The notes under the pieces were generated by a model, which worked only from the letters and a program-made list of their open reading frames with translations, did no database searches and was not told the origin of the DNA. Positions 1 to 54,822 of a DNA stretch of 54,822 bases are shown in pieces (the stretch's first letter is position 1; each line of letters opens with the position of its first letter). This DNA is from Mucilaginibacter sp. (GTDB lineage: Bacteria; Bacteroidota; Bacteroidia; Sphingobacteriales; Sphingobacteriaceae). Location of the stretch: positions 1 through 54,822 of the forward strand of contig JAQBOV010000039.1 of assembly GCA_028287895.1 (NCBI GenBank). The letters run 5' to 3'. Both the position numbers and the translations under genes were made by a program.

Positions 1-741
1 AAAAAGCTGATCATGGCTTTAACAGGCTTGTTTTTGTGTACTTTTTTAATAGTGCACCTGGGTGGTAACCTTTTGTTATTTAAGCACGATGACGGTTTCG
101 CATTTAATGTGTATGCCAATTTCCTGACGCATTTCCCGCCCATAGAGGTGGTTGCCTATATCTTGTACCTGTGTATATTGGTGCATACAATTTATGCCAT
201 TGTGCTTACCACCATCAACCGTAAGGCAAGGCCGGTAGGATACGCCGTGCAAACGAAGTCAGATGCTACATGGCAGTCGAAAAATATGGGGTTTTTGGGA
301 ACTATCCTATTCCTGTTTATCGTCATACACATGGGCGATTTCTGGTATCGCTATAAATACAGCGGTAGCATGACCTATAAGGAATACCGCACAAACTTGT
401 CGTCCGGCAAAACCGAATCCATAGAATTTACTCCGGCTTCACCTGATTTTGAAAATTCCGTATCTACTCAAAACGATTTTGAAATAGTGCGGGTAAAAGA
501 CCTGCATGCGCGCGTGGTTACCAGCTTCAGCCAGTTATGGTACGTTATATTTTATGTGATTGCAATGGTTGCTGTTTCGTTCCACCTGGTGCATGGTTTT
601 CAGAGCGCGTTCCGCACGCTGGGATGGGTACACCGAAAATACACACCTACGGTTGAGTTTATCGGCACCTGGTTTTTCGCGGTGATTATGCCGCTGGGTT
701 TTGCCGCTATGCCCGTGGTGTATTATTTTACTAAGAGTTAG
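1..741 (+). CDS. sdhC: Succinate dehydrogenase cytochrome b subunit, 5' end cut by window
   Basis: Membrane anchor of respiratory complex II (succinate:quinone oxidoreductase), Bacteroidetes b558 single-subunit type. The frame is open to base 1 and reads KKLI before the first visible Met at base 13, so the true start lies upstream. Several hydrophobic segments are visible (around residues 3-25, 45-68, 93-113, 175-200 and 220-240 counted from base 13), with histidines in or near them that suit haem b ligands. Followed 78 bases later by sdhA and then sdhB, the usual sdhCAB order. Identity is strongly supported by context and by the highly typical ALTGLFL start. Only the first few residues are missing. 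Confidence 0.93.
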   Translation, partial: KKLIMALTGLFLCTFLIVHLGGNLLLFKHDDGFAFNVYANFLTHFPPIEVVAYILYLCILVHTIYAIVLTTINRKARPVGYAVQTKSDATWQSKNMGFLGTILFLFIVIHMGDFWYRYKYSGSMTYKEYRTNLSSGKTESIEFTPASPDFENSVSTQNDFEIVRVKDLHARVVTSFSQLWYVIFYVIAMVAVSFHLVHGFQSAFRTLGWVHRKYTPTVEFIGTWFFAVIMPLGFAAMPVVYYFTKS

Positions 742-744
742 TTT

Positions 745-810
745 AGTCCGCAAGTCGGAAAGACCGCAAGTCAGAAAGACTGAGGTTTAGTTAGAGTTTA
801 GAATTTAGAA
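745..810 (+). repeat. Period-8 word array between sdhC and sdhA
   Basis: Five consecutive 8-base units start at 745, 753, 761, 769 and 777: AGTCCGCA, AGTCGGAA, AGACCGCA, AGTCAGAA and AGACTGAG. Directly after it, two exact 7-base units TTTAGAA lie at 797 and 804. The array fills almost the whole spacer inside an operon. Function unknown; other arrays of this design occur at further junctions in the window. Confidence 0.7.
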
Positions 811-819
811 TTTCACAAT

Positions 820-2754
820 ATGAGTTTAGATGCTAAAATTCCAAAAGGCCCTTTAGCCGAAAAATGGAGTACGCATAAGTTTAACCTTAAACTGGTTAAC
901 CCGGCCAACAAGCGTAAGTATGATGTGATCGTCGTGGGTACAGGGCTAGCGGGCGCTTCGGCGGCAGCTTCGCTGGCCGAGCTGGGTTATAATGTAAAGG
1001 CATTTTGCTTTCAGGACAGTCCGCGCCGTGCACACTCTATTGCCGCCCAGGGTGGGATCAATGCTGCCAAAAACTATCAAAACGACGGCGATAGCGTTTA
1101 CCGCTTGTTTTATGATACCATAAAAGGTGGAGACTACCGTGCCCGCGAAGGAAACGTGTACCGTCTTGCCGAAGTATCGGTAAATATTATCGACCAGTGT
1201 GTCGCCCAGGGCGTACCTTTTGCCCGCGAATACGGGGGCTTGCTGGATAACCGTTCGTTTGGGGGTTCGCAGGTTTCGCGTACATTTTACGCCAGGGGAC
1301 AAACCGGACAACAATTATTATTAGGCGCATACTCCGCTTTGAACCGCCAGATACATCTGGGCAAGGTTAAAATGTATACCCGCACAGAAATGCTCGATAT
1401 AGTAACTATTGACGGCCAGGCCAAAGGTATTGTTACCCGCAACCTGATCAATGGTCAGATAGAAACGCATACCGGCCATGCAGTGCTGCTATGTACCGGT
1501 GGCTATGGTAACGTTTTTTACCTTTCAACCAATGCAATAGGTTCAAACGTAACCGCTGCCTGGAGGGCACATAAACGTGGTGCATATTTCGCCAATCCCT
1601 GCTATACACAAATACACCCAACCTGTATTCCGGTAACCGGAGACCATCAATCGAAATTAACGCTGATGTCAGAGTCGTTACGTAATGACGGCAGGGTTTG
1701 GGCGCCAAAAACTGTTGCGATAGCCGAACAGTTACGTAAAGGTGCTATCAGGGCCGACCAGGTAAAAGAGGATGACCGCGATTACTTTCTGGAAAGAAAA
1801 TATCCATCATTCGGTAACCTGGTGCCGCGTGACGTGGCATCAAGAAACGCCAAGGAAATGGTAGACGACGGACGTGGTGTAGGCGGATCAGGATTTGCCG
1901 TTTTCCTTGACTTTGCCGATGCGATACATCGTTTAGGTAAGGATGCCGTCGCCGCCAAATATGGTAACCTGTTTGATATGTATTATCAAATTACCGACGA
2001 AGACCCCTATAAACAACCTATGCGAATTTATCCGGCCGTCCATTATACGATGGGCGGTTTGTGGGTAGACTATAACCTAAGCACCAATATACCGGGACTG
2101 TATGCTTTGGGAGAATGTAATTTTTCGGATCACGGGGCCAACCGTCTTGGTGCTTCGGCACTAATGCAGGGACTGGCCGACGGTTATTTTGTGATACCTT
2201 ATACTTTGGGCGATTACCTGGCAACCATAGGCCCTAAGCCTGTTGATGCCGGCCATCCCGCATTCGAAAAAACGAAGCAGGAAGTTACGGACCGGATCAA
2301 TAAACTGCTGGCGCTAAAAGGCACAAAAACAGTTAACGAATACCACCGTGATCTTGGCCATATTATGTGGGAGTATTGCGGCATGGCCCGTACCGAAGAA
2401 GGTTTAACCAAGGCGAAGGGCCTGATACAGGCCTTACGCGCTGATTTCTGGAAAAACGCCATTGTAGTGGGAGACAATGAAGAAGTTAATCCCGCTCTTG
2501 AAAGAGCAGGCCGTGTAGCCGACTTTTTGGAGCTTGGTGAACTGATGGTTGATGATGCCCTTATGCGCAGAGAATCGTGCGGGGGACATTTCCGCCTGGA
2601 ATCGCAAACACCGGAGGGTGAGGCCATGCGCGACGACGAGCATTTCGCTTTTGTAGCCGCCTGGGAATACAAAGGCGATAATCAGCCGGAAGTTTTAAAT
2701 AAAGAAATACTGGACTTTGAATTTGTTCATTTAACACAAAGAAGTTATAAATAA
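820..2754 (+). CDS. sdhA: Succinate dehydrogenase / fumarate reductase flavoprotein subunit
   Basis: Catalytic FAD subunit of complex II, 644 residues, oxidising succinate to fumarate at the membrane face. The dinucleotide-binding GTGLAG motif is at residues 40-45. The [11 protein letters not shown] stretch near residue 69 holds the histidine (H72) expected to carry covalent FAD. Substrate-site segments HPTCIP and [10 protein letters not shown] are present, and the C-terminal capping region with CGGHFR and an AWEY end is typical. Full length for the non-enterobacterial (Bacteroidetes/epsilon) type. It lies between sdhC and sdhB in one operon, with word arrays in both spacers. No defects seen. 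Confidence 0.97.
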
Positions 2755-2759
2755 GTAGA

Positions 2760-2828
2760 GAGTGCCGAGTGCTGAGTAGTGGGTTTCTGACCGGCTACCC
2801 ACTGCTCACAACTGACTACTCACAATTC
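2760..2828 (+). repeat. Period-7 inverted word array between sdhA and sdhB
   Basis: Left side: 7-base units GAGTGCC (2760), GAGTGCT (2767), GAGTAGT (2774) and GGGTTTC (2781). Right side on the other strand: units read GAATTGT, GAGTAGT, CAGTTGT, GAGCAGT and GGGTAGC, ending at 2794. GAGTAGTGGGT (2774-2784) can pair with ACCCACTGCTC (2797-2807), allowing one G-T pair, to form a stem with a 12-base loop. This gives a long imperfect hairpin in the spacer of a cotranscribed pair. Confidence 0.7.
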
Positions 2829-2836
2829 TATAAAAG

Positions 2837-3628
2837 ATGAGTAACGGAAATATGAATTTAACGCTCAAGGTGTGGCGACAAAAGAATGCAGGATCAAAAG
2901 GCGCATTTGTAACTTATAAGGCGGAAAACATCTCGCCGGATATGTCTTTTCTTGAAATGCTGGATGTGGTTAACGAGAGCCTGATCCACACAGGAGGCGA
3001 GCCCATCCATTTTGATCATGATTGCCGCGAAGGTATTTGCGGAATGTGCTCGCTGTATATCAACGGACACCCCCATGGCCCTAAAAACGCTATCACCACC
3101 TGCCAGCTGCACATGCGCACTTTTCACGATGGCGAGATCATCGTGATAGAACCATGGCGCGCTGCAGCCTTCCCGGTAATAAAGGATTTGGCAGTTGACC
3201 GTTCAGCGTTCGACAGGATACAGCAAGCCGGCGGTTTTGTTTCGGTAAATACAGGCGGCGTACCCGATGCGAACGAAATTCCCATACCCAAGATAATTGC
3301 CGATGAGGCATTCAACTCGGCCACCTGCATTGGCTGCGGCGCCTGCGTGGCTGCCTGTAAAAATGCTTCTGCTATGTTGTTTGTTTCGGCAAAGGTTACC
3401 CAGCTCGGCATGCTGCCGCAGGGCCAGCCTGAACGTTACACCCGCGTACAGGCTATGGTTGCACAAATGGATGCCGAAGGCTTTGGTAGCTGCACCAATA
3501 CCGGCGCCTGCGAGATCGAATGCCCGAAAGAAATAAAGATGACCAACATCGCTCACATGAATAGTGATTACTTCAGCGCCAAACTATTCAGGCAGGAAGA
3601 AATTGGCGAACATGCATCAGGTGAATAA
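2837..3628 (+). CDS. sdhB: Succinate dehydrogenase iron-sulfur subunit
   Basis: Electron-transfer subunit of complex II, 263 residues, passing electrons from FAD to quinone through three clusters. The [2Fe-2S] cysteines are C63, C68, C71 and C89. The [4Fe-4S] group is C164, C167, C170 and C174 (CIGCGAC). The [3Fe-4S] group is C219, C225 and C229 (GACEIECP). Spacing and length fit the Bacteroidetes SdhB/FrdB family. Last gene of the sdhCAB operon, with a clear intrinsic terminator 21 bases downstream. Confidence 0.97.
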
Positions 3629-3648
3629 ATTACATTATACACCACCAG

Positions 3649-3680
3649 AAAAGGCTTAAGAACATTCTTAAGCCTTTTTT
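3649..3680 (+). terminator. Intrinsic terminator of the sdh operon
   Basis: Near-perfect hairpin with AAGGCTTAAGAA pairing with TTCTTAAGCCTT, followed by a run of T to 3680. It sits directly after the sdhB stop and would end the sdhCAB transcript. The 200 bases beyond it are very AT-rich and hold no gene. Confidence 0.85.
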
Positions 3681-3880
3681 ATTTGCATTAAATCAACGAA
3701 AATTGGTGTTTTCAATATAAATTATAGCGATTTTTTACATGTTTGGTAATAAAATTATATATTTTCATATATTTTTATGTAAATTTCTTAAATTTTTATT
3801 TGTTTTTATGGACAAATACTTCCTAAATTACAATACGTAAGAAATAACTGATCAATTCATATCAATTTAGACGGAGAATT

Positions 3881-5326
3881 ATGCAGGAATCAGCTTATTT
3901 TAATCAATACAGTCCAATCCGCGGCGTTTGGGACGAAATGTATGGGGTTGATCGCATAAGGGATCATTACAGCAAGGTAATCGATTACCTGTCCACAGAA
4001 TCAACCGATGACCTGACAAAAAAGGAAGAACTGGCCAAAAGGCTTTTTATGAGCCAGGGCATCACCTTTACAGTGTATAGCAGCGGCGAGGGTATCGAGA
4101 AGATATTCCCTTTTGATATTATCCCGCGCATTATTACTGCCGCCGAGTGGGCTTTTGTAGAAAAAGGGATAAAGCAGCGCCTTACTGCCCTTAACCTGTT
4201 CCTTAAGGATGTGTATAATAATCAGTTCATTGTAAAGGATGGCATCGTACCTATTGACATTATTTACTCATGCCCGCATTTTTTACGCGAGATGTATCAG
4301 TTGCAGGTGCCTTATGATATCTATGTCCACATCGCCGGCATCGATCTGATAAGGGATCATGATGGCACATTCTATGTGCTTGAGGATAACCTGCGTACAC
4401 CATCAGGGGTAAGCTATATGCTGGAGAACCGCGAAATCACCAAACGCCTTTTCCCCGACCTGCTGCCCCAATGCGGTGTTCGCAGCGTGATGGAATATCC
4501 TAACATTCTATATAAAAACCTGCTTGCGCTTTCCCCAAGGCAGATCAGCAACCCTACAATCGTTCTTTTAAGTCCTGGGATCTATAATTCAGCTTATTTT
4601 GAGCATACCACCCTTGCAAGGCTGATGGGTGTTGAACTGGTGGAAGGACGTGACCTGGTGGTGAACAACCAGAAGGTTTACATGAAAACCACTACCGGCC
4701 TGCAGCAAGTAGATGTGATCTACCGCCGTGTGGACGACGAATATCTGGACCCGCTGGTGTTTAATCCATCGAGCATATTGGGCGTTGCCGGCATTATGGG
4801 CGCTTACCGCAAAGGAAATGTGGCCATTGTAAACGCTGTGGGCAATGGTGTTGCCGATGATAAAGCTGTTTATGTATACGTGCCTGAAATGATCAGGTAT
4901 TACTTAAATGAAGCGCCTATACTGCAAAATGTTCCTACTTACCAGTTAGGTAATATGGATGAACGGAAACACGTTTTTGACAACATCAATAAAATGGTGG
5001 TTAAAAAGACCAATGGAAGTGGCGGCTATGGTATGCTGATGGGTCATGCTTCGACAGAAGAAGAAATAGAAGATTATAAAAAGGAGATCATAAAAGATCC
5101 GCGTAATTTTATCGCACAGCCCACTATCAGCCTGTCAGCGGCACCCTGCTACATACAGGGCGAATTGCATCCGCGACGCATTGACCTGAGGCCTTACGCC
5201 CTGTGCGGACCGGACGGAATTGAAATAGTACCCGGGGGGTTAACAAGAGTAGCCCTTAAAGAAGGTTCGTTGGTGGTAAATAGTTCACAGGGTGGAGGCA
5301 GCAAGGATACATGGGTACTGGCGTAG
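3881..5326 (+). CDS. Circularly permuted ATP-grasp family protein (COG2308 type)
   Basis: 481 residues, no signal peptide, so cytoplasmic. Matches the circularly permuted ATP-grasp type 2 family: opening SPIRGVWDEMYG, VEDNLRTPSGVSY-like segment (LEDNLRTPSG near residue 168), KKTNGSGGYGML near residue 375 (nucleotide-binding glycine loop) and a C-terminal RIDLRPYA...GGLTRVAL segment. ATP-grasp enzymes join a carboxylate to an amine; the substrate of this family is unknown. Followed by an alpha-E gene and a transglutaminase gene, the cluster that comparative genomics (Iyer, Aravind and colleagues) has proposed to be a peptide amidoligase system. A weak promoter-like TTTG/TATATTTT pair lies near 3742-3775, which would give a leader of about 100 bases. 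Start chosen at the ATG after GACGGAGAATT. Confidence 0.9.
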   Translation: MQESAYFNQYSPIRGVWDEMYGVDRIRDHYSKVIDYLSTESTDDLTKKEELAKRLFMSQGITFTVYSSGEGIEKIFPFDIIPRIITAAEWAFVEKGIKQRLTALNLFLKDVYNNQFIVKDGIVPIDIIYSCPHFLREMYQLQVPYDIYVHIAGIDLIRDHDGTFYVLEDNLRTPSGVSYMLENREITKRLFPDLLPQCGVRSVMEYPNILYKNLLALSPRQISNPTIVLLSPGIYNSAYFEHTTLARLMGVELVEGRDLVVNNQKVYMKTTTGLQQVDVIYRRVDDEYLDPLVFNPSSILGVAGIMGAYRKGNVAIVNAVGNGVADDKAVYVYVPEMIRYYLNEAPILQNVPTYQLGNMDERKHVFDNINKMVVKKTNGSGGYGMLMGHASTEEEIEDYKKEIIKDPRNFIAQPTISLSAAPCYIQGELHPRRIDLRPYALCGPDGIEIVPGGLTRVALKEGSLVVNSSQGGGSKDTWVLA

Positions 5327-5327
5327 A

Positions 5328-5429
5328 GCAGCTTAAAGCAGAAAGCGAATAGCTTAAAGCGGAATTTACAGATTAGTCCATGGATACGGTAATTCAAAAA
5401 TAAATCCGAAATCGAAAATTCGAATTTCG
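5328..5429 (+). repeat. Period-7 AAAGCNN word array plus palindrome
   Basis: Five 7-base units run from 5328 to 5362: GCAGCTT, AAAGCAG, AAAGCGA, ATAGCTT and AAAGCGG. Further on, CGAAAT at 5407 pairs with ATTTCG ending at 5429 around an inner TCGAA/TTCGA pair. Both lie in the spacer between the ATP-grasp and alpha-E genes. The same AAAGC words occur at 19551-19585 and, on the other strand, at 39514-39541. Confidence 0.65.
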
Positions 5430-5441
5430 AAACAATTAAAT

Positions 5442-6374
5442 ATGTTAAGCAGAGTAGCAGCCAGTTTATATTGTTTAAGCCGTTATGTTGAGCGAAGCGA
5501 CGGTATGTTGCGGATGCTCAAAATAAATTATGCATCATCACAGGATACCGTGCAGGAATTTACCTGGGAACCGGTGATCAGGATATTTTCCGGGCAGGAT
5601 GAAGAAACAAAGAAACTGGGCAATGATAGCCGGGCGGTGATCAGGTACATGGTGACGGGGAAAAGCAATCCCAATTCCATACTTAACATTATCACCCTGG
5701 CCCGTGAAAATGCACGCGGTGTGCAGGAGCACATTACCAAGGACCTATGGCAATGCTTAAACGAATATTACCATACTGTAAAAGATATCCGCCTGGATAA
5801 CTCATTGAAAAAAGACGATCCTATCAGTGTGCTCGATATACTGATAAAACAGGTAATGCTGTACTACGGCACAGTGGAGATCACGATGGAACGGGGCGAA
5901 GGCCGTAGCTATATGAACATTGGCAAGTACCTGGAGCGCGGCATACAATCGGTAGATATTTTAGATACCAAATTTGGCTCTATAGATGATAACCCGGACT
6001 TGCTGACAGACACCACGTACTGGAAACACCTGCTGTTATCTTTAGGCGGATACGAGATCTATCTGAAGACTTACCGTGAGGGCTTTGAAGCCGGGAATGT
6101 ATTGGAACAGGTGGTATTAAATAATGATTTCCCAAGGTCAGTAATTTATGCAGTAAATCATATACAGCGTTATTTTGAACGATTAAAGAATGAAAGTAAT
6201 ATCGATCATTTCAGGGAGCTATCTTTCTATATTGGCCGGCTGCAAAGTCATATCAAATACAGTTCGGTAAAAACGATCAAGGACGAAGGACTGCATTTGT
6301 TTCTCACCCAGATACGCAGCCAGCTTTTTGGCATTGGTGATGCACTCAATAATCATTATTTTGCAAACTCCTGA
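5442..6374 (+). CDS. Alpha-E domain-containing protein (DUF403, COG2307)
   Basis: 310 residues, predicted all-helical and cytoplasmic. The opening MLSRVAASLYCLSRYVERSD matches the family signature (MLSRVA..LYWL.RY.ERAE). Biochemical role unknown; the family almost always sits beside a COG2308 ATP-grasp gene, often with a transglutaminase and sometimes an Anbu proteasome-like peptidase. Here it lies between the ATP-grasp gene (115 bases upstream, with a word array between) and the transglutaminase gene (27 bases downstream of its stop to the ATG). Function in a shared amide-bond ligation or modification pathway is an inference from that association. Confidence 0.9.
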   Translation: MLSRVAASLYCLSRYVERSDGMLRMLKINYASSQDTVQEFTWEPVIRIFSGQDEETKKLGNDSRAVIRYMVTGKSNPNSILNIITLARENARGVQEHITKDLWQCLNEYYHTVKDIRLDNSLKKDDPISVLDILIKQVMLYYGTVEITMERGEGRSYMNIGKYLERGIQSVDILDTKFGSIDDNPDLLTDTTYWKHLLLSLGGYEIYLKTYREGFEAGNVLEQVVLNNDFPRSVIYAVNHIQRYFERLKNESNIDHFRELSFYIGRLQSHIKYSSVKTIKDEGLHLFLTQIRSQLFGIGDALNNHYFANS

Positions 6375-6401
6375 TGAATAAACCTTTTGATACCGTTTAC
6401 T

Positions 6402-7376
6402 ATGCCGGAATTTAAAATACAACATATCACCAAATACACCTATCCCGGGGCGGTGCGCGACAGCGCCAACCAGATCATATTGTTCCCTATACAGGATGCA
6501 TACCAGGAAGTAACCAAGCAGGAGCTCGCCATTACCGGCGATCCGATAATTGATACTTATATTGATTATTACGGAAACCAGGTTGGTAGTTTTACCTATA
6601 GCGAACCCCATAGCTCGATGGTTATTAGTTCAAAATTACTGGTTGATACCAAGCATAGGCCCCTGCCCGGCAATGATATCTTCCCGGCCCAGCAATGGGA
6701 AGACCTGAAACGCCTGCAATATATGGTGCCTTATATTGATTTTCTTCGGAAGGAATATTTTGAGGGTTTCAGGGAGTTAAAGGACCTGGTAGAAGCTGAA
6801 AAATCAAAAGATGATACGCCATACCAGGTAGCATTGCGCTTTTGCCGTTATGTGTATGATAATTTTAAATACATCAAGGGAGTTACCACCGTTGAAACCA
6901 CCTTGGATGAAATATGGAAGTTAAAAGCCGGCGTATGCCAGGATTTTGCCCACATTTTAACTTTGATGCTCCGGATGGTGCATATTCCCGCAAGGTATGT
7001 GAGCGGCTACATCTGTACCCATCGCAGTACTATTATGCGGGGCGAAGGCGCCACACATGCCTGGGCCGAAGCGTACATCGCTGATTATGGCTGGCTGGGT
7101 ATCGATCCAACCAACAATTGCATTGCCAACGAAACGCATATCCGTTTAGCAGTAGGACGCAATTTTTCAGACTGCTCGCCGGTAAAAGGTGTATACAAAG
7201 GGGCATCCGATCATCTGCTTGAAGTGGCAGTATCGGTTGGATATGAAGACGATACGCCATCCATGCATCACCAGGGTAAGTTTATTGAAGTTCCTGAAAT
7301 TAGACCTGTAGACGACTTTGCAAAAAACAGTTACCAGCGCTACATGGAAATGATTCAGCAGCAGCAGCAACAATAA
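6402..7376 (+). CDS. Transglutaminase-like family protein
   Basis: 324 residues from the ATG at 6402; a TTG in the same frame at 6387 would add five residues but is less likely. An N-terminal beta-rich domain of the bacterial transglutaminase type (about residues 1-90) precedes the papain-like core. Catalytic triad visible: Cys in KAGVCQDFAH (C179), His in GATHAWAEAY (H219) and Asp in LGIDPTNN (D235). The protein ends in six glutamines encoded by CAG/CAA codons. It has no signal peptide. Third gene of the ATP-grasp/alpha-E cluster; a peptidase or amide-hydrolysing role opposing the ligase is plausible. No Anbu peptidase gene is adjacent; the next gene converges from the other strand with only 9 bases between the stops. 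Confidence 0.9.
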   Translation: MPEFKIQHITKYTYPGAVRDSANQIILFPIQDAYQEVTKQELAITGDPIIDTYIDYYGNQVGSFTYSEPHSSMVISSKLLVDTKHRPLPGNDIFPAQQWEDLKRLQYMVPYIDFLRKEYFEGFRELKDLVEAEKSKDDTPYQVALRFCRYVYDNFKYIKGVTTVETTLDEIWKLKAGVCQDFAHILTLMLRMVHIPARYVSGYICTHRSTIMRGEGATHAWAEAYIADYGWLGIDPTNNCIANETHIRLAVGRNFSDCSPVKGVYKGASDHLLEVAVSVGYEDDTPSMHHQGKFIEVPEIRPVDDFAKNSYQRYMEMIQQQQQQ

Positions 7377-7385
7377 AATTTATTG

Positions 7386-9956
7386 CTAACGTGCTGGCTG
7401 CAAGCCCCCGGCCGGCACTCCACTTGCGGGTTGCACGCTTTGCGGACTTCCTTCATCCGGTGTATCCTGATCCGGCTGCTGATCTTTCTCTTTGTTTTTA
7501 TCCTTTTTGTTCTTACCCGGAGCACCTCCAAATCGGTAAGACAGCGTGGCTATATAAACTCCTGTTGCAAACCGGCGTTGTGAATACTGATTTGAATAAT
7601 AATTAAGTGCCGGATTATCGTAGGTAATATTGTTGGCAAATTTACGGGTATTTAACAGATCGCGCCCGTTCACGCTGAAGCTCATTTTTTTGGTTATATC
7701 GTAACGCAGTCCGCCATCAATACCGTACACAGCGTAGGCCCTCCCCTGGGGCACGACCTGCGGACCCTGGTAGTCGCCCCTTATCTGGAAACCCAATTTT
7801 TTAAAAGGCTTAATATTAGCCGTCAGGTTGGCGTTCCATGCATAACCCGATGTTGCCATTAACCCCAGGGCCGGGTCCCCATCTATATTTTTATAATAGA
7901 CGTTTACATTTCCTGTCAGATCGAATACATTGGACGGGCTTATTTTGGCAATCAATTCATAACCGGCATTGGATGCGCGCTTCACATTTTCAAACTCTGT
8001 TAAGCTGATCTCGGATGTTAACGGCGTAATGATCCTTTGAATGTTATCGTTAGTAAGCCGGTAATATAAAGTGGAAGTAAGCGTCAGTATCTTCCAGTAA
8101 TTGATATAGCTCAACTCAAATGAATGAATATCCTGGGGTAACAGATCCGGGTTTCCCTGGTTATAATTTAAGGGGTCGCTTTTGTCAAGGAATGGTGATA
8201 TCTGATTACCGCGCGGACGGGTTACTCTTCGGCTGTAACTAAATTGCAGCGTTTGACTATCGCTCAGTTTCTCAGTTAAAAACAAACTCGGGTATAAGCG
8301 CAGATAATCCTGATGATGATTTTGGGTAACGCTATCGGTTAATCGGGTATTGATGCGAGCCTCCTCCAGACGCAAACCTGCCTGTATTCCAAATTTACCA
8401 AATTGCTGCTGATAATTCGTGTATAATGCATGTACCTGCTCATGATAGATAAAATGATTACTCAACAAGGGATCATAGTCCAGAACATTCGACAGGTTGT
8501 TTAAGGTGTCTACCATGTAATTGTTGTCATTGGTACTGAAGGTACTGCGATACCCCAGGTCAAGCCTGTTATGGTTATTCAGCGGCACGGTGTAGTCAGC
8601 CTGCAGATTCCAGTTTCTCTGCTGTCCTATGGTATGGTTATTTTGCTGGTAATGATATGCACTGTCAGGATTATAAAAATTATAAGCCGTGTTTAAGAAA
8701 TCAAAACCATTGTCATGACTGGTAGAATAGCCGACACTGGCCGTTAATTCTTCCTGGGGTTTTTTAAATTTATGATTAAAATCCAAATTAAAATCAAGAT
8801 TGGTGCCGCTGCTATTGCTCGTGTTATGCTGATCAAGCATTTCCAATAGGGCGCTATTCTCTGTTATCTGCGTATTTCCATTTTGAAGACGGTGGCGGTT
8901 ACGGATGTTGATGTTATCCGAGAAACTTAGTGTGGTGTTAGGGTCGATATTGTAATCAATACCACTGCGTATATTGTGGCCGCTAAACGTAAATTTCTGA
9001 TCAGACACCTGGTTTTGCTGCTGCGTCTCATTTGCCTGTGTGGCGCTGCTGAAAAAATTTGTTGTTTTGTTGGACGTTCCGTTACCTATCCGGTCGGCCT
9101 TGCGGTAACTGTAATTGGTGTAGATATTAAACTTGCTGTTTTGATAAGCGAGGCTCAGGGTGCCATTGTAGGTATCATGTGTACCCACGCTTGCCGAAGC
9201 CGAACCATTAAATCCTATAGCGGCATTTTTCTTTAATATAATATTGATGATACCCGAATCACCCTCTGAATCATATTTAGATGATGGATTAGTGATCACT
9301 TCGATGGTTTCAATAGAACTTGCCGGAATCGACTGCAAAATATCGGTCAGGTCATTGCCTGTTAAAGCAGATGGTTTGCCATTGATCAATATCTTTACAT
9401 TGCTGGATCCGCGCAGGCTTACGTTACCATCCACATCAACCTGTACGGAGGGTACATTGGCCAGCAGATCCGTAGCAGATCCGCCCTGGCTAACCAGGCT
9501 CTGATCAACACTGAATGATTTTTTATCAATGCCCAATTGTATCTGACTCTTCTGTGCGGATATGACTACCTCTTTTAATACACCCTTGGCCGGACTCATG
9601 ACAATGTTTCCAAGCTGCACTGCTCTTTTGCCTGCATCAATAACAATATTAGCTTTATTATAGGTAAGGTAGCTTACAAAGGTGATCCGCACGGCATAAG
9701 CGCCATCTGCTATACCGGTTAGTTTAAAGTCGCCGTTGATGTCGGTCTGTAATCCTTTTATAACTTTGTTATCCGGTTTGCTGACCAATGCAACAGTAGC
9801 AAAAGGCAGCGGCTGATTATTACTGCCATCGATCAGTTTGCCAGATATTACGCCTGACCCGGCAGCGGCCACAGGAGATTGCTGGGCATTAGCTATAAAA
9901 GCAAATGATAAACAAAAAGCAAGAGCTATCCTCCTGAATAATGCACTAAAATTCAT
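7386..9956 (-). CDS. TonB-dependent receptor, outer membrane beta-barrel family protein
   Basis: 856 residues with a signal peptide ending near ANAQQ. Domain order: a carboxypeptidase-regulatory-like beta sandwich (about 35-110, GVISGKLIDGSNNQPLPFATV), a plug-like domain (about 130-230, SQGGSATDLLANVPSVQVDVDGNVSLRG), then a barrel of the OMP_b-brl_3 type to about residue 812 (TLSYRFGG). It ends in a roughly 45-residue charged and Pro/Gln-rich tail (KNKKDKNKEKDQ onward) past the expected last strand, which is unusual because the final strand is normally near the C-terminus. Substrate unknown; no SusD partner or degradative genes adjoin it. Monocistronic by position. Confidence 0.88.
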   Translation of the reverse strand: MNFSALFRRIALAFCLSFAFIANAQQSPVAAAGSGVISGKLIDGSNNQPLPFATVALVSKPDNKVIKGLQTDINGDFKLTGIADGAYAVRITFVSYLTYNKANIVIDAGKRAVQLGNIVMSPAKGVLKEVVISAQKSQIQLGIDKKSFSVDQSLVSQGGSATDLLANVPSVQVDVDGNVSLRGSSNVKILINGKPSALTGNDLTDILQSIPASSIETIEVITNPSSKYDSEGDSGIINIILKKNAAIGFNGSASASVGTHDTYNGTLSLAYQNSKFNIYTNYSYRKADRIGNGTSNKTTNFFSSATQANETQQQNQVSDQKFTFSGHNIRSGIDYNIDPNTTLSFSDNINIRNRHRLQNGNTQITENSALLEMLDQHNTSNSSGTNLDFNLDFNHKFKKPQEELTASVGYSTSHDNGFDFLNTAYNFYNPDSAYHYQQNNHTIGQQRNWNLQADYTVPLNNHNRLDLGYRSTFSTNDNNYMVDTLNNLSNVLDYDPLLSNHFIYHEQVHALYTNYQQQFGKFGIQAGLRLEEARINTRLTDSVTQNHHQDYLRLYPSLFLTEKLSDSQTLQFSYSRRVTRPRGNQISPFLDKSDPLNYNQGNPDLLPQDIHSFELSYINYWKILTLTSTLYYRLTNDNIQRIITPLTSEISLTEFENVKRASNAGYELIAKISPSNVFDLTGNVNVYYKNIDGDPALGLMATSGYAWNANLTANIKPFKKLGFQIRGDYQGPQVVPQGRAYAVYGIDGGLRYDITKKMSFSVNGRDLLNTRKFANNITYDNPALNYYSNQYSQRRFATGVYIATLSYRFGGAPGKNKKDKNKEKDQQPDQDTPDEGSPQSVQPASGVPAGGLQPAR

Positions 9957-10094
9957 AAATGCAAAATTCGGCTATTTAAAGTTTCCCTAAAAGTCCCACT
10001 TGTAACTTTATTAGTAAGCAAAGCGGCCTTTAAGGTAATTTTTTCATTACGGACTGCCTATAAGTTGCTAATTAAGAGCGCTATGTGTGGAGTT

Positions 10095-10589
10095 TTATGC
10101 TTTTTTAACGGCAATTATCAACTCTTCCATAGAAGGCACTTTATCAAAGGCCTGTACCAGTTTGCCCTTATGGTCGTATATGGCAATATAAGGAGTGGTT
10201 TTTACCTGGTAATATTGTTGGACCACATAGGTATGCCCTTCGGTTCCAACAGTAATATTCGGATACCTGGCAAGGCCAAAATCACGGGTGAAGTTTTTTA
10301 TCATCTTCAGCATGGTAAATTCTGTAAAAGTCACCATTACTATTTGCGTGTCGCCAAACTGCTTCATTTTAGGCTTCATTTCATACACCAAATGCTGGCA
10401 ATGACTGCAATCAGGCGAAAAATAGATGATCATTACCGGCTTATTCTTTTTAAGGTTGGCCGGGGTAAAATATGTGCTGTCGGATTTTAATATTTTAAAA
10501 GGCGGTATGTTCTCAATAGTCTGTTTATTTTGGGCTTGCGTGCATCCTGCAACCACGATCAGGCTTAATATCAAAAGTAATTTTTTCAT
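10095..10589 (-). CDS. Thioredoxin-like (redoxin) lipoprotein
   Basis: 164 residues from the ATG at 10589; an upstream in-frame start at 10628 would place 13 residues before the signal peptide and is rejected. The signal peptide ends in a lipobox, LIVVAGC with C16, so this is a membrane-anchored envelope protein. Thioredoxin fold with active-site CSHC (PDCSHCQHL) and a cis-proline loop (VKTTPYIAIYD). Probably a thiol-disulfide reductase or peroxiredoxin-like protein of the TlpA/AhpC-TSA superfamily. Between the TonB receptor and the oxidoreductase, both on the same strand; a functional link is not evident. Confidence 0.82.
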   Translation of the reverse strand: MKKLLLILSLIVVAGCTQAQNKQTIENIPPFKILKSDSTYFTPANLKKNKPVMIIYFSPDCSHCQHLVYEMKPKMKQFGDTQIVMVTFTEFTMLKMIKNFTRDFGLARYPNITVGTEGHTYVVQQYYQVKTTPYIAIYDHKGKLVQAFDKVPSMEELIIAVKKA

Positions 10590-10639
10590 TAAAATAGATT
10601 GGTTTATTCCGGTGATAAAGGTAAGCATTCTGTACCATT

Positions 10640-11656
10640 TTATGCCTCCAGCAATTCAATTTGCCAGGCAATGTGTTCTTCGGTTACCGGATATAACGCA
10701 TGATCGCGTATCGTGTGATAAACTGCTTCAAAAAGTTGCATATATTGGCCCCGTTCTGATGCAATATATTCTGTACTCTTGTGGTTATCCAGCCCCATGG
10801 TTACCAGTTTGCCTTCACTCCCTTCCGGTTCTAAACCGTACCCGGAGTCAGTTGGTGAAATTGAATGATCCAGCTGCGCTTCCTGTACGTCACAACGGCT
10901 TTTAATATAGCTGCCTAATGCACCATGCACAATAAAGGATGGCAAAGGCTCCGCGATGAGCAGGCCCGACGTTAAATACACATTCAGTTGGTAGGGATAG
11001 GACAGGTGATAATTGAAATAATCGGCTACCTCGGAACCCTGGCGGTGTGTGGCGGCGGTTTTTTCAAAACGCAAGGGCCTGCCGAAAAGACTAATTGCCT
11101 GGTCGGTCAGGTGCGGTCCAAGATCATACACTAAACCGTTGGCTTCGAGATCTTTGGTTTCCTTAAATAATTTGGGGCTAAGTGCTGGTTTATACCGGTC
11201 AAACCGGAAATGCACCTCGATCAGGTCACCTAATCTGCCACTTTCAATAATTTTTTTTACCGATAGAAAATCACTGTCCCAGCGGCGGTTCTGATAAACC
11301 ATTACCTGCCTGTACACCTGCCTGCCCAGGTCATATAGTTCTTTTACTTCAGCAGATGCCGCAGCAATCGGTTTTTCTATCAAAACATGTTTGCCGGCTT
11401 TTAATGCCTGCTTGGCGAGATCAAAATGAGTATTATTAGGCGTATTGATAATGACCAGTTCGATCTGATGGTCATTAAGCAGTTCATTTGTTTGATCATA
11501 GCTGACGATACCGGGATAGCGCAAGGACGCCTTTTTTTCATGACGCTCAACCACGGCCCGTAACTCAAATCCGGGATGCGCACTTATAAAAGGTGCATGG
11601 AATATCCTCCCTGACATTCCGTAGGCCATTAAGCCGGTTTTAATTGGTGATTGCAT
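10640..11656 (-). CDS. Gfo/Idh/MocA family NAD(P)-dependent oxidoreductase
   Basis: 338 residues, cytoplasmic. N-terminal Rossmann domain with LMAYGMSGRIFHAPF (nucleotide-binding loop, about residues 9-23) and the family EKP motif (VLIEKPIAA, near residue 95). The C-terminal half is the alpha/beta substrate domain with the FDRYKP and DLGPHLTDQAI segments. The opening resembles the YdgJ/YhhX branch, which acts on sugars or inositols; the exact substrate cannot be read from the sequence. The stop is 51 bases before the upstream end of the thioredoxin-like gene, so they may be cotranscribed. Upstream is a REP-like element at 11661-11750. Confidence 0.88.
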   Translation of the reverse strand: MQSPIKTGLMAYGMSGRIFHAPFISAHPGFELRAVVERHEKKASLRYPGIVSYDQTNELLNDHQIELVIINTPNNTHFDLAKQALKAGKHVLIEKPIAAASAEVKELYDLGRQVYRQVMVYQNRRWDSDFLSVKKIIESGRLGDLIEVHFRFDRYKPALSPKLFKETKDLEANGLVYDLGPHLTDQAISLFGRPLRFEKTAATHRQGSEVADYFNYHLSYPYQLNVYLTSGLLIAEPLPSFIVHGALGSYIKSRCDVQEAQLDHSISPTDSGYGLEPEGSEGKLVTMGLDNHKSTEYIASERGQYMQLFEAVYHTIRDHALYPVTEEHIAWQIELLEA

Positions 11657-11660
11657 AAGC

Positions 11661-11750
11661 CTGTCTAAGTCTCTCCCGGTAGGGGAGACTTTATTTTAGT
11701 TTTTATTTTTTATAGCCCTTCTCTACCGCAGAGGGGTTGGGGATAGGCTC
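11661..11750. repeat. REP-like element: two GC-rich hairpins overlapping a gene end
   Basis: Hairpin one: AAGTCTC (11667-11673) pairs with GAGACTT (11685-11691), with CCC-GGTA-GGG inside. Hairpin two: CTCTACCGCAGAG (about 11721-11733) with flanking CCC/GGG, followed by GGTTGGGGATAGGC. Both share the CTC-TACCG-GAGGGG theme on opposite orientations. The last codons of the metalloprotease (reading SLSPTPLR) lie inside hairpin two. This looks like a dispersed intergenic element; copy number in the genome cannot be judged here. Confidence 0.6.
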
Positions 11751-14206
11751 CCGCAGCCAAAATCATCCATTCCAATTGGCGAACCATCCGGCATGTTTAA
11801 TGCTTCAGCAGGCTGAAATTTATCCGGGTTTTTCTCAAATTGCCCGATCTGCGAAAGACCAAACAACAGGTTCGCTTTTTGGTCTTTCCCTGCTGTTAAA
11901 ACAGTTTTACTCATCCACTTCTTTAAATCATCAATTTGAAGCAAAGTGGCGCCCCGTACACTTTCCGGAGCTTTTATATCAGCCGCCAGCGCCAGCAATT
12001 GCTTTAATGTCAGATTGTTTACCAGGCGGTGTAGCTCACCCTTATACCCTGGTTGCTGTGGAGTTTTCCATGTTTGGGCCACCAATTTATTTAATACCGC
12101 CCCGAGCCCTGGCTGAGTATTATCCCTTGAATGGTATTCAACCAAACGGGCTGCACGCTGTGGTTGCAATATAAATTCCAACGTATTGCTTGCAGCAGAC
12201 TCAGCAGCAGATAGCGGATCAAAAGTCAGCCCGGTGCGCGATTTAAATGTTTCCCTCGTACGTGGATAGCCAATTGGCCGTGGCGGTATTTTTTCGATCA
12301 GTTGTTCAGGCAGCGCTAATGCATCAGGGGTGATGGTTGCCATCAGTGCATTAAAGGCTTTCCATTGCTCGGCGGGCGGCACAAATTTGGTAATGGTTTG
12401 CCCGTCGTTTTTTAGGGCGAAGGTATAATACAAGCCGCCCAGCATCTTGGATGCCGCCGCTACCTGGTAACGGTGCATCAGGTAGATCGGCACCAAAACC
12501 TCTTCCAGGGTTGCCATAGGTGCATCCTGCCTGATCGCTTTTTCCGAAAAATCGGCCAAAACATGCTTGCGGATGTCCATCAGCCGGTTCAGCTCATCAG
12601 CTGCATTCGTTCCGGCATCCCAAAGATGAGCCTGCGGATGTGCGCTCCCTGCCGGCCGGGCATCGCCATCCGAAATAAATAGGTAACCTTCTTTTAAGGT
12701 CGCGGTCATTATATTTTTCAAGGCTTCCTCTACATTGGTCCCAGCGGGAAAATCCTGGTAACCATACAGAATGGCACGCTTGTCCCATCCGCCTATTTCG
12801 GTTGTATAAGCGTTGCTCAGATCAATAGTCCCGTCCGTATTTAAACTTACCACCGGTGGCGGGTAGTCCATCACCGATGCCCTGTTATTTACACTTGCTG
12901 TAAAGTTATGCTGCATCCCGAGTGTGTGACCCACTTCATGCGCGGCAAGCTGGTGCAAACGGGCAAGGGCCAGTTTCATCATTTTACCGCTTACCGGTTT
13001 GCCGTCCTGATAAGGTTGCACCAATCCTTCAGCAATCAAAAAGTCCTGCCTGTCGCGCAGTGAGCCCAGGGAGACTTGTCCCTTAATAATTTCGCCGGTG
13101 CGCGGGTCATCGATTGAACTGCCATAAGACCAGCCGCGTGTAGACCTGTGTATCCATTGGATAATATTATACCGGATATCCATCGGGTCGGCATCTTCAG
13201 GCAACAGTTTGACCTGGAAAGCATCTTTATAACCCGCAGCTTCAAAAGCCTTATTCCACCAGGAAGCACCTTCTATCAATGCCGTACGCACAGGTTCCGG
13301 TGCACCCCGGTCAACATAATAGATGATGGGTTTGACCGCTTCACTCATTGCTGCCCTGGGGTCTTTCTTTTCAAGCCGGTGCCGGGTCATGAATCTTTTA
13401 ATAATCGGCTGATCGATAGGGGTGGCATAATCCATATATTCATTACTATAAAATCCTGCGCGGGGATCAAACTTGCGGGGACGGTAATTGCCATCAGGCA
13501 GTTTAATAAACGAATGGTGCATCCTTACAGTAACATAATCAGCATCAGGGGTAACAGAACTGATCTCTGAACCGATACCAGTTCCAGCCAGGGTGATGAT
13601 CGCTTCGAACTCTGTATTATCAGGAAAGTTCCTGGTACTGGGCAAATAGATTGCCGACCGGCTTTCATCAGCATGGTAATTCCCCTGGTTACTATTGGCC
13701 AGCTTCCGGGCCACCTGGTGGCTGTCTCGAAGCAAAAAACGGGTGAGATCGATCAGCATCCGGCTGCTGTCCTGCGCCTCAGCCGTAAAACCCCAAATAA
13801 CAGATTGTGCAAATGCTTCTTCAACCGATTTACGTTCATCAGCATTATTGCTTACCGCGCGGTAATTGTAATTGGGCTGCACCAATAATAGTTTATTACC
13901 TACCCTGACGAATTTTACTATACGGGTATCACCTATCTGGCCACGGTCCAAACCCAGATCATTTGAACCCACTCCCGCCGGTAAGGAGTTCACATATAAA
14001 AACTCATTGTTCAACTTGTCTACTTCCAAAAATATCTGCCCGGTTTTCTCATTCCAGTAAAAATTAAAGTAGCCGGTATATTTGGTCAGGCCCTTTGTCT
14101 TGGATTCGATATCGCCGGCTTTCTGGGCAATTATTATATGAAACGAGCCGAGAATAAGCAAAAGGGTAATGTAAAAATTCTTCATCAGATGCTTTATATT
14201 GAGCAT
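11723..14206 (-). CDS. Secreted zinc-dependent metalloprotease (DUF5117/DUF5118 type)
   Basis: 827 residues; an alternative start at 14185 (MKNFYIT) would also give a good signal peptide ending near IIIAQ. The N-terminal region to about residue 270 has the beta-rich DUF5118/DUF5117 features (RGQIGDTRIVKF, ESRSAIYLPSTRNFP). The zinc motif HEVGHTLGMQH at 423-433 is a full metzincin-type HExxHxxGxxH, and SVMDYPPP downstream gives a candidate Met-turn. Probably periplasmic or outer-surface endopeptidase; substrate unknown. Oddity: the C-terminus (SLSPTPLR) is encoded by an intergenic repeat, so the original stop was probably lost or moved. Confidence 0.88.
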   Translation of the reverse strand: MLNIKHLMKNFYITLLLILGSFHIIIAQKAGDIESKTKGLTKYTGYFNFYWNEKTGQIFLEVDKLNNEFLYVNSLPAGVGSNDLGLDRGQIGDTRIVKFVRVGNKLLLVQPNYNYRAVSNNADERKSVEEAFAQSVIWGFTAEAQDSSRMLIDLTRFLLRDSHQVARKLANSNQGNYHADESRSAIYLPSTRNFPDNTEFEAIITLAGTGIGSEISSVTPDADYVTVRMHHSFIKLPDGNYRPRKFDPRAGFYSNEYMDYATPIDQPIIKRFMTRHRLEKKDPRAAMSEAVKPIIYYVDRGAPEPVRTALIEGASWWNKAFEAAGYKDAFQVKLLPEDADPMDIRYNIIQWIHRSTRGWSYGSSIDDPRTGEIIKGQVSLGSLRDRQDFLIAEGLVQPYQDGKPVSGKMMKLALARLHQLAAHEVGHTLGMQHNFTASVNNRASVMDYPPPVVSLNTDGTIDLSNAYTTEIGGWDKRAILYGYQDFPAGTNVEEALKNIMTATLKEGYLFISDGDARPAGSAHPQAHLWDAGTNAADELNRLMDIRKHVLADFSEKAIRQDAPMATLEEVLVPIYLMHRYQVAAASKMLGGLYYTFALKNDGQTITKFVPPAEQWKAFNALMATITPDALALPEQLIEKIPPRPIGYPRTRETFKSRTGLTFDPLSAAESAASNTLEFILQPQRAARLVEYHSRDNTQPGLGAVLNKLVAQTWKTPQQPGYKGELHRLVNNLTLKQLLALAADIKAPESVRGATLLQIDDLKKWMSKTVLTAGKDQKANLLFGLSQIGQFEKNPDKFQPAEALNMPDGSPIGMDDFGCGSLSPTPLR

Positions 14207-14238
14207 CTAAAATATTGTTTTATTCAGGCTTATACAAT

Positions 14239-14266
14239 AAAAAAGGGACAAGCTGTTCACTTATCC
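14239..14266 (-). terminator. Intrinsic terminator behind the DUF4142 gene
   Basis: Read on the minus strand, GGGATAAG pairs with CTTGTCCC around GTGAACAG, followed by six T (14239-14244). It ends transcripts from the gene at 14294-14878 before the metalloprotease gene. Confidence 0.75.
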
Positions 14267-14293
14267 CGTTTTTAAATATTTGACGAGGCTTTA

Positions 14294-14878
14294 TTACATT
14301 TTATCATGAATAGCCCTGACGGAATCAAGGTGCATTTTTAAGGTTGGCAATGTTTTGGCAGCAAAGGCTTTCAGATCAGCGTCTTTGCAGTTTTTAGAAG
14401 CATCTTCAAATAACTTTACAGCTTTTTTATGATCATCAACCATCTGGTCCACGTATGCCTTGTCAAAATCTTTTCCTGTTTTTTTCCCCATATCAGCAGT
14501 CATTTTTTTTGAATCAGCATCCGGCTCGGCAGGTAAAGTAATATTCTTAGTTTTTGCAATTGCGGCTAACTCATCACCCGCTTTGGTATGGTCATTCACC
14601 ATCATTGTTGCAAAATTCCTTACACGGGTACTTACGGCTTTCTCCTGCGCCATTTTTCCCGCATTCACTTCGGTCATACCAGCATTAGCCGCCGTACTTG
14701 CAAATTTGGCGTCATTCTCATCAACCGCTATTCCGCCGGTTGCAGCAGAATTGCGTGAAGTGTCCTTTGTTACATTGGCGCTATCGGCAGCGGCCTTGCT
14801 GTCCTTGGCGTTGTTCCTGCAAGCCTGAAATGCCAGTGTTGCCATGGCGATCATCGTAATTAAGCTTAACTTTTTCAT
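14294..14878 (-). CDS. DUF4142 domain-containing lipoprotein
   Basis: 194 residues. The signal peptide ends in ATLAFQAC with the lipid-attachment Cys at residue 20. A low-complexity Ala/Ser/Asp linker (about 22-55) leads to a DUF4142 domain, predicted to be a ferritin-like four-helix bundle: FASTAANAGMTEVNAGKMAQEKA, FATMMVNDHTKAGDEL, and DQMVDDHKKAVKLFE. The paired D-H-x-K/T positions recur in the family. Function unknown; some relatives respond to envelope stress. Followed on the minus strand by a good terminator, so likely monocistronic. Confidence 0.88.
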   Translation of the reverse strand: MKKLSLITMIAMATLAFQACRNNAKDSKAAADSANVTKDTSRNSAATGGIAVDENDAKFASTAANAGMTEVNAGKMAQEKAVSTRVRNFATMMVNDHTKAGDELAAIAKTKNITLPAEPDADSKKMTADMGKKTGKDFDKAYVDQMVDDHKKAVKLFEDASKNCKDADLKAFAAKTLPTLKMHLDSVRAIHDKM

Positions 14879-14986
14879 TTTAGTGGTAATTAATTGTTTT
14901 ATAAATGATTAACAACCTTTGTAAAATTAAGTTTTCCATTGCTCTGCCGCGAAAGTTATTTAAGTCAGGTTATCTAAAAGTTTTAT

Positions 14987-14994
14987 TATTTTTG
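14987..14994 (+). promoter_or_regulatory. Bacteroidetes -7 box for gcvH
   Basis: TATTTTTG matches the TAnnTTTG consensus and lies 23 bases before the gcvH ATG, so the leader is short. No clear TTTG is found 19-21 bases further upstream, so only half of the promoter is well matched. Confidence 0.5.
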
Positions 14995-15017
14995 AGGCAA
15001 TAAAAAAACAGATCGAT

Positions 15018-15398
15018 ATGAATTTCCCAGCTGAATTAAAATACACCAAAGACCACGAATGGATAAGAATTGAAGGTGCTGATGCCTACATAGGTATCAC
15101 TGAGTTTGCCCAACGCGAATTAGGTGATATTGTTTATGTAGATATTACTTCGGCCGGGAAAGAAGTGAGCAAAGAAGATGTTTTTGGAACGGTTGAAGCC
15201 GTAAAAACAGTTTCTGACCTGTTTATGCCGCTTACAGGCACGGTGAGCGAAATTAATCCAGCACTTGACAGTCAGCCCGAACTGGTGAATACCGATCCCT
15301 ACGGTCAGGGATGGATGGTTAAGATCAGCGTAAAAAACGCCGCAGAAATAGATAGCCTGCTGTCGGCAGAGGCTTACCAGTCAATTGTAGCTGCTTAA
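15018..15398 (+). CDS. gcvH: Glycine cleavage system H protein
   Basis: 126 residues, cytoplasmic carrier of the lipoyl arm that shuttles the aminomethyl group between P, T and L proteins in glycine breakdown. The lipoylation lysine is K63 in [15 protein letters not shown], and the opening [14 protein letters not shown] is classic. Full length. The TAA stop shares its last A with the ATG of the next gene (TAATG), implying translational coupling to the VanZ-like gene. No other gcv genes are nearby. Confidence 0.97.
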
Positions 15399-15805
15399 TG
15401 CTTAAATTGAAGACGCGTTTAAAATATCACAGGCTCACTATTTTGTGGGCCTTGCTTATTTTTTTAATGTGCTCTATTAAAATTGGTGACAATATTACCC
15501 ACCAGCCCTTATTTTTCGCGGGATTTGATAAACTGGTACATTGTGGTTTTTTCTTTGTGCTGGTAATCTTTTGGTGTAACGGCATAATCAGGCAACAAAA
15601 CACCAGGCTGATATCGTATAAATCTGCAGCAATGGCTACCATTTTTGCGATCCTATTTGGAGGCGTAATAGAGGTATTGCAGTTAACCATTTTTACCTGG
15701 CGCAGCGGCGAATGGCCCGACCTGTTTGCTGATACGATTGGTGCCTGTATGGGAATTTTCAGTGTAATGATAACTGAAAGGGCAATTAATGATGAAAAAA
15801 ACTAG
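15398..15805 (+). CDS. VanZ-like family membrane protein
   Basis: 135 residues with four predicted membrane segments (about 13-32, 44-62, 78-98 and 106-126). The sequence DKLVHCGFFFVLVIFWC and the GGVIEVLQLTIF..R.GEWPDLFADTIGACMG segment match the VanZ-like family. Function unknown for non-glycopeptide-resistance members; the name does not imply antibiotic resistance. Overlaps gcvH by one base and the next small lipoprotein gene by 17 bases. Confidence 0.87.
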   Translation: MLKLKTRLKYHRLTILWALLIFLMCSIKIGDNITHQPLFFAGFDKLVHCGFFFVLVIFWCNGIIRQQNTRLISYKSAAMATIFAILFGGVIEVLQLTIFTWRSGEWPDLFADTIGACMGIFSVMITERAINDEKN

Positions 15806-15935
15806 GTATGTCTTCTTGCTGATCGCCGTAGCGAGCCTGTCATCATGTGGCATCTTCAAAAAAGACTGTCACTGTCCCCATTTTAGTAAAATTAAGAGCG
15901 GCAAAGGACCCGAAGATGTAACCAGATACATTTAA
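15789..15935 (+). CDS. Small lipoprotein, 48 residues
   Basis: Starts ATG ATG at 15789/15792 inside the end of the VanZ-like gene and stops at 15935. The signal peptide MMKKTRYVFLLIAVASLSSC ends in an LSSC lipobox with C20. The 28-residue mature part carries a KKDCHCPHF motif (C27, C29) with a basic tail. A membrane-anchored envelope peptide of unknown role; the C-x-C-P-H group could bind metal, which is inference only. Overlap with the upstream gene suggests coupled translation from the gcvH transcript. A good signal peptide directly followed by a lipobox argues against a chance frame. Confidence 0.72.
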   Translation: MMKKTRYVFLLIAVASLSSCGIFKKDCHCPHFSKIKSGKGPEDVTRYI

Positions 15936-15978
15936 TGACATTAAACAAATAAAACAGGGACCTAAGCACTTGTTTTTA

Positions 15979-16010
15979 TTTGGATTGAATTTAAATAAGA
16001 TTTACATTTG
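15979..16010 (+). promoter_or_regulatory. Promoter of feoAB, Bacteroidetes consensus
   Basis: TTTG at 15979-15982, a 20-base spacer, then TACATTTG at 16003-16010, an exact match to TTTG-N19-21-TAnnTTTG. The feoA ATG follows 21 bases after the -7 box. No clear iron-regulator operator could be recognised by eye. Confidence 0.75.
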
Positions 16011-16031
16011 TCGAGATTTACAGATACAAAT

Positions 16032-16247
16032 ATGAGGCTCTCACAACTTTTAGTAGGCGAAACAGGAATTGTTAAGGAATTTACTGACCTTGAAATGTCA
16101 GTAAAGTTGATGGAAATGGGATGTTTACCTGGTGAAACGGTAACGGTTTCACGCATCGCCCCGCTTGGTGATCCGATCGCTATACATGTATCCGGCTACC
16201 AGTTGAGCTTGCGTAAAAGGGAAGCTTCAACTATTATTATGCAGTAG
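16032..16247 (+). CDS. feoA: Ferrous iron transport protein A
   Basis: 71 residues from the ATG at 16032, the usual FeoA length. A TTG in frame at 16008 is the end of the promoter -7 box and cannot be the start. SH3-like fold protein: RLSQLLVGETGIVKEF, MEMGCLPGETVTVSRIAPLGDPIAI and YQLSLRKREASTI are standard FeoA segments. Works with FeoB at the inner membrane in Fe(II) uptake. Ten bases separate it from feoB. Confidence 0.95.
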   Translation: MRLSQLLVGETGIVKEFTDLEMSVKLMEMGCLPGETVTVSRIAPLGDPIAIHVSGYQLSLRKREASTIIMQ

Positions 16248-16257
16248 TTTTTTACAA

Positions 16258-18372
16258 GTGAATACTGATATAAAAGTTGCGCTTGTAGGAAATCCCAATA
16301 CCGGTAAATCAACGCTCTTTAATGCACTTACCGGTCTGAATCAAAAAATAGGGAATTTTCCGGGTGTTACGGTTGATAAAAAAACCGGCGTCTGCGACCT
16401 TCCGGATGGCCGTCGTGCCCAGGTTATTGATCTGCCGGGCACCTACAGCCTTTATCCAAAAAGCCGGGACGAATCCATTGTATTTTCGGTATTGGCAGAT
16501 AAGTCCAATCCGTTGCGGCCTGATCTGGCAGTAGTAATACTGGATGCGTCCAATCTAAAAAGGAACCTGCTTCTTTACACCCAGGTAGCCGATCTTAAAA
16601 TACCTGTCATTGTTGCTTTAAACATGATGGACCTGGCTAAAAAAGCCGATATCACCATTGACGTTAATGCATTTGCGCAAAAATTAGGCGTACCCGTTGT
16701 GCCGATATCAGCAAGAAGAATTGAGGGCATTGACAAGTTAAAAGAAGCAATTACCCATGCCAATAAAATAGCACTTCAGGAAGATACTATTGATGTTGAA
16801 GCGATTGCACCACAACTGGTAGCTCAAATAAGTAAAGAAATAAACGTTGATAATCCTTATTATGCTTTACAACTGGCACATCAGCACGAAACTATAAATT
16901 TTATTACCGCTGCTGAAAGTGACCGTATTGAGGAGTTGGAGCACGAGTTTAGTTTTCATTCACAAAAGGCCCAGGCCTCAGAAACTATAGCGAGATATAA
17001 TTTTATTAACGATCTGCTATATGATACGGTAACAAAAAAAGAAACGGCACATGATCAAACGATAAGTAATAAGATCGATAAGATCCTAACGCATAAAACC
17101 TTTGGGTTCGTTATTTTTTTTGCCATCCTGATATTTATCTTTCAGTCCATTTTTGCATGGTCAGCTTATCCAATGAAGTTGATTGCCGATAGTTTCGTTT
17201 GGATACAGAGTTCATTACATAGGGTATTGCCCGCCGGCCCGCTAACTAACCTGCTGGTTGATGGTGTTATTGCTGGTTTAAGCGGTGTAATGGTATTTAT
17301 ACCACAAATTACTATTCTTTTTGGTTTTATTTCGATACTCGAGGATACCGGCTACATGTCGCGGGTTACTTTCATGATGGACCGGATTATGCGTAAAGTA
17401 GGCCTGAACGGAAAATCTGTAGTCCCCCTTATCGGCGGCTTTGCCTGTGCTGTACCCTCAATCATGAGCACCCGCAATATTGAGAACTGGAAGGACAGAA
17501 TGATCACCATTATGGTTACCCCGCTGATTACCTGTTCGGCACGTTTGCCTGTGTATACCTTGCTGATCGCCCTTGTGGTTCCCAATCGTAATATATGGTG
17601 GATTTTTAATTTACAGGGGCTTGCCTTAACAGGAATGTACCTTTTCAGCATGGTTTCTGCCGTTACCGTTGCTTTTGTAATGAAGTATTTATTAAAGGCA
17701 CGTGAGCGCGGTTATTTCATAATGGAGTTACCCGTGTACCGTATGCCGCGGTGGAAAAATGTCGGATACTCTATGTACGATAGGGCAAAGGCATTTGTTT
17801 TACAAGCCGGCAAAGTAATTATCGCCGTATCGGTAATATTATGGGTGCTGGCGTCCTACGGACCGGGCGGCCGCTTCGATCGCATCGAACAAAAATATAA
17901 ACAGCCTCAGTATGCTCAGCATTTAAACCCCGATGAACTGCATCGTGCTATGGCTTCTGAGAAGCTGGAAAACTCCTACGCCGGCGTACTTGGCCATGTG
18001 ATAGAGCCGGTGATAAAACCACTTGGGTTCGACTGGAAGATAGGCATTGCGCTCATTACCTCATTTGCTGCGCGCGAAGTGTTTGTGGGCACCATGGCCA
18101 CCATCTACAGTGTAAATGGCGATGCTGAAAAGATGGAATCCGTACAACAAAAAATGCACGCCGCTAAAAACCCTCAAACCGGCGAACCTGTATTTACCGT
18201 GGCAGTTGCTTTCTCCCTGATGATGTTTTATGCCTTTGCTATGCAGTGCGCCAGCACGGTAGCTGTGGTTTACCGCGAAACCAAAAACTGGCGCTGGCCA
18301 GCCAGCCAGTTTGCTTATATGACGGTATTGGCTTATCTGGCCAGTTTAATAACCTACCACCTTTTAAAATAA
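16258..18372 (+). CDS. feoB: Ferrous iron transport protein B
   Basis: 704 residues, GTG start. N-terminal G domain: G1 GNPNTGKST at 11-19, G3 DLPG at 58-61 and G4 NMMD near 123, followed by the helical GDI-like region. The membrane part from about residue 280 has paired Gate motifs with the conserved cysteines (GGFACAVPSIMSTR and TCSARLPVY). Imports Fe(II) in low-oxygen or reducing conditions. Typical Bacteroidetes length; no FeoC. In one operon with feoA from the promoter at 15979-16010. Confidence 0.97.
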   Translation: MNTDIKVALVGNPNTGKSTLFNALTGLNQKIGNFPGVTVDKKTGVCDLPDGRRAQVIDLPGTYSLYPKSRDESIVFSVLADKSNPLRPDLAVVILDASNLKRNLLLYTQVADLKIPVIVALNMMDLAKKADITIDVNAFAQKLGVPVVPISARRIEGIDKLKEAITHANKIALQEDTIDVEAIAPQLVAQISKEINVDNPYYALQLAHQHETINFITAAESDRIEELEHEFSFHSQKAQASETIARYNFINDLLYDTVTKKETAHDQTISNKIDKILTHKTFGFVIFFAILIFIFQSIFAWSAYPMKLIADSFVWIQSSLHRVLPAGPLTNLLVDGVIAGLSGVMVFIPQITILFGFISILEDTGYMSRVTFMMDRIMRKVGLNGKSVVPLIGGFACAVPSIMSTRNIENWKDRMITIMVTPLITCSARLPVYTLLIALVVPNRNIWWIFNLQGLALTGMYLFSMVSAVTVAFVMKYLLKARERGYFIMELPVYRMPRWKNVGYSMYDRAKAFVLQAGKVIIAVSVILWVLASYGPGGRFDRIEQKYKQPQYAQHLNPDELHRAMASEKLENSYAGVLGHVIEPVIKPLGFDWKIGIALITSFAAREVFVGTMATIYSVNGDAEKMESVQQKMHAAKNPQTGEPVFTVAVAFSLMMFYAFAMQCASTVAVVYRETKNWRWPASQFAYMTVLAYLASLITYHLLK

Positions 18373-18755
18373 GCTTAGCTTATAACAATTAATAGCTACA
18401 GGATTAGCAAAAAATCGGATCAATTACATAGGACTAAATAAAAAGCCTGATCTCATTAATGCCTTTCCGGTCTTTCCTCCCATAGTCCACAATAGCTTAT
18501 GCGCAAATAGTTTGATAATCACCCTTTGCGGAGAACGTTCCACCTGGCCCATAACTAATTCCCTCGCTGAAAGCAGCATCCTGTAGTGGCACCGTATTTA
18601 CATGTTCAGGTAATTCAGATGACAAGTCCGCCTGCTGGAGAACGGATTTTCGTGCCTTCCCGAAAATGCCCTTCAATAAGATCTGTAAAGTTTCACAAAG
18701 TGTTCTGCTGGCAGGTGAATGTCTGTAGCAGGAAGCAGAAAATTCACTATTGTCG
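18373..18755. other. Gene-free stretch; possible coding debris on the minus strand
   Basis: 383 bases between feoB and xth. On the minus strand a frame from about 18769 runs 90 codons to a TAA at 18497, then stays open for 20 more codons (AIVDYGRKDRKGINEIRLFI) to a TAG near 18434. The reading has no recognisable family and overlaps the xth stop, so it may be chance or a degraded gene with an internal stop. No terminator or RNA gene was recognised. Confidence 0.3.
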
Positions 18756-19532
18756 CTACTTATCAGCAAGCGTTATCCAAACCGGGGCATGATCACTTGA
18801 TTTTTCCCATCCCCGTACATGGCGGTCAACACCCGCAGCAACAAGCCGGTCATTTACGTGCGGACTAAGTAAAAAATGATCAATTCGCAAACCTGCATTG
18901 CGACTGTATGCGTTTCTGAAATAGTCCCAAAAGGTATAGATAACTTCGTTCGGATAAAGTTTTCTTATCGCATCGGTCCATCCCTGTTCAACCAATGTTT
19001 TAAAGGCGAGCCGGGTTTCCGGCCGGAACAGCGCATCGTCTACCCAACGTTCCGGCTTATATACATCCAGCTCGGTGGGCATTACATTATAATCGCCGGT
19101 CAATACCACCGGGGCCCCGGTTGCAAAAAGCGCCGCAGCATGCAAGGTCAACCGTTCAAACCAGCGCAGCTTATAGTCGAATTTCGGGCCGGGGGCAGGG
19201 TTGCCATTTGGCAAGTAAAGGCAACCAATAGTAATACCACCAACCAAGGCCTCAATATAGCGGCTGTGAATATCTTCGGGGTCTCCCGGAAGTGCCCGCC
19301 TTACCTCCTGGATATCTCCAATACGAGATAGGATAGCAACACCATTCCAACTCTTTTGCCCATGCCAGAGGGCCGTATAACCAGCGTCCAGTATAGCTTT
19401 CTCCGGAAAATTTTCCTGGGGAGCCTTCAGCTCCTGCAAACAGACGACATCAGGCGCTGCTTCATTAAGCCAGCGGAGTAACACCGGCAGCCGTCCATTG
19501 ACCCCGTTGACATTATAGGTGGCTATTTTCAT
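18756..19532 (-). CDS. xth: Exodeoxyribonuclease III
   Basis: 258 residues of the exonuclease III/AP endonuclease (endonuclease-exonuclease-phosphatase) fold, acting on abasic sites and 3' ends in DNA repair. Motifs: ATYNVNGVNGR at the start, DVVCLQELKAP with the metal-binding Glu, GDYNVMPTELDVY, LRIDHFLLS and SSDHAPVWI with the catalytic Asp-His. Full length. Divergent from the SprT-like gene; the shared upstream region holds an AAAGC word array and the SprT promoter. Confidence 0.95.
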   Translation of the reverse strand: MKIATYNVNGVNGRLPVLLRWLNEAAPDVVCLQELKAPQENFPEKAILDAGYTALWHGQKSWNGVAILSRIGDIQEVRRALPGDPEDIHSRYIEALVGGITIGCLYLPNGNPAPGPKFDYKLRWFERLTLHAAALFATGAPVVLTGDYNVMPTELDVYKPERWVDDALFRPETRLAFKTLVEQGWTDAIRKLYPNEVIYTFWDYFRNAYSRNAGLRIDHFLLSPHVNDRLVAAGVDRHVRGWEKSSDHAPVWITLADK

Positions 19533-19550
19533 AATACAAGATAAAAAGAA

Positions 19551-19585
19551 AAAGCTGAAAGCATAAAGCTGAAAGTGAAAAGCTT
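19551..19585 (+). repeat. Period-7 AAAGCNN word array
   Basis: Five successive 7-base units: AAAGCTG, AAAGCAT, AAAGCTG, AAAGTGA and AAAGCTT. Lies upstream of xth on the far side from sprT. Same word family as 5328-5362 and 39514-39541. Confidence 0.75.
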
Positions 19586-19614
19586 ATTTTTTAACAAATC
19601 GCAATAGTTTTAGC

Positions 19615-19647
19615 TTTGGTCTTTCGGCTTAAAATTCATTATTTTTG
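19615..19647 (+). promoter_or_regulatory. Promoter of the SprT-like gene
   Basis: TTTG at 19615-19618, a 21-base spacer, then TATTTTTG at 19640-19647. Exact Bacteroidetes consensus with accepted spacing. It fixes the gene start downstream, at the TTG at 19661 preceded by AGAGG. Confidence 0.72.
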
Positions 19648-19660
19648 CTCAGAGGTAAAA

Positions 19661-20275
19661 TTGGATAAAGTAAAAGTATTAGAAAGATATCTTCCGCCGG
19701 CGGCCGCGCCGCTGATAGCCCGTTGGATAGATTACTTTAAATGTGAGTTTAAAATTTCCCGGAACCGGAACAGTAAATTTGGTGATTACCGTGCTCCACA
19801 CGCCGGAAAAGGTCACCGCATCTCTGTAAATTACGACTTGAATGTTTATGCTTTTTTGGTAACGACCGTGCACGAGTTTGCACACCTGCATACCTGGAAC
19901 GAACACAAGCACAAAGCCAAACCACATGGCTCGGAATGGAAGGCCAATTTCAAAAAAATGATGCAGCCATTTTTTGAGCAGGAAATTTTTCCGCCGGAAG
20001 TTAAACACGCCATTGTTCGGTATCTGAATAACCCGGCGGCCTCAAGCTGTACCGATCTGCATTTGTATAAATCATTGCGGCTTTATGATTCTCCTAAACC
20101 TGAAACACATCTTACTATTGAAAAGGTACCGATGCAAGCTTTATTTAAATTAAAAAATGGCCGTGTATTCCGTAAGGACGAACAATTAAGAAAACGTTAT
20201 AAGTGTACCGAAATTAAAACCCGACGGATCTATTTGTTTAGTCCGATTGCCGAGGTGGAGTTGGTCGAAGCTTAG
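19661..20275 (+). CDS. SprT-like domain zinc metalloprotein
   Basis: 204 residues from a TTG at 19661 (reading MDKVKVLERYLPP), chosen because a longer frame from 19616 begins inside the promoter -33 box and because AGAGG lies 5 bases upstream. SprT-type zinc site: HEFAH at 71-75 and KPHGSEWK with H89 as probable third ligand. Relatives include E. coli SprT and eukaryotic Spartan, but bacterial substrates are unknown. Cytoplasmic, with a basic C-terminal region including LKNGRVFRKDEQLRKRYKC. Stands alone, divergent from xth. Confidence 0.87.
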   Translation: MDKVKVLERYLPPAAAPLIARWIDYFKCEFKISRNRNSKFGDYRAPHAGKGHRISVNYDLNVYAFLVTTVHEFAHLHTWNEHKHKAKPHGSEWKANFKKMMQPFFEQEIFPPEVKHAIVRYLNNPAASSCTDLHLYKSLRLYDSPKPETHLTIEKVPMQALFKLKNGRVFRKDEQLRKRYKCTEIKTRRIYLFSPIAEVELVEA

Positions 20276-20616
20276 CAGGGGGTGAAAGCAGACAAAAGGC
20301 CTGGCTTAGTCGCTTGAATAAATCTTGGTAGAACCGATGGGCTTTATGTTTTTCGTTTGCCCGTAATACCGTGCTATTTTCAAAAATGACTACGCAGGAT
20401 CGGCGTGTATCTCAATTATCAAACAGGCAGGCTTGATCAAATAAGCCGATGTGTTTTATTAAATTAATTACGAATATCTTCTCTTTATACCCGATGTCCT
20501 GAATTGGTCATGCGTCCGGAAGCCCTGTTCAGCGCCCCAATCTGCACGTTCACTATAAAGCGTTGAGCTGGATCTTCTTCAAATCTCTTGCGGCGTATGA
20601 TCCTACTACGTTACCA
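20276..20616. other. Gene-free stretch with weak hints of gene remains
   Basis: 341 bases between two tail-to-tail genes. On the minus strand a short open frame reads SGNVVGSYAARDLKKIQLNAL then stops; shifting frame by one gives YSERADWGAEQGFRTHDQF followed by RTSGIKR. This could be a frameshifted remnant, but no family is assignable and chance is possible. No terminator, tRNA or mobile element was seen. Confidence 0.25.
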
Positions 20617-22593
20617 CTAATATTTTAGCAATTTCCCCATCATTTCTTCCAACCTTGCCTTAGCCAAGAATTGATCTTCTAACGCTTTGTTCATTGGTAC
20701 GGCGGTATCCAGGCTGGCGCAACGCATAACAGGGGCGTCCAATGCGGCAAAGCAGTGCTCGGCCAGGTGAGCGGCTATTTCACCACCAAAACCATTGGTC
20801 AGCGTATCTTCGTGTAATATCAATACCCTTCCTGTTTTTTTTGCACTTGCTTCAACGGCTTCCTTATCCCAGGGTTGCAGGGTACGCAGATCAATGATCT
20901 CAATAGATCGCTCCGGTTGATTTTTTGCATATTCAATTGCCCAGTGCACACCCAGACCGTAGGTAACGATACTGGCTTGTTTACCCTGTTGTACTACCCT
21001 TGCCTTGCCTATCTCGATGGCATATTCATCATCCGGTATTTCTTCGCTGATACTGCGATATAGATATTTGTGCTCAAAATAAATAACAGGGTTAGGGTCA
21101 TCAATAGCGGCAAGCAATAAGCCTTTTGCATCCGAAGGGAAAGCCGGATAAACTACCTTTAATCCCGGCGTTTTGGTAAACCAAGCCTCGTTACTTTGCG
21201 AATGGAAGGGGCCTGCACCAGTTCCTGCACCGGTCGGCATCCTTATCACTACATCCACATTTTCCCCCCAGCGGTAGTGCGTTTTTGCCAGGTTATTGAT
21301 CACCTGGTTAAAGGCACAGGTTACAAAATCGGCAAACTGCATTTCGACCACAGATTTGTACCCGTTTATAGACAGCCCCATTGCCGCCCCCACTATACCC
21401 GATTCGCAGATAGGCGTGTTACGCACACGCTCGCTGCCAAACTCTTCTACAAAGCCCTGTGTAATTTTAAAGGCTCCGCCATAGCCGGCTATATCCTGCC
21501 CCATTATCACCAGCTTGTCATACTTACGCATACCTTGGCGCAAACCATCGCTGATGGCATCGATATATCTTCTATTGGTTTTATTGTTAGATGGTTGTAC
21601 TGCTGGATAGTTGTAAGATTTATACATATCTGCCAGTTCAGTAGCTAGATCAGGTATTATATCCGGTTCATTAAACACTTTTTCAATTTCAATATCGATC
21701 AGCGTGGTAAATCCATGCCTGGTCATCTGTATTGATTCTGGTGTAAGCACCGCCTTATCCAGCAAATATTTCTCGAAATTAGTGATGGGGTCTTTTTCCT
21801 TCCACTCGTCAAACAGACTTTGGGGTACATACTTAGTTCCTGATGCTTCCTCGTGCCCCCGCATTCTGAAGGTCATGCACTCTAACAAAAAAGGTCTCGG
21901 ATTTTGCCGTATATCTGTTGCCAATTCATTTATCGTATGATAAACGTCTAATATGTTGTTGCCGTCTATTCTGCGGCCTTCTATACCATATCCAATCGCC
22001 CTGTCACTCAGATACTCACATTTATATTGTTCATTCACCGGAGTTGAAAGCCCGTAGCCATTGTTTTCGATCAAAAAAATAACAGGCAGGTTCCAGACTG
22101 ATGCAACGTTTAACGCTTCATGAAAATCGCCTTCGCTGGTGCCGCCTTCGCCGGTATAAACCAGTGTAGCCCGGCTTTTCTTACTTAGCACCTCTGCAAG
22201 GGCAATGCCATCAGCCAATGCCATCTGGGGCCCAAGGTGTGATATCATCCCGATGATCTTATATTCCTGTGTCCCGAAATGGAAGGAACGGTCGCGGCCC
22301 TTGGTGAAACCTGATGCTTTTCCCTGCCACTGTGCCATCAGTCGGCAAAGCGGGATATCCCTCGTTGTAAAAACCCCCAGGTTGCGGTGCATGGGCAGGA
22401 TATATTCAGAAGAGTTCATGGCCAATGTACTGCCAACGGCAATAGCTTCCTGACCTATTCCCGAGAACCATTTGCCGATACGGCCCTGCCTCAACAATAT
22501 CAGCATTTTCTCTTCGATGAGCCGCGGCCACAGTAAAGCCCTGTAAAATGCGACTAATTTGTCATTATCGAGGTCTTTGCGGTCAAAAATCAT
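20617..22593 (-). CDS. 2-oxoacid dehydrogenase E1 component, alpha/beta fusion
   Basis: 658 residues, cytoplasmic, thiamine diphosphate-dependent decarboxylase part of a branched-chain 2-oxoacid or related dehydrogenase complex. Alpha half (about 1-320) has GIGQEA, HRNLG and the ThDP motif GEGGTSEGDF...IENNGYG (148-180). Beta half (about 340-658) has MGQDIAGYGGAF, RVRNTPICESGIVGAAMG and RMPTGAGTGAGPFHSQSNE. The two halves are separate genes in most bacteria; the fused form is common in Bacteroidetes. E2 and E3 are not in the window, so the substrate (branched-chain versus pyruvate) is uncertain. Confidence 0.9.
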   Translation of the reverse strand: MIFDRKDLDNDKLVAFYRALLWPRLIEEKMLILLRQGRIGKWFSGIGQEAIAVGSTLAMNSSEYILPMHRNLGVFTTRDIPLCRLMAQWQGKASGFTKGRDRSFHFGTQEYKIIGMISHLGPQMALADGIALAEVLSKKSRATLVYTGEGGTSEGDFHEALNVASVWNLPVIFLIENNGYGLSTPVNEQYKCEYLSDRAIGYGIEGRRIDGNNILDVYHTINELATDIRQNPRPFLLECMTFRMRGHEEASGTKYVPQSLFDEWKEKDPITNFEKYLLDKAVLTPESIQMTRHGFTTLIDIEIEKVFNEPDIIPDLATELADMYKSYNYPAVQPSNNKTNRRYIDAISDGLRQGMRKYDKLVIMGQDIAGYGGAFKITQGFVEEFGSERVRNTPICESGIVGAAMGLSINGYKSVVEMQFADFVTCAFNQVINNLAKTHYRWGENVDVVIRMPTGAGTGAGPFHSQSNEAWFTKTPGLKVVYPAFPSDAKGLLLAAIDDPNPVIYFEHKYLYRSISEEIPDDEYAIEIGKARVVQQGKQASIVTYGLGVHWAIEYAKNQPERSIEIIDLRTLQPWDKEAVEASAKKTGRVLILHEDTLTNGFGGEIAAHLAEHCFAALDAPVMRCASLDTAVPMNKALEDQFLAKARLEEMMGKLLKY

Positions 22594-22652
22594 AAAGCTA
22601 AACTACTGAAGTTTTTAAAACTTTGTATGTTTACATGATTTCAAATCTTTAC

Positions 22653-23510
22653 ATGATGAAACGTACTTACTTTTTAGTTTTCTGCCTGCTGATGATTACC
22701 GCAATTAAGGCATTTGCGCAGGATTATATTTTGCTGCCTGAAAACTTCATTTTGCATAAGGATGATAATCTGAGTTTACATCTGATAAGCGCCAACCAGT
22801 TCGTTAAACAGGATGAATTGAAATATGAAGCTTCGAAAACAGCAAAGTTTAATATTTATGTAGGCTCAAAAAAAGCCGATCTTACCTCATTGGCCAAAGA
22901 GAATGCCATGCCTATAGTCACCTTTAAAGTTGAAAACGAAGGTCTTAATATGATCAGTATGGTACGCAAATCAATTACTGATGAAATTGAACGGGATGAC
23001 TTTTTAAAGATACTGGATGATGAAGGCATGACCAAGGAATCAGAAAAGGCAAAAAATGGCAGCAAGGATAGTTTCAGGGAAAAATATACCTGGTACATGA
23101 AATCACTGGTTGAAGTGGGTAAAAACAGCGCCAATAATTTTGACAAACCTTTAAATGAGGAGTATGAAATTATTTTAAAGGATAATCCATATAAAGGCAA
23201 CTATGGCGATGATATTATTGCCCAGGTTAAATTAAGAGGCAAAGCGATCGCGAATGTCATTGTGATACTGTATGTAAAAACAGCAAGCGGCAATATATTC
23301 GCTCAAAAGTTATCTTCGGATAAGGCAGGGCAAGTCTATTTTAAACTGAGCAGAGAAGGCATCTATCTTTTACGAAGTTTATATATGGAGCCATCAAAGG
23401 ATAAAAATGCCGACTTTGAAACATGGATGGCGTCCTACACTTTTGCCTTCAGCAGCAGCAACGAGATGCCCAATACTTACAAAGAGTTTGGCTTTGGGGA
23501 TAAGCATTAA
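22653..23510 (+). CDS. Secreted DUF4198-like protein
   Basis: 285 residues from the ATG at 22653 (or 284 from 22656); an earlier in-frame ATG at 22623 would put an unlikely extension before the signal peptide. The signal peptide MKRTYFLVFCLLMITAIKAFAQ is followed by a beta-rich domain. The late segment, with VIVILYVKTASGNIFAQKLSSD, AGQVYFKLSREGIYLLRSLYM and a FETWMASYTFAF end, resembles the DUF4198/NikM-like family of periplasmic proteins linked to metal uptake. No metal transporter adjoins it, so function stays open. Divergent from the E1 gene. Confidence 0.62.
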   Translation: MMKRTYFLVFCLLMITAIKAFAQDYILLPENFILHKDDNLSLHLISANQFVKQDELKYEASKTAKFNIYVGSKKADLTSLAKENAMPIVTFKVENEGLNMISMVRKSITDEIERDDFLKILDDEGMTKESEKAKNGSKDSFREKYTWYMKSLVEVGKNSANNFDKPLNEEYEIILKDNPYKGNYGDDIIAQVKLRGKAIANVIVILYVKTASGNIFAQKLSSDKAGQVYFKLSREGIYLLRSLYMEPSKDKNADFETWMASYTFAFSSSNEMPNTYKEFGFGDKH

Positions 23511-23545
23511 TCGATTTTGGTTGTACAGGCGAAGCGTTGCTACGA

Positions 23546-24931
23546 TTATAAATTCGACTGATTACGTTCCTGCCACATTTTACTGAATGATTTTTCGGCA
23601 ACTTTTGGCATTTCTCTTAAATGTCCCCAGGTACTTTTAAAGAAGGTTTTCAGCAAATAATTTTTCGTTTTGCCGCTAAAAAAATCCGTCAGCTTACGGC
23701 TTAGCATTCCCTTCTGCCAGATGGCCCAGCCCCATTGTTCTTTTTTGGTGACGATATGATCTTTCACCGCATCGCGCCGGTTGAGCAAAAGCATTTTATG
23801 GATGTCGATCTTAACCGGGCAAACTTCCGTACACTTGCCACATAAACTGGATGCATAACTCAGGTGTTTAAACTCTTCCATTCCGCGCATATGCGGCGTT
23901 ATGATGGAACCAATGGGCCCGCTGTAAGTAGTTTCGTAAGTATGGCCGCCAATGTTTTTATAAACCGGGCAGGCATTTAAACATGCCCCGCAGCGGATGC
24001 AATATAAACCCTGTCTTTGCTCCTTTTGAGCCAGCAGATTGGTACGGCCGTTATCCAGCAATACTACATACATCTCCTCTGGACCGTCAGTTTCATTTGG
24101 CTGGCGCGGACCACTCAGGATGGTATTATAAACAGTAAGATTTTGCCCGGTTCCGTGTGTGGCAAGCATTGGCCAAAACAGATCAAGATCGGCAACGGAT
24201 GGTATCATTTTTTCGATGCCCACCACTGCAATATGTATTTTCGGAAAGGTAACGCTCAACCTTGCATTACCTTCATTTTCGCTTACAGCGATACTGCCCG
24301 TATCCGCAATTAAAAAATTAGCCCCGGTGATGCCTATATCAGCCTGTATATATTTTTCGCGCAGCAGTTCACGGGCTTTTAAAGTTAATTGCTCGGGCGT
24401 AGCATCCAATGGGGTACCAAAACGCTCATTGAATAGTTTGGCAATATCCTGTTTTGAAAGATGCATAGCCGGGGTAACAATATGATATGGCCTTTGCCCC
24501 AAAAGCTGTACAATGTATTCGCCAAGATCGGTTTCTAAAGATTCGATATGGTTGCTTTCCAAGAATTCATTCAGATGAATTTCTTCAGTAACCATCGATT
24601 TTGATTTGACTACGGTTTTAGCACCCGCCTTCTTGATGATATTTAATATCTCGCGATTGGCTTCCTCCGCATCATTCGCCCATATCACCTTGCCGCCGCG
24701 TTTCAGAAAGTTCGATTCAAATTCGGGTAAAAACTTATCCAAATTTTCCATCACCTTCCACTTGATCACATGGCCTTTTCGTTTGGCATTATCCAGGTTG
24801 GTGAGCCTTGACAAGCCCCTGCCAACCGCTGCATCATACTTACCCATATTGTAATTAATGATGCGGCGGTGATCCATATCAAACGCCTTATGCTCAGAGG
24901 CAACCAAAAATTCTTCAGCAGTGCTTCCCAT
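23546..24931 (-). CDS. lutB: LutB/LldF family iron-sulfur protein for lactate oxidation
   Basis: 461 residues, cytoplasmic. An LUD-type N-terminal domain (VVKSKSMVTEEIHLN, DIGITGANFLIADTGSIAV) is followed by two ferredoxin-like [4Fe-4S] groups: C311, C314, C317, C321 and C364, C367, C371, with a further cysteine-poor tail. Member of the LutABC complex that oxidises L-lactate to pyruvate. The usual lutA and lutC neighbours are absent: upstream is a gene-poor spacer and rpiB, downstream the convergent DUF4198 gene. They may be elsewhere in the genome. Confidence 0.88.
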   Translation of the reverse strand: MGSTAEEFLVASEHKAFDMDHRRIINYNMGKYDAAVGRGLSRLTNLDNAKRKGHVIKWKVMENLDKFLPEFESNFLKRGGKVIWANDAEEANREILNIIKKAGAKTVVKSKSMVTEEIHLNEFLESNHIESLETDLGEYIVQLLGQRPYHIVTPAMHLSKQDIAKLFNERFGTPLDATPEQLTLKARELLREKYIQADIGITGANFLIADTGSIAVSENEGNARLSVTFPKIHIAVVGIEKMIPSVADLDLFWPMLATHGTGQNLTVYNTILSGPRQPNETDGPEEMYVVLLDNGRTNLLAQKEQRQGLYCIRCGACLNACPVYKNIGGHTYETTYSGPIGSIITPHMRGMEEFKHLSYASSLCGKCTEVCPVKIDIHKMLLLNRRDAVKDHIVTKKEQWGWAIWQKGMLSRKLTDFFSGKTKNYLLKTFFKSTWGHLREMPKVAEKSFSKMWQERNQSNL

Positions 24932-25118
24932 AAATGCTAAATTAGAATTTTTTTGTTTAAGGAGCAGCCGGTTGGATTGATTAAGTTAGATTATATGGAT
25001 TGAGTTGAGCATCGTACCATTCAGGACTGGCATATTTTTGTACATTAACAGAACCTGATGCTTTTTATTTATTGCCCTTTTGGAATTTAGCGATTAGTTT
25101 CAGGGTTTAAAACCTTCA

Positions 25119-25556
25119 TCAACACGCTATCTTGCCGACACGATTGGCATGCCGGCCGCCTTCAAAATCGGTTTCCAGGAAAGTCTTTACGATCTTTTCG
25201 GCCTCGTCTATTGAAATAAAACGCGCCGGAATACAAACGATATTGGCATTGTTATGCTTTCTTGCCAGTAAGGCCAATTCCTCATTCCAGCAGATAGCTG
25301 CACGTATGCCCTGGTGCTTATTGGCAGTGATGGCTACACCATTGGCGCTGCCGCAAATAAGAATGCCAAAATCAAATCCTCCATTTTCAACTGCCGAGGC
25401 AACCGGATGGGCAAAATCGGGGTAATCAACTGAGTCAGCAGCGTAAGTCCCGAAATCTTTCAGATTATCAGCATTTAACCATTTGGCTATTGCCTGTTTA
25501 TAGTCAAACCCGGCATGATCGGCACCGATAGCTATTTTCAGATCATTCTTCATCAC
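25119..25556 (-). CDS. rpiB: Ribose 5-phosphate isomerase B
   Basis: 145 residues (or 144 from the second Met). Interconverts ribulose 5-phosphate and ribose 5-phosphate in the pentose phosphate pathway. IGADHAGFDYK opening, DYPDFAHPVA, the CGSANG loop with the active-site cysteine (where many homologues read CGTGIG), and RHANRVGKI phosphate-binding end. Last gene of the long minus-strand run, 52 bases after tatC. The 187 bases beyond its end, up to lutB, hold no gene but contain repeated GGATTGA words. Confidence 0.94.
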   Translation of the reverse strand: MMKNDLKIAIGADHAGFDYKQAIAKWLNADNLKDFGTYAADSVDYPDFAHPVASAVENGGFDFGILICGSANGVAITANKHQGIRAAICWNEELALLARKHNNANIVCIPARFISIDEAEKIVKTFLETDFEGGRHANRVGKIAC

Positions 25557-25608
25557 AGCAATCTATTTATAAATTTAAGCAACGATTTTGTTAGAAACTC
25601 ATTAAAGA

Positions 25609-26478
25609 TTATGAAGCATCCAGTTCTTCAGCCCGTTTTTTCTTTCTCTTTTCAACAACACCAGCCACCGATATGCTTAACTCATACAATAGAAACAATG
25701 GTATTGCTACTACGGTCATGGTAAGCATATCCGGAGTAGGTGTTACGACAGCCGCTACAATTAAAATAATAACAATGGCATAACGTCTGGTCTCACGCAT
25801 AAACTTAGGCGTCAGTATGCCGAGGTTTGCCAGAATATAAACTAAAATAGGCAGTTCAAAAACCAGACCGGTAGCTATCGTTAAGGTAGAAACCGATGAT
25901 ATATAGGAATCAATGGAAAATAAATTCTGAATGCTTGAACTTACCGTGTAACCGGCAAGGAAGTTAAGCGATATCGGCGTGATCACATAATACCCAAACA
26001 ATACGCCGGTAAGGAACAAAAATGAGGCATAAAACACAAAACCACTGGCCGCTTTGCGCTCCTTTTCATGCAGGGCCGGTTTAATGAATTTCCATAGCTC
26101 AAAAAGCAGGTAAGGAATACCCAATACCAAACCAATCATCAAGGAAGAGTCGATCTGCAGGGTAAACTGCCCTGCCATCTCTGTATTGATCAACTGGATA
26201 TTGATCTTACTGGGGCACATATCCCTGTGCAAAAATTCTCCCAGATCACACATCATTCTGAAAGTCCAGAAAGTGGATTTACTGGGCGCCATGATGACGT
26301 TATCATATATCCAGTTATAGTATACGAATACACCTATTGTGAATACGACAATCGCTAAAGCCGAGCGAATAAGGTGCCATCTTAATGCTTCCAGATGGTC
26401 AAAAAAAGACATTTCGCCTTCCAGGCTTTCCCCTTTTTCCTTGATCGCTTTGATTATTTTATCGCTCGTTTTACTCAT
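25609..26478 (-). CDS. tatC: Sec-independent protein translocase subunit TatC
   Basis: 289 residues, polytopic inner-membrane receptor for twin-arginine signal peptides. The N-terminal MSFFDHLEALRWHLIRS is the family hallmark (HLxELR). Six membrane helices are visible, with a conserved FELWKFIKPALHEKERK segment in the first cytoplasmic loop and the ILTPKFMRETRRYAIV region late. The insertion after helix one (about 60-95) is long and carries two Cys, as seen in other Bacteroidetes. tatA is not in the window. Downstream of accC in the same direction. Confidence 0.96.
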   Translation of the reverse strand: MSKTSDKIIKAIKEKGESLEGEMSFFDHLEALRWHLIRSALAIVVFTIGVFVYYNWIYDNVIMAPSKSTFWTFRMMCDLGEFLHRDMCPSKINIQLINTEMAGQFTLQIDSSLMIGLVLGIPYLLFELWKFIKPALHEKERKAASGFVFYASFLFLTGVLFGYYVITPISLNFLAGYTVSSSIQNLFSIDSYISSVSTLTIATGLVFELPILVYILANLGILTPKFMRETRRYAIVIILIVAAVVTPTPDMLTMTVVAIPLFLLYELSISVAGVVEKRKKKRAEELDAS

Positions 26479-26546
26479 TGTCGTATAAAAGTAGCATTCC
26501 GCTATTCCGGGTGCTATTTACGATTTAATTTACTATTGCAGGTCTT

Positions 26547-27887
26547 TTATTTAGTGAATTCAAAGGTCTCCATAAACTTGGTGGTAAAATTACCTGCCCT
26601 AAAGTTAGGGTCCTTCAATAATTTTAAATGGAAAGGAATGGTGGTTTTAACCCCTTCAATTACAAACTCATTTAATGCACGCTCCATTGTACTTAAAGCT
26701 TCATCGCGGGTTTGGGCCATGCATATCACTTTGGCTATCATGGAATCGTAATTTGGCGGTATTACATACCCCGAATATACATGAGTATCAATACGTACAC
26801 CATGCCCGCCAGGTGAATGGAAATTGGTGATCTTGCCCGGTGCCGGCCGGAAATTATTGAACGGGTCCTCGGCATTTATACGGCACTCAATGGCATGCAT
26901 GGTTGGCTCGTAGTTTTTGCCCGATATAGGGATACCGGCAGCAACCTTTATCTGTTCCTTTATCAGGTCAAAATTGATCACCTCTTCGGTTACGGGATGT
27001 TCCACCTGTATACGGGTGTTCATTTCCATAAAATAGAAATTCCTGTGCTTGTCGACCAAAAATTCAATGGTTCCGGCACCTTCATATTTTACAGCCCTTG
27101 CACCTTTTATAGCAGCATCACCCATTTTTTTACGCAGCTTTTCTGTCATAAATGGCGATGGCGATTCTTCAACTAATTTTTGATGACGGCGCTGTATAGA
27201 ACAATCACGCTCAGAGAGATGGCATACTTTACCATACTGATCGCCTACCACCTGTATCTCAATGTGGCGGGGATCTTCTACATATTTTTCAAGATAAATA
27301 CCATCGTTACCAAAAGCAGCGGCAGATTCTGCCCGTGCCGAATCCCAGGCTGGTTCAAACTCTTCATCTTTCCACACCATGCGCATACCGCGCCCGCCGC
27401 CACCTGCGGTAGCTTTTAATATCACCGGGTAACCTATCTTGTTTGCTACGACCAATCCTTCTTTCACGTCCTGCAATAATCCCTCAGAACCCGGAATAGT
27501 TGGGACACCCGCTTTTTTCATGGTTGCCTTTGCAGATGCCTTGTCGCCCATTGCATTGATCTGATCAGACGTAGCCCCGATAAATTTGATCCCGTATTCG
27601 GCGCATATGGCGGAGAACTTAGCGTTTTCTGACAAAAACCCGTAGCCCGGATGTATAGCATCCGCATTAGTCAGTTCGGCAGCAGATATGATATTAGGAA
27701 TATTTAAATAAGAATCGCGGCTTGGGGGCGGTCCGATACAAACTGCTTCATCAGCAAAACGTACATGAAGGCTATCCCTGTCGACAGTAGAATATACAGC
27801 TACGGTTTTAATGCCCATTTCCTTACAGGTGCGTATGATACGGAGGGCAATTTCACCACGGTTAGCTATTAATATTTTTTTAAACAT
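26547..27887 (-). CDS. accC: Acetyl-CoA carboxylase biotin carboxylase subunit
   Basis: 446 residues, ATP-grasp enzyme that carboxylates biotin on AccB, the first step of fatty-acid synthesis. [25 protein letters not shown] start, ATP-grasp glycine loop [14 protein letters not shown], the [16 protein letters not shown] active-site segment, and ECRINAEDP. Full length for stand-alone AccC. 90 bases downstream of accB; that spacer holds CAACCA/TGGTTG words. Confidence 0.96.
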
Positions 27888-27916
27888 GTTTGAGTTAGTT
27901 ATTAGCGGATCGGGTT

Positions 27917-27973
27917 AAGTGGTTGACGGAGCTAAAACTGCTCATTTCATCAACCATGCACCTAAATCAACCA
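27917..27973. repeat. Inverted TGGTTGA words between accB and accC
   Basis: TGGTTGA at 27920-27926 is matched by TCAACCA at 27950-27956 and again at 27967-27973, giving alternative stems. A third TCAACCA copy lies just inside the accB end near 27988. The period is less regular than in the other arrays. Confidence 0.4.
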
Positions 27974-27977
27974 AGAA

Positions 27978-28436
27978 TTACATAGGTTCAACCAAAAATA
28001 GTGGCTGGTCATATTCAACGGGTGATGCATTATCAACCAGTATTTTAACAATACGGCCGGAAACTTCTGATTCGATCTCGTTAAATAACTTCATCGCTTC
28101 AATGATGCATAATACCGATCCCGGTTTTATTTCATCGCCTACATTAACGAACATAGGTTTTTCAGGTGTTGATGAGCGATAAAATGTACCAATCATTGGT
28201 GACTTGATCGTAATGTAATGTGAAGTATCAGCAACCGGGGCTGCTTCGGCAGCCGGTGCAGGAGCATTGTTTGCAGCAGGTTGTTCAACCGCGGGTTGTG
28301 GAACAGTTGCGGTTACATACGTTGGCGTCTGGTTGGTTTTTATTGTGATTTTAAAATCGCTCTGTTCAATTGAGACTTCATTTACCCCCGACTTTGCAAC
28401 AAAGCGAATAAGGTCCTGAATTTGTTTGATATCCAT
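27978..28436 (-). CDS. accB: Acetyl-CoA carboxylase biotin carboxyl carrier protein
   Basis: 152 residues from the ATG at 28436 (MDIKQIQDLIRFV); a frame from 28505 adds 23 unconserved residues read from spacer DNA. N-terminal helical part, Ala/Pro-rich linker (about 58-80), then the biotinyl domain with the IIEAMKLFNEIE motif whose Lys is biotinylated. Carries carboxybiotin between AccC and the carboxyltransferase AccAD. A 230-base spacer with inverted TGTGCARA words separates it from fabH. Confidence 0.95.
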   Translation of the reverse strand: MDIKQIQDLIRFVAKSGVNEVSIEQSDFKITIKTNQTPTYVTATVPQPAVEQPAANNAPAPAAEAAPVADTSHYITIKSPMIGTFYRSSTPEKPMFVNVGDEIKPGSVLCIIEAMKLFNEIESEVSGRIVKILVDNASPVEYDQPLFLVEPM

Positions 28437-28490
28437 ATTTGGAATAAATTGGTTTTGGATAAAAGAATTATTTTCTAAGTTATATGTTAA

Positions 28491-28666
28491 TGTGCAGATG
28501 TGCAAATATGCCAGTTTCGAACGTGCAGATATACAGATGTGCGGATGATTTAATTAGGTGATTTAGTGATTATCAAATTAACAAAACATATTTAATAAAG
28601 TTCAAATTATAAATGTTCAATTAAGGAATTCTATAAAAAGACATTTGCACATCCAAAATCTGCACA
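28491..28666. repeat. Period-8 TGTGCARA array with inverted arm, fabH-accB spacer
   Basis: Units TGTGCAGA (28491), TGTGCAAA (28499), TATGCCAG (28507), a 7-base gap, then CGTGCAGA (28522), TATACAGA (28530) and TGTGCGGA (28538). About 100 bases on, the opposite strand reads TGTGCAGA (28666-28659), a 7-base TTTTGGA and TGTGCAAA (28651-28644). The two sides can pair into a long hairpin within the operon. The same words recur at 42508-42585. Confidence 0.75.
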
Positions 28667-28667
28667 T

Positions 28668-29657
28668 TCAATACGCCCACTTCAAATAAATTGAGCCCCA
28701 TGTAAATCCACCGCCGAATGCCGCCAGGATCAAATTGTCGCCCTTTTTAAATTTACTTTCCCACTCCCATAAACATAGCGGAATGGTTCCATTGGTAGTA
28801 TTACCATACCGCTCAATATTGATGATCACTTTATCGGCGCTCACGCCGGTACGGTTAGCTGTAGCATCAATTATACGCTTGTTTGCTTGATGCGGAACAA
28901 GCCATGCAATATCGTCGGATTTGAGATTGTTACGCTCCATCACTTCGGCAGCAACGTCCGCCATATTGGTTACCGCGAACTTGAATACGGCCTGCCCTTC
29001 CTGGTAAGCGAAATGCTCGAGGGCGTCAACGGTTGCGTGAGTAGCTGGCTTTAATGAGCCTCCGGCCTTCTGATGAAGAAAGGCGCGGCCCGAGCCATCA
29101 CTTTTTAAAATGGAGTCCATCACACCGTATCCATCGGTATTGGGTTCAAGCAGGGCCGCTCCGCAACCATCACCAAAAATGATACAGGTAGCGCGGTCCT
29201 TATAATTTACAATCGCCGACATTTTATCGCCCCCCACTACCAATACTTTAGTGTGCTTTCCGCTTTCAATAAACTGGGCCCCTGTAGCCAAACCAAAAAT
29301 AAATCCTGAACAGGCTGCCTGCAAATCGTATCCCCAGGCATTTTTGGCGCCAATCTTGTCGGCCAATATATTTGCGGTGGCCGGGAAAGGCATATCCGGT
29401 GTCGTAGTACAAAATATGATCAATTCTATTTCTTCCGCGCTGATCCCTCTTTTCTTCAGCAGGCCCTCAACAGCAGGCACTGCAAGGTCTGAGGTGGCAA
29501 GGCCTTCGCCTTTAAGTATGCGCCGCTCCTTTATGCCGGTTCTGCTCATTATCCACTCGTCATTCGTTTCCACCATTGTTTCCAACTCATGGTTAGTTAA
29601 CACATAGTCGGGAACATATCCATTTACAGCAGTAATTGCAGCATGAATTTTATTCAT
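28668..29657 (-). CDS. fabH: 3-oxoacyl-ACP synthase III
   Basis: 329 residues, condensing enzyme that starts fatty-acid chains from acyl-CoA and malonyl-ACP. Catalytic triad C116 (QAACSGF), H256 (VPHQANKR) and N286 (ERYGNTTNG). Family ends with FGGGFTWGS. Sits between plsX (11 bases upstream) and the accB spacer, as in many bacterial plsX-fabH operons. Confidence 0.96.
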
Positions 29658-29668
29658 TTATATAAATT

Positions 29669-30607
29669 TTACTCAAATGCGTTTTTTATTTTATTTACAA
29701 GATCGCTTTCAACCATGTCTCTTGATAAAAGCACCATGTTTTTAATAGCTTCCGGAGTTGATATCCCATGCCCGACCACCACAGGTGCATTCACACCGAG
29801 TATGGGGCTGCCACCATATTGTTCATAGTTGAAGCGGTCAAAAAATTCATCTTTTATACCCTTTTTAAGCCCCATAACGTAAAATGACTCTGCCATTTTA
29901 AGGATAACGTTCCCTGTAAATCCATCGGCTACATAAACATCGGCGCTCTCACTAAAAAAGTCGCGGCCTTCAACATTACCGATAAAATTAAACAGGGTAG
30001 CTTCCTTCATTAAAGGATAAGTGGCCTGGTAAAGGATATTGCCTTTTTCTTCTTCTTCACCAATGTTAACCAAAGCGACGCGCGGGTTGACAATATTGTA
30101 AACCGACTGGGCAAATAAACTACCCAACACACCAAATTGAAACAAATTTTCGGCTTTACAATCGGCATTGGCACCCACATCCAACAAAATACCCAAACCG
30201 CCTTCCAGTTTGGGTACAATGGTTGTCATAGCCGGGCGTGAAACGCCCGGTATGGTTTTTACACTAAACATGGAGCCAACCAGCATAGCGCCTGTATTAC
30301 CGGCAGATGAAAAAGCTTGTAATTCATTGCCTTTAAGTAACTGGAACCCTACACTGATGCTTGAATTTGGCTTTTGAACTACAGCCTTTGTAGGGTGTTC
30401 GCCCATGCCGATCACTTCGGTTGTATGCACAAATTCGAAATGTTCGGGGCTAAAATTATTTTCGCGAAGAATGGATTCAGCGATCTCTTTATCGCCGATA
30501 AGCACTAACTTTTGGTCACCGGACAAAGCTTTATAAGCTGCAATTGCTCCTAAAACTGTCGCCTTTGGAGCAAAATCACCGCCCATAATATCTAAGCCAA
30601 TCTTCAT
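29669..30607 (-). CDS. plsX: Phosphate acyltransferase PlsX
   Basis: 312 residues, peripheral membrane enzyme turning acyl-ACP into acyl-phosphate for phospholipid synthesis. The MKIGLDIMGGDFAPKATVLGA start, SAGNTGAMLVGS, LLDVGANADCK and DGFTGNVILKMAES segments are standard. Full length. Follows rpmF by 15 bases; order DUF177-rpmF-plsX-fabH is widely conserved. Confidence 0.96.
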   Translation of the reverse strand: MKIGLDIMGGDFAPKATVLGAIAAYKALSGDQKLVLIGDKEIAESILRENNFSPEHFEFVHTTEVIGMGEHPTKAVVQKPNSSISVGFQLLKGNELQAFSSAGNTGAMLVGSMFSVKTIPGVSRPAMTTIVPKLEGGLGILLDVGANADCKAENLFQFGVLGSLFAQSVYNIVNPRVALVNIGEEEEKGNILYQATYPLMKEATLFNFIGNVEGRDFFSESADVYVADGFTGNVILKMAESFYVMGLKKGIKDEFFDRFNYEQYGGSPILGVNAPVVVGHGISTPEAIKNMVLLSRDMVESDLVNKIKNAFE

Positions 30608-30622
30608 ATTAGAAAATTAAAC

Positions 30623-30814
30623 TTAGGCTACTGCTGTGTTTTCGATAAGGACTTTGCCGTTGTAGTATAAAGTGCCGTCAACAGTATACGCCCTGTGAGG
30701 TAAATGTACAGCACCGGTTGTTTGACAAGTAGTTAAAGTAGGTGCTTCAGCTTTGTAGTGTGTTCTACGTTTTGCTGTTCTTGATTTTGAAAATTTCCTT
30801 TTTGGATGTGGCAT
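30623..30814 (-). CDS. rpmF: 50S ribosomal protein L32
   Basis: 63 residues, small basic ribosomal protein. [25 protein letters not shown] is characteristic. Zinc-ligand cysteines of the C+ form are not complete (only one Cys, in TTCQTTG), so this is the zinc-free type. 17 bases after the DUF177 gene and 15 before plsX, all in one operon. Confidence 0.96.
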
Positions 30815-30831
30815 AACTTCCTAATATTATA

Positions 30832-31353
30832 TCATTTAATTTTTTTCAAAACGTCCCACCTTGGGTCCGTCTTTTCGTCTTGTCCGCTATCGTCCGACAG
30901 TTTATTTAACCGGTCGATCATTTCCTTATCACAATAAGAGGTATTTCCCTCATCGTTGCATACCGCAATAAAAGGAGCGGCAACATTTACATACTCATAG
31001 ATCAGTCCCGCAATATTGATCTCGTGATCGTTTTTTGTCAGGGTGATGATCTCTTCGCCTTCATCAATGCCCTCTTCGCTAAATTTGGCGATCTGCTGTT
31101 CGTGCACATCGATAGGTTGAGCATATTCAGCCAGGCACTTATCGCAATTCATACCAATGGTTCCATTGATATGAAAATTCAGGATAAGCATGGTTTCCTG
31201 TCTTTCCAGCTCTACCTTACATTGCAGATCAGCTTTTTTAACAAGTGAGTATTCGAACTCGTCAAAAAAAGTATTAGTGATCACATAATCAAAAATATGC
31301 TTCCCCAGCTTAAGGCCGGTAAAAGGAATCGAATATGTTTTAAGCGATTTCAA
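30832..31353 (-). CDS. DUF177 (YceD) domain protein
   Basis: 173 residues from a TTG at 31353 (reading MKSLKTYSIPFTGLKLG). The longer frame from 31374 starts in the last three bases of the promoter -7 box TACATTTG, which cannot be translated. Family implicated in 23S rRNA accumulation in plants and E. coli YceD context. Cys pair NCDKC plus a later C-x9-C (CNDEGNTSYC) could form a metal site, as in relatives. First gene of the rpmF-plsX-fabH-acc run. Confidence 0.85.
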   Translation of the reverse strand: MKSLKTYSIPFTGLKLGKHIFDYVITNTFFDEFEYSLVKKADLQCKVELERQETMLILNFHINGTIGMNCDKCLAEYAQPIDVHEQQIAKFSEEGIDEGEEIITLTKNDHEINIAGLIYEYVNVAAPFIAVCNDEGNTSYCDKEMIDRLNKLSDDSGQDEKTDPRWDVLKKIK

Positions 31354-31371
31354 TGAGCGACAATTAGCCCG

Positions 31372-31379
31372 CAAATGTA
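31372..31379 (-). promoter_or_regulatory. -7 box heading the DUF177-rpmF-plsX-fabH run
   Basis: Minus strand reads TACATTTG, an exact TAnnTTTG match, 18 bases before the TTG start at 31353. No TTTG at the expected -33 distance was found, so the upstream half is weak. Confidence 0.55.
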
Positions 31380-31521
31380 GGGAAAAATCCTAAATGTTGA
31401 AAAAAAAGTTGAAATATGAAAAGGATGGGGGCCTGCATGGCTGTTTCAAGGCAAACTCAGGGAAAATAGCGCGTCAGGAATGTTCTATTTTTGAAATTTG
31501 GAGCATTGCTTAATCCTGGAA

Positions 31522-31617
31522 CACGCGCACCACGCGCACCAGATGCACCGTTTTCCAAACCAGTTGGAGCGGAGGGATTTTTTCACTACCCGGCCCCGAT
31601 ACTCGCCTGAGACGGGG
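31522..31617. repeat. 9-base tandem repeat and GC-rich hairpin
   Basis: CACGCGCAC occurs twice head to tail at 31522-31530 and 31531-31539. Then CCCCG (31594-31598) pairs with CGGGG (31613-31617), with an inner CTC/GAG pair. The 276-base spacer 31380-31655 otherwise holds no gene I can support. The hairpin has no T run. Confidence 0.5.
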
Positions 31618-31655
31618 AGTTTGACCGCATTCCGTTTTGACTGACGGATCATAGG

Positions 31656-32165
31656 TTAAAATGTGGTATCGAAACGGCCCTGATCGATAGTCACTTCGCT
31701 GCCTGCGCTACTTACTGCTTTCATGGAAAAAACGCCTGATATTATCCCTTTCTGCCCGTCAAAAAAGGTAATATCCATGGTCCCCTGCGTGCATTTATAC
31801 CGTGAGGTATCATTCACAAAAATGGCAACGTTCACATTTGCCGTCAGATCATAGTTCCCTGTTGCCGTAACATTTGGAATATGAAAGATAATATGCTGGC
31901 TCAAGCGGTTTGCAGCAAGGGTAAATGAATTACTCTGCAGATAAGAGGTCAGTGCCGACCCGGCGTCCGGGCCTTTGCTTTTTGGCAGCCACAATTGCCC
32001 GTTCAAATTGAACCCAAAGGTATCTTTCCCCTGATGTGTTTCTGCCGGCAGCGTGGGCGCGACATTCTCGAACGTATGAATCTTATTACAGCCAAAGATT
32101 GCCAGGGTGCAAATAAAAACAAGACCAAAAACAAAAGTTTTATGATAAAATAGCTTAGCTGTCAT
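31656..32165 (-). CDS. Hypothetical lipoprotein, DUF6252-like
   Basis: 169 residues. The signal peptide ends in LAIFGC with lipid Cys C26. The mature part has TFGFNLNGQLWLP, a mid-section with NYDLTANVNVAIFVND, and an end GIISGVFSMKAVSS...IDQGRFDTTF, the pattern of small Bacteroidetes beta-sandwich lipoproteins such as DUF6252/DUF5025. Function unknown. Stands alone between two gene-poor spacers. Confidence 0.7.
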   Translation of the reverse strand: MTAKLFYHKTFVFGLVFICTLAIFGCNKIHTFENVAPTLPAETHQGKDTFGFNLNGQLWLPKSKGPDAGSALTSYLQSNSFTLAANRLSQHIIFHIPNVTATGNYDLTANVNVAIFVNDTSRYKCTQGTMDITFFDGQKGIISGVFSMKAVSSAGSEVTIDQGRFDTTF

Positions 32166-32467
32166 TGGAGTGGGCTTAAGGCTGAAGGGTTTATATAAAA
32201 GTAAAGATTGTATTTCACGTATACAAAAAAATCACAGGAGCTCTGGGCTTTTACCCTGCCGGCTATTCTTGCACCAGATGGGGAAAAATGATTGGCCCGT
32301 CTTTTGAAATTTTGATACTGCAACCAACAATCTCGAAAAATTTACCCGATTGGCCGCCATGCCCTGTGCTTGATGAAAGCAAGCTTACCTTCTTATCATA
32401 AAGTATTTTCGTAACTTTATTTTAAGACCATTTATTATATTCTTTCAACTTAATACCCGGTGTTTAT
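32166..32467. other. Gene-free stretch
   Basis: 302 bases between divergent genes. A degenerate -7 box TATTTTCG at 32404-32411 could serve the downstream plus-strand gene, but a -33 box is not evident. I see no RNA gene, repeat or terminator. Confidence 0.5.
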
Positions 32468-33250
32468 ATGTTACAACATGCTTTATCATACCAGATAGCT
32501 GATAGCATCGATATAAAAATGTTCAAATCTGATTTTAAATCTGATTTATATTACGGCGATGCGGATGAATTATTTTACCGGACAGATAAAGAGCAATTTA
32601 TTTACGTTTTCAAATATGGAGTGGTATGCTTTTTAAATTATGATCCGATCAGAATCTCAGAATTTTTAAAACTCATATCATCCTATTGCAAAAATGCGTT
32701 CGAGCAAAAACTGACGGAAGAATTTAAAATACAGACGAATGCAGGGAAAAACAAAATAGGGTTCAATTCAATTGAGATCGCAGGCTCCGATATTGAGGTT
32801 CTTCGATTGATTATGATGACTGTTTCACAGTCTGTTGCGCTTGATTACTATGAAGAGCAAACTACCAGGCTGATAGAAGAAGCCAACTATCACACTCAGA
32901 TGTTAGAAGCAAAGGGGCGCCTTAACATATCCGGTATAAACCTTAAAAAGTATATCGGAAAAACGCTGGTTTTAAAAAACCGCATTGCCGAAAACCTGTA
33001 TATTTTTGATTCCCCTCCTGAAACATGGGATGATGAGAACCTGAATAAAATCTATAATGATCTTAAACGGACATTTGATCTGAAGGAGCGGTTCAGGGAC
33101 ATACAGGAAGGGCTAAATATCGTAAAAGACAATCTGGAACTTTTCAAGGATCTGTTACAATACAGGAATAGTTACCGGCTGGAATTGGTGATCATTCTCC
33201 TGATCCTTGTAGAAGTACTAAACATTTTCGTGCAAAAAATATTTAGTTGA
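32468..33250 (+). CDS. RMD1/DUF155 family membrane-anchored protein
   Basis: 260 residues. The N-terminal half has FIYVFKYGVVCFLNY (about 47-61), the family hallmark, and DIEVLRLIMMTVSQSVALDYYE (about 108-129). A helical, charged mid-section leads to a single C-terminal membrane helix (about 238-256, LELVIILLILVEVLNIFV). Yeast Rmd1 relatives sit in mitochondrial membranes and act in meiosis or translation organisation; bacterial role unknown. Probably faces the cytoplasm. Monocistronic, ending before the shared terminator at 33425-33454. Confidence 0.82.
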   Translation: MLQHALSYQIADSIDIKMFKSDFKSDLYYGDADELFYRTDKEQFIYVFKYGVVCFLNYDPIRISEFLKLISSYCKNAFEQKLTEEFKIQTNAGKNKIGFNSIEIAGSDIEVLRLIMMTVSQSVALDYYEEQTTRLIEEANYHTQMLEAKGRLNISGINLKKYIGKTLVLKNRIAENLYIFDSPPETWDDENLNKIYNDLKRTFDLKERFRDIQEGLNIVKDNLELFKDLLQYRNSYRLELVIILLILVEVLNIFVQKIFS

Positions 33251-33424
33251 ATTTTAAAAGGAAATTGCGCTCCATTAAGCTCATGTCAACCAAAAGTGCC
33301 AGCCGCAGGTTCAATCAATAATATTGTAATTGGCTAAAAATCCCCAACGCAACAGCCAGGGGATGCTAGGGGTAGCAGGGGGCTTTATTTTGGTGATTTC
33401 GCCCAATGAACTCACATAAATTAC

Positions 33425-33454
33425 AAAAAAAGAGCCCAGTTGGGGCTCTTTTTA
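33425..33454. terminator. Bidirectional intrinsic terminator
   Basis: AAAAAGAGCCC (33427-33437) pairs perfectly with GGGCTCTTTTT (33443-33453) around AGTTG. A/T runs on both sides serve the susCD transcript (minus) and the RMD1-like gene (plus). Between 33251 and 33420 there are also small GC hairpins (ATCCCC/GGGGAT at 33340-33364) of unknown role. Confidence 0.85.
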
Positions 33455-33476
33455 GGCAGATGTTAGTTAATGTGGT

Positions 33477-35075
33477 TTATGGTTTTTTATCCCACCATAA
33501 TTTAGTACCACCGTTATCCGGGCCGCCAAGTTCGACAATACCTGATTGAACACCGGTCGGATTGTTAGTCACTTCATCGGCGGGGAAAGGCAAACGACGG
33601 ATGCCAGGAATTGTTGGTATCATACCACCGCTGTTATTCACCACCACAGGGAACAGTATTGGATATCCTGTGCGCCTGAATTCGGCCCAAGCTTCTTCAC
33701 CGTCAGGAAAGATAGCAATCCATTTTTGAGTGATGATCCTTTGCAGATTTTTTTCGAATGGGTCGCCTGCGTTCCAGGCAATGGTTACATTATTCAGGTA
33801 AGCAGAGCCTGCAGGAACATTATTGGTGGCATTAGTCGGGTCAACGTACGGAGCTGCTGTACTTGTTGCATCTGTAAGATATCCCGCCGGCATTCCAACA
33901 CCTTTTTCCTGGAAAGCAAGAGCTACTCCCTGCTCATAAAATGATTGAGCGGTACCGCCGCCCATGTTCCAGCCACGCAAAGCACCTTCAGCTTTTAAAA
34001 AGTAACTTTCTGAAGCCACCATTATTTGGATCGGCGTATTTGCGGCATCGTTTATTAATGAAAAACCTGCATATTGAGTACCGCTACTAATAGCCACGCC
34101 ATTTCGGATGCCTTTTTGGGTGCCGGGAACAGCTGTTGAAGTGGTAAAATAATTACTTATGCGCGGGTCATTATAACCTTTCAATATGGATTCCATTGGC
34201 GCACCCATATCTGTATCGCCGTATGCATTCGTGATGTTCCATATTGGGTTTTGATAGGTCAGGCCGTTTACCATGTTCAAATAAGCACCATCAGCTACTG
34301 TACTTAATAATCCATTTGGATCAGCTACAGCTTTCTCTGCTTGGGCCTGAGCGGTTGCAGGATCAGCGTATACCAAACGCATAGCTAAACGAAGCCTTAA
34401 CGAATTGGCAAATTTCAACCATGCTCTATAATCGCCGCCGTAAACCATGTCAAATGGGGCTAATGGTTTCAGACCCGGGTTGGCTTTTACATAAGCGGTG
34501 AGTGTATTTACCGCTGTATCCAATTCGCTGAAAAAACGGGCGTATATAGCTTGCTGGCTGTCATACGGGATCGCAGATGACGTGCTTCCATATTTTGAGT
34601 AAGGTAGCGGTCCGTAAACATCAGTTACCCGATGCATGCCCTCTACCTTAAGAATTAGAGTAATCGCTACATAATGCTGATCCTGCGGCCTGGCAAAAGA
34701 TTTTACTGCTGCCCATCCGTGCATAACATTAGCATAAGCCTGGTCAAACGTTGTGGTATTCCAGTTGGACTTCATAAAATAATTAAGATTATTCGGCCCT
34801 CCGAACGGGTCACCCGACATCATATAGCCCGAATAAACATCGGCATTTAAGTTTTGCTGCAGTTGGTACACATAATCAATTGGACTAAAAATATTCTCCT
34901 GCATCACCGGAATAAATCCGCCAATATACTGAAAGTCGCCCCCTGCCTGGCTAATAGTTACCTGGTTGGGATTCGTGTTTAGGGCATTAAAATTTTTTGT
35001 ACAGGAACTTAAAGCAAGAAGGCCCAGGACGGCGCCCATACATAATATCCTGCTTTTTCTAAATATCGTTTTCAT
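33477..35075 (-). CDS. SusD/RagB family nutrient-binding lipoprotein
   Basis: 532 residues. The signal peptide ends LLALSSC with lipid Cys C25, so it is anchored to the outer membrane. SusD-like_2 type: TNPNQVT opening, helical TPR-like repeats (YANVMHGWAAVKSF, AVNTLTAYVKANP), and a C-terminal RRTGYPILFPV...RRLPFPADEVTNNP segment. Binds the substrate over its SusC partner, whose gene lies 24 bases upstream. No glycosidase, protease or sensor gene is linked, so the nutrient is unknown. Confidence 0.93.
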   Translation of the reverse strand: MKTIFRKSRILCMGAVLGLLALSSCTKNFNALNTNPNQVTISQAGGDFQYIGGFIPVMQENIFSPIDYVYQLQQNLNADVYSGYMMSGDPFGGPNNLNYFMKSNWNTTTFDQAYANVMHGWAAVKSFARPQDQHYVAITLILKVEGMHRVTDVYGPLPYSKYGSTSSAIPYDSQQAIYARFFSELDTAVNTLTAYVKANPGLKPLAPFDMVYGGDYRAWLKFANSLRLRLAMRLVYADPATAQAQAEKAVADPNGLLSTVADGAYLNMVNGLTYQNPIWNITNAYGDTDMGAPMESILKGYNDPRISNYFTTSTAVPGTQKGIRNGVAISSGTQYAGFSLINDAANTPIQIMVASESYFLKAEGALRGWNMGGGTAQSFYEQGVALAFQEKGVGMPAGYLTDATSTAAPYVDPTNATNNVPAGSAYLNNVTIAWNAGDPFEKNLQRIITQKWIAIFPDGEEAWAEFRRTGYPILFPVVVNNSGGMIPTIPGIRRLPFPADEVTNNPTGVQSGIVELGGPDNGGTKLWWDKKP

Positions 35076-35099
35076 GTCTTATAATTTTGATATTAATTA

Positions 35100-38000
35100 T
35101 TAAAATTTTGCTGATATGTTGAAACCTAAACTTCTTACGCTAGGTTGTCCAAACAGGTCAATGCCTTGCAAGGTATTATCAGTTGATAAAGATGTTTCAG
35201 GATCGAAAGGTGCCTTCAGGTAAAAGAAGAATAAATTACGTCCTGTAAATGCAATACGAATATTACTGATTTTGTTGTGGAATGTATTACCGGGAAATGT
35301 ATAACCTAAGGTGGCCTCTCTAAAACGTATATTGGTTGCAGAATACGCATATAGAGCCAACGCACCTGTGCGGCCGCCGATTGTTTGATAATATTGTTGA
35401 ACAGCTGCTAAGCTTTGTTGGCTGCCATTGGTAGCATTTCTGGCATTTGCCGAAGCTTGTGATACACCATATTGATCTAAATAAGCCTGGGTCATATCTA
35501 ATACCGTACCACCAAAGCGACCATCAATTGTGAATGCAAGATCAAAATTACTAAACCTGAATGTGTTAGTCCACCCTAATAAGAAATTTGGATTCGAGTT
35601 GCCTACATCTTTATAAGAATAAGCGCCATTCGGCGCATCCTGTAATTGAGGGAGCCCATTAACTAACACAACATTGCCGTTTGCATCTCTTTTGACATCC
35701 CTTGCATAAAGTTCGCCGTAAGGCTGTCCAACCCTGGCCTGTAATGAATAACTGTCAAAAGCGTTTCCGAAGATAAATTGATTATGTTGAACACCTGAAG
35801 CATCAGTAAATAATGCGAGTACTTTATTACGATTGAGGGAAAAAGTTACAGTTGAACTCCATTGAAGATCACCGGCAATTTTACCTTTATAGCCTAAACT
35901 GCCTTCAAAACCTTCGTTTCGGACGTTACCGCCATTTACGTAATAGTTGCTATATAAACTCGAAGGAGGATAAGGGACGTTGAATAGCTGGTTGCGTGTA
36001 TTGGTGTGGTAATAAGTTGCATCAAAACTCAAATGATCATTAAAGAATCGCCATTCCGTACCAACTTCAAACGAACTGGTTTTTTCCGGTTTTAAATTTG
36101 GAAAAGGCGAAGTTAGGTTAAAGCTGAGAGCGCCGTTTGTCATAGGATATTGGGTAATAGCAGCATAAGGTGGAAGACCATTACCAACATCAGAATATGA
36201 AACGCGCAGTTTACTGAAGCTGATAAAATCAGGCATTTTAAACATACTACTCAATACATCACTTAGACCTAAGGATGGGTAGAAGAATGAATCACCCACT
36301 GTATAACCTAGAGTTGAAGACCAGTCATTGCGGGTGGTTATATCCAAAAATAAATACTTTTTGTAATTAAAATCAACGCTTGCAAAAACCGACTGCACTT
36401 GATTCTCTTGTTTAGTTGTTTGATTGAACGGGTTTCCTGCAGTAAGATTTAGGTTAGATACATTGAAGAAGTTAGGGATATTGCCTAAATGGCCGCCAAA
36501 GCCAAGTGAACTATTTTGGTTATCCTGTATACTTGCGCCCAAAGTACCATTGATATTAAAATCGTGAGACAGATCTTTATTAAAATTCAACAACAAATCG
36601 CTGTAAACCTGGTTAGAGCCGCTTGAAGTGTAACTATAATTTCCTGCCACACCGGATAGCAGCGTTGTACTTCCGGCATAAAGGTCCTGATTGCTTGTTT
36701 GGTCAGCTTTATCCAGGCTCACACGCCCTTGTAAACTAAGCCAGCTATTGATCTCATATTTTGCCAATACCGTTGCCAATATACGATTAAGCCCTTGCCC
36801 ATTAACATTGCGATACTGTATCCAATAAGGATTTTCCAGCAGATCCCCTGCAACACCCGGATTAGTATAAGGGTTGATCCAATTTGGTAATTGGATATTC
36901 CGTGTCGGGTCATATGATTCGTAGTTCTTATATTGGTTAAAATCTGTCCCCCTTGGGAATAAATAAGTACTGGTTAAAGGGTTAAAATAGGTGCCTACGC
37001 CCGGTCGGTCAACTGTATTTTGAAAAATGTAACTTGCATTTACATCAAGGGTCATTTTATCATTCAATAGTTTTGTTGTATTGTGTACAGTAATGTTGTT
37101 GCGAGTAAACGAGTTGTTTGGCTCAATTCCGGTTGCATGCGTGTTGGCATATGATATAAATGTTTGATTTTTATCAGTACCTGTACTTAAGGAAAATGAG
37201 TTGATCGCATTTACACCTGTATTAAAAAAGCTTGACGGCTGGAAATTTGGACTACCTGCCGCTTCTCTTGCACCCCAGGAATTAATTGATGTGTTATTCA
37301 TAACACCTGTATCACCACGGGCGTATTGGGTTTGTAATTTTGGAGTTAAAACCGCTTTATCAAATGTTGTTGATGAATTTAAGGTTATAGTTGTCTTGCC
37401 GGCTTTACCTTTTTTTGTGGTTACCAATATTACACCATTAGCTGCTGCACTCCCATAAAGGGCAGATGCTGATGCACCTTTTAATACACTGATGCTTTCA
37501 ATATCGTCAGGATTAATGTTTGAAATACCATCCCCGCCGTCTGGGCCATAGGAAAATGGCCCATTAGGCTGCCCACTGGTAAGAGAATTAAGCGGCACAC
37601 CATCAATCACATATAAAACATTATTATTACCGTTGATGGACTTGTTGCCTCTTAAAACAACCCTGGTTGAACCACCTGCGCCAGATGAGCTTTGTGTTAT
37701 TTGCAAACCAGCTACCTTACCATCAAGGCTGTTTACAAAACTTGCATCCTTAGCCACTCCCAATTCTTTTCCCGAAACGGTTTGCTGATCGTAAGTTAAT
37801 GATGCTGAAGTTTTGGTAAGGCCAAGGGCTGTAACAACCACTTCGGTAAGATTTTTTGAATCTGGTGTCAATACTACATTTGCGGTGTCACCGGTTCCAA
37901 CAGTTACTTCCTTTACCGTATAACCAACAAATGAAAACACCAGGATTTCACCGGGTTGTGCATCAAGGGTATATAGCCCGTCAACACCGGTCTGCGTACC

Positions 38001-38222
38001 ACGGCTTGTGCCTTTCACCTTTACAGAAACGCCTGGCAAGGGCAATCCCATTTCATCTTTTACAGCCCCTTTTACGGGAGCTTGTTCAAGGCCTTTTTTG
38101 CTGACAGATATGTTAAACATACCTTTAACACTCCGGTGTGCTGAAGCATGTGTTTCACTCAAAAAGAGTAAAAAACATACTGCCAAACCCCAAGCTTTTG
38201 GAGATAGTAAAGTAAATTTCAT
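35100..38222 (-). CDS. SusC/RagA family TonB-linked outer membrane protein
   Basis: 1040 residues. Signal peptide to about residue 28 (ETHASA), a carboxypeptidase-regulatory-like domain (about 50-128, VKGAVKDEMGLPLPGVSVKVKGT), a plug domain with the SusC signature NINPDDIESISVLKGASASALYGSAAANGV (about 233-262, split here only by name), and a 22-strand barrel ending in SLGFNISAKF. Imports a nutrient with TonB energy, with SusD as lid. First gene of the susC-susD pair; the 158-base upstream spacer holds two perfect inverted repeats. Confidence 0.94.
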   Translation of the reverse strand: MKFTLLSPKAWGLAVCFLLFLSETHASAHRSVKGMFNISVSKKGLEQAPVKGAVKDEMGLPLPGVSVKVKGTSRGTQTGVDGLYTLDAQPGEILVFSFVGYTVKEVTVGTGDTANVVLTPDSKNLTEVVVTALGLTKTSASLTYDQQTVSGKELGVAKDASFVNSLDGKVAGLQITQSSSGAGGSTRVVLRGNKSINGNNNVLYVIDGVPLNSLTSGQPNGPFSYGPDGGDGISNINPDDIESISVLKGASASALYGSAAANGVILVTTKKGKAGKTTITLNSSTTFDKAVLTPKLQTQYARGDTGVMNNTSINSWGAREAAGSPNFQPSSFFNTGVNAINSFSLSTGTDKNQTFISYANTHATGIEPNNSFTRNNITVHNTTKLLNDKMTLDVNASYIFQNTVDRPGVGTYFNPLTSTYLFPRGTDFNQYKNYESYDPTRNIQLPNWINPYTNPGVAGDLLENPYWIQYRNVNGQGLNRILATVLAKYEINSWLSLQGRVSLDKADQTSNQDLYAGSTTLLSGVAGNYSYTSSGSNQVYSDLLLNFNKDLSHDFNINGTLGASIQDNQNSSLGFGGHLGNIPNFFNVSNLNLTAGNPFNQTTKQENQVQSVFASVDFNYKKYLFLDITTRNDWSSTLGYTVGDSFFYPSLGLSDVLSSMFKMPDFISFSKLRVSYSDVGNGLPPYAAITQYPMTNGALSFNLTSPFPNLKPEKTSSFEVGTEWRFFNDHLSFDATYYHTNTRNQLFNVPYPPSSLYSNYYVNGGNVRNEGFEGSLGYKGKIAGDLQWSSTVTFSLNRNKVLALFTDASGVQHNQFIFGNAFDSYSLQARVGQPYGELYARDVKRDANGNVVLVNGLPQLQDAPNGAYSYKDVGNSNPNFLLGWTNTFRFSNFDLAFTIDGRFGGTVLDMTQAYLDQYGVSQASANARNATNGSQQSLAAVQQYYQTIGGRTGALALYAYSATNIRFREATLGYTFPGNTFHNKISNIRIAFTGRNLFFFYLKAPFDPETSLSTDNTLQGIDLFGQPSVRSLGFNISAKF

Positions 38223-38380
38223 AGTACTTTGTTTTTTTTAATTTAATGCTGGTTGAATTTAGTTGATCTTCGATTTCTTAAAATCAAGAGAAATTATAAA
38301 GACGTAAATCTTTATAAAAAAATTTAAAAAGATGCGCGCTTTTTAAAATTTGTTTGTAAAAAGTTCTTTACAAATAAAAA
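38223..38380. promoter_or_regulatory. Spacer upstream of susC with two inverted repeats
   Basis: TTATAAAGA (38294-38302) and TCTTTATAA (38309-38317) form a perfect 9-base inverted repeat with a 6-base gap. TTTGTAAA (38353-38360) and TTTACAAA (38367-38374) form another with a 6-base gap. The second may end the pdxA transcript, though its T run is poor; the first could be an operator. No consensus promoter was identified. Confidence 0.4.
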
Positions 38381-39436
38381 TTAATCCCTATCCCGGCTAA
38401 GTTTTGAAATTATCAGCGGATTTTCCATCAGCTCGGCGGTTTCCTGGCGATGTTTCACAATATGAGCGGCGGTGAACATCGCTTCGCGGAAAGATATTTC
38501 TGAGGCCAGGTTCTTTCCGGCTATATCATATGCGGTTCCATGATCCGGCGAAGTGCGCACGAAATTTAAACCTGCGGTAAAATTAACTCCTGATTCGAAA
38601 GATATTTGTTTAAAAGGGATCAGGCCCTGGTCGTGATACATGGCTAATACGGCATCAAACTGCATATAGGTGCCATTAGCGAAGAATCCATCTGCCGAAT
38701 ACGGGCCAAAAGCCAGTATATCATTGGATCTCGCTTCTTCAATAGCAGGTATAATGGTATCCTTCTCCTCCATGCCGATAAGCCCGTTATCACCAGCATG
38801 GGGGTTTAGCCCCAATACCGCGATTCTGGGTTTACGTACCCAAAAGTCTTGCCTTAAACTGGCGTCCATCAGTCTTAACTTTGCCAGTATCTTTTCAATA
38901 GTAACCGCTTCGGCAACTTTATTTAATGGAATGTGTCCGGTTACTACGCCAACGCGTAAAGTATCGCTCACCAAAAACATCAACGATTCAGCAGTTCCTG
39001 CCTTTTCCTGTAAATATTCAGTATGCCCCGGAAATTTAAATTCGTCGCTTTGAATGTTGTCCTTATTAATAGGAGCGGTAACCAGCGCATCAATATCACC
39101 ATTTATCAGGTCTGCGGTTGCGCGCTGTAATGATAACAAAGCATATTTACCACCGATTTCGTTAACAAGTCCCAAATCTATTTTGACATCCTCTTCCCAG
39201 CAGTTGATCATATTCGCTTTTTTGTGCTGCGCGTGCGAAGGATGGTTGATCACGTGAAAATTCAATTCGCCGGCGTTAATAGCGCGGCGATGAAACGATG
39301 CCACTTTGGTATGGCCATAAACAATCGGCGTAAAATAATCATATAGCTGGTTGTCAGCAAGCGTTTTGATGATCACCTCCAACCCTATTCCGTTAACATC
39401 ACCTATACTTATACCTATCTTAAGTTTCTCGCTCAT
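38381..39436 (-). CDS. pdxA: 4-hydroxythreonine-4-phosphate dehydrogenase
   Basis: 351 residues, NAD-dependent enzyme of vitamin B6 (pyridoxal phosphate) synthesis, acting before PdxJ. GISIGDVNGIGLEV start, TAPINKDNI, FPGHTEYLQ, LNPHAGDNGLIG, MYHDQGLIPFKQ and VRTSPDHGTAYDIAG with metal-ligand histidines and aspartate. Full length. Divergent from rsmA across a spacer with paired palindromes. Confidence 0.95.
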   Translation of the reverse strand: MSEKLKIGISIGDVNGIGLEVIIKTLADNQLYDYFTPIVYGHTKVASFHRRAINAGELNFHVINHPSHAQHKKANMINCWEEDVKIDLGLVNEIGGKYALLSLQRATADLINGDIDALVTAPINKDNIQSDEFKFPGHTEYLQEKAGTAESLMFLVSDTLRVGVVTGHIPLNKVAEAVTIEKILAKLRLMDASLRQDFWVRKPRIAVLGLNPHAGDNGLIGMEEKDTIIPAIEEARSNDILAFGPYSADGFFANGTYMQFDAVLAMYHDQGLIPFKQISFESGVNFTAGLNFVRTSPDHGTAYDIAGKNLASEISFREAMFTAAHIVKHRQETAELMENPLIISKLSRDRD

Positions 39437-39464
39437 GTTATATTATGATTATACTGATTCCCCT

Positions 39465-39504
39465 GGTGAATTCACCGATTATATTTATCTATGGTGATTT
39501 CACC
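39465..39504. promoter_or_regulatory. Two near-identical GGTGAWTTCACC palindromes
   Basis: GGTGAATTCACC (39465-39476) is a perfect palindrome, and GGTGATTTCACC (39493-39504) repeats it with one central change, 28 bases on. They lie between the divergent pdxA and rsmA genes. They could be operators for a dimeric regulator or another word array; the sequence cannot decide. Confidence 0.45.
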
Positions 39505-39513
39505 AAGCTTTTC

Positions 39514-39541
39514 TTTCCGCTTCCGGCTTTCCGCTTTTGGC
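39514..39541 (-). repeat. Period-7 AAAGCNN word array, minus orientation
   Basis: Plus-strand units TTTCCGC, TTCCGGC, TTTCCGC and TTTTGGC follow each other from 39514. On the minus strand they read as AAAGC-type words, the family seen at 5328-5362 and 19551-19585. Confidence 0.65.
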
Positions 39542-39629
39542 TTTGTTATGCAAATAAAAGATTTTTAGGCTTATAAAATCTGATTAAAGGACAAATATCA
39601 CGTAATTTGCGCAAATAATTGAATTAATA

Positions 39630-40409
39630 ATGTCATTGGTAAGAGCAAAAAAGCATCTTGGTCAGCACTTTCTTACTGATAAAAACATTGCTGCCAAAAT
39701 AGTTGATAGCCTGCGCCCGGAAAATAAATATACCCAGGTACTTGAAGTTGGCCCGGGAATGGGCGTATTATCCGACTTCCTTTTACAAAAAACACACCTG
39801 CAAACTTTCCTGATCGATATTGACACGGAATCATATGAGTTCCTTCAAAAAAAGTATCCGCAATTGGGCGAACGCCTGATCAATGATGATTTTTTGGCGA
39901 TGGATTTTAAAAAGGTTTTTAAAGAGCCCTTCGGAATCCTCGGCAATTTCCCCTACAATATTTCATCGCAGATATTATTTAAAGTACTGGATAACCGGCA
40001 GCAGGTGGTAGAAGTGGTGGGCATGTTTCAAAAAGAAGTGGCTGAGCGTTGTAGCTCCAAAGCGGGCAGTAAGGAGTATGGCATCTTAAGCGTTTTTTTG
40101 CAGGCCTATTATAAGGTTGAATACTTGTTTACCGTCAAAGCAGGCGTTTTTAATCCGCCGCCAAAGGTGTTATCCGCCGTGATCAGGCTTACGCGTAATG
40201 ATGCGGAGCAATTAAATTGTGATGAAAAGCTTTTCTGGCAGGTGGTGAAAGCCGGATTTAATCAGCGCCGCAAAACCTTGCGAAACGCGCTGTCGTCATT
40301 GATCAATAAAGAAAAAATGACTGATGAACCGGCGCTTGACCTGCGTGCCGAGCGATTAAGTGTAGAGGATTTTGTTAATTTGACCAATAAGATTTCTGCT
40401 AATAGATAA
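39630..40409 (+). CDS. rsmA: 16S rRNA (adenine(1518)-N(6)/adenine(1519)-N(6))-dimethyltransferase
   Basis: 259 residues, SAM-dependent enzyme that dimethylates two adenines near the 3' end of 16S rRNA during ribosome assembly. KKHLGQHFLTDKNI start, SAM loop LEVGPGMGVLSDFL, and catalytic NFPYNISSQI (NLPY variant). Full length. Its stop shares an A with the next ATG (TAATG), so it is translationally coupled to the dehydrogenase gene. A degenerate -7 box GTAATTTG lies 21 bases upstream, next to the palindrome TTTGCGCAAA. Confidence 0.96.
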   Translation: MSLVRAKKHLGQHFLTDKNIAAKIVDSLRPENKYTQVLEVGPGMGVLSDFLLQKTHLQTFLIDIDTESYEFLQKKYPQLGERLINDDFLAMDFKKVFKEPFGILGNFPYNISSQILFKVLDNRQQVVEVVGMFQKEVAERCSSKAGSKEYGILSVFLQAYYKVEYLFTVKAGVFNPPPKVLSAVIRLTRNDAEQLNCDEKLFWQVVKAGFNQRRKTLRNALSSLINKEKMTDEPALDLRAERLSVEDFVNLTNKISANR

Positions 40410-41353
40410 TGAACACAAAAAATATACTGATCGTTGACGATATACACCCCATCTTTATAGAACAGGCGGAGGCTTTAGGCTACCATTGCAATTACCAGCC
40501 TGCCATAAAACCAGAGCAGGCTCTTGAAATTATAGGCGATTATGAAGGGCTGGTGATACGTTCGAAATTTTTGGTGGACCGCAAAGTGATCGATATCAGC
40601 AAAAATCTGCGCTTTATTTGCAGGGCCGGAGCCGGTATGGATAACATTAATGAAGATTATGCCCGGGAAAAGGGCATCATGCTGATCAATGCCCCGGAAG
40701 GCAATATGGATGCGGTCGGCGAACATGCCATAGGCCTGCTGCTCGGCTTAATGAACAACATTAACCGCTCTGATGCAGAAATAAGGGAAGGAGTGTGGAA
40801 ACGTGAGGCCAACCGGGGTTATGAATTGAAAGGCAAAACTGTAGGGATCATTGGTTACGGCTTTATGGGGAAAAGCTTTGCTAAAAAATTATCGGGTTTT
40901 GAGGTCAGTGTAATTGCCTATGATAAATATAAAACCGGGTTCAGCGATCAGTATGCCCGCGAGGTAAGCATGGAAGAAATAGTAAAACAGGCTGATCTGG
41001 TAAGCTTTCATGTCCCTTTAACCGCTGAAACAAAGGGCCTGGTAAATGATGAATACCTGTTCCATTTTAAAAAACCTATTTTTTTGCTGAACACATCCCG
41101 GGGTAAGGTGGTACAAACCAAAGCGGTTTTGAATGCCATAAAGCAGGGCAAAATTTTAGGTGCAGGTTTGGATGTCCTTGAAGTTGAAAAATTTCCGGCA
41201 TTGGCAGAACAAGATTGGTTTAATGAATTAAGACAGTGTAATAAAGTTATATTAACACCTCATGTGGCCGGCTGGACCTTTGACTCCTACCGCCGGATCA
41301 GCGAAGTAATGGCTGATAAATTGAGTAAACTGACCCGCCGAGTTATTAATTGA
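40409..41353 (+). CDS. D-isomer-specific 2-hydroxyacid dehydrogenase
   Basis: 314 residues, NAD(P)-dependent. Rossmann loop GIIGYGFMGKSFAKKL (about 143-158), catalytic Arg in NTSRGKVV, Glu in LDVLEVEKFP and His in TPHVAGWTFDSY. Resembles 3-phosphoglycerate dehydrogenase (SerA) and hydroxypyruvate reductases but lacks the ACT or ASB regulatory domains, so the substrate is not certain. Overlaps the rsmA stop by one base. Followed by the greA leader. Confidence 0.88.
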   Translation: MNTKNILIVDDIHPIFIEQAEALGYHCNYQPAIKPEQALEIIGDYEGLVIRSKFLVDRKVIDISKNLRFICRAGAGMDNINEDYAREKGIMLINAPEGNMDAVGEHAIGLLLGLMNNINRSDAEIREGVWKREANRGYELKGKTVGIIGYGFMGKSFAKKLSGFEVSVIAYDKYKTGFSDQYAREVSMEEIVKQADLVSFHVPLTAETKGLVNDEYLFHFKKPIFLLNTSRGKVVQTKAVLNAIKQGKILGAGLDVLEVEKFPALAEQDWFNELRQCNKVILTPHVAGWTFDSYRRISEVMADKLSKLTRRVIN

Positions 41354-41379
41354 TCATTCCAATTTATCGACCAAAAAAA

Positions 41380-41412
41380 TTTGGATATTAAAACTTAAAT
41401 CTCTTATCTTCG
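41380..41412 (+). promoter_or_regulatory. Promoter of the greA leader
   Basis: TTTG at 41380-41383, a 21-base spacer and TATCTTCG at 41405-41412, one mismatch from TTTG/TAnnTTTG. Transcription would begin near 41419, just before the first terminator hairpin. Confidence 0.5.
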
Positions 41413-41425
41413 TTTTACTGTAAAG

Positions 41426-41470
41426 CAAGACTATGTAGGCAACAGCCGATATAGTCTTGTTTGTTTTTTA
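41426..41470 (+). terminator. First terminator hairpin before greA
   Basis: CAAGACTAT (41426-41434) pairs perfectly with ATAGTCTTG (41451-41459), with an inner GGC-AACA-GCC stem, then TTTGTTTTTT. Confidence 0.75.
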
Positions 41471-41478
41471 AAGACACA

Positions 41479-41512
41479 CGTCCTTCATTAAATGTAAGGA
41501 CGGTTTTTTTTT
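41479..41512 (+). terminator. Second terminator hairpin before greA
   Basis: CGTCCTT (41479-41485) pairs with AAGGACG (41496-41502), with an inner CAT/ATG pair, followed by a run of nine T. 39 bases before the greA ATG. Confidence 0.8.
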
Positions 41513-41550
41513 GGTGTCAATTTACAAACTAAAGAATTAATAGGTAATTT

Positions 41551-42024
41551 ATGGCAGAGGTAGCATACTATACCAAAGAAGGTATAGAGAAATTAAAGGA
41601 AGAATTACAACAGTTAAAAACAACAGGCAGGGCAAACATATCCAAAGCTATTGCCGAAGCCAGGGATAAAGGCGATCTTTCTGAAAATGCAGAATATGAT
41701 GCCGCCAAGGAAGCACAGGGTTTACACGAAGCTAAAATTTCGCAAATGCAGGAATTATTAGCCAGTGCTCGCTTGCTTGACGAATCAAAATTGGATACTT
41801 CAAAAGTATTGGCTTTATCTATAGTTAAGATAAAAAACGTTAACAATGGTGTTACCATGAGCTATCAGCTGGTATCTGAGAGCGAGGCTGATCTTAAATC
41901 GGGCAAGATATCGGTAAGTTCACCTATTGCTAAAGGTCTGTTGGGCAAAAAAGTGGGCGAAAAGACCGAGATCACTGTACCGGCAGGTAAAATGGAATTC
42001 GAGATACTCGAGATAAGCAGGTAA
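41551..42024 (+). CDS. greA: Transcription elongation factor GreA
   Basis: 157 residues. N-terminal coiled coil (about 8-75, YYTKEGIEKLKEELQQLK...DLSENAEYDAAKEAQ) whose acidic tip (the DLSENAEYD loop) enters the RNA polymerase secondary channel to trigger cleavage of backtracked RNA; C-terminal FKBP-like domain with SPIAKGLLGKKVGEKTEI. Full length. Preceded by two tandem terminators behind a candidate promoter, so expression may depend on read-through. Followed by a period-8 array and the HIT gene. Confidence 0.97.
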   Translation: MAEVAYYTKEGIEKLKEELQQLKTTGRANISKAIAEARDKGDLSENAEYDAAKEAQGLHEAKISQMQELLASARLLDESKLDTSKVLALSIVKIKNVNNGVTMSYQLVSESEADLKSGKISVSSPIAKGLLGKKVGEKTEITVPAGKMEFEILEISR

Positions 42025-42030
42025 TTAATT

Positions 42031-42098
42031 AGTGAAGTACTGAATGATTGAATTATTGATTTGCCTTAACTCAGTAAATCAATAATTCAATAACTCAA
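42031..42098. repeat. Period-8 inverted word array between greA and HIT gene
   Basis: Left units: AGTGAAGT (42031), ACTGAATG (42039), ATTGAATT (42047) and ATTGATTT (42055). Right units: TAACTCAG (42067), TAAATCAA (42075), TAATTCAA (42083) and TAACTCAA (42091). TTGAATTATTGATTT pairs exactly with AAATCAATAATTCAA, a 15-base perfect stem in a co-directional spacer. Confidence 0.8.
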
Positions 42099-42108
42099 CA
42101 AATAATCA

Positions 42109-42504
42109 ATGACCATATTCTCAAAAATAGTTGCCGGTGAAATACCCGCATACAAGGTAGCCGAAACGGTTGAGTTTTTGGCATTTTTAGACATCAACCC
42201 GCTTGCCGAAGGGCATGTATTGGTGATCCCAAAAAAGGAAATTGATTATCTATTCGACCTGGATGATGAGACTTATGCAGGGCTGCAAATATTCGCTAAA
42301 ATAGTTGCCACCGGTTTAAGAAAAGCCATTCCCTGCAAAAGGATTGGTGTAGCGGTTATCGGCCTCGAAGTTCCGCATGCGCATATCCATTTGATCCCGA
42401 TGAATAACGTGAGCGACCTCAATTTTTCCCGGCCAAAACTAAGTTTTACGCCGGAACAACTGGAAGCTACAACTGAAAGAATAAAAGATGCGCTGCGAAT
42501 TTGA
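42109..42504 (+). CDS. HIT family (histidine triad) nucleotide-binding protein
   Basis: 131 residues, cytoplasmic nucleotide hydrolase or transferase of the Hint type. IFSKIVAGEIPAYKVAE start, LAFLDINPLAEGHVLVIPKK, and the catalytic triad motif VPHAHIHLIPM near residue 95. Full length. Downstream of greA and probably cotranscribed across the period-8 hairpin. Converges on ruvC. Confidence 0.93.
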   Translation: MTIFSKIVAGEIPAYKVAETVEFLAFLDINPLAEGHVLVIPKKEIDYLFDLDDETYAGLQIFAKIVATGLRKAIPCKRIGVAVIGLEVPHAHIHLIPMNNVSDLNFSRPKLSFTPEQLEATTERIKDALRI

Positions 42505-42507
42505 GGA

Positions 42508-42585
42508 TGTGCAGATTTCAAATGTGCAAATGGTTTTATGACAGCAATAATTTAAACATCATTTGCATATCCACGCATCTACACA
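42508..42585. repeat. Period-8 TGTGCARA inverted array between HIT gene and ruvC
   Basis: Left: TGTGCAGA (42508), 7-base TTTCAAA and TGTGCAAA (42523). Right, opposite strand: TGTGTAGA (42585-42578), TGCGTGGA (42577-42570) and TATGCAAA (42569-42562). Same words and order as 28491-28666. Between convergent genes, it may work as a two-way transcript end. Confidence 0.75.
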
Positions 42586-43164
42586 TTAAACAATCTTCTT
42601 AGGATTATCCTTCACAAAAGTTTCCCAACCAGAATAGGATTTTTTACTGCCGTTTTTCCCGGCGCTTGTACTTATCTTTTGGAAAGAATGGCAAACAGCT
42701 ACGGCAAGCCCGTCGGTGGCATCTAAAAATTCCGGTGTTTCTTTAAAATTCAGCAGGTTTTGCAGCATTGCCGCCACCTGTTCTTTGGTTGAATTTCCAT
42801 TACCGGTAATGGCCTGTTTTATTTTACGGGGCGAGTATTCCGTAATAGTCACGTTGCGCGAAAGGGCCGCAGCCATGGCGACGCCTTGCGCACGGCCCAA
42901 TTTGAGCATTACCTGTATGTTTTTCCCGTAAAAAGGAGCTTCAATAGCCAGGCAATCGGGATGATAATTATCAATCAAGTGAACAGTTTTTTCAAAAATG
43001 CGTTGCAGTTTGAGCATATGGTCATCTATCTTTTCCATTTTCACAACGCCCAGGCTTATCAATTCAATTTTAGAGCCGGTTTCTTTTACAAGGCCATAAC
43101 CCATTACCGCAGTGCCGGGGTCAATGCCTAATATAATACGTTCTTTTATGCTGACCTGGTCCAT
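42586..43164 (-). CDS. ruvC: Crossover junction endodeoxyribonuclease RuvC
   Basis: 192 residues, resolves Holliday junctions with RuvAB. RNase H-like fold with catalytic acidic residues: Asp in GIDPGTAVMGYG, Glu in AIEAPFYGKN, and two Asp in LDATDGLAVAVCH. A basic C-terminal tail KNGSKKSYSGWETFVKDNPKKIV extends about 20 residues past the family core. The aat gene ends 9 bases upstream, so the two are probably cotranscribed. Confidence 0.95.
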   Translation of the reverse strand: MDQVSIKERIILGIDPGTAVMGYGLVKETGSKIELISLGVVKMEKIDDHMLKLQRIFEKTVHLIDNYHPDCLAIEAPFYGKNIQVMLKLGRAQGVAMAAALSRNVTITEYSPRKIKQAITGNGNSTKEQVAAMLQNLLNFKETPEFLDATDGLAVAVCHSFQKISTSAGKNGSKKSYSGWETFVKDNPKKIV

Positions 43165-43173
43165 ACAGCAAAA

Positions 43174-43818
43174 CTAACCTTTAGATGCATTATTTTGCAG
43201 TATAGCCATATATTCTTTTCTGCTGATCATACGCGCACCCATTGATTCCAGGTGTTCGGTGTGTACCTGGCAATCTATCAAATTATAGTCGCCGCTGATG
43301 CATAAGTTGATCAATGCCATTTTTGAGGCATTACTCGCCAGGCTAAACATGCTTTCGCCGCAAAAAACCTGACCTAGTCGGACTCCATACAGGCCGCCAA
43401 CCAATTTATCCTGCTCCCAAACTTCAACCGAATGGGCATGGCCCTCATTGTGCAAACGGATATACGCATTTTTCATATCATCGGTTATCCAGGTGCCATC
43501 CTGCCCATTGCGCTTGGCGGCTGAACAGGCCTGGATCACTCTGTCAAAACACTGATCGCAGGTAACTGTGAACCTGCCCGACCTTAAGATTTGCCGCATA
43601 CTTTTGGATATCCTTAGTTCTGCAGGAAACAGAATGAATCTTTCATGCGGCGAGTACCACAATATTGGCATTTCCTGACTATACCAGGGGAATATGCCAC
43701 TGTGGTAAGCCAATAAAAGGCGCTCGGTTGATAAATCGCCGCCGACCGCCAAAAGCCCGTCTTGTTCAGCGAGCGTAGTATCGGGAAACAATAAACGTTC
43801 ATCCAGCCTGAATATCAT
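43174..43818 (-). CDS. aat: Leucyl/phenylalanyl-tRNA-protein transferase
   Basis: 214 residues, cytoplasmic. Adds Leu or Phe to N-terminal Lys/Arg of proteins, marking them for ClpS/ClpAP in the N-end rule pathway. LLAVGGDLSTERLLLAYHSGIFPWYS, ILWYSPHERFIL, and GQVFCGESMFSLASNASKMALINL are the family blocks. Full length. Between ruvC and the DUF3857 array; 10 bases separate it from the first DUF3857 gene. Confidence 0.95.
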   Translation of the reverse strand: MIFRLDERLLFPDTTLAEQDGLLAVGGDLSTERLLLAYHSGIFPWYSQEMPILWYSPHERFILFPAELRISKSMRQILRSGRFTVTCDQCFDRVIQACSAAKRNGQDGTWITDDMKNAYIRLHNEGHAHSVEVWEQDKLVGGLYGVRLGQVFCGESMFSLASNASKMALINLCISGDYNLIDCQVHTEHLESMGARMISRKEYMAILQNNASKG

Positions 43819-43828
43819 CAGGACAAAT

Positions 43829-45769
43829 TTATGCCTTCTTTCGTATCACCAGCTTTTTATTCTGTGCTTTTGCAATACCGTCCATATATTGCTGCATTTC
43901 GGTGTATTTGGCAGCGGGTATCACATGGTTGTTTAAAACAAATTTAGCGGTGCTTACAACCTGGTTTTTTTCCTTGTTATAAACGTAATTTAGTTCATAG
44001 TTGCCATAAGTAAACTTAAGGCTGGCATTGGCAGGCAGCGTTTCTATCTCAAACCCTGCAGGCAGGTCAATAGTAGTAGTACATGATTTTTGGACCGGGC
44101 AATCAAAATAATAATCTGTTTTCCTTTTTTCAAGAATAGGTACATTTCCATCCCATAAAGAAAATGCAAGCGGACGATAAAATTGTTTGTCACCTGCCAT
44201 CACATCACAAAATTGGTCATATTCAAGATTAAGATCTATTTGTTTCACTCCATTTATATCATCGCCCTGTTTGCAATCAAATACTGACGGCTGCTTGATG
44301 CGCAAATTTTTTAACCAAAATTGTTTTTGTTCATCTGTGTTCATCGATAGCATGCTAACATACATGAATCGATACTCCCCCGTACTCAATATTTTTATTT
44401 GGGCCCTTGCACTGCCATCTGTCCCTAACTTAATATGTGTTTCACTGTTAAATTGATTTTCAGCAGCTGTACTTTTAGGCGTATTAACTAATTTGCCGCC
44501 GTCTTCAGTTATTATAAGGGCGTTCCTGTTCTCGGTAAATGTGCCTAACTCTCCATATGGTGTTATATTACTGGTACACTCCAGCCAGGTGGTATCATTT
44601 TTAAAGGGGACGCACAAAATAACATGATTAAAAGGATCATAAGAAAATGTATAATCTGCCGGTTCACCATTTTCACCGGCATTTATCATCGCATAATATG
44701 AATTAATATCTACGGCTTTAAGTAATGCCCTCATATAATTGGATAAAGCCTTGCAATCGCCGTATTTTTTGTCATCAACAAATGTAGCAGGAAAAGGCTT
44801 TAACCCCCCGATTCCCAATTGAATGCTCACATAACGCATGTTTTGTTGCATATATTTATATAAAAACTTAACCTTTTCCTTATCGGTTTTAATGGTATCT
44901 GTCATCTTTCTTATCGCCTGTATGCGTTCGGTGCTTAAAGTACCTACATCGGCATTAAGCGCCTGCTGCCACCTTCCATAATTTTGCCAGTTGCTTATGT
45001 CACCCCCCAACCCATAAAACTCAAACTTATTTTGCGAAAATTCAATTACCGGCAAAACCCGCCAGGACATTGTTCCCTCTTCAATTTTAAATGCCTTACG
45101 GTTTGAAGCCTCCCATATATAAATTTCCCTCCCAGCCTCGTCACTTTTATGTGGCTTTAGATTCGTATTTTTATTAAAGTAGCGAAATCCGGCATCAGGG
45201 TTAATTGAAACCCTGCATACTGACTTTTGAATACTTTGCTCCGGTTCCTGGATATACCATCCGCCAATGTTAATTAAACTATTATCGTCTTTTTCAATGA
45301 TCATCTCAATAGTAGCAGGATAATTTGCTACGGTATGTCCTATTTCCATTATTCTGGCATCTGTTACTATTGATATACCGTCTTCAGCTGCATGTTCATA
45401 CATATCACTTTTATGATATTTTTTGATCAGTTTCCCGTCTGCATCATATACACGCATTTCAAAAGAACTTACATAACTATACTTTTTGTTATAGTTTAAT
45501 TTTATACCCGCCTCATGATTACCCTTTTCATTCAGAATAGTAACTATTGAATGAGACTTATATATTGCTTTCCCGGGTCCCTGCACATCATATTCTTCCA
45601 AATTATAACGTATTACCGAGTTGGCATCCTCCTTCAGTGAATCGGGTATGCCGGATGCTCTATAAAGCTCCGGTGGGATATCTTTATCCTGGCTGTAAGC
45701 TTTTACCCTGACAAAACAACATACGGCAATAATAAACGCGAGGAATTTTAAATATTTATTACAATACAT
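43829..45769 (-). CDS. DUF3857 and transglutaminase domain protein, intact copy
   Basis: 646 residues with a signal peptide to about residue 26 (VRVKAYSQ). DUF3857 beta-rich domain (about 45-200: AIYKSHSIVTILNEKG, EMIIEKDDNSLINIGGWYIQEPE), then a transglutaminase-like core with a full apparent triad: Cys in KYGDCKALSNYM, His in DPFNHVILCVPF and Glu/Asp nearby in WLECTS. C-terminal beta-rich region. Probably periplasmic; substrate unknown. Upstream member starts 5 bases before this gene, so the array is one transcript. It is more distant from the next two copies than they are from each other. Confidence 0.87.
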   Translation of the reverse strand: MYCNKYLKFLAFIIAVCCFVRVKAYSQDKDIPPELYRASGIPDSLKEDANSVIRYNLEEYDVQGPGKAIYKSHSIVTILNEKGNHEAGIKLNYNKKYSYVSSFEMRVYDADGKLIKKYHKSDMYEHAAEDGISIVTDARIMEIGHTVANYPATIEMIIEKDDNSLINIGGWYIQEPEQSIQKSVCRVSINPDAGFRYFNKNTNLKPHKSDEAGREIYIWEASNRKAFKIEEGTMSWRVLPVIEFSQNKFEFYGLGGDISNWQNYGRWQQALNADVGTLSTERIQAIRKMTDTIKTDKEKVKFLYKYMQQNMRYVSIQLGIGGLKPFPATFVDDKKYGDCKALSNYMRALLKAVDINSYYAMINAGENGEPADYTFSYDPFNHVILCVPFKNDTTWLECTSNITPYGELGTFTENRNALIITEDGGKLVNTPKSTAAENQFNSETHIKLGTDGSARAQIKILSTGEYRFMYVSMLSMNTDEQKQFWLKNLRIKQPSVFDCKQGDDINGVKQIDLNLEYDQFCDVMAGDKQFYRPLAFSLWDGNVPILEKRKTDYYFDCPVQKSCTTTIDLPAGFEIETLPANASLKFTYGNYELNYVYNKEKNQVVSTAKFVLNNHVIPAAKYTEMQQYMDGIAKAQNKKLVIRKKA

Positions 45770-45773
45770 CTGA

Positions 45774-47749
45774 TCAGGATTTTTTTAAGATGATCTGTTC
45801 ATTCAGCATTTGATGCATTTGCTTAAAAAACTCATGAAAATCAGGGTAATCATCTTTTGAATATTCAACCTTATTATAGCTTATGCTATAACGTACTGTG
45901 ATTGTGCCGTCCTGTTCGCCTACAAAGCGTTTAAAGCTAACGCTTTTATCAGGCATTACTATCGTAACACTTTTTGGAAGCGCATCTATTTTATAACCTG
46001 CAGGTATTTTATAAACACCGTTGACCGAATAGTTTTCGAGATACCCGAAATCAATATCTGTCATTCGCTTCTCGCTCAAAAATTGGTTTGTTTTAAGCGA
46101 AGTAAACAGGTTTGGGTTTAAATAAATATAGTTTTCATCAGATCCTGCCAGGTCAAGGTTAAAAGCAATCTTTTGGGTTAGTGGCAGCGTATCCACATCC
46201 ATATTTTCCAGCTTGATAGAAGATATCTTCATATTATTATCATTATCGCGCAGATAGTCGGTGTATTTTTTTTCACCATCTGTTTTGTATCGTTCTATAG
46301 CGTTGATCTTATTATAGCTGTTGCTGCTAATTTCAGCGTTGCCTTCTAACTTACCGCCTGCCTTTATTTGGGCAGTGATTAATACTACCTGCCGCACGGG
46401 CAAATTTTTATGCAGATAAACCATATCATATTGATTTTTTTTCTTATCAATAAACAAACCTGACGAATTAAGCAGTTCGTCAGGAGTTTCGTTATATAGA
46501 TTATACTTTCCGGTGGCATCCAATATATAATTCCTTGTACTGTCAACCGGTATATAAACTACCGCCCTGTTAAACTGAACAGTTGAAGTATAATAGGCCG
46601 AAACTTTACCGTGTTCGCGTGTGCTAACCACCATTGGATATGCTGCTTCTACCCCGCTTTGTTTAATTAAGTGGTAGAGGATTAAATTAATTTCAGCTGA
46701 ATTACCTGTTTTATTTTCCCATGCACGGTAAGTACCATCGATGGTGTACCAGCGGTCGATACCATTCCACTTCATTGCATTTTTTACTTCATTAAAAATG
46801 TAGGCGATCTTCTCCTGGTCAGTTTTTAATGCTTTGGCTTTGCTGGTTATAGTTTCCTCGTTATTCAGCTTTCTTTTAAGCTGTCCGCCAAAATCCTCAT
46901 CATCAATAAGCTTGCCGCCAACCTTTGCCCATGTATCGCTACCGGTCTTTACAAAGCCGCCTATTGGCCTTATGGAAACAAGCTGGAAGCGTATCGCTTG
47001 TACATTATCACGGAATGATGACATATAAGGCTCATCGGGCAATGATGGCACATTCGCCATGCCCCTTGAGTCATTTTCAAGACTGTAAGGATAAGCATTT
47101 GTCCCGTCCTGCAAGTTTCTTCCGTCAGCTGTATGAGTCCTTTTTACTAATGGCAGAGTTAAATGAGTCTGTGGTCTGAAATAAAAAATATCAGGAATTG
47201 ATGTATTAAATTCGCTGTATCTTACCGGTATTTTACCTTGGAAATCCCAGCCCGGCACGTCAAAATCATCATTCGTATTCCAGTTATATTTATATTCGAT
47301 TATGCAGCCCGGTTTTACATTTGGCATTGTGAACGTAATTTCGCTGCGCCATTTATCAATAGTTTTGGTATAGATCAATTTCTTATCCAGCTTGGTGATC
47401 TCCATTTTCCCGTCAACTAAATTGATGGTTTGGGCCTGGATGCCGGTAATATACTCCTGGTGATTGCCACTGAAATATTCTATTCGTATATCGGCAGCTT
47501 GTTTTCCATTATCGTTAAAAATTTTGATTCGCCTGTGCACCTCATTGGTGATAGAATTCATGTCAGCTCCATAATAAACGGTGCCTTGGTCAAAAAGCAC
47601 TTCTGCATTAGCATCTTTTCAAAATCACAGGCTTTCATTTCAAGGTCAGCCTTGTCTATTTTTCCGAAAGGCTGCGTGGATGGAACTGTTTGTGCGTTAG
47701 CTGTAACCGACAGTGTACCCAAAAATAGCAGGGTAAAAAATTTGTTCAT
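45774..47749 (-). pseudogene. DUF3857/transglutaminase-like protein, one-base frameshift near the start
   Basis: The reading begins MNKFFTLLFLGTLSVTANAQ (signal peptide, 47749) and runs to CDFEK, where four A (47616-47619 on the plus strand as TTTT) stand where the paralogue at 47870 has five. Restoring one base joins it to the 608-codon frame ending at 45774 (DANAEVLFDQG onward), giving about 658 residues. The transglutaminase-like core has Ser where the first copy has Cys (KTGNSAEINL), and Asn where it has His (QFNRAVVYIP), so it may be catalytically dead even if intact. Its end NEQIILKKS matches the mini copy. The break may be real, a sequencing error, or slippage at the A run. Confidence 0.8.
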
Positions 47750-47869
47750 TGTGTAGGGTTTGGTTAGTTGAAGTTAGTAAAACAGATCGTAAAACATTAT
47801 TTTTTCATAAAAAATATAATTATTAAAAGAGAAAGTTTGTTGCCAGTGTCAAACAATTAGGCCATGACG

Positions 47870-48250
47870 TTACGCTTTTTTTAATATAATTTGCTCGTTC
47901 AGCATTTCATATAATTGTTTATAAAAACCGCGCAAATCCTGGTAATCATTCCTGAAAAAAATTATTTTTTTATGATTGAGAATATAGCGTACGGAAATGA
48001 AATCGTCATCCGCTTCGTCCTTCCCTTTATCATTAAATATCTTTATACGCTTATGGCGATGCATAATCACTGTGGCATATCTAAAAGAAACTTCAGCTTT
48101 ATCAAATAATTTCATGGCATTGGCACCTTTTTCAAAATCGCAGAAAGTTAATTCGAGATCTGCTGTGTCATTTTTGCAATAAGGCTGGGTTTGCCCGTTC
48201 AGCACGATGGTAGTAAACAATAAAACTAACAGGATAAATAGTTTTTTCAA
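47870..48250 (-). CDS. Collapsed DUF3857 paralogue, 126 residues, secreted
   Basis: Signal peptide MKKLFILLVLLFTTIVLNGQ, then about 65 residues matching the N-terminus of the DUF3857 neighbour (TADLEL.FCDFEK.ANA, RHKRIKIFNDKGKDEAD). It then joins directly to the neighbour's last 40 residues (VRYILNH to MLNEQIILKKA). Some 530 middle residues, including the whole transglutaminase core, are missing without loss of frame. The copy differs from its neighbour at many silent positions, so the deletion is old and the frame has been kept. Could be a functional small secreted protein or a surviving remnant. Lies 120 bases upstream of the frameshifted copy. Confidence 0.65.
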   Translation of the reverse strand: MKKLFILLVLLFTTIVLNGQTQPYCKNDTADLELTFCDFEKGANAMKLFDKAEVSFRYATVIMHRHKRIKIFNDKGKDEADDDFISVRYILNHKKIIFFRNDYQDLRGFYKQLYEMLNEQIILKKA

Positions 48251-48424
48251 TCAATAAAGGTTTGGCATGTCGAATATAATAATTAAAATGTATTACGAAA
48301 TAATTTGATATAAGGTTTATTATCTTACTTATTGCCGGGATACTTAACACTCAGGGAGCAATAGGTAAGTAACAGTCAGCTATTTAGGACTTATTTGGGG
48401 TCATTATTGTATACTTAACTGTAC

Positions 48425-48458
48425 AAAAAAAAAGTCCCGGTATTGCTACTTGGACTTT
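48425..48458 (-). terminator. Intrinsic terminator behind the barrel protein gene
   Basis: On the minus strand AAAGTCC pairs with GGACTTT around a 14-base loop and is followed by a long T run (plus-strand A run from 48425). It ends transcription from 48482-49057. The spacer 48251-48424 shows nothing else I can support. Confidence 0.72.
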
Positions 48459-48481
48459 AAACATATTAAGGCTGTTCCTGA

Positions 48482-49057
48482 TTAAAAGAACTTAAACCCT
48501 ATACTCAGTGCCCACAGGTGCTGGCGCTGGCCAAAATCATCACTGATTTTTGTCAGGCCGCCCTCATAGCGCAGATCCGCAGTAATCGAACCAAGATCAA
48601 CACCTCCGCCTGCCTGGAAGCCTATAGTACTGTTCTTGTAATGGCCAAAATCGGCGATTGCCGCGTTCGCGTTATCCGAAAAACTTTCACTCTTGCTAAG
48701 TGCATAAGTGTATACCGGACCTACCATCAGTCTGAAATTCAGGTTCTTAGGGCCAAATGAATGGCCTAATAATAATGGTACGCTCAAATTGGTAAAACTT
48801 ACTTTAGCATTAAAATCCCCATTAGTTGTGGTAAACTTTCCGCCTGTACTGCTCAAATAAACTTCGGGTTGTACATAAAAAGCATTACCAAATCTGGCAA
48901 ATAAGCCTGCCTGGTAACCTGTCCTGGTTGATTCATTAAGGTTATCGGTGTTAATTTTCGAAAAATTGACCCCTCCTTTAACACCAAGAGAGAATTGTGC
49001 CTTCGCACTGATACAAACTGCTACCAGTAATGCGACACTTAAAAGATACTTTTTCAT
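48482..49057 (-). CDS. Porin family / outer membrane beta-barrel protein
   Basis: 191 residues. Signal peptide MKKYLLSVALLVAVCISAKAQ, then a small barrel of the OMP_b-brl_2 type: FSLGVKGGVNFSKI, YQAGLFARFGNAFYVQPEVYLSSTGGKF, LGHSFGPKNLNFRLMVGPVYTYAL and the closing HLWALSIGFKFF with terminal Phe. Probably an eight-stranded barrel in the outer membrane. Specific role unknown. Monocistronic with its own terminator. Confidence 0.88.
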   Translation of the reverse strand: MKKYLLSVALLVAVCISAKAQFSLGVKGGVNFSKINTDNLNESTRTGYQAGLFARFGNAFYVQPEVYLSSTGGKFTTTNGDFNAKVSFTNLSVPLLLGHSFGPKNLNFRLMVGPVYTYALSKSESFSDNANAAIADFGHYKNSTIGFQAGGGVDLGSITADLRYEGGLTKISDDFGQRQHLWALSIGFKFF

Positions 49058-49240
49058 AATAGATTTGTTTTTAATGAATATGAAACTGTCAGGAACAATT
49101 AATTGTCGCTTTTAAGTGATTGTTCATAATAGTTTCATTAAATTCAAGTTTAGTTTATAAAATGGTTAGATGTTAAATTACAACATTGATTTAACAATTT
49201 ACGAGCCAAATTAATGGACCGGGCATCAACAGATTTTTCT

Positions 49241-49248
49241 TATTTTTG
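49241..49248 (+). promoter_or_regulatory. -7 box upstream of the CsbD-like gene
   Basis: TATTTTTG matches TAnnTTTG and lies 16 bases before the ATG at 49265. The -33 element is not clear. Confidence 0.45.
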
Positions 49249-49264
49249 CTAAAATATTTTGACA

Positions 49265-49480
49265 ATGGCAGAGATCAGTATTAGCAACAAAGACTGGGCG
49301 CGTGTAAAGATCAAATTACAACGAAAGTACAACCGCCTTACCGATGCAGAATTACAATATAATGAAGGTCAGGAAGATAGCCTGATCAGCAAGATCATGG
49401 AGCTGGTGAACCGCGACCGTAAATATGTAGTATTCACCTTAAAAAAGGCTTTGGTTAATATTGATAATAACCGGCTGTGA
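49265..49480 (+). CDS. Small CsbD-like protein
   Basis: 71 residues from the ATG at 49265; the TTG at 49259 is rejected. Helical and charged, cytoplasmic: NKDWARVKIKLQRKYNRLTDAELQYNEGQEDSLISKIMELV resembles the CsbD-like stress protein pattern (W..K..L...Y..LTD.DL.Y.EG.ED.L). It departs from CsbD in the last third (NRDRKYVVFTLKKALVN). Function unknown. Alone between the barrel gene and the S41 protease. The 220-base spacer to the next gene holds a 9-base inverted repeat at 49648-49674. Confidence 0.6.
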   Translation: MAEISISNKDWARVKIKLQRKYNRLTDAELQYNEGQEDSLISKIMELVNRDRKYVVFTLKKALVNIDNNRL

Positions 49481-49647
49481 TTGACATTGGAAATATTAGA
49501 CGTAAAGGCATCACACTGATCTGTCTTGATTTTATGTAAAACTTTTCTGATTCATCAGCATATCTCAAACCTTATACCTAATTTTATATCTATTTTGTAT
49601 TTGAATGGTTTGATTTAAAGCAAGTTTAGCCTGTCTGATAATCTCAA

Positions 49648-49674
49648 ACCTGCCTGCCTGCCGGACAGGCAGGT
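49648..49674. repeat. Inverted repeat ACCTGCCTG/CAGGCAGGT
   Basis: ACCTGCCTG (49648-49656) and CAGGCAGGT (49666-49674) pair perfectly around CCTGCCGGA. A CCTGCC-type palindrome of this sort is commonly dispersed in related genomes, as far as I know. 28 bases before the S41 protease start. Confidence 0.55.
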
Positions 49675-49701
49675 CTAATATCGCATATCTATTGCAACGT
49701 G

Positions 49702-51432
49702 ATGAAAAGAAATTATAAAAAGTGGGGTTTTATAGCTGGTATGGCCATACTGGCTCTATGTATTTGGGGTTTTAATGATGACCTTTTCCAGATAGCGAAA
49801 AATCTGGACGTTTTTGCTTCTGTTTACAAGGAGGTTAATATTAATTATGTAGACGATATTAATTCTTCAAAAATGATAAAAACCGGTGTGGATGCTATGC
49901 TGGACGGTTTGGATCCATACACAGAGTTTGTGCCAGAGTCGGAAATTGAAGAATATAAACTGCACTATGTCAGCACGCAATATGGAGGCATCGGCGCCGG
50001 TATTTTCACAAGGGATGGAAAAGTATTTGTATCTGACATATTTGAGGGCTTTCCCGCTCAAAAGGCTGATATCAGGGCCGGCGACCGGTTAGTGAAAATA
50101 AATAATATTGACCTTACCGGTAAAAACAACGATCAGGTCAGCCAGCTTTTAAAAGGTTCAAAAGGCGCTTCTATTAAGTTACTCATTAGACGTGGCGACA
50201 CTCAACCCCTTGAAAAAATCCTTATACGGGATGAAATAAAACAACCAAACGTTACCTATTACGGCATGGTTGAGGGCAATATGGGCTATATTAAACTGGA
50301 TAAATTTTTAGAGAACTCAGCCGAGGAAGTGACCGATGCCCTGGTCAGTATAAAAAAGAATAATCCTAACGGTATTATCCTTGATCTTCGCTCCAACGGC
50401 GGGGGTATATTACAGGAAGCTGTAAAAATTGTAAACCTGTTTGTGCCTAAAAATGTAGAGGTAGTATCACAAAAAGGGAAAATTAAAGAAAAAAACGCTA
50501 CTTATACCACCCAAAATACTGCGCTTGAACCCAACCTGCCCTTAGTCGTATTGGTCAATGGCCGTTCTGCTTCAGCATCTGAAATTGTTGCGGGCTCATT
50601 GCAGGACCTCGACCGGGCAGTAATTGTAGGACAACGCAGTTACGGTAAAGGATTGGTACAGCAAACATTTAACTTACCTTATAACAGCTTGGTAAAGATT
50701 ACGATAGCCAAATACTACATACCCTCCGGCCGTTGCGTCCAGGCGCTCGATTACACGCACCGTAAGGATGACGGCAGCGTTGTAAAAGTTGCTGACTCGA
50801 TGATGCATGAATTTAAGACCAAAGACGGCCGCTCGGTTTATGATGGTGGTGGTGTTTACCCTGATATTCCTGTAAAACAGGATCGATTCGCCAACGTTAC
50901 CCAGACACTGGTCTCCAAGCTATTGATATTTGATTACGCAACGATTTATCGCAATACGCATGATAAAATAGCTGATCCGCCTGAGTTCCATCTGGCTGAT
51001 GCCGACTATAGTGATTTTGTAAAATACCTGGCTGATAAGAACTATAGCTACACGACTGGTACTGAAAAGCTGATAAACAATTTAAAAACCGAAGCTACCA
51101 AAGAAAAACAGTTTACTGATATACAGGCCGAATATGACGCGTTAAAAGCTAAAATGATCAGCAGCAAGAAGAACGACCTGCAACAAAATAAACAAGAGAT
51201 AAAACAGGTTCTTGAAAACGAAATAGCATCCCGTTACTACTATGAAAAAGGACGGTATGAAACTAATTTCAAGTATGACAAGGAGTTGGCCCAATCAGTA
51301 AAAATAATGCAGGATAAAAGCCAGATTGTATCCATACTAAAAGGCGATGGCAACTATAAGGTGATCGGCAAACCGCAACTGGCCATGATCCCTAAAAAAA
51401 TAGAAGAAAAAGAAAATAGCCAGGATCAATAA
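49702..51432 (+). CDS. S41 family C-terminal processing peptidase
   Basis: 576 residues from the ATG at 49702. N-terminal membrane segment (about 8-25), a short helical region, PDZ domain (about 88-165, YGGIGAGIFTRDGKV...GFPAQKADIRAGDRLV), and the S41 core with catalytic Ser in NGRSASASEIVAG (about 287-299) and Lys in RSYGKGLVQQ (near 316). The C-terminal ~170 residues are helical and lysine-rich, longer than in short CtpA proteins. Probably processes or degrades envelope proteins from the periplasmic side. Monocistronic, followed by a GC hairpin. Confidence 0.93.
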   Translation: MKRNYKKWGFIAGMAILALCIWGFNDDLFQIAKNLDVFASVYKEVNINYVDDINSSKMIKTGVDAMLDGLDPYTEFVPESEIEEYKLHYVSTQYGGIGAGIFTRDGKVFVSDIFEGFPAQKADIRAGDRLVKINNIDLTGKNNDQVSQLLKGSKGASIKLLIRRGDTQPLEKILIRDEIKQPNVTYYGMVEGNMGYIKLDKFLENSAEEVTDALVSIKKNNPNGIILDLRSNGGGILQEAVKIVNLFVPKNVEVVSQKGKIKEKNATYTTQNTALEPNLPLVVLVNGRSASASEIVAGSLQDLDRAVIVGQRSYGKGLVQQTFNLPYNSLVKITIAKYYIPSGRCVQALDYTHRKDDGSVVKVADSMMHEFKTKDGRSVYDGGGVYPDIPVKQDRFANVTQTLVSKLLIFDYATIYRNTHDKIADPPEFHLADADYSDFVKYLADKNYSYTTGTEKLINNLKTEATKEKQFTDIQAEYDALKAKMISSKKNDLQQNKQEIKQVLENEIASRYYYEKGRYETNFKYDKELAQSVKIMQDKSQIVSILKGDGNYKVIGKPQLAMIPKKIEEKENSQDQ

Positions 51433-51455
51433 GAACCATTCTTTATGCTGATCCA

Positions 51456-51485
51456 GTAAATACCGGGTACAAACCCGGCATTTAC
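51456..51485 (+). terminator. Hairpin after the S41 gene, no T run
   Basis: GTAAATACCGGGT (51456-51468) pairs with ACCCGGCATTTAC (51473-51485) with one mismatch and an ACAA loop. Without a T run it may protect or process the 3' end rather than terminate. Confidence 0.5.
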
Positions 51486-51593
51486 ATGCCATATTGTATT
51501 GACAGCAAGAGCATTAGATAATATATTAAACTTTTCACCCTATTTATTGTCATACATACCAAACAAACAATAGTACATTTTATAAAACCAACA

Positions 51594-52142
51594 ATGAAAA
51601 AGTTCATTTTTACTGCAGCAATATTAATAAGCTGTTTCTCATTAAAATTAGCCAGTGCACAGGTACACTTAAGCGTGGGGGTTAATATTGGCGCCCAACC
51701 TGACTGGGGTCCGGTAGGTTATGACCATGCCGATTATTATTATATGCCTGATATCGGTGTTTATTATGATGTTCCGGCTCATCAATATGTTTATCTTAGC
51801 AATAATGTATGGGTTCGCAGGCCTTATTTACCTGATACCTACCGTAATTACGATATCTATCATGGCTATAAAGTAGTTGTCAATCGCCCGCAACCATGGC
51901 GTTATGATGCAGATTACAGGGTAAGATATTCCAATTACAGGGGCCGCAGGGACCAGGTGATCATTCGCGACAGCCGTGACGAAAGATACCGTACCCACTG
52001 GCACGAAGATAATGGCAATCACGGTGGCAGAGGGCCACAGGAACACGGCAATAACGGTCGTGGAAATGGAAACGGCCATGGTGATAAAGGTGGAAAGGAC
52101 CATGGTGATAAAGGCGGACATGGCCACGGGCATGATAATTAA
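51594..52142 (+). CDS. Secreted protein with a Gly/His/Asp-rich tail
   Basis: 182 residues. Signal peptide MKKFIFTAAILISCFSLKLASAQ, then a Tyr/Asp-rich central part (DHADYYYMPDIGVYYDVPAHQYVYLSNN split over about 42-70; WVRRPYLPDTYRNYDIYHGYKVVVN). The last ~45 residues are a disordered run of Gly, His, Asp, Lys and Asn with GHGDKGGKDHGDKGGHGHGHD-like repeats. The His/Asp density suggests metal binding, but that is inference. Similar small secreted proteins are found in relatives and remain uncharacterised. Own terminator downstream. Confidence 0.75.
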   Translation: MKKFIFTAAILISCFSLKLASAQVHLSVGVNIGAQPDWGPVGYDHADYYYMPDIGVYYDVPAHQYVYLSNNVWVRRPYLPDTYRNYDIYHGYKVVVNRPQPWRYDADYRVRYSNYRGRRDQVIIRDSRDERYRTHWHEDNGNHGGRGPQEHGNNGRGNGNGHGDKGGKDHGDKGGHGHGHDN

Positions 52143-52162
52143 AAGATAATTTAAAACTAATT

Positions 52163-52200
52163 AAACAGGCATCTCTAAAAAGAGAGGCCTGTTTGCTTTT
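52163..52200 (+). terminator. Intrinsic terminator behind the Gly/His-rich gene
   Basis: AAACAGGC-ATCTCT (52163-52176) pairs with AGAGAG-GCCTGTTT (52181-52194) with one mismatch and an AAAA loop, followed by GCTTTT. Also usable from the minus side for the SGNH gene end. Confidence 0.78.
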
Positions 52201-52209
52201 ATGCCCTTA

Positions 52210-52974
52210 TTAATTTCTGCTGATCATTTTATAGATCGCATTTCCCCAATAACTGCCTAAAACTTCAGCCCCCTTCTTATTGGGGTGCAGATAAAATGTA
52301 CCCTGCCGGCCAGGTTCGGGCTTAAGATCAGTGAGGTAATGTCTGCTGAAATAATTAAAGGATTTTCTGTCCGCAGCAAATACTTGCTTAGGTTTGGTTA
52401 TTGCATACTCCGTCGCCAGTTGATCTATCTCGGGGAAATAACTTTGCAAACGGTTTAACCCCTCCTGCAAGTATTTTGAGCTATTGTAGGTATTAGGGCT
52501 ATACCATAACGGCCGCTGAATAATGATCTTACTGTTTGGAAAATCCTGTAATAAACGATCTATAATTGATTTTAGATTATCATGATATTGTTCAGCAGAT
52601 ACCGGCGAGCCGTTGGGCCCTTCACTGGCGCTGTCATTTGTGCCCAGCATGATTGAAAATACAAGTGTTGCGTATTTATCATTAAAGGCCTTCGCTGCCG
52701 AGTCAGCTTTAGGAAATACAGTATTGGTGGATGGCAAAAAATCAACTGTGGTAAACCCGCTCACACCCTGATTTGAAAATTCAACTTTCCCAATACCCTT
52801 TTGTCCCGTTAACCATGCGCTGGCTATAGCCGGCGCGGATTCTGTAGCCGGATCATTTAGCTGGCCGCCCTGGGTGATGCTATCGCCAATATAGACCACA
52901 TTCAAATTTTGTTTTTGGGCAAATAGTACCAGGCTGCTTGTTAAAAACAGCCCTGTAAAGAAAAACCCCTTCAT
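52210..52974 (-). CDS. SGNH/GDSL hydrolase family protein
   Basis: 254 residues from the ATG at 52974 (MKGFFFTG), chosen because AGGGA lies 5 bases upstream and a longer frame from 53046 would overlap the upstream gene by 43 bases. Signal peptide to about LVLFAQ. SGNH blocks: Ser in VVYIGDSITQGG, Gly in SNQGVSGF, Asn in MLGTNDSA, and Asp/His near YLTD...FYLHPNKKGA. Probably a periplasmic esterase, possibly acting on acetylated or acylated sugars. 29 bases downstream of the prolyl oligopeptidase gene and likely cotranscribed. Confidence 0.87.
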   Translation of the reverse strand: MKGFFFTGLFLTSSLVLFAQKQNLNVVYIGDSITQGGQLNDPATESAPAIASAWLTGQKGIGKVEFSNQGVSGFTTVDFLPSTNTVFPKADSAAKAFNDKYATLVFSIMLGTNDSASEGPNGSPVSAEQYHDNLKSIIDRLLQDFPNSKIIIQRPLWYSPNTYNSSKYLQEGLNRLQSYFPEIDQLATEYAITKPKQVFAADRKSFNYFSRHYLTDLKPEPGRQGTFYLHPNKKGAEVLGSYWGNAIYKMISRN

Positions 52975-53003
52975 TCTGATCCCTGACATTTGACTTCCGG
53001 CGA

Positions 53004-54822
53004 TTACTTCCAATCCAAGCCCATATTTTGGAACATAAAGGCCCATTTATCTGCCTGCCCGCTGATGATCTGCGCGGTTGACTGGCCGGCGCCATGCCCC
53101 GCTTTGGTTTCTATTCGGATGAGTACAGGAGCTGAACCTTTCTGGTATTCCTGCAAACGTGAGGCAAATTTGAATGAGTGTGCAGGTACCACACGGTCAT
53201 CGTGGTCTGCAGTGGTAACCATGGTGGCAGGGTAATTAGTCGGCTTGAGTGCATGATAAGGGGAATACTTATAAAGGTAATCAAACATCTCTTTGCTGTC
53301 CTCGGCCGTACCGTAATCATAGCTCCATCCCGCGCCTGCGGTAAACTGATTATACCGCAGCATGTCCATTACACCAACAGCCGGTAAAGCCACTTTGAAC
53401 AGCTCGGGACGCTGGGTTAATACTGCGCCTACGAGCAAACCACCGTTAGACCCACCGGAAATAGCCAGATAATCTTTTGAAGTGTATTTATTTCTGATCA
53501 GGTATTCAGCAGCAGCAATAAAATCATCAAAAACATTCTGTTTTTTTAATTTAATACCAGCCTTATGCCAGGTTTCGCCATACTCGCCGCCGCCACGCAG
53601 GTTGGGCACTGCATAAATACCGCCATGCTCCATTAAAACAATATTTGATGTACTGAAGGCGGGTGTTAAGCTGATGCCAAAACCACCATAGGCATAAAGC
53701 AGCAAAGGGTTTTTTCCGTTCATCACAGTTCCCTTTTTATAGGTAATGATCATCGGTATTTTGGTGTCATCCTTTGACTTGTAAAAAACTTGTTTGGATT
53801 CGTATTTAGTAGGATCGAACTGCACACCCGCTTTTTTATACACTGTAGATGTACCGCTGGCGATATCATACTTAAAAATAGTTGGCGGATAAACATAATT
53901 GGTAAAGGTATAATAGGTTTCCTTTTCTTCCCGCTTAGTACCAAAACCACCTGCGGTACCCACGGATGGCAACGCGATAGTACGTTCCAATTTACCATCC
54001 ATATTATACTGCTGTATAAACGAAGTAGCGTCTTTCAGATATTCTGCAAATAATTTCCCGCCGCCGGTTGTCACGGTCAGCACGTTTTTGGTAGGCGGTA
54101 TCAAATCCTTCCACTTGGTTGGTTTAGGATTAGCCGCATCCACGGTTACCACCTTAAAATTAGGCGTATAAATGTTGGTCAGGATATAAAGCTTGCTTCC
54201 CACATTGTCTATCACACTGTGCTGGTTGTCAAAATTATTTACTATGTTCACTATGCCACTGCCCGGCTTGCGCAGGTCTTGTAGGTACAGTTCGTTGCCG
54301 GTAGTGCTGGTAGCTGCGGTTATCACCAGGAAACGCTCATCTTCGGTAAGGTAAGCGCCAATGTAACGGCGCGGCGTTTGCTCGCCACCAAATACGATCT
54401 TATCCTGGCTTTGCGGTGTTCCCAATACATGATAATATAACTTGTGGAATTGCGTCATACCCGAGAGCTGACTGCCAACTTTGGGCTTATCATAGGTGCT
54501 GTAATAAAAACCCTCGTTGCCTTTCCAGGCTATGCCGGTAAACTTCAGGTCGGTAAGCGTGTCATCCACCATCGATTTATCGGTGGTTTTTATCACGATC
54601 ACCTTGCGCCAGTCGGATCCGCCTTCAGATATCTGATAGGCTGCCATGCTGCCGTCCTTTGTAAAATCGATGCCCTGCATGGACGTGGTGCCGTCAGTCG
54701 AGAACTTGTTCGGGTCAAGGAAAATCTCCGGCACACCATCGCCTACCTGCCGCCATAAAACAGCCTGACTTTGCAAGCCATCGTTCTTATAAAAATACGT
54801 GTATCTGCCCTCCTTGAACGGG
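53004..54822 (-). CDS. Prolyl oligopeptidase family serine peptidase, N-terminus cut by window
   Basis: The frame is open to the window end; PFKEGRYTYFYKNDG precedes the first possible start, so the N-terminal signal and first propeller part lie outside. About 605 residues are visible. The seven-bladed propeller (to about residue 330 of the visible part) is followed by the alpha/beta hydrolase domain: nucleophile Ser in SGGSNGGLL, Asp in DHDDRVVPAHS and His in TKAGHGAGQS. Cleaves short proline-containing peptides, probably in the periplasm. The C-terminal end AFMFQNMGLDWK is typical. Confidence 0.94.
   Translation of the reverse strand, partial: PFKEGRYTYFYKNDGLQSQAVLWRQVGDGVPEIFLDPNKFSTDGTTSMQGIDFTKDGSMAAYQISEGGSDWRKVIVIKTTDKSMVDDTLTDLKFTGIAWKGNEGFYYSTYDKPKVGSQLSGMTQFHKLYYHVLGTPQSQDKIVFGGEQTPRRYIGAYLTEDERFLVITAATSTTGNELYLQDLRKPGSGIVNIVNNFDNQHSVIDNVGSKLYILTNIYTPNFKVVTVDAANPKPTKWKDLIPPTKNVLTVTTGGGKLFAEYLKDATSFIQQYNMDGKLERTIALPSVGTAGGFGTKREEKETYYTFTNYVYPPTIFKYDIASGTSTVYKKAGVQFDPTKYESKQVFYKSKDDTKIPMIITYKKGTVMNGKNPLLLYAYGGFGISLTPAFSTSNIVLMEHGGIYAVPNLRGGGEYGETWHKAGIKLKKQNVFDDFIAAAEYLIRNKYTSKDYLAISGGSNGGLLVGAVLTQRPELFKVALPAVGVMDMLRYNQFTAGAGWSYDYGTAEDSKEMFDYLYKYSPYHALKPTNYPATMVTTADHDDRVVPAHSFKFASRLQEYQKGSAPVLIRIETKAGHGAGQSTAQIISGQADKWAFMFQNMGLDWK

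Follow-up and report, generated by a model that had tools for sequence, protein, structure and literature searches.

Intergenic arrays of 7- and 8-nt words in Mucilaginibacter as probable arms of an element associated with S23 genes

CRISPR arrays consist of identical repeats of 20-40 nt with spacers, and both REP/BIME palindromes with RAYT and MITEs are dispersed intergenic palindromes. S23-type genes are widespread, and we know of no established task for them outside rRNA; the diversity-generating retroelement protein Avd is an S23 relative. Heptamer repeats occupy spacers in several bacterial lineages, with no agreed cause to our knowledge, and those of cyanobacteria are presumably the short tandemly repeated repetitive (STRR) sequences. 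The S23p-encoding intervening sequence (IVS) of 23S rRNA holds an S23-type ORF in a loop closed by a stem of its complementary ends and is called a selfish element (PMC4990558). PMC4692102 describes GGGGA(T/C)T repeats in Nostoc and mostly intergenic heptamers in cyanobacteria; it places GGGAATC heptamers of Xanthomonas between aligned ORFs, two genomes having 70 and 75 such repeats as inverted pairs, the G-rich strand following stops and the C-rich strand preceding starts. TAACTGA heptamers, again intergenic, are reported from Beggiatoaceae, Cyanobacteria and five Bacteroidetes in PMC4679880, most often ending 1 nt before the start codon in one genome, with two cyanobacteria differing by indels in multiples of 7 and with other heptamers mixed in.

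We analyzed a stretch of 54,822 nt (Mucilaginibacter sp. GCA_028287895.1, contig JAQBOV010000039.1, positions 1 to 54,822, forward strand), hereafter the window, in which degenerate words repeat every 7 or 8 nt between genes. The original prediction knew of no named system for such arrays; intergenic heptamers have in fact been published from cyanobacteria, Beggiatoaceae, some Bacteroidetes and Xanthomonas (PMC4679880 and PMC4692102). Heptamer repeats are known already, and their link to S23 genes was not found in the literature searched, namely titles and abstracts among the matches listed, from few subscription journals; the main text of PMC4692102 contains "S23" 0 times. Because word runs of the same kind bracket a small S23 gene in relatives and in cyanobacteria, we consider it likely that the arrays are what is left of the arms of a small intergenic element, probably a mobile one, around an S23 gene, with the window copies lacking the ORF. 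This element is most likely an intergenic relative of the S23-encoding IVS of 23S rRNA, mostly without its gene.

Like the rRNA IVS, the elements of relatives hold an S23 (PF05635) ORF between complementary ends, the window copies being without the ORF, and stem-capable ends occur at 61 of 71 S23 loci and in the window spacers 2755-2836 and 42025-42108. Unlike the IVS, the elements examined sit in stop-to-start spacers between protein-coding ORFs, none of them in 23S rRNA; their arms consist of 7- or 8-nt words in tandem, which vary from one S23 group to another, and each genome carries several copies, with ORF-less forms abundant. The resemblance to cyanobacterial heptamers lies in the plasmid S23 loci examined, which carry heptamer arrays. 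TAACTGA differs from our arrays as one word with one inverted repeat among 170 sets (PMC4679880), and Xanthomonas GGGAATC, compared by its published description, was read as G-quadruplex repeats in PMC4692102. One solved S23 relative, 2gsc, is XCC0516, a name that, by our own reading, matches the locus names of the Xanthomonas genome studied in PMC4692102.

The original prediction held that the arrays keep a near-constant period of 7 or 8 while their letters drift, and proposed autocorrelation against shuffled controls as a check. Run on the window and 60 further stretches from its assembly, in all 1,120,834 bases with 791 intergenic regions, and with dinucleotide shuffles as the null, this check confirmed the claim, with intergenic peaks at lag 7 (z 8.1) and lag 8 (z 10.9) and further matches at lags 14 (z 7.4), 15 (z 6.1) and 21 (z 8.4). 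Lags 3 (z 15.8) and 4 (z 8.3) were raised as well, lags 6, 9, 11 and 12 rose moderately (z 3.8-4.9), and lag 10 was flat (z 0.7). Coding DNA displayed period 3 only, and the claim that arrays occur only between genes was checked solely through this coding autocorrelation. At a region score of at least 11, applied per period, 35 regions passed at period 7 against 5.0 in shuffles, and 29 at period 8 against 2.5; together, period 7 or 8 was passed by 60 of the 791 regions, with about 7.5 expected. Period 6 gave no large excess (5 observed, 4.2 shuffled) and period 9 gave 9 against 2.8, while periods 11 (14 against 3.8) and 16 (20 against 1.0) were both raised. As expected from the original prediction, the degenerate units set the arrays apart from microsatellites of fixed unit, and CRISPR was ruled out by units that are 7 or 8 nt long, degenerate and spacer-less. 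The arrays share with published heptamer repeats a tandem, intergenic and start-proximal arrangement, with degenerate units and octamers too.

Within this genome, the arrays sit close to the downstream start, at a median of 6 nt compared with 40 for random placement (n=32), and inverted pairs are frequent, with G-rich words right after the stop codon and complementary C-rich words right before the next start. Many arrays show no clear second arm. Among 25 co-directional spacers with arrays, nine have a fold z below -3, against 16% of array-free ones and 18% of co-directional spacers overall, and none of three convergent array spacers does so. No Rfam family reached its gathering score in the window. 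Of 120 Mucilaginibacter genomes, 101 contain arrays of TGTGCANA; a control with the pattern reversed gave 0 throughout.

Complementary 160-nt flanks (z >3) surround 61 of 71 Mucilaginibacter S23 ORFs, loci that are not independent and form 23 to 26 junction groups, compared with 6 of 285 control genes from the window's genome. Period-7/8 arrays (score at least 11) lie to the left of the ORF in 51/71 cases (controls 21/285) and to the right in 44/71 (controls 12/285); when other genes bracketed by inverted arrays were sought in the window's genome, the best 15 of the 285 controls reached a highest adjoining array score of 9. The arrays start a median of 3 nt past the upstream stop (measurable at 56/71, of which 52 lie within 8 nt). 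Their median distance from the next ATG is 7 nt (measurable at 43/71), so that, by sequence comparison, they bracket the S23 gene within a stop-to-start gap. Both neighbors are co-directional at 64 of 70 loci, and in 51 of the 61 complementary loci the left arm is G-rich and the right arm C-rich.

Word sharing was assessed in pairs at different junctions among these 61 loci, the 10 with z <=3 having been dropped. A first test gave no significant rank correlation between protein identity and the similarity of words at different junctions (rho 0.056, p 0.069). In thresholded tests, chosen after this result had been seen, words were shared by 73 of the 102 pairs whose proteins were at least 65% identical when junctions were grouped by flanking proteins (permutation maximum 20%, p 0.0005), and 49 of 75 did so when they were grouped by flanking DNA (maximum 21%, p 0.0005). 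Same-word pairs all had at least 62% protein identity (75 pairs with protein grouping, 51 with DNA grouping). By this comparison, most highly similar S23 proteins have words in common across junctions.

The window itself contains no S23 gene. Of the eight sites originally listed there, Tandem Repeats Finder (TRF), with its score limit lowered to 30, recovered 745-784, 19551-19585, 39514-39541, 42031-42098 and 42508-42585 and missed 2760-2828, 5328-5362 and 28491-28666; on the TRF and scan results, three sites are strong singly and the others moderate or weak. To these we add arrays at 791-813 and 5402-5431 and an inverted second arm at 2760-2828, 28491-28666, 42031-42098 and 42508-42585. When 6-mers shared with S23 flanks were compared with those of shuffled sequence, 6 of 43 arrays of this genome exceeded the shuffles significantly. 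An AGTC-word array of period 8 (745..784; TRF 748-780, period 16, score 59) lies between the ORF at 13-741 (sdhC by position) and sdhA and has 51% of its 6-mers in common with the sequences beside S23 locus L274 (shuffle maximum 37%, p 0.016). In the array scan, the best array of this first spacer is a TTTAGAA-word run of period 7 at 791..813 (score 14; TRF score 39). The spacer that separates sdhA from the ORF after it (sdhB by position; 2755..2836, plus strand) forms an inverted pair and a predicted hairpin (fold z -5.2 and -5.4), the 5' arm being built of GAGTNNT words and the 3' arm of ACTCNC words; its period-7 array scores 10. AAAGCNN words build a singly weak array at 5328..5362 (below score 12 in the scan; 50% of its 6-mers also occur beside S23 locus L280, shuffle maximum 47%, p 0.016) and another between divergent genes at 19551..19585 (TRF periods 7 and 14, score 52; scan score 12 at 19534-19582; p 0.049 against L280 flanks). 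A GCTTTCC/AAAGCNN-type array at 39514..39541, between divergent genes near rsmA (score 13; TRF periods 7 and 14, score 50), showed no significant match to the S23 flanks examined (p 0.34). The TCGAAAT-word array of period 7 at 5402..5431 (score 11) resembles spacers L010:17563-17682, L046:7202-7320 and L041:11172-11277.

On the minus strand, a GGTTGATTTAGG-type spacer at 27888..27977 has a predicted hairpin (fold z -3.9) and words that, by eye, look like period-8 hairpins of relatives. The spacer at 28491..28666, which separates the end of fabH (28668-29657) from the ORF that follows on the same, minus strand, holds a period-8 inverted pair of TGTGCANA words (array 28526-28585, score 12) and is 70% identical over 70 nt to L056:6670-7418. 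The greA-HIT gap (42025..42108, plus strand) is filled from stop to start by a period-8 inverted pair of TTATTGAN and NTCAATAA with a predicted hairpin (array score 24; fold z -4.7 and -4.9; TRF scores 31 and 43 in 42031-42098). A further TGTGCANA inverted pair, both arms visible in the sequence, lies between the convergent HIT and ruvC genes at 42508..42585 (TRF 42507-42532, period 8, score 31; absent from the array scan). Such predicted hairpins make the structured role foreseen by the original prediction plausible. Among the S23 flanks examined, no partner was found for the words at 28491..28666 (p 0.51) or 42508..42585 (p 0.82), and the TTATTGAN words of 42025..42108 gave a weak match that was not significant (p 0.066); the TGTGCANA and TTATTGAN families have no S23 partner so far.

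Across relatives, the sdhA-sdhB junction includes 11 distinct S23-bearing places with arms, the S23 gene being confirmed by HMM, as well as ORF-less word hairpins of several word families and an empty site of 3 nt in L065, the sole empty one seen. The word CAAATCTAA, which ends the right arm of the S23 element, is kept before sdhB in 11 S23-less spacers, hairpins also lying next to it, and occurs upstream of 1 of 758 control starts; because these 11 spacers come mostly from close relatives, few events lie behind them, and CAAATCTAA could in principle be older than S23 at this junction. The greA-HIT hairpin is predicted at z < -2 in 30/30 genomes (28 below -3; median -5.8) and is kept while its words differ between them; by eye, five of these spacers (L161, L162, L165, L167 and L168) fold without visible word arrays. 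Between L153 and L154, greA is 98% identical and the greA-HIT spacer 61%, and between L150 and L151 the spacer changes no faster than greA.

All ten cyanobacterial plasmid S23 loci fetched have a period-7 array (score at least 12) within 170 nt of the ORF, and seven are complementary at z >3. In a Bacteroidota-wide sample scanned at periods 5-12, arrays accompany 21 of 30 S23 loci, with a best period of 7 (16) or 8 (5) and no other, and 15/30 have complementary flanks by an HMM-based parse of all 30, which replaced an ORF parse (18/30 loci; 7 at z >3). Array spacers number 43/735 in the window's own genome, which has many arrays yet two PF05635 matches, one with an internal stop and one below the family cut-off. 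Elsewhere they number 2/236 in G036, which has no PF05635 match, 5/59 in G021, which has 15, and 11/259 in G114 and G013 together, a count that includes the overlap of the two. Comparing the latter pair (200 kb each) yielded one colinear 37 kb match besides a few matches of about 3 kb, and turnover was assessed on other material. G002 has three S23 genes yet arrays in 5/253 spacers, 0/5 of them within 20 nt of a start. Two Beggiatoaceae genomes searched for PF05635 gave 0 matches, though the family may still be present in them, and one query for S23 in phages gave no match.

Could the arrays instead be host mRNA hairpins, serving as attenuators, in processing or stability, or in translational coupling, with words as a cheap way of building stems and S23 genes as passengers? 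The greA-HIT hairpin, predicted in every genome compared, five without visible arrays among them, against 18% of own co-directional spacers below -3, fits this proposal, as does the median of 6 rather than 40 nt to the downstream start. It would, however, leave unexplained why, in two phyla, word arms surround genes of a single protein family and why words track S23 similarity at different junctions; moreover, sdhA-sdhB can be empty, and by eye the word hairpins listed mostly reach the start codon without a T-tract, which several ordinary hairpins of the genome have. We regard host hairpins as an unlikely explanation.

Replication slippage alone, in which heptamer or octamer units grow and decay where selection is weak, that is, in spacers, appears quite improbable, since it yields neither a complementary, inverted second arm nor a fixed stop/start place nor a tie to a central S23 gene, and is already disfavored by the complementary arms; the original prediction had named slippage as one of several possibilities. 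The length and word changes between close species, such as L153 and L154, do suit slippage, an idea mentioned for heptamers in PMC4692102, but some spacers (L150, L151) change no faster than greA. The dispersed families with similar arms inside the genome, and Y1_Tnp genes common in relatives (51/60), recall palindromes of the REP/BIME or MITE type that a RAYT or another transposase moves, which had also been proposed. The array-rich window assembly (92% complete) has no Y1_Tnp/RAYT match (0/1), so that RAYT/IS200 was rejected as the mover; the arms are tandem words and the bracketed gene is S23, not a transposase, which makes this origin extremely unlikely.

For the S23-associated element that we favor, we infer the following course. 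The arms would be transcribed inside the operon mRNA and fold into a stem, probably cut by RNase III, by analogy with the S23-encoding IVS of 23S rRNA. S23 itself is probably pentameric, as its two solved relatives are, and would probably bind the words that make up its own arms; gene and arms would move together, perhaps through RNA. The S23 ORF would later be lost and the arms stay, persisting because they fit precisely into the stop-to-start gap and cause little damage; they would drift as whole words are gained, lost or copied from one arm to the other.

A joint reading, which we offer tentatively as possible, is that S23 and its 7/8-nt arms form one widespread, probably RNA-borne mobile class, in which each S23 clade reads its own word through pentamer contacts spaced 7 or 8 nt. 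Such a class would enter either a stop-start gap or a 23S rRNA loop, and its ORF-less remains would be the heptamer repeats of cyanobacteria, Xanthomonas, Beggiatoaceae and Bacteroidetes. The S23 link would give the heptamer repeats of several bacterial groups a common origin and would provide the protein with a candidate ligand, the words of its own arms. The pairs of S23 proteins and words would then represent a natural set for asking in what way a protein as small as this four-helix bundle might read nucleic acid at a period of 7 or 8.

The original prediction that intergenic DNA carries degenerate words recurring every 7 or 8 bases was borne out by autocorrelation. Our sample comprised the window and another 60 stretches from its assembly (1.12 Mb in total; the assembly has 4.46 Mb in 111 contigs, is 92.5% complete and falls in Mucilaginibacter by its closest named sdhA matches), with genes called by a simple longest-ORF rule; the names sdhA, greA, HIT, fabH, rsmA and ruvC were taken from matches, that of HIT lying below the curated cut-off, and sdhB and sdhC were named from position. 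In comparison to dinucleotide shuffles, intergenic self-match was raised at lags 7, 8, 14, 15 and 21 (z 8.1, 10.9, 7.4, 6.1 and 8.4), and likewise at lags 3 and 4 (z 15.8 and 8.3); coding DNA displayed a period of 3 only. Arrays exceeded shuffles approximately 7-fold at period 7 and 12-fold at period 8, with no excess at period 6; periods 16 (20 spacers observed, 1.0 expected) and 11 (14 spacers against 3.8 expected) were also in excess. At period 7 or 8, 60 of 791 spacers passed a score of 11, with about 7.5 expected by chance. Given the raised lags, the period-7/8 excess and this number of spacers, the pattern is real and genome-wide. Among the eight junctions originally named, Tandem Repeats Finder with its limit lowered to 30 recovered five, of which three scored 50 or more, and one was detected by the period scan alone; two are weak when taken singly.

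A listing of these 60 spacers revealed that many arrays are one half of an imperfect inverted pair with words on either side, G-rich words preceding C-rich words. Among spacers of 40-220 nt, a fold z below -3 was reached by 9 of 25 co-directional array spacers versus 16% of array-free ones, and by zero of three convergent and two of four divergent array spacers. Co-directional arrays (n = 32) ended a median of 6 nt before the next start, compared with 40 nt for random placement; in another genome, G002, none of five arrays lay within 20 nt of a start.

Other spacers carried related or distinct structures. At L056:6600-7450, in a setting that by eye resembles a ribosomal protein operon with ftsY downstream, three gaps bear word hairpins, each gap with a family of its own; in the last gap the hairpin comes after an ordinary-looking terminator. 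A long palindrome (GTAAACTAAGTTGACT...) that is not of the 7/8 type occurs at L011:4764-4981 and L011:5657-5876 (82% identity over 132 nt), and the palindrome GTTCCACGTGGAAC is present three times in one spacer, L049:14128-14294.

At the sdhA-sdhB junction of a relative (L062), word arms flank an ORF recognised by the profile of S23, the four-helix-bundle protein encoded in intervening sequences (IVS) of 23S rRNA. Its family, PF05635 (23S_rRNA_IVP), matched 60 of 61 Mucilaginibacter genomes, the present one included, with 348 matches in the table in total. We examined 71 S23 ORFs, namely one from our assembly, 30 loci returned and 40 more from the top of the list; the second match of our assembly (L192) was missed by the seed profile and lies outside the 71. 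Complementary flanks at z > 3 were found for 61 of the 71; of 285 control genes encoding 80-200 aa in our genome, 6 had them. An array scoring at least 11 lay on one or both sides of 60 of the 71 S23 ORFs. The left arm was G-rich and the right arm C-rich at 51 of the 61 loci with complementary flanks. The median distance from the upstream stop to the array start, measurable at 56 of the 71 loci, was 3 nt; from the array end to the following ATG, measurable at 43 of the 71, it was 7 nt. In 64 of 70 cases both neighbouring genes were co-directional.

The relation between protein and words was analysed at the 61 loci with flank z > 3. With same-junction pairs removed, protein identity and word similarity showed no significant rank correlation (rho 0.056, p 0.069), the majority of pairs being unrelated in protein and words alike. 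At a protein identity of at least 65%, a cut picked after this result was known, 49 of 75 pairs shared words when junctions were grouped by DNA, the highest share in 2000 permutations being 21%. Because that grouping rested on DNA similarity, the test was repeated with junctions defined by flanking proteins, which gave 26 groups; words were shared by 73 of 102 pairs at the same identity cut (permutation maximum 20%, p 0.0005), and all 75 word-sharing pairs under this grouping were at least 62% identical in protein. This sharing of words by similar S23 proteins at different junctions indicates, at the sequence level, that gene and arms occur together at many places, the loci not being independent of one another.

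The sdhA-sdhB junction (39 records, with sdhA not found in L301 and with L228 and L304 representing one place) occurs in several states. One site (L065) is empty, with 3 nt between the genes; profile-confirmed S23 with arms is present at 11 distinct places, in L287 behind one further gene; ORF-less hairpins are composed of GAGT, AGTC, CAAGAAT and GGTTGATTAGG words; and L286, L294, L295, L297 and L302 carry other genes or hairpins. The end of the right arm of the S23 element, CAAATCTAA, is retained before sdhB in 11 S23-less spacers, compared with 1 of 758 control starts; these 11 represent few events, since most look like close relatives. Most simply, the element would once have been present here and then lost, with S23-less word hairpins marking its former sites. 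In a Sphingobacterium (L066), words of the S23 family form, as judged by eye, an inverted pair at this junction, with no S23 in the locus.

An alternative, that word-array spacers are mRNA hairpins maintained by the host with S23 genes as passengers, appears unlikely overall and is a candidate for greA-HIT, where the 30 spacers examined, at 67-180 nt, are too short for an S23 ORF. In these 30 best of 118 matching genomes, our own among them, the spacer folded at z below -2 in every case and below -3 in 28 (median -5.8), compared with 18% of our genome's co-directional spacers reaching -3. In the window and some relatives its words were TTATTGAN; one other relative had GATTAGAG, many had GGTTGATTAGGTGAG, and five spacers had hairpins without visible words. 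Divergence between close species can be strong, as in L153 and L154 (greA 98% identical, spacer 61%), or hardly any, as in L150 and L151 (97% and 98%). Several of the greA-HIT loci L149-L155 place a single G-rich arm opposite two tandem C-rich arms, a layout that could form two mutually exclusive hairpins; in L062, the S23 ORF is placed between two such C-rich arms.

Beyond the genus, PF05635 was found in 61 of 80 genomes of a phylum-wide sample. Arrays accompanied 21 of 30 loci, with a best period of 7 (16) or 8 (5) and none other within 5-12, and flanks were complementary at z > 3 in 15 of 30. A single S23 query against plasmids matched 28 records, 22 cyanobacterial by name; all 10 loci fetched from these 22 had a heptamer array (raw score at least 12) no more than 170 nt from the ORF, and 7 of the 10 had complementary flanks. 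These arrays resemble the heptamer repeats described for cyanobacteria under the name STRR. On plasmids of Anabaena sp. 90 (L347) and Pseudanabaena galeata (L352), an S23 gene with heptamer arrays is flanked by the cas6 and cas4 genes of a CRISPR locus.

Arrays were present in 2 of 236 spacers of G036, the sole genome of the 61 lacking PF05635, in 5 of 253 of G002 (three matches), in 11 of 259 of G114 and G013 together (five matches in G013; samples partly overlapping) and in 5 of 59 of G021 (15 matches). With few samples, and with our own genome out of line (43 of 735 spacers, two matches), these counts are suggestive of a tie between array density and PF05635 presence.

Some observations do not fit an S23 origin. 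No S23 gene stands beside the window's own arrays, and only 6 of our genome's 43 arrays match S23 flanks significantly. Within the window, four of eight arrays do so at p < 0.05, uncorrected (745-784, 2760-2828, 5328-5362 and 19551-19585). Among the S23 flanks examined, TGTGCANA words had no partner and the match of TTATTGAN words was not significant. Octamer arrays of TGTGCANA were seen in 101 of 120 Mucilaginibacter genomes and were not found in, for example, G002, G007, G023 and G036. Intergenic heptamers of similar placement are described in MacGregor 2015 (PMC4679880) and Rehm 2015 (PMC4692102), whose main texts do not contain the term S23; among the top literature matches listed for S23 and for repeat topics, no paper linked the two.

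The S23-encoding IVS of 23S rRNA is described as a stem-loop removed by RNase III (PMC4990558). By analogy, the intergenic element would be transcribed, fold and be cut, and the S23 protein may bind the arms of its element; the structure entries of the S23 relatives 2gsc and 2rld each hold five chains, which fits a pentamer. The precise fit of the element between stop and start codons, together with the rRNA form, at most suggests movement via RNA on or near the ribosome.
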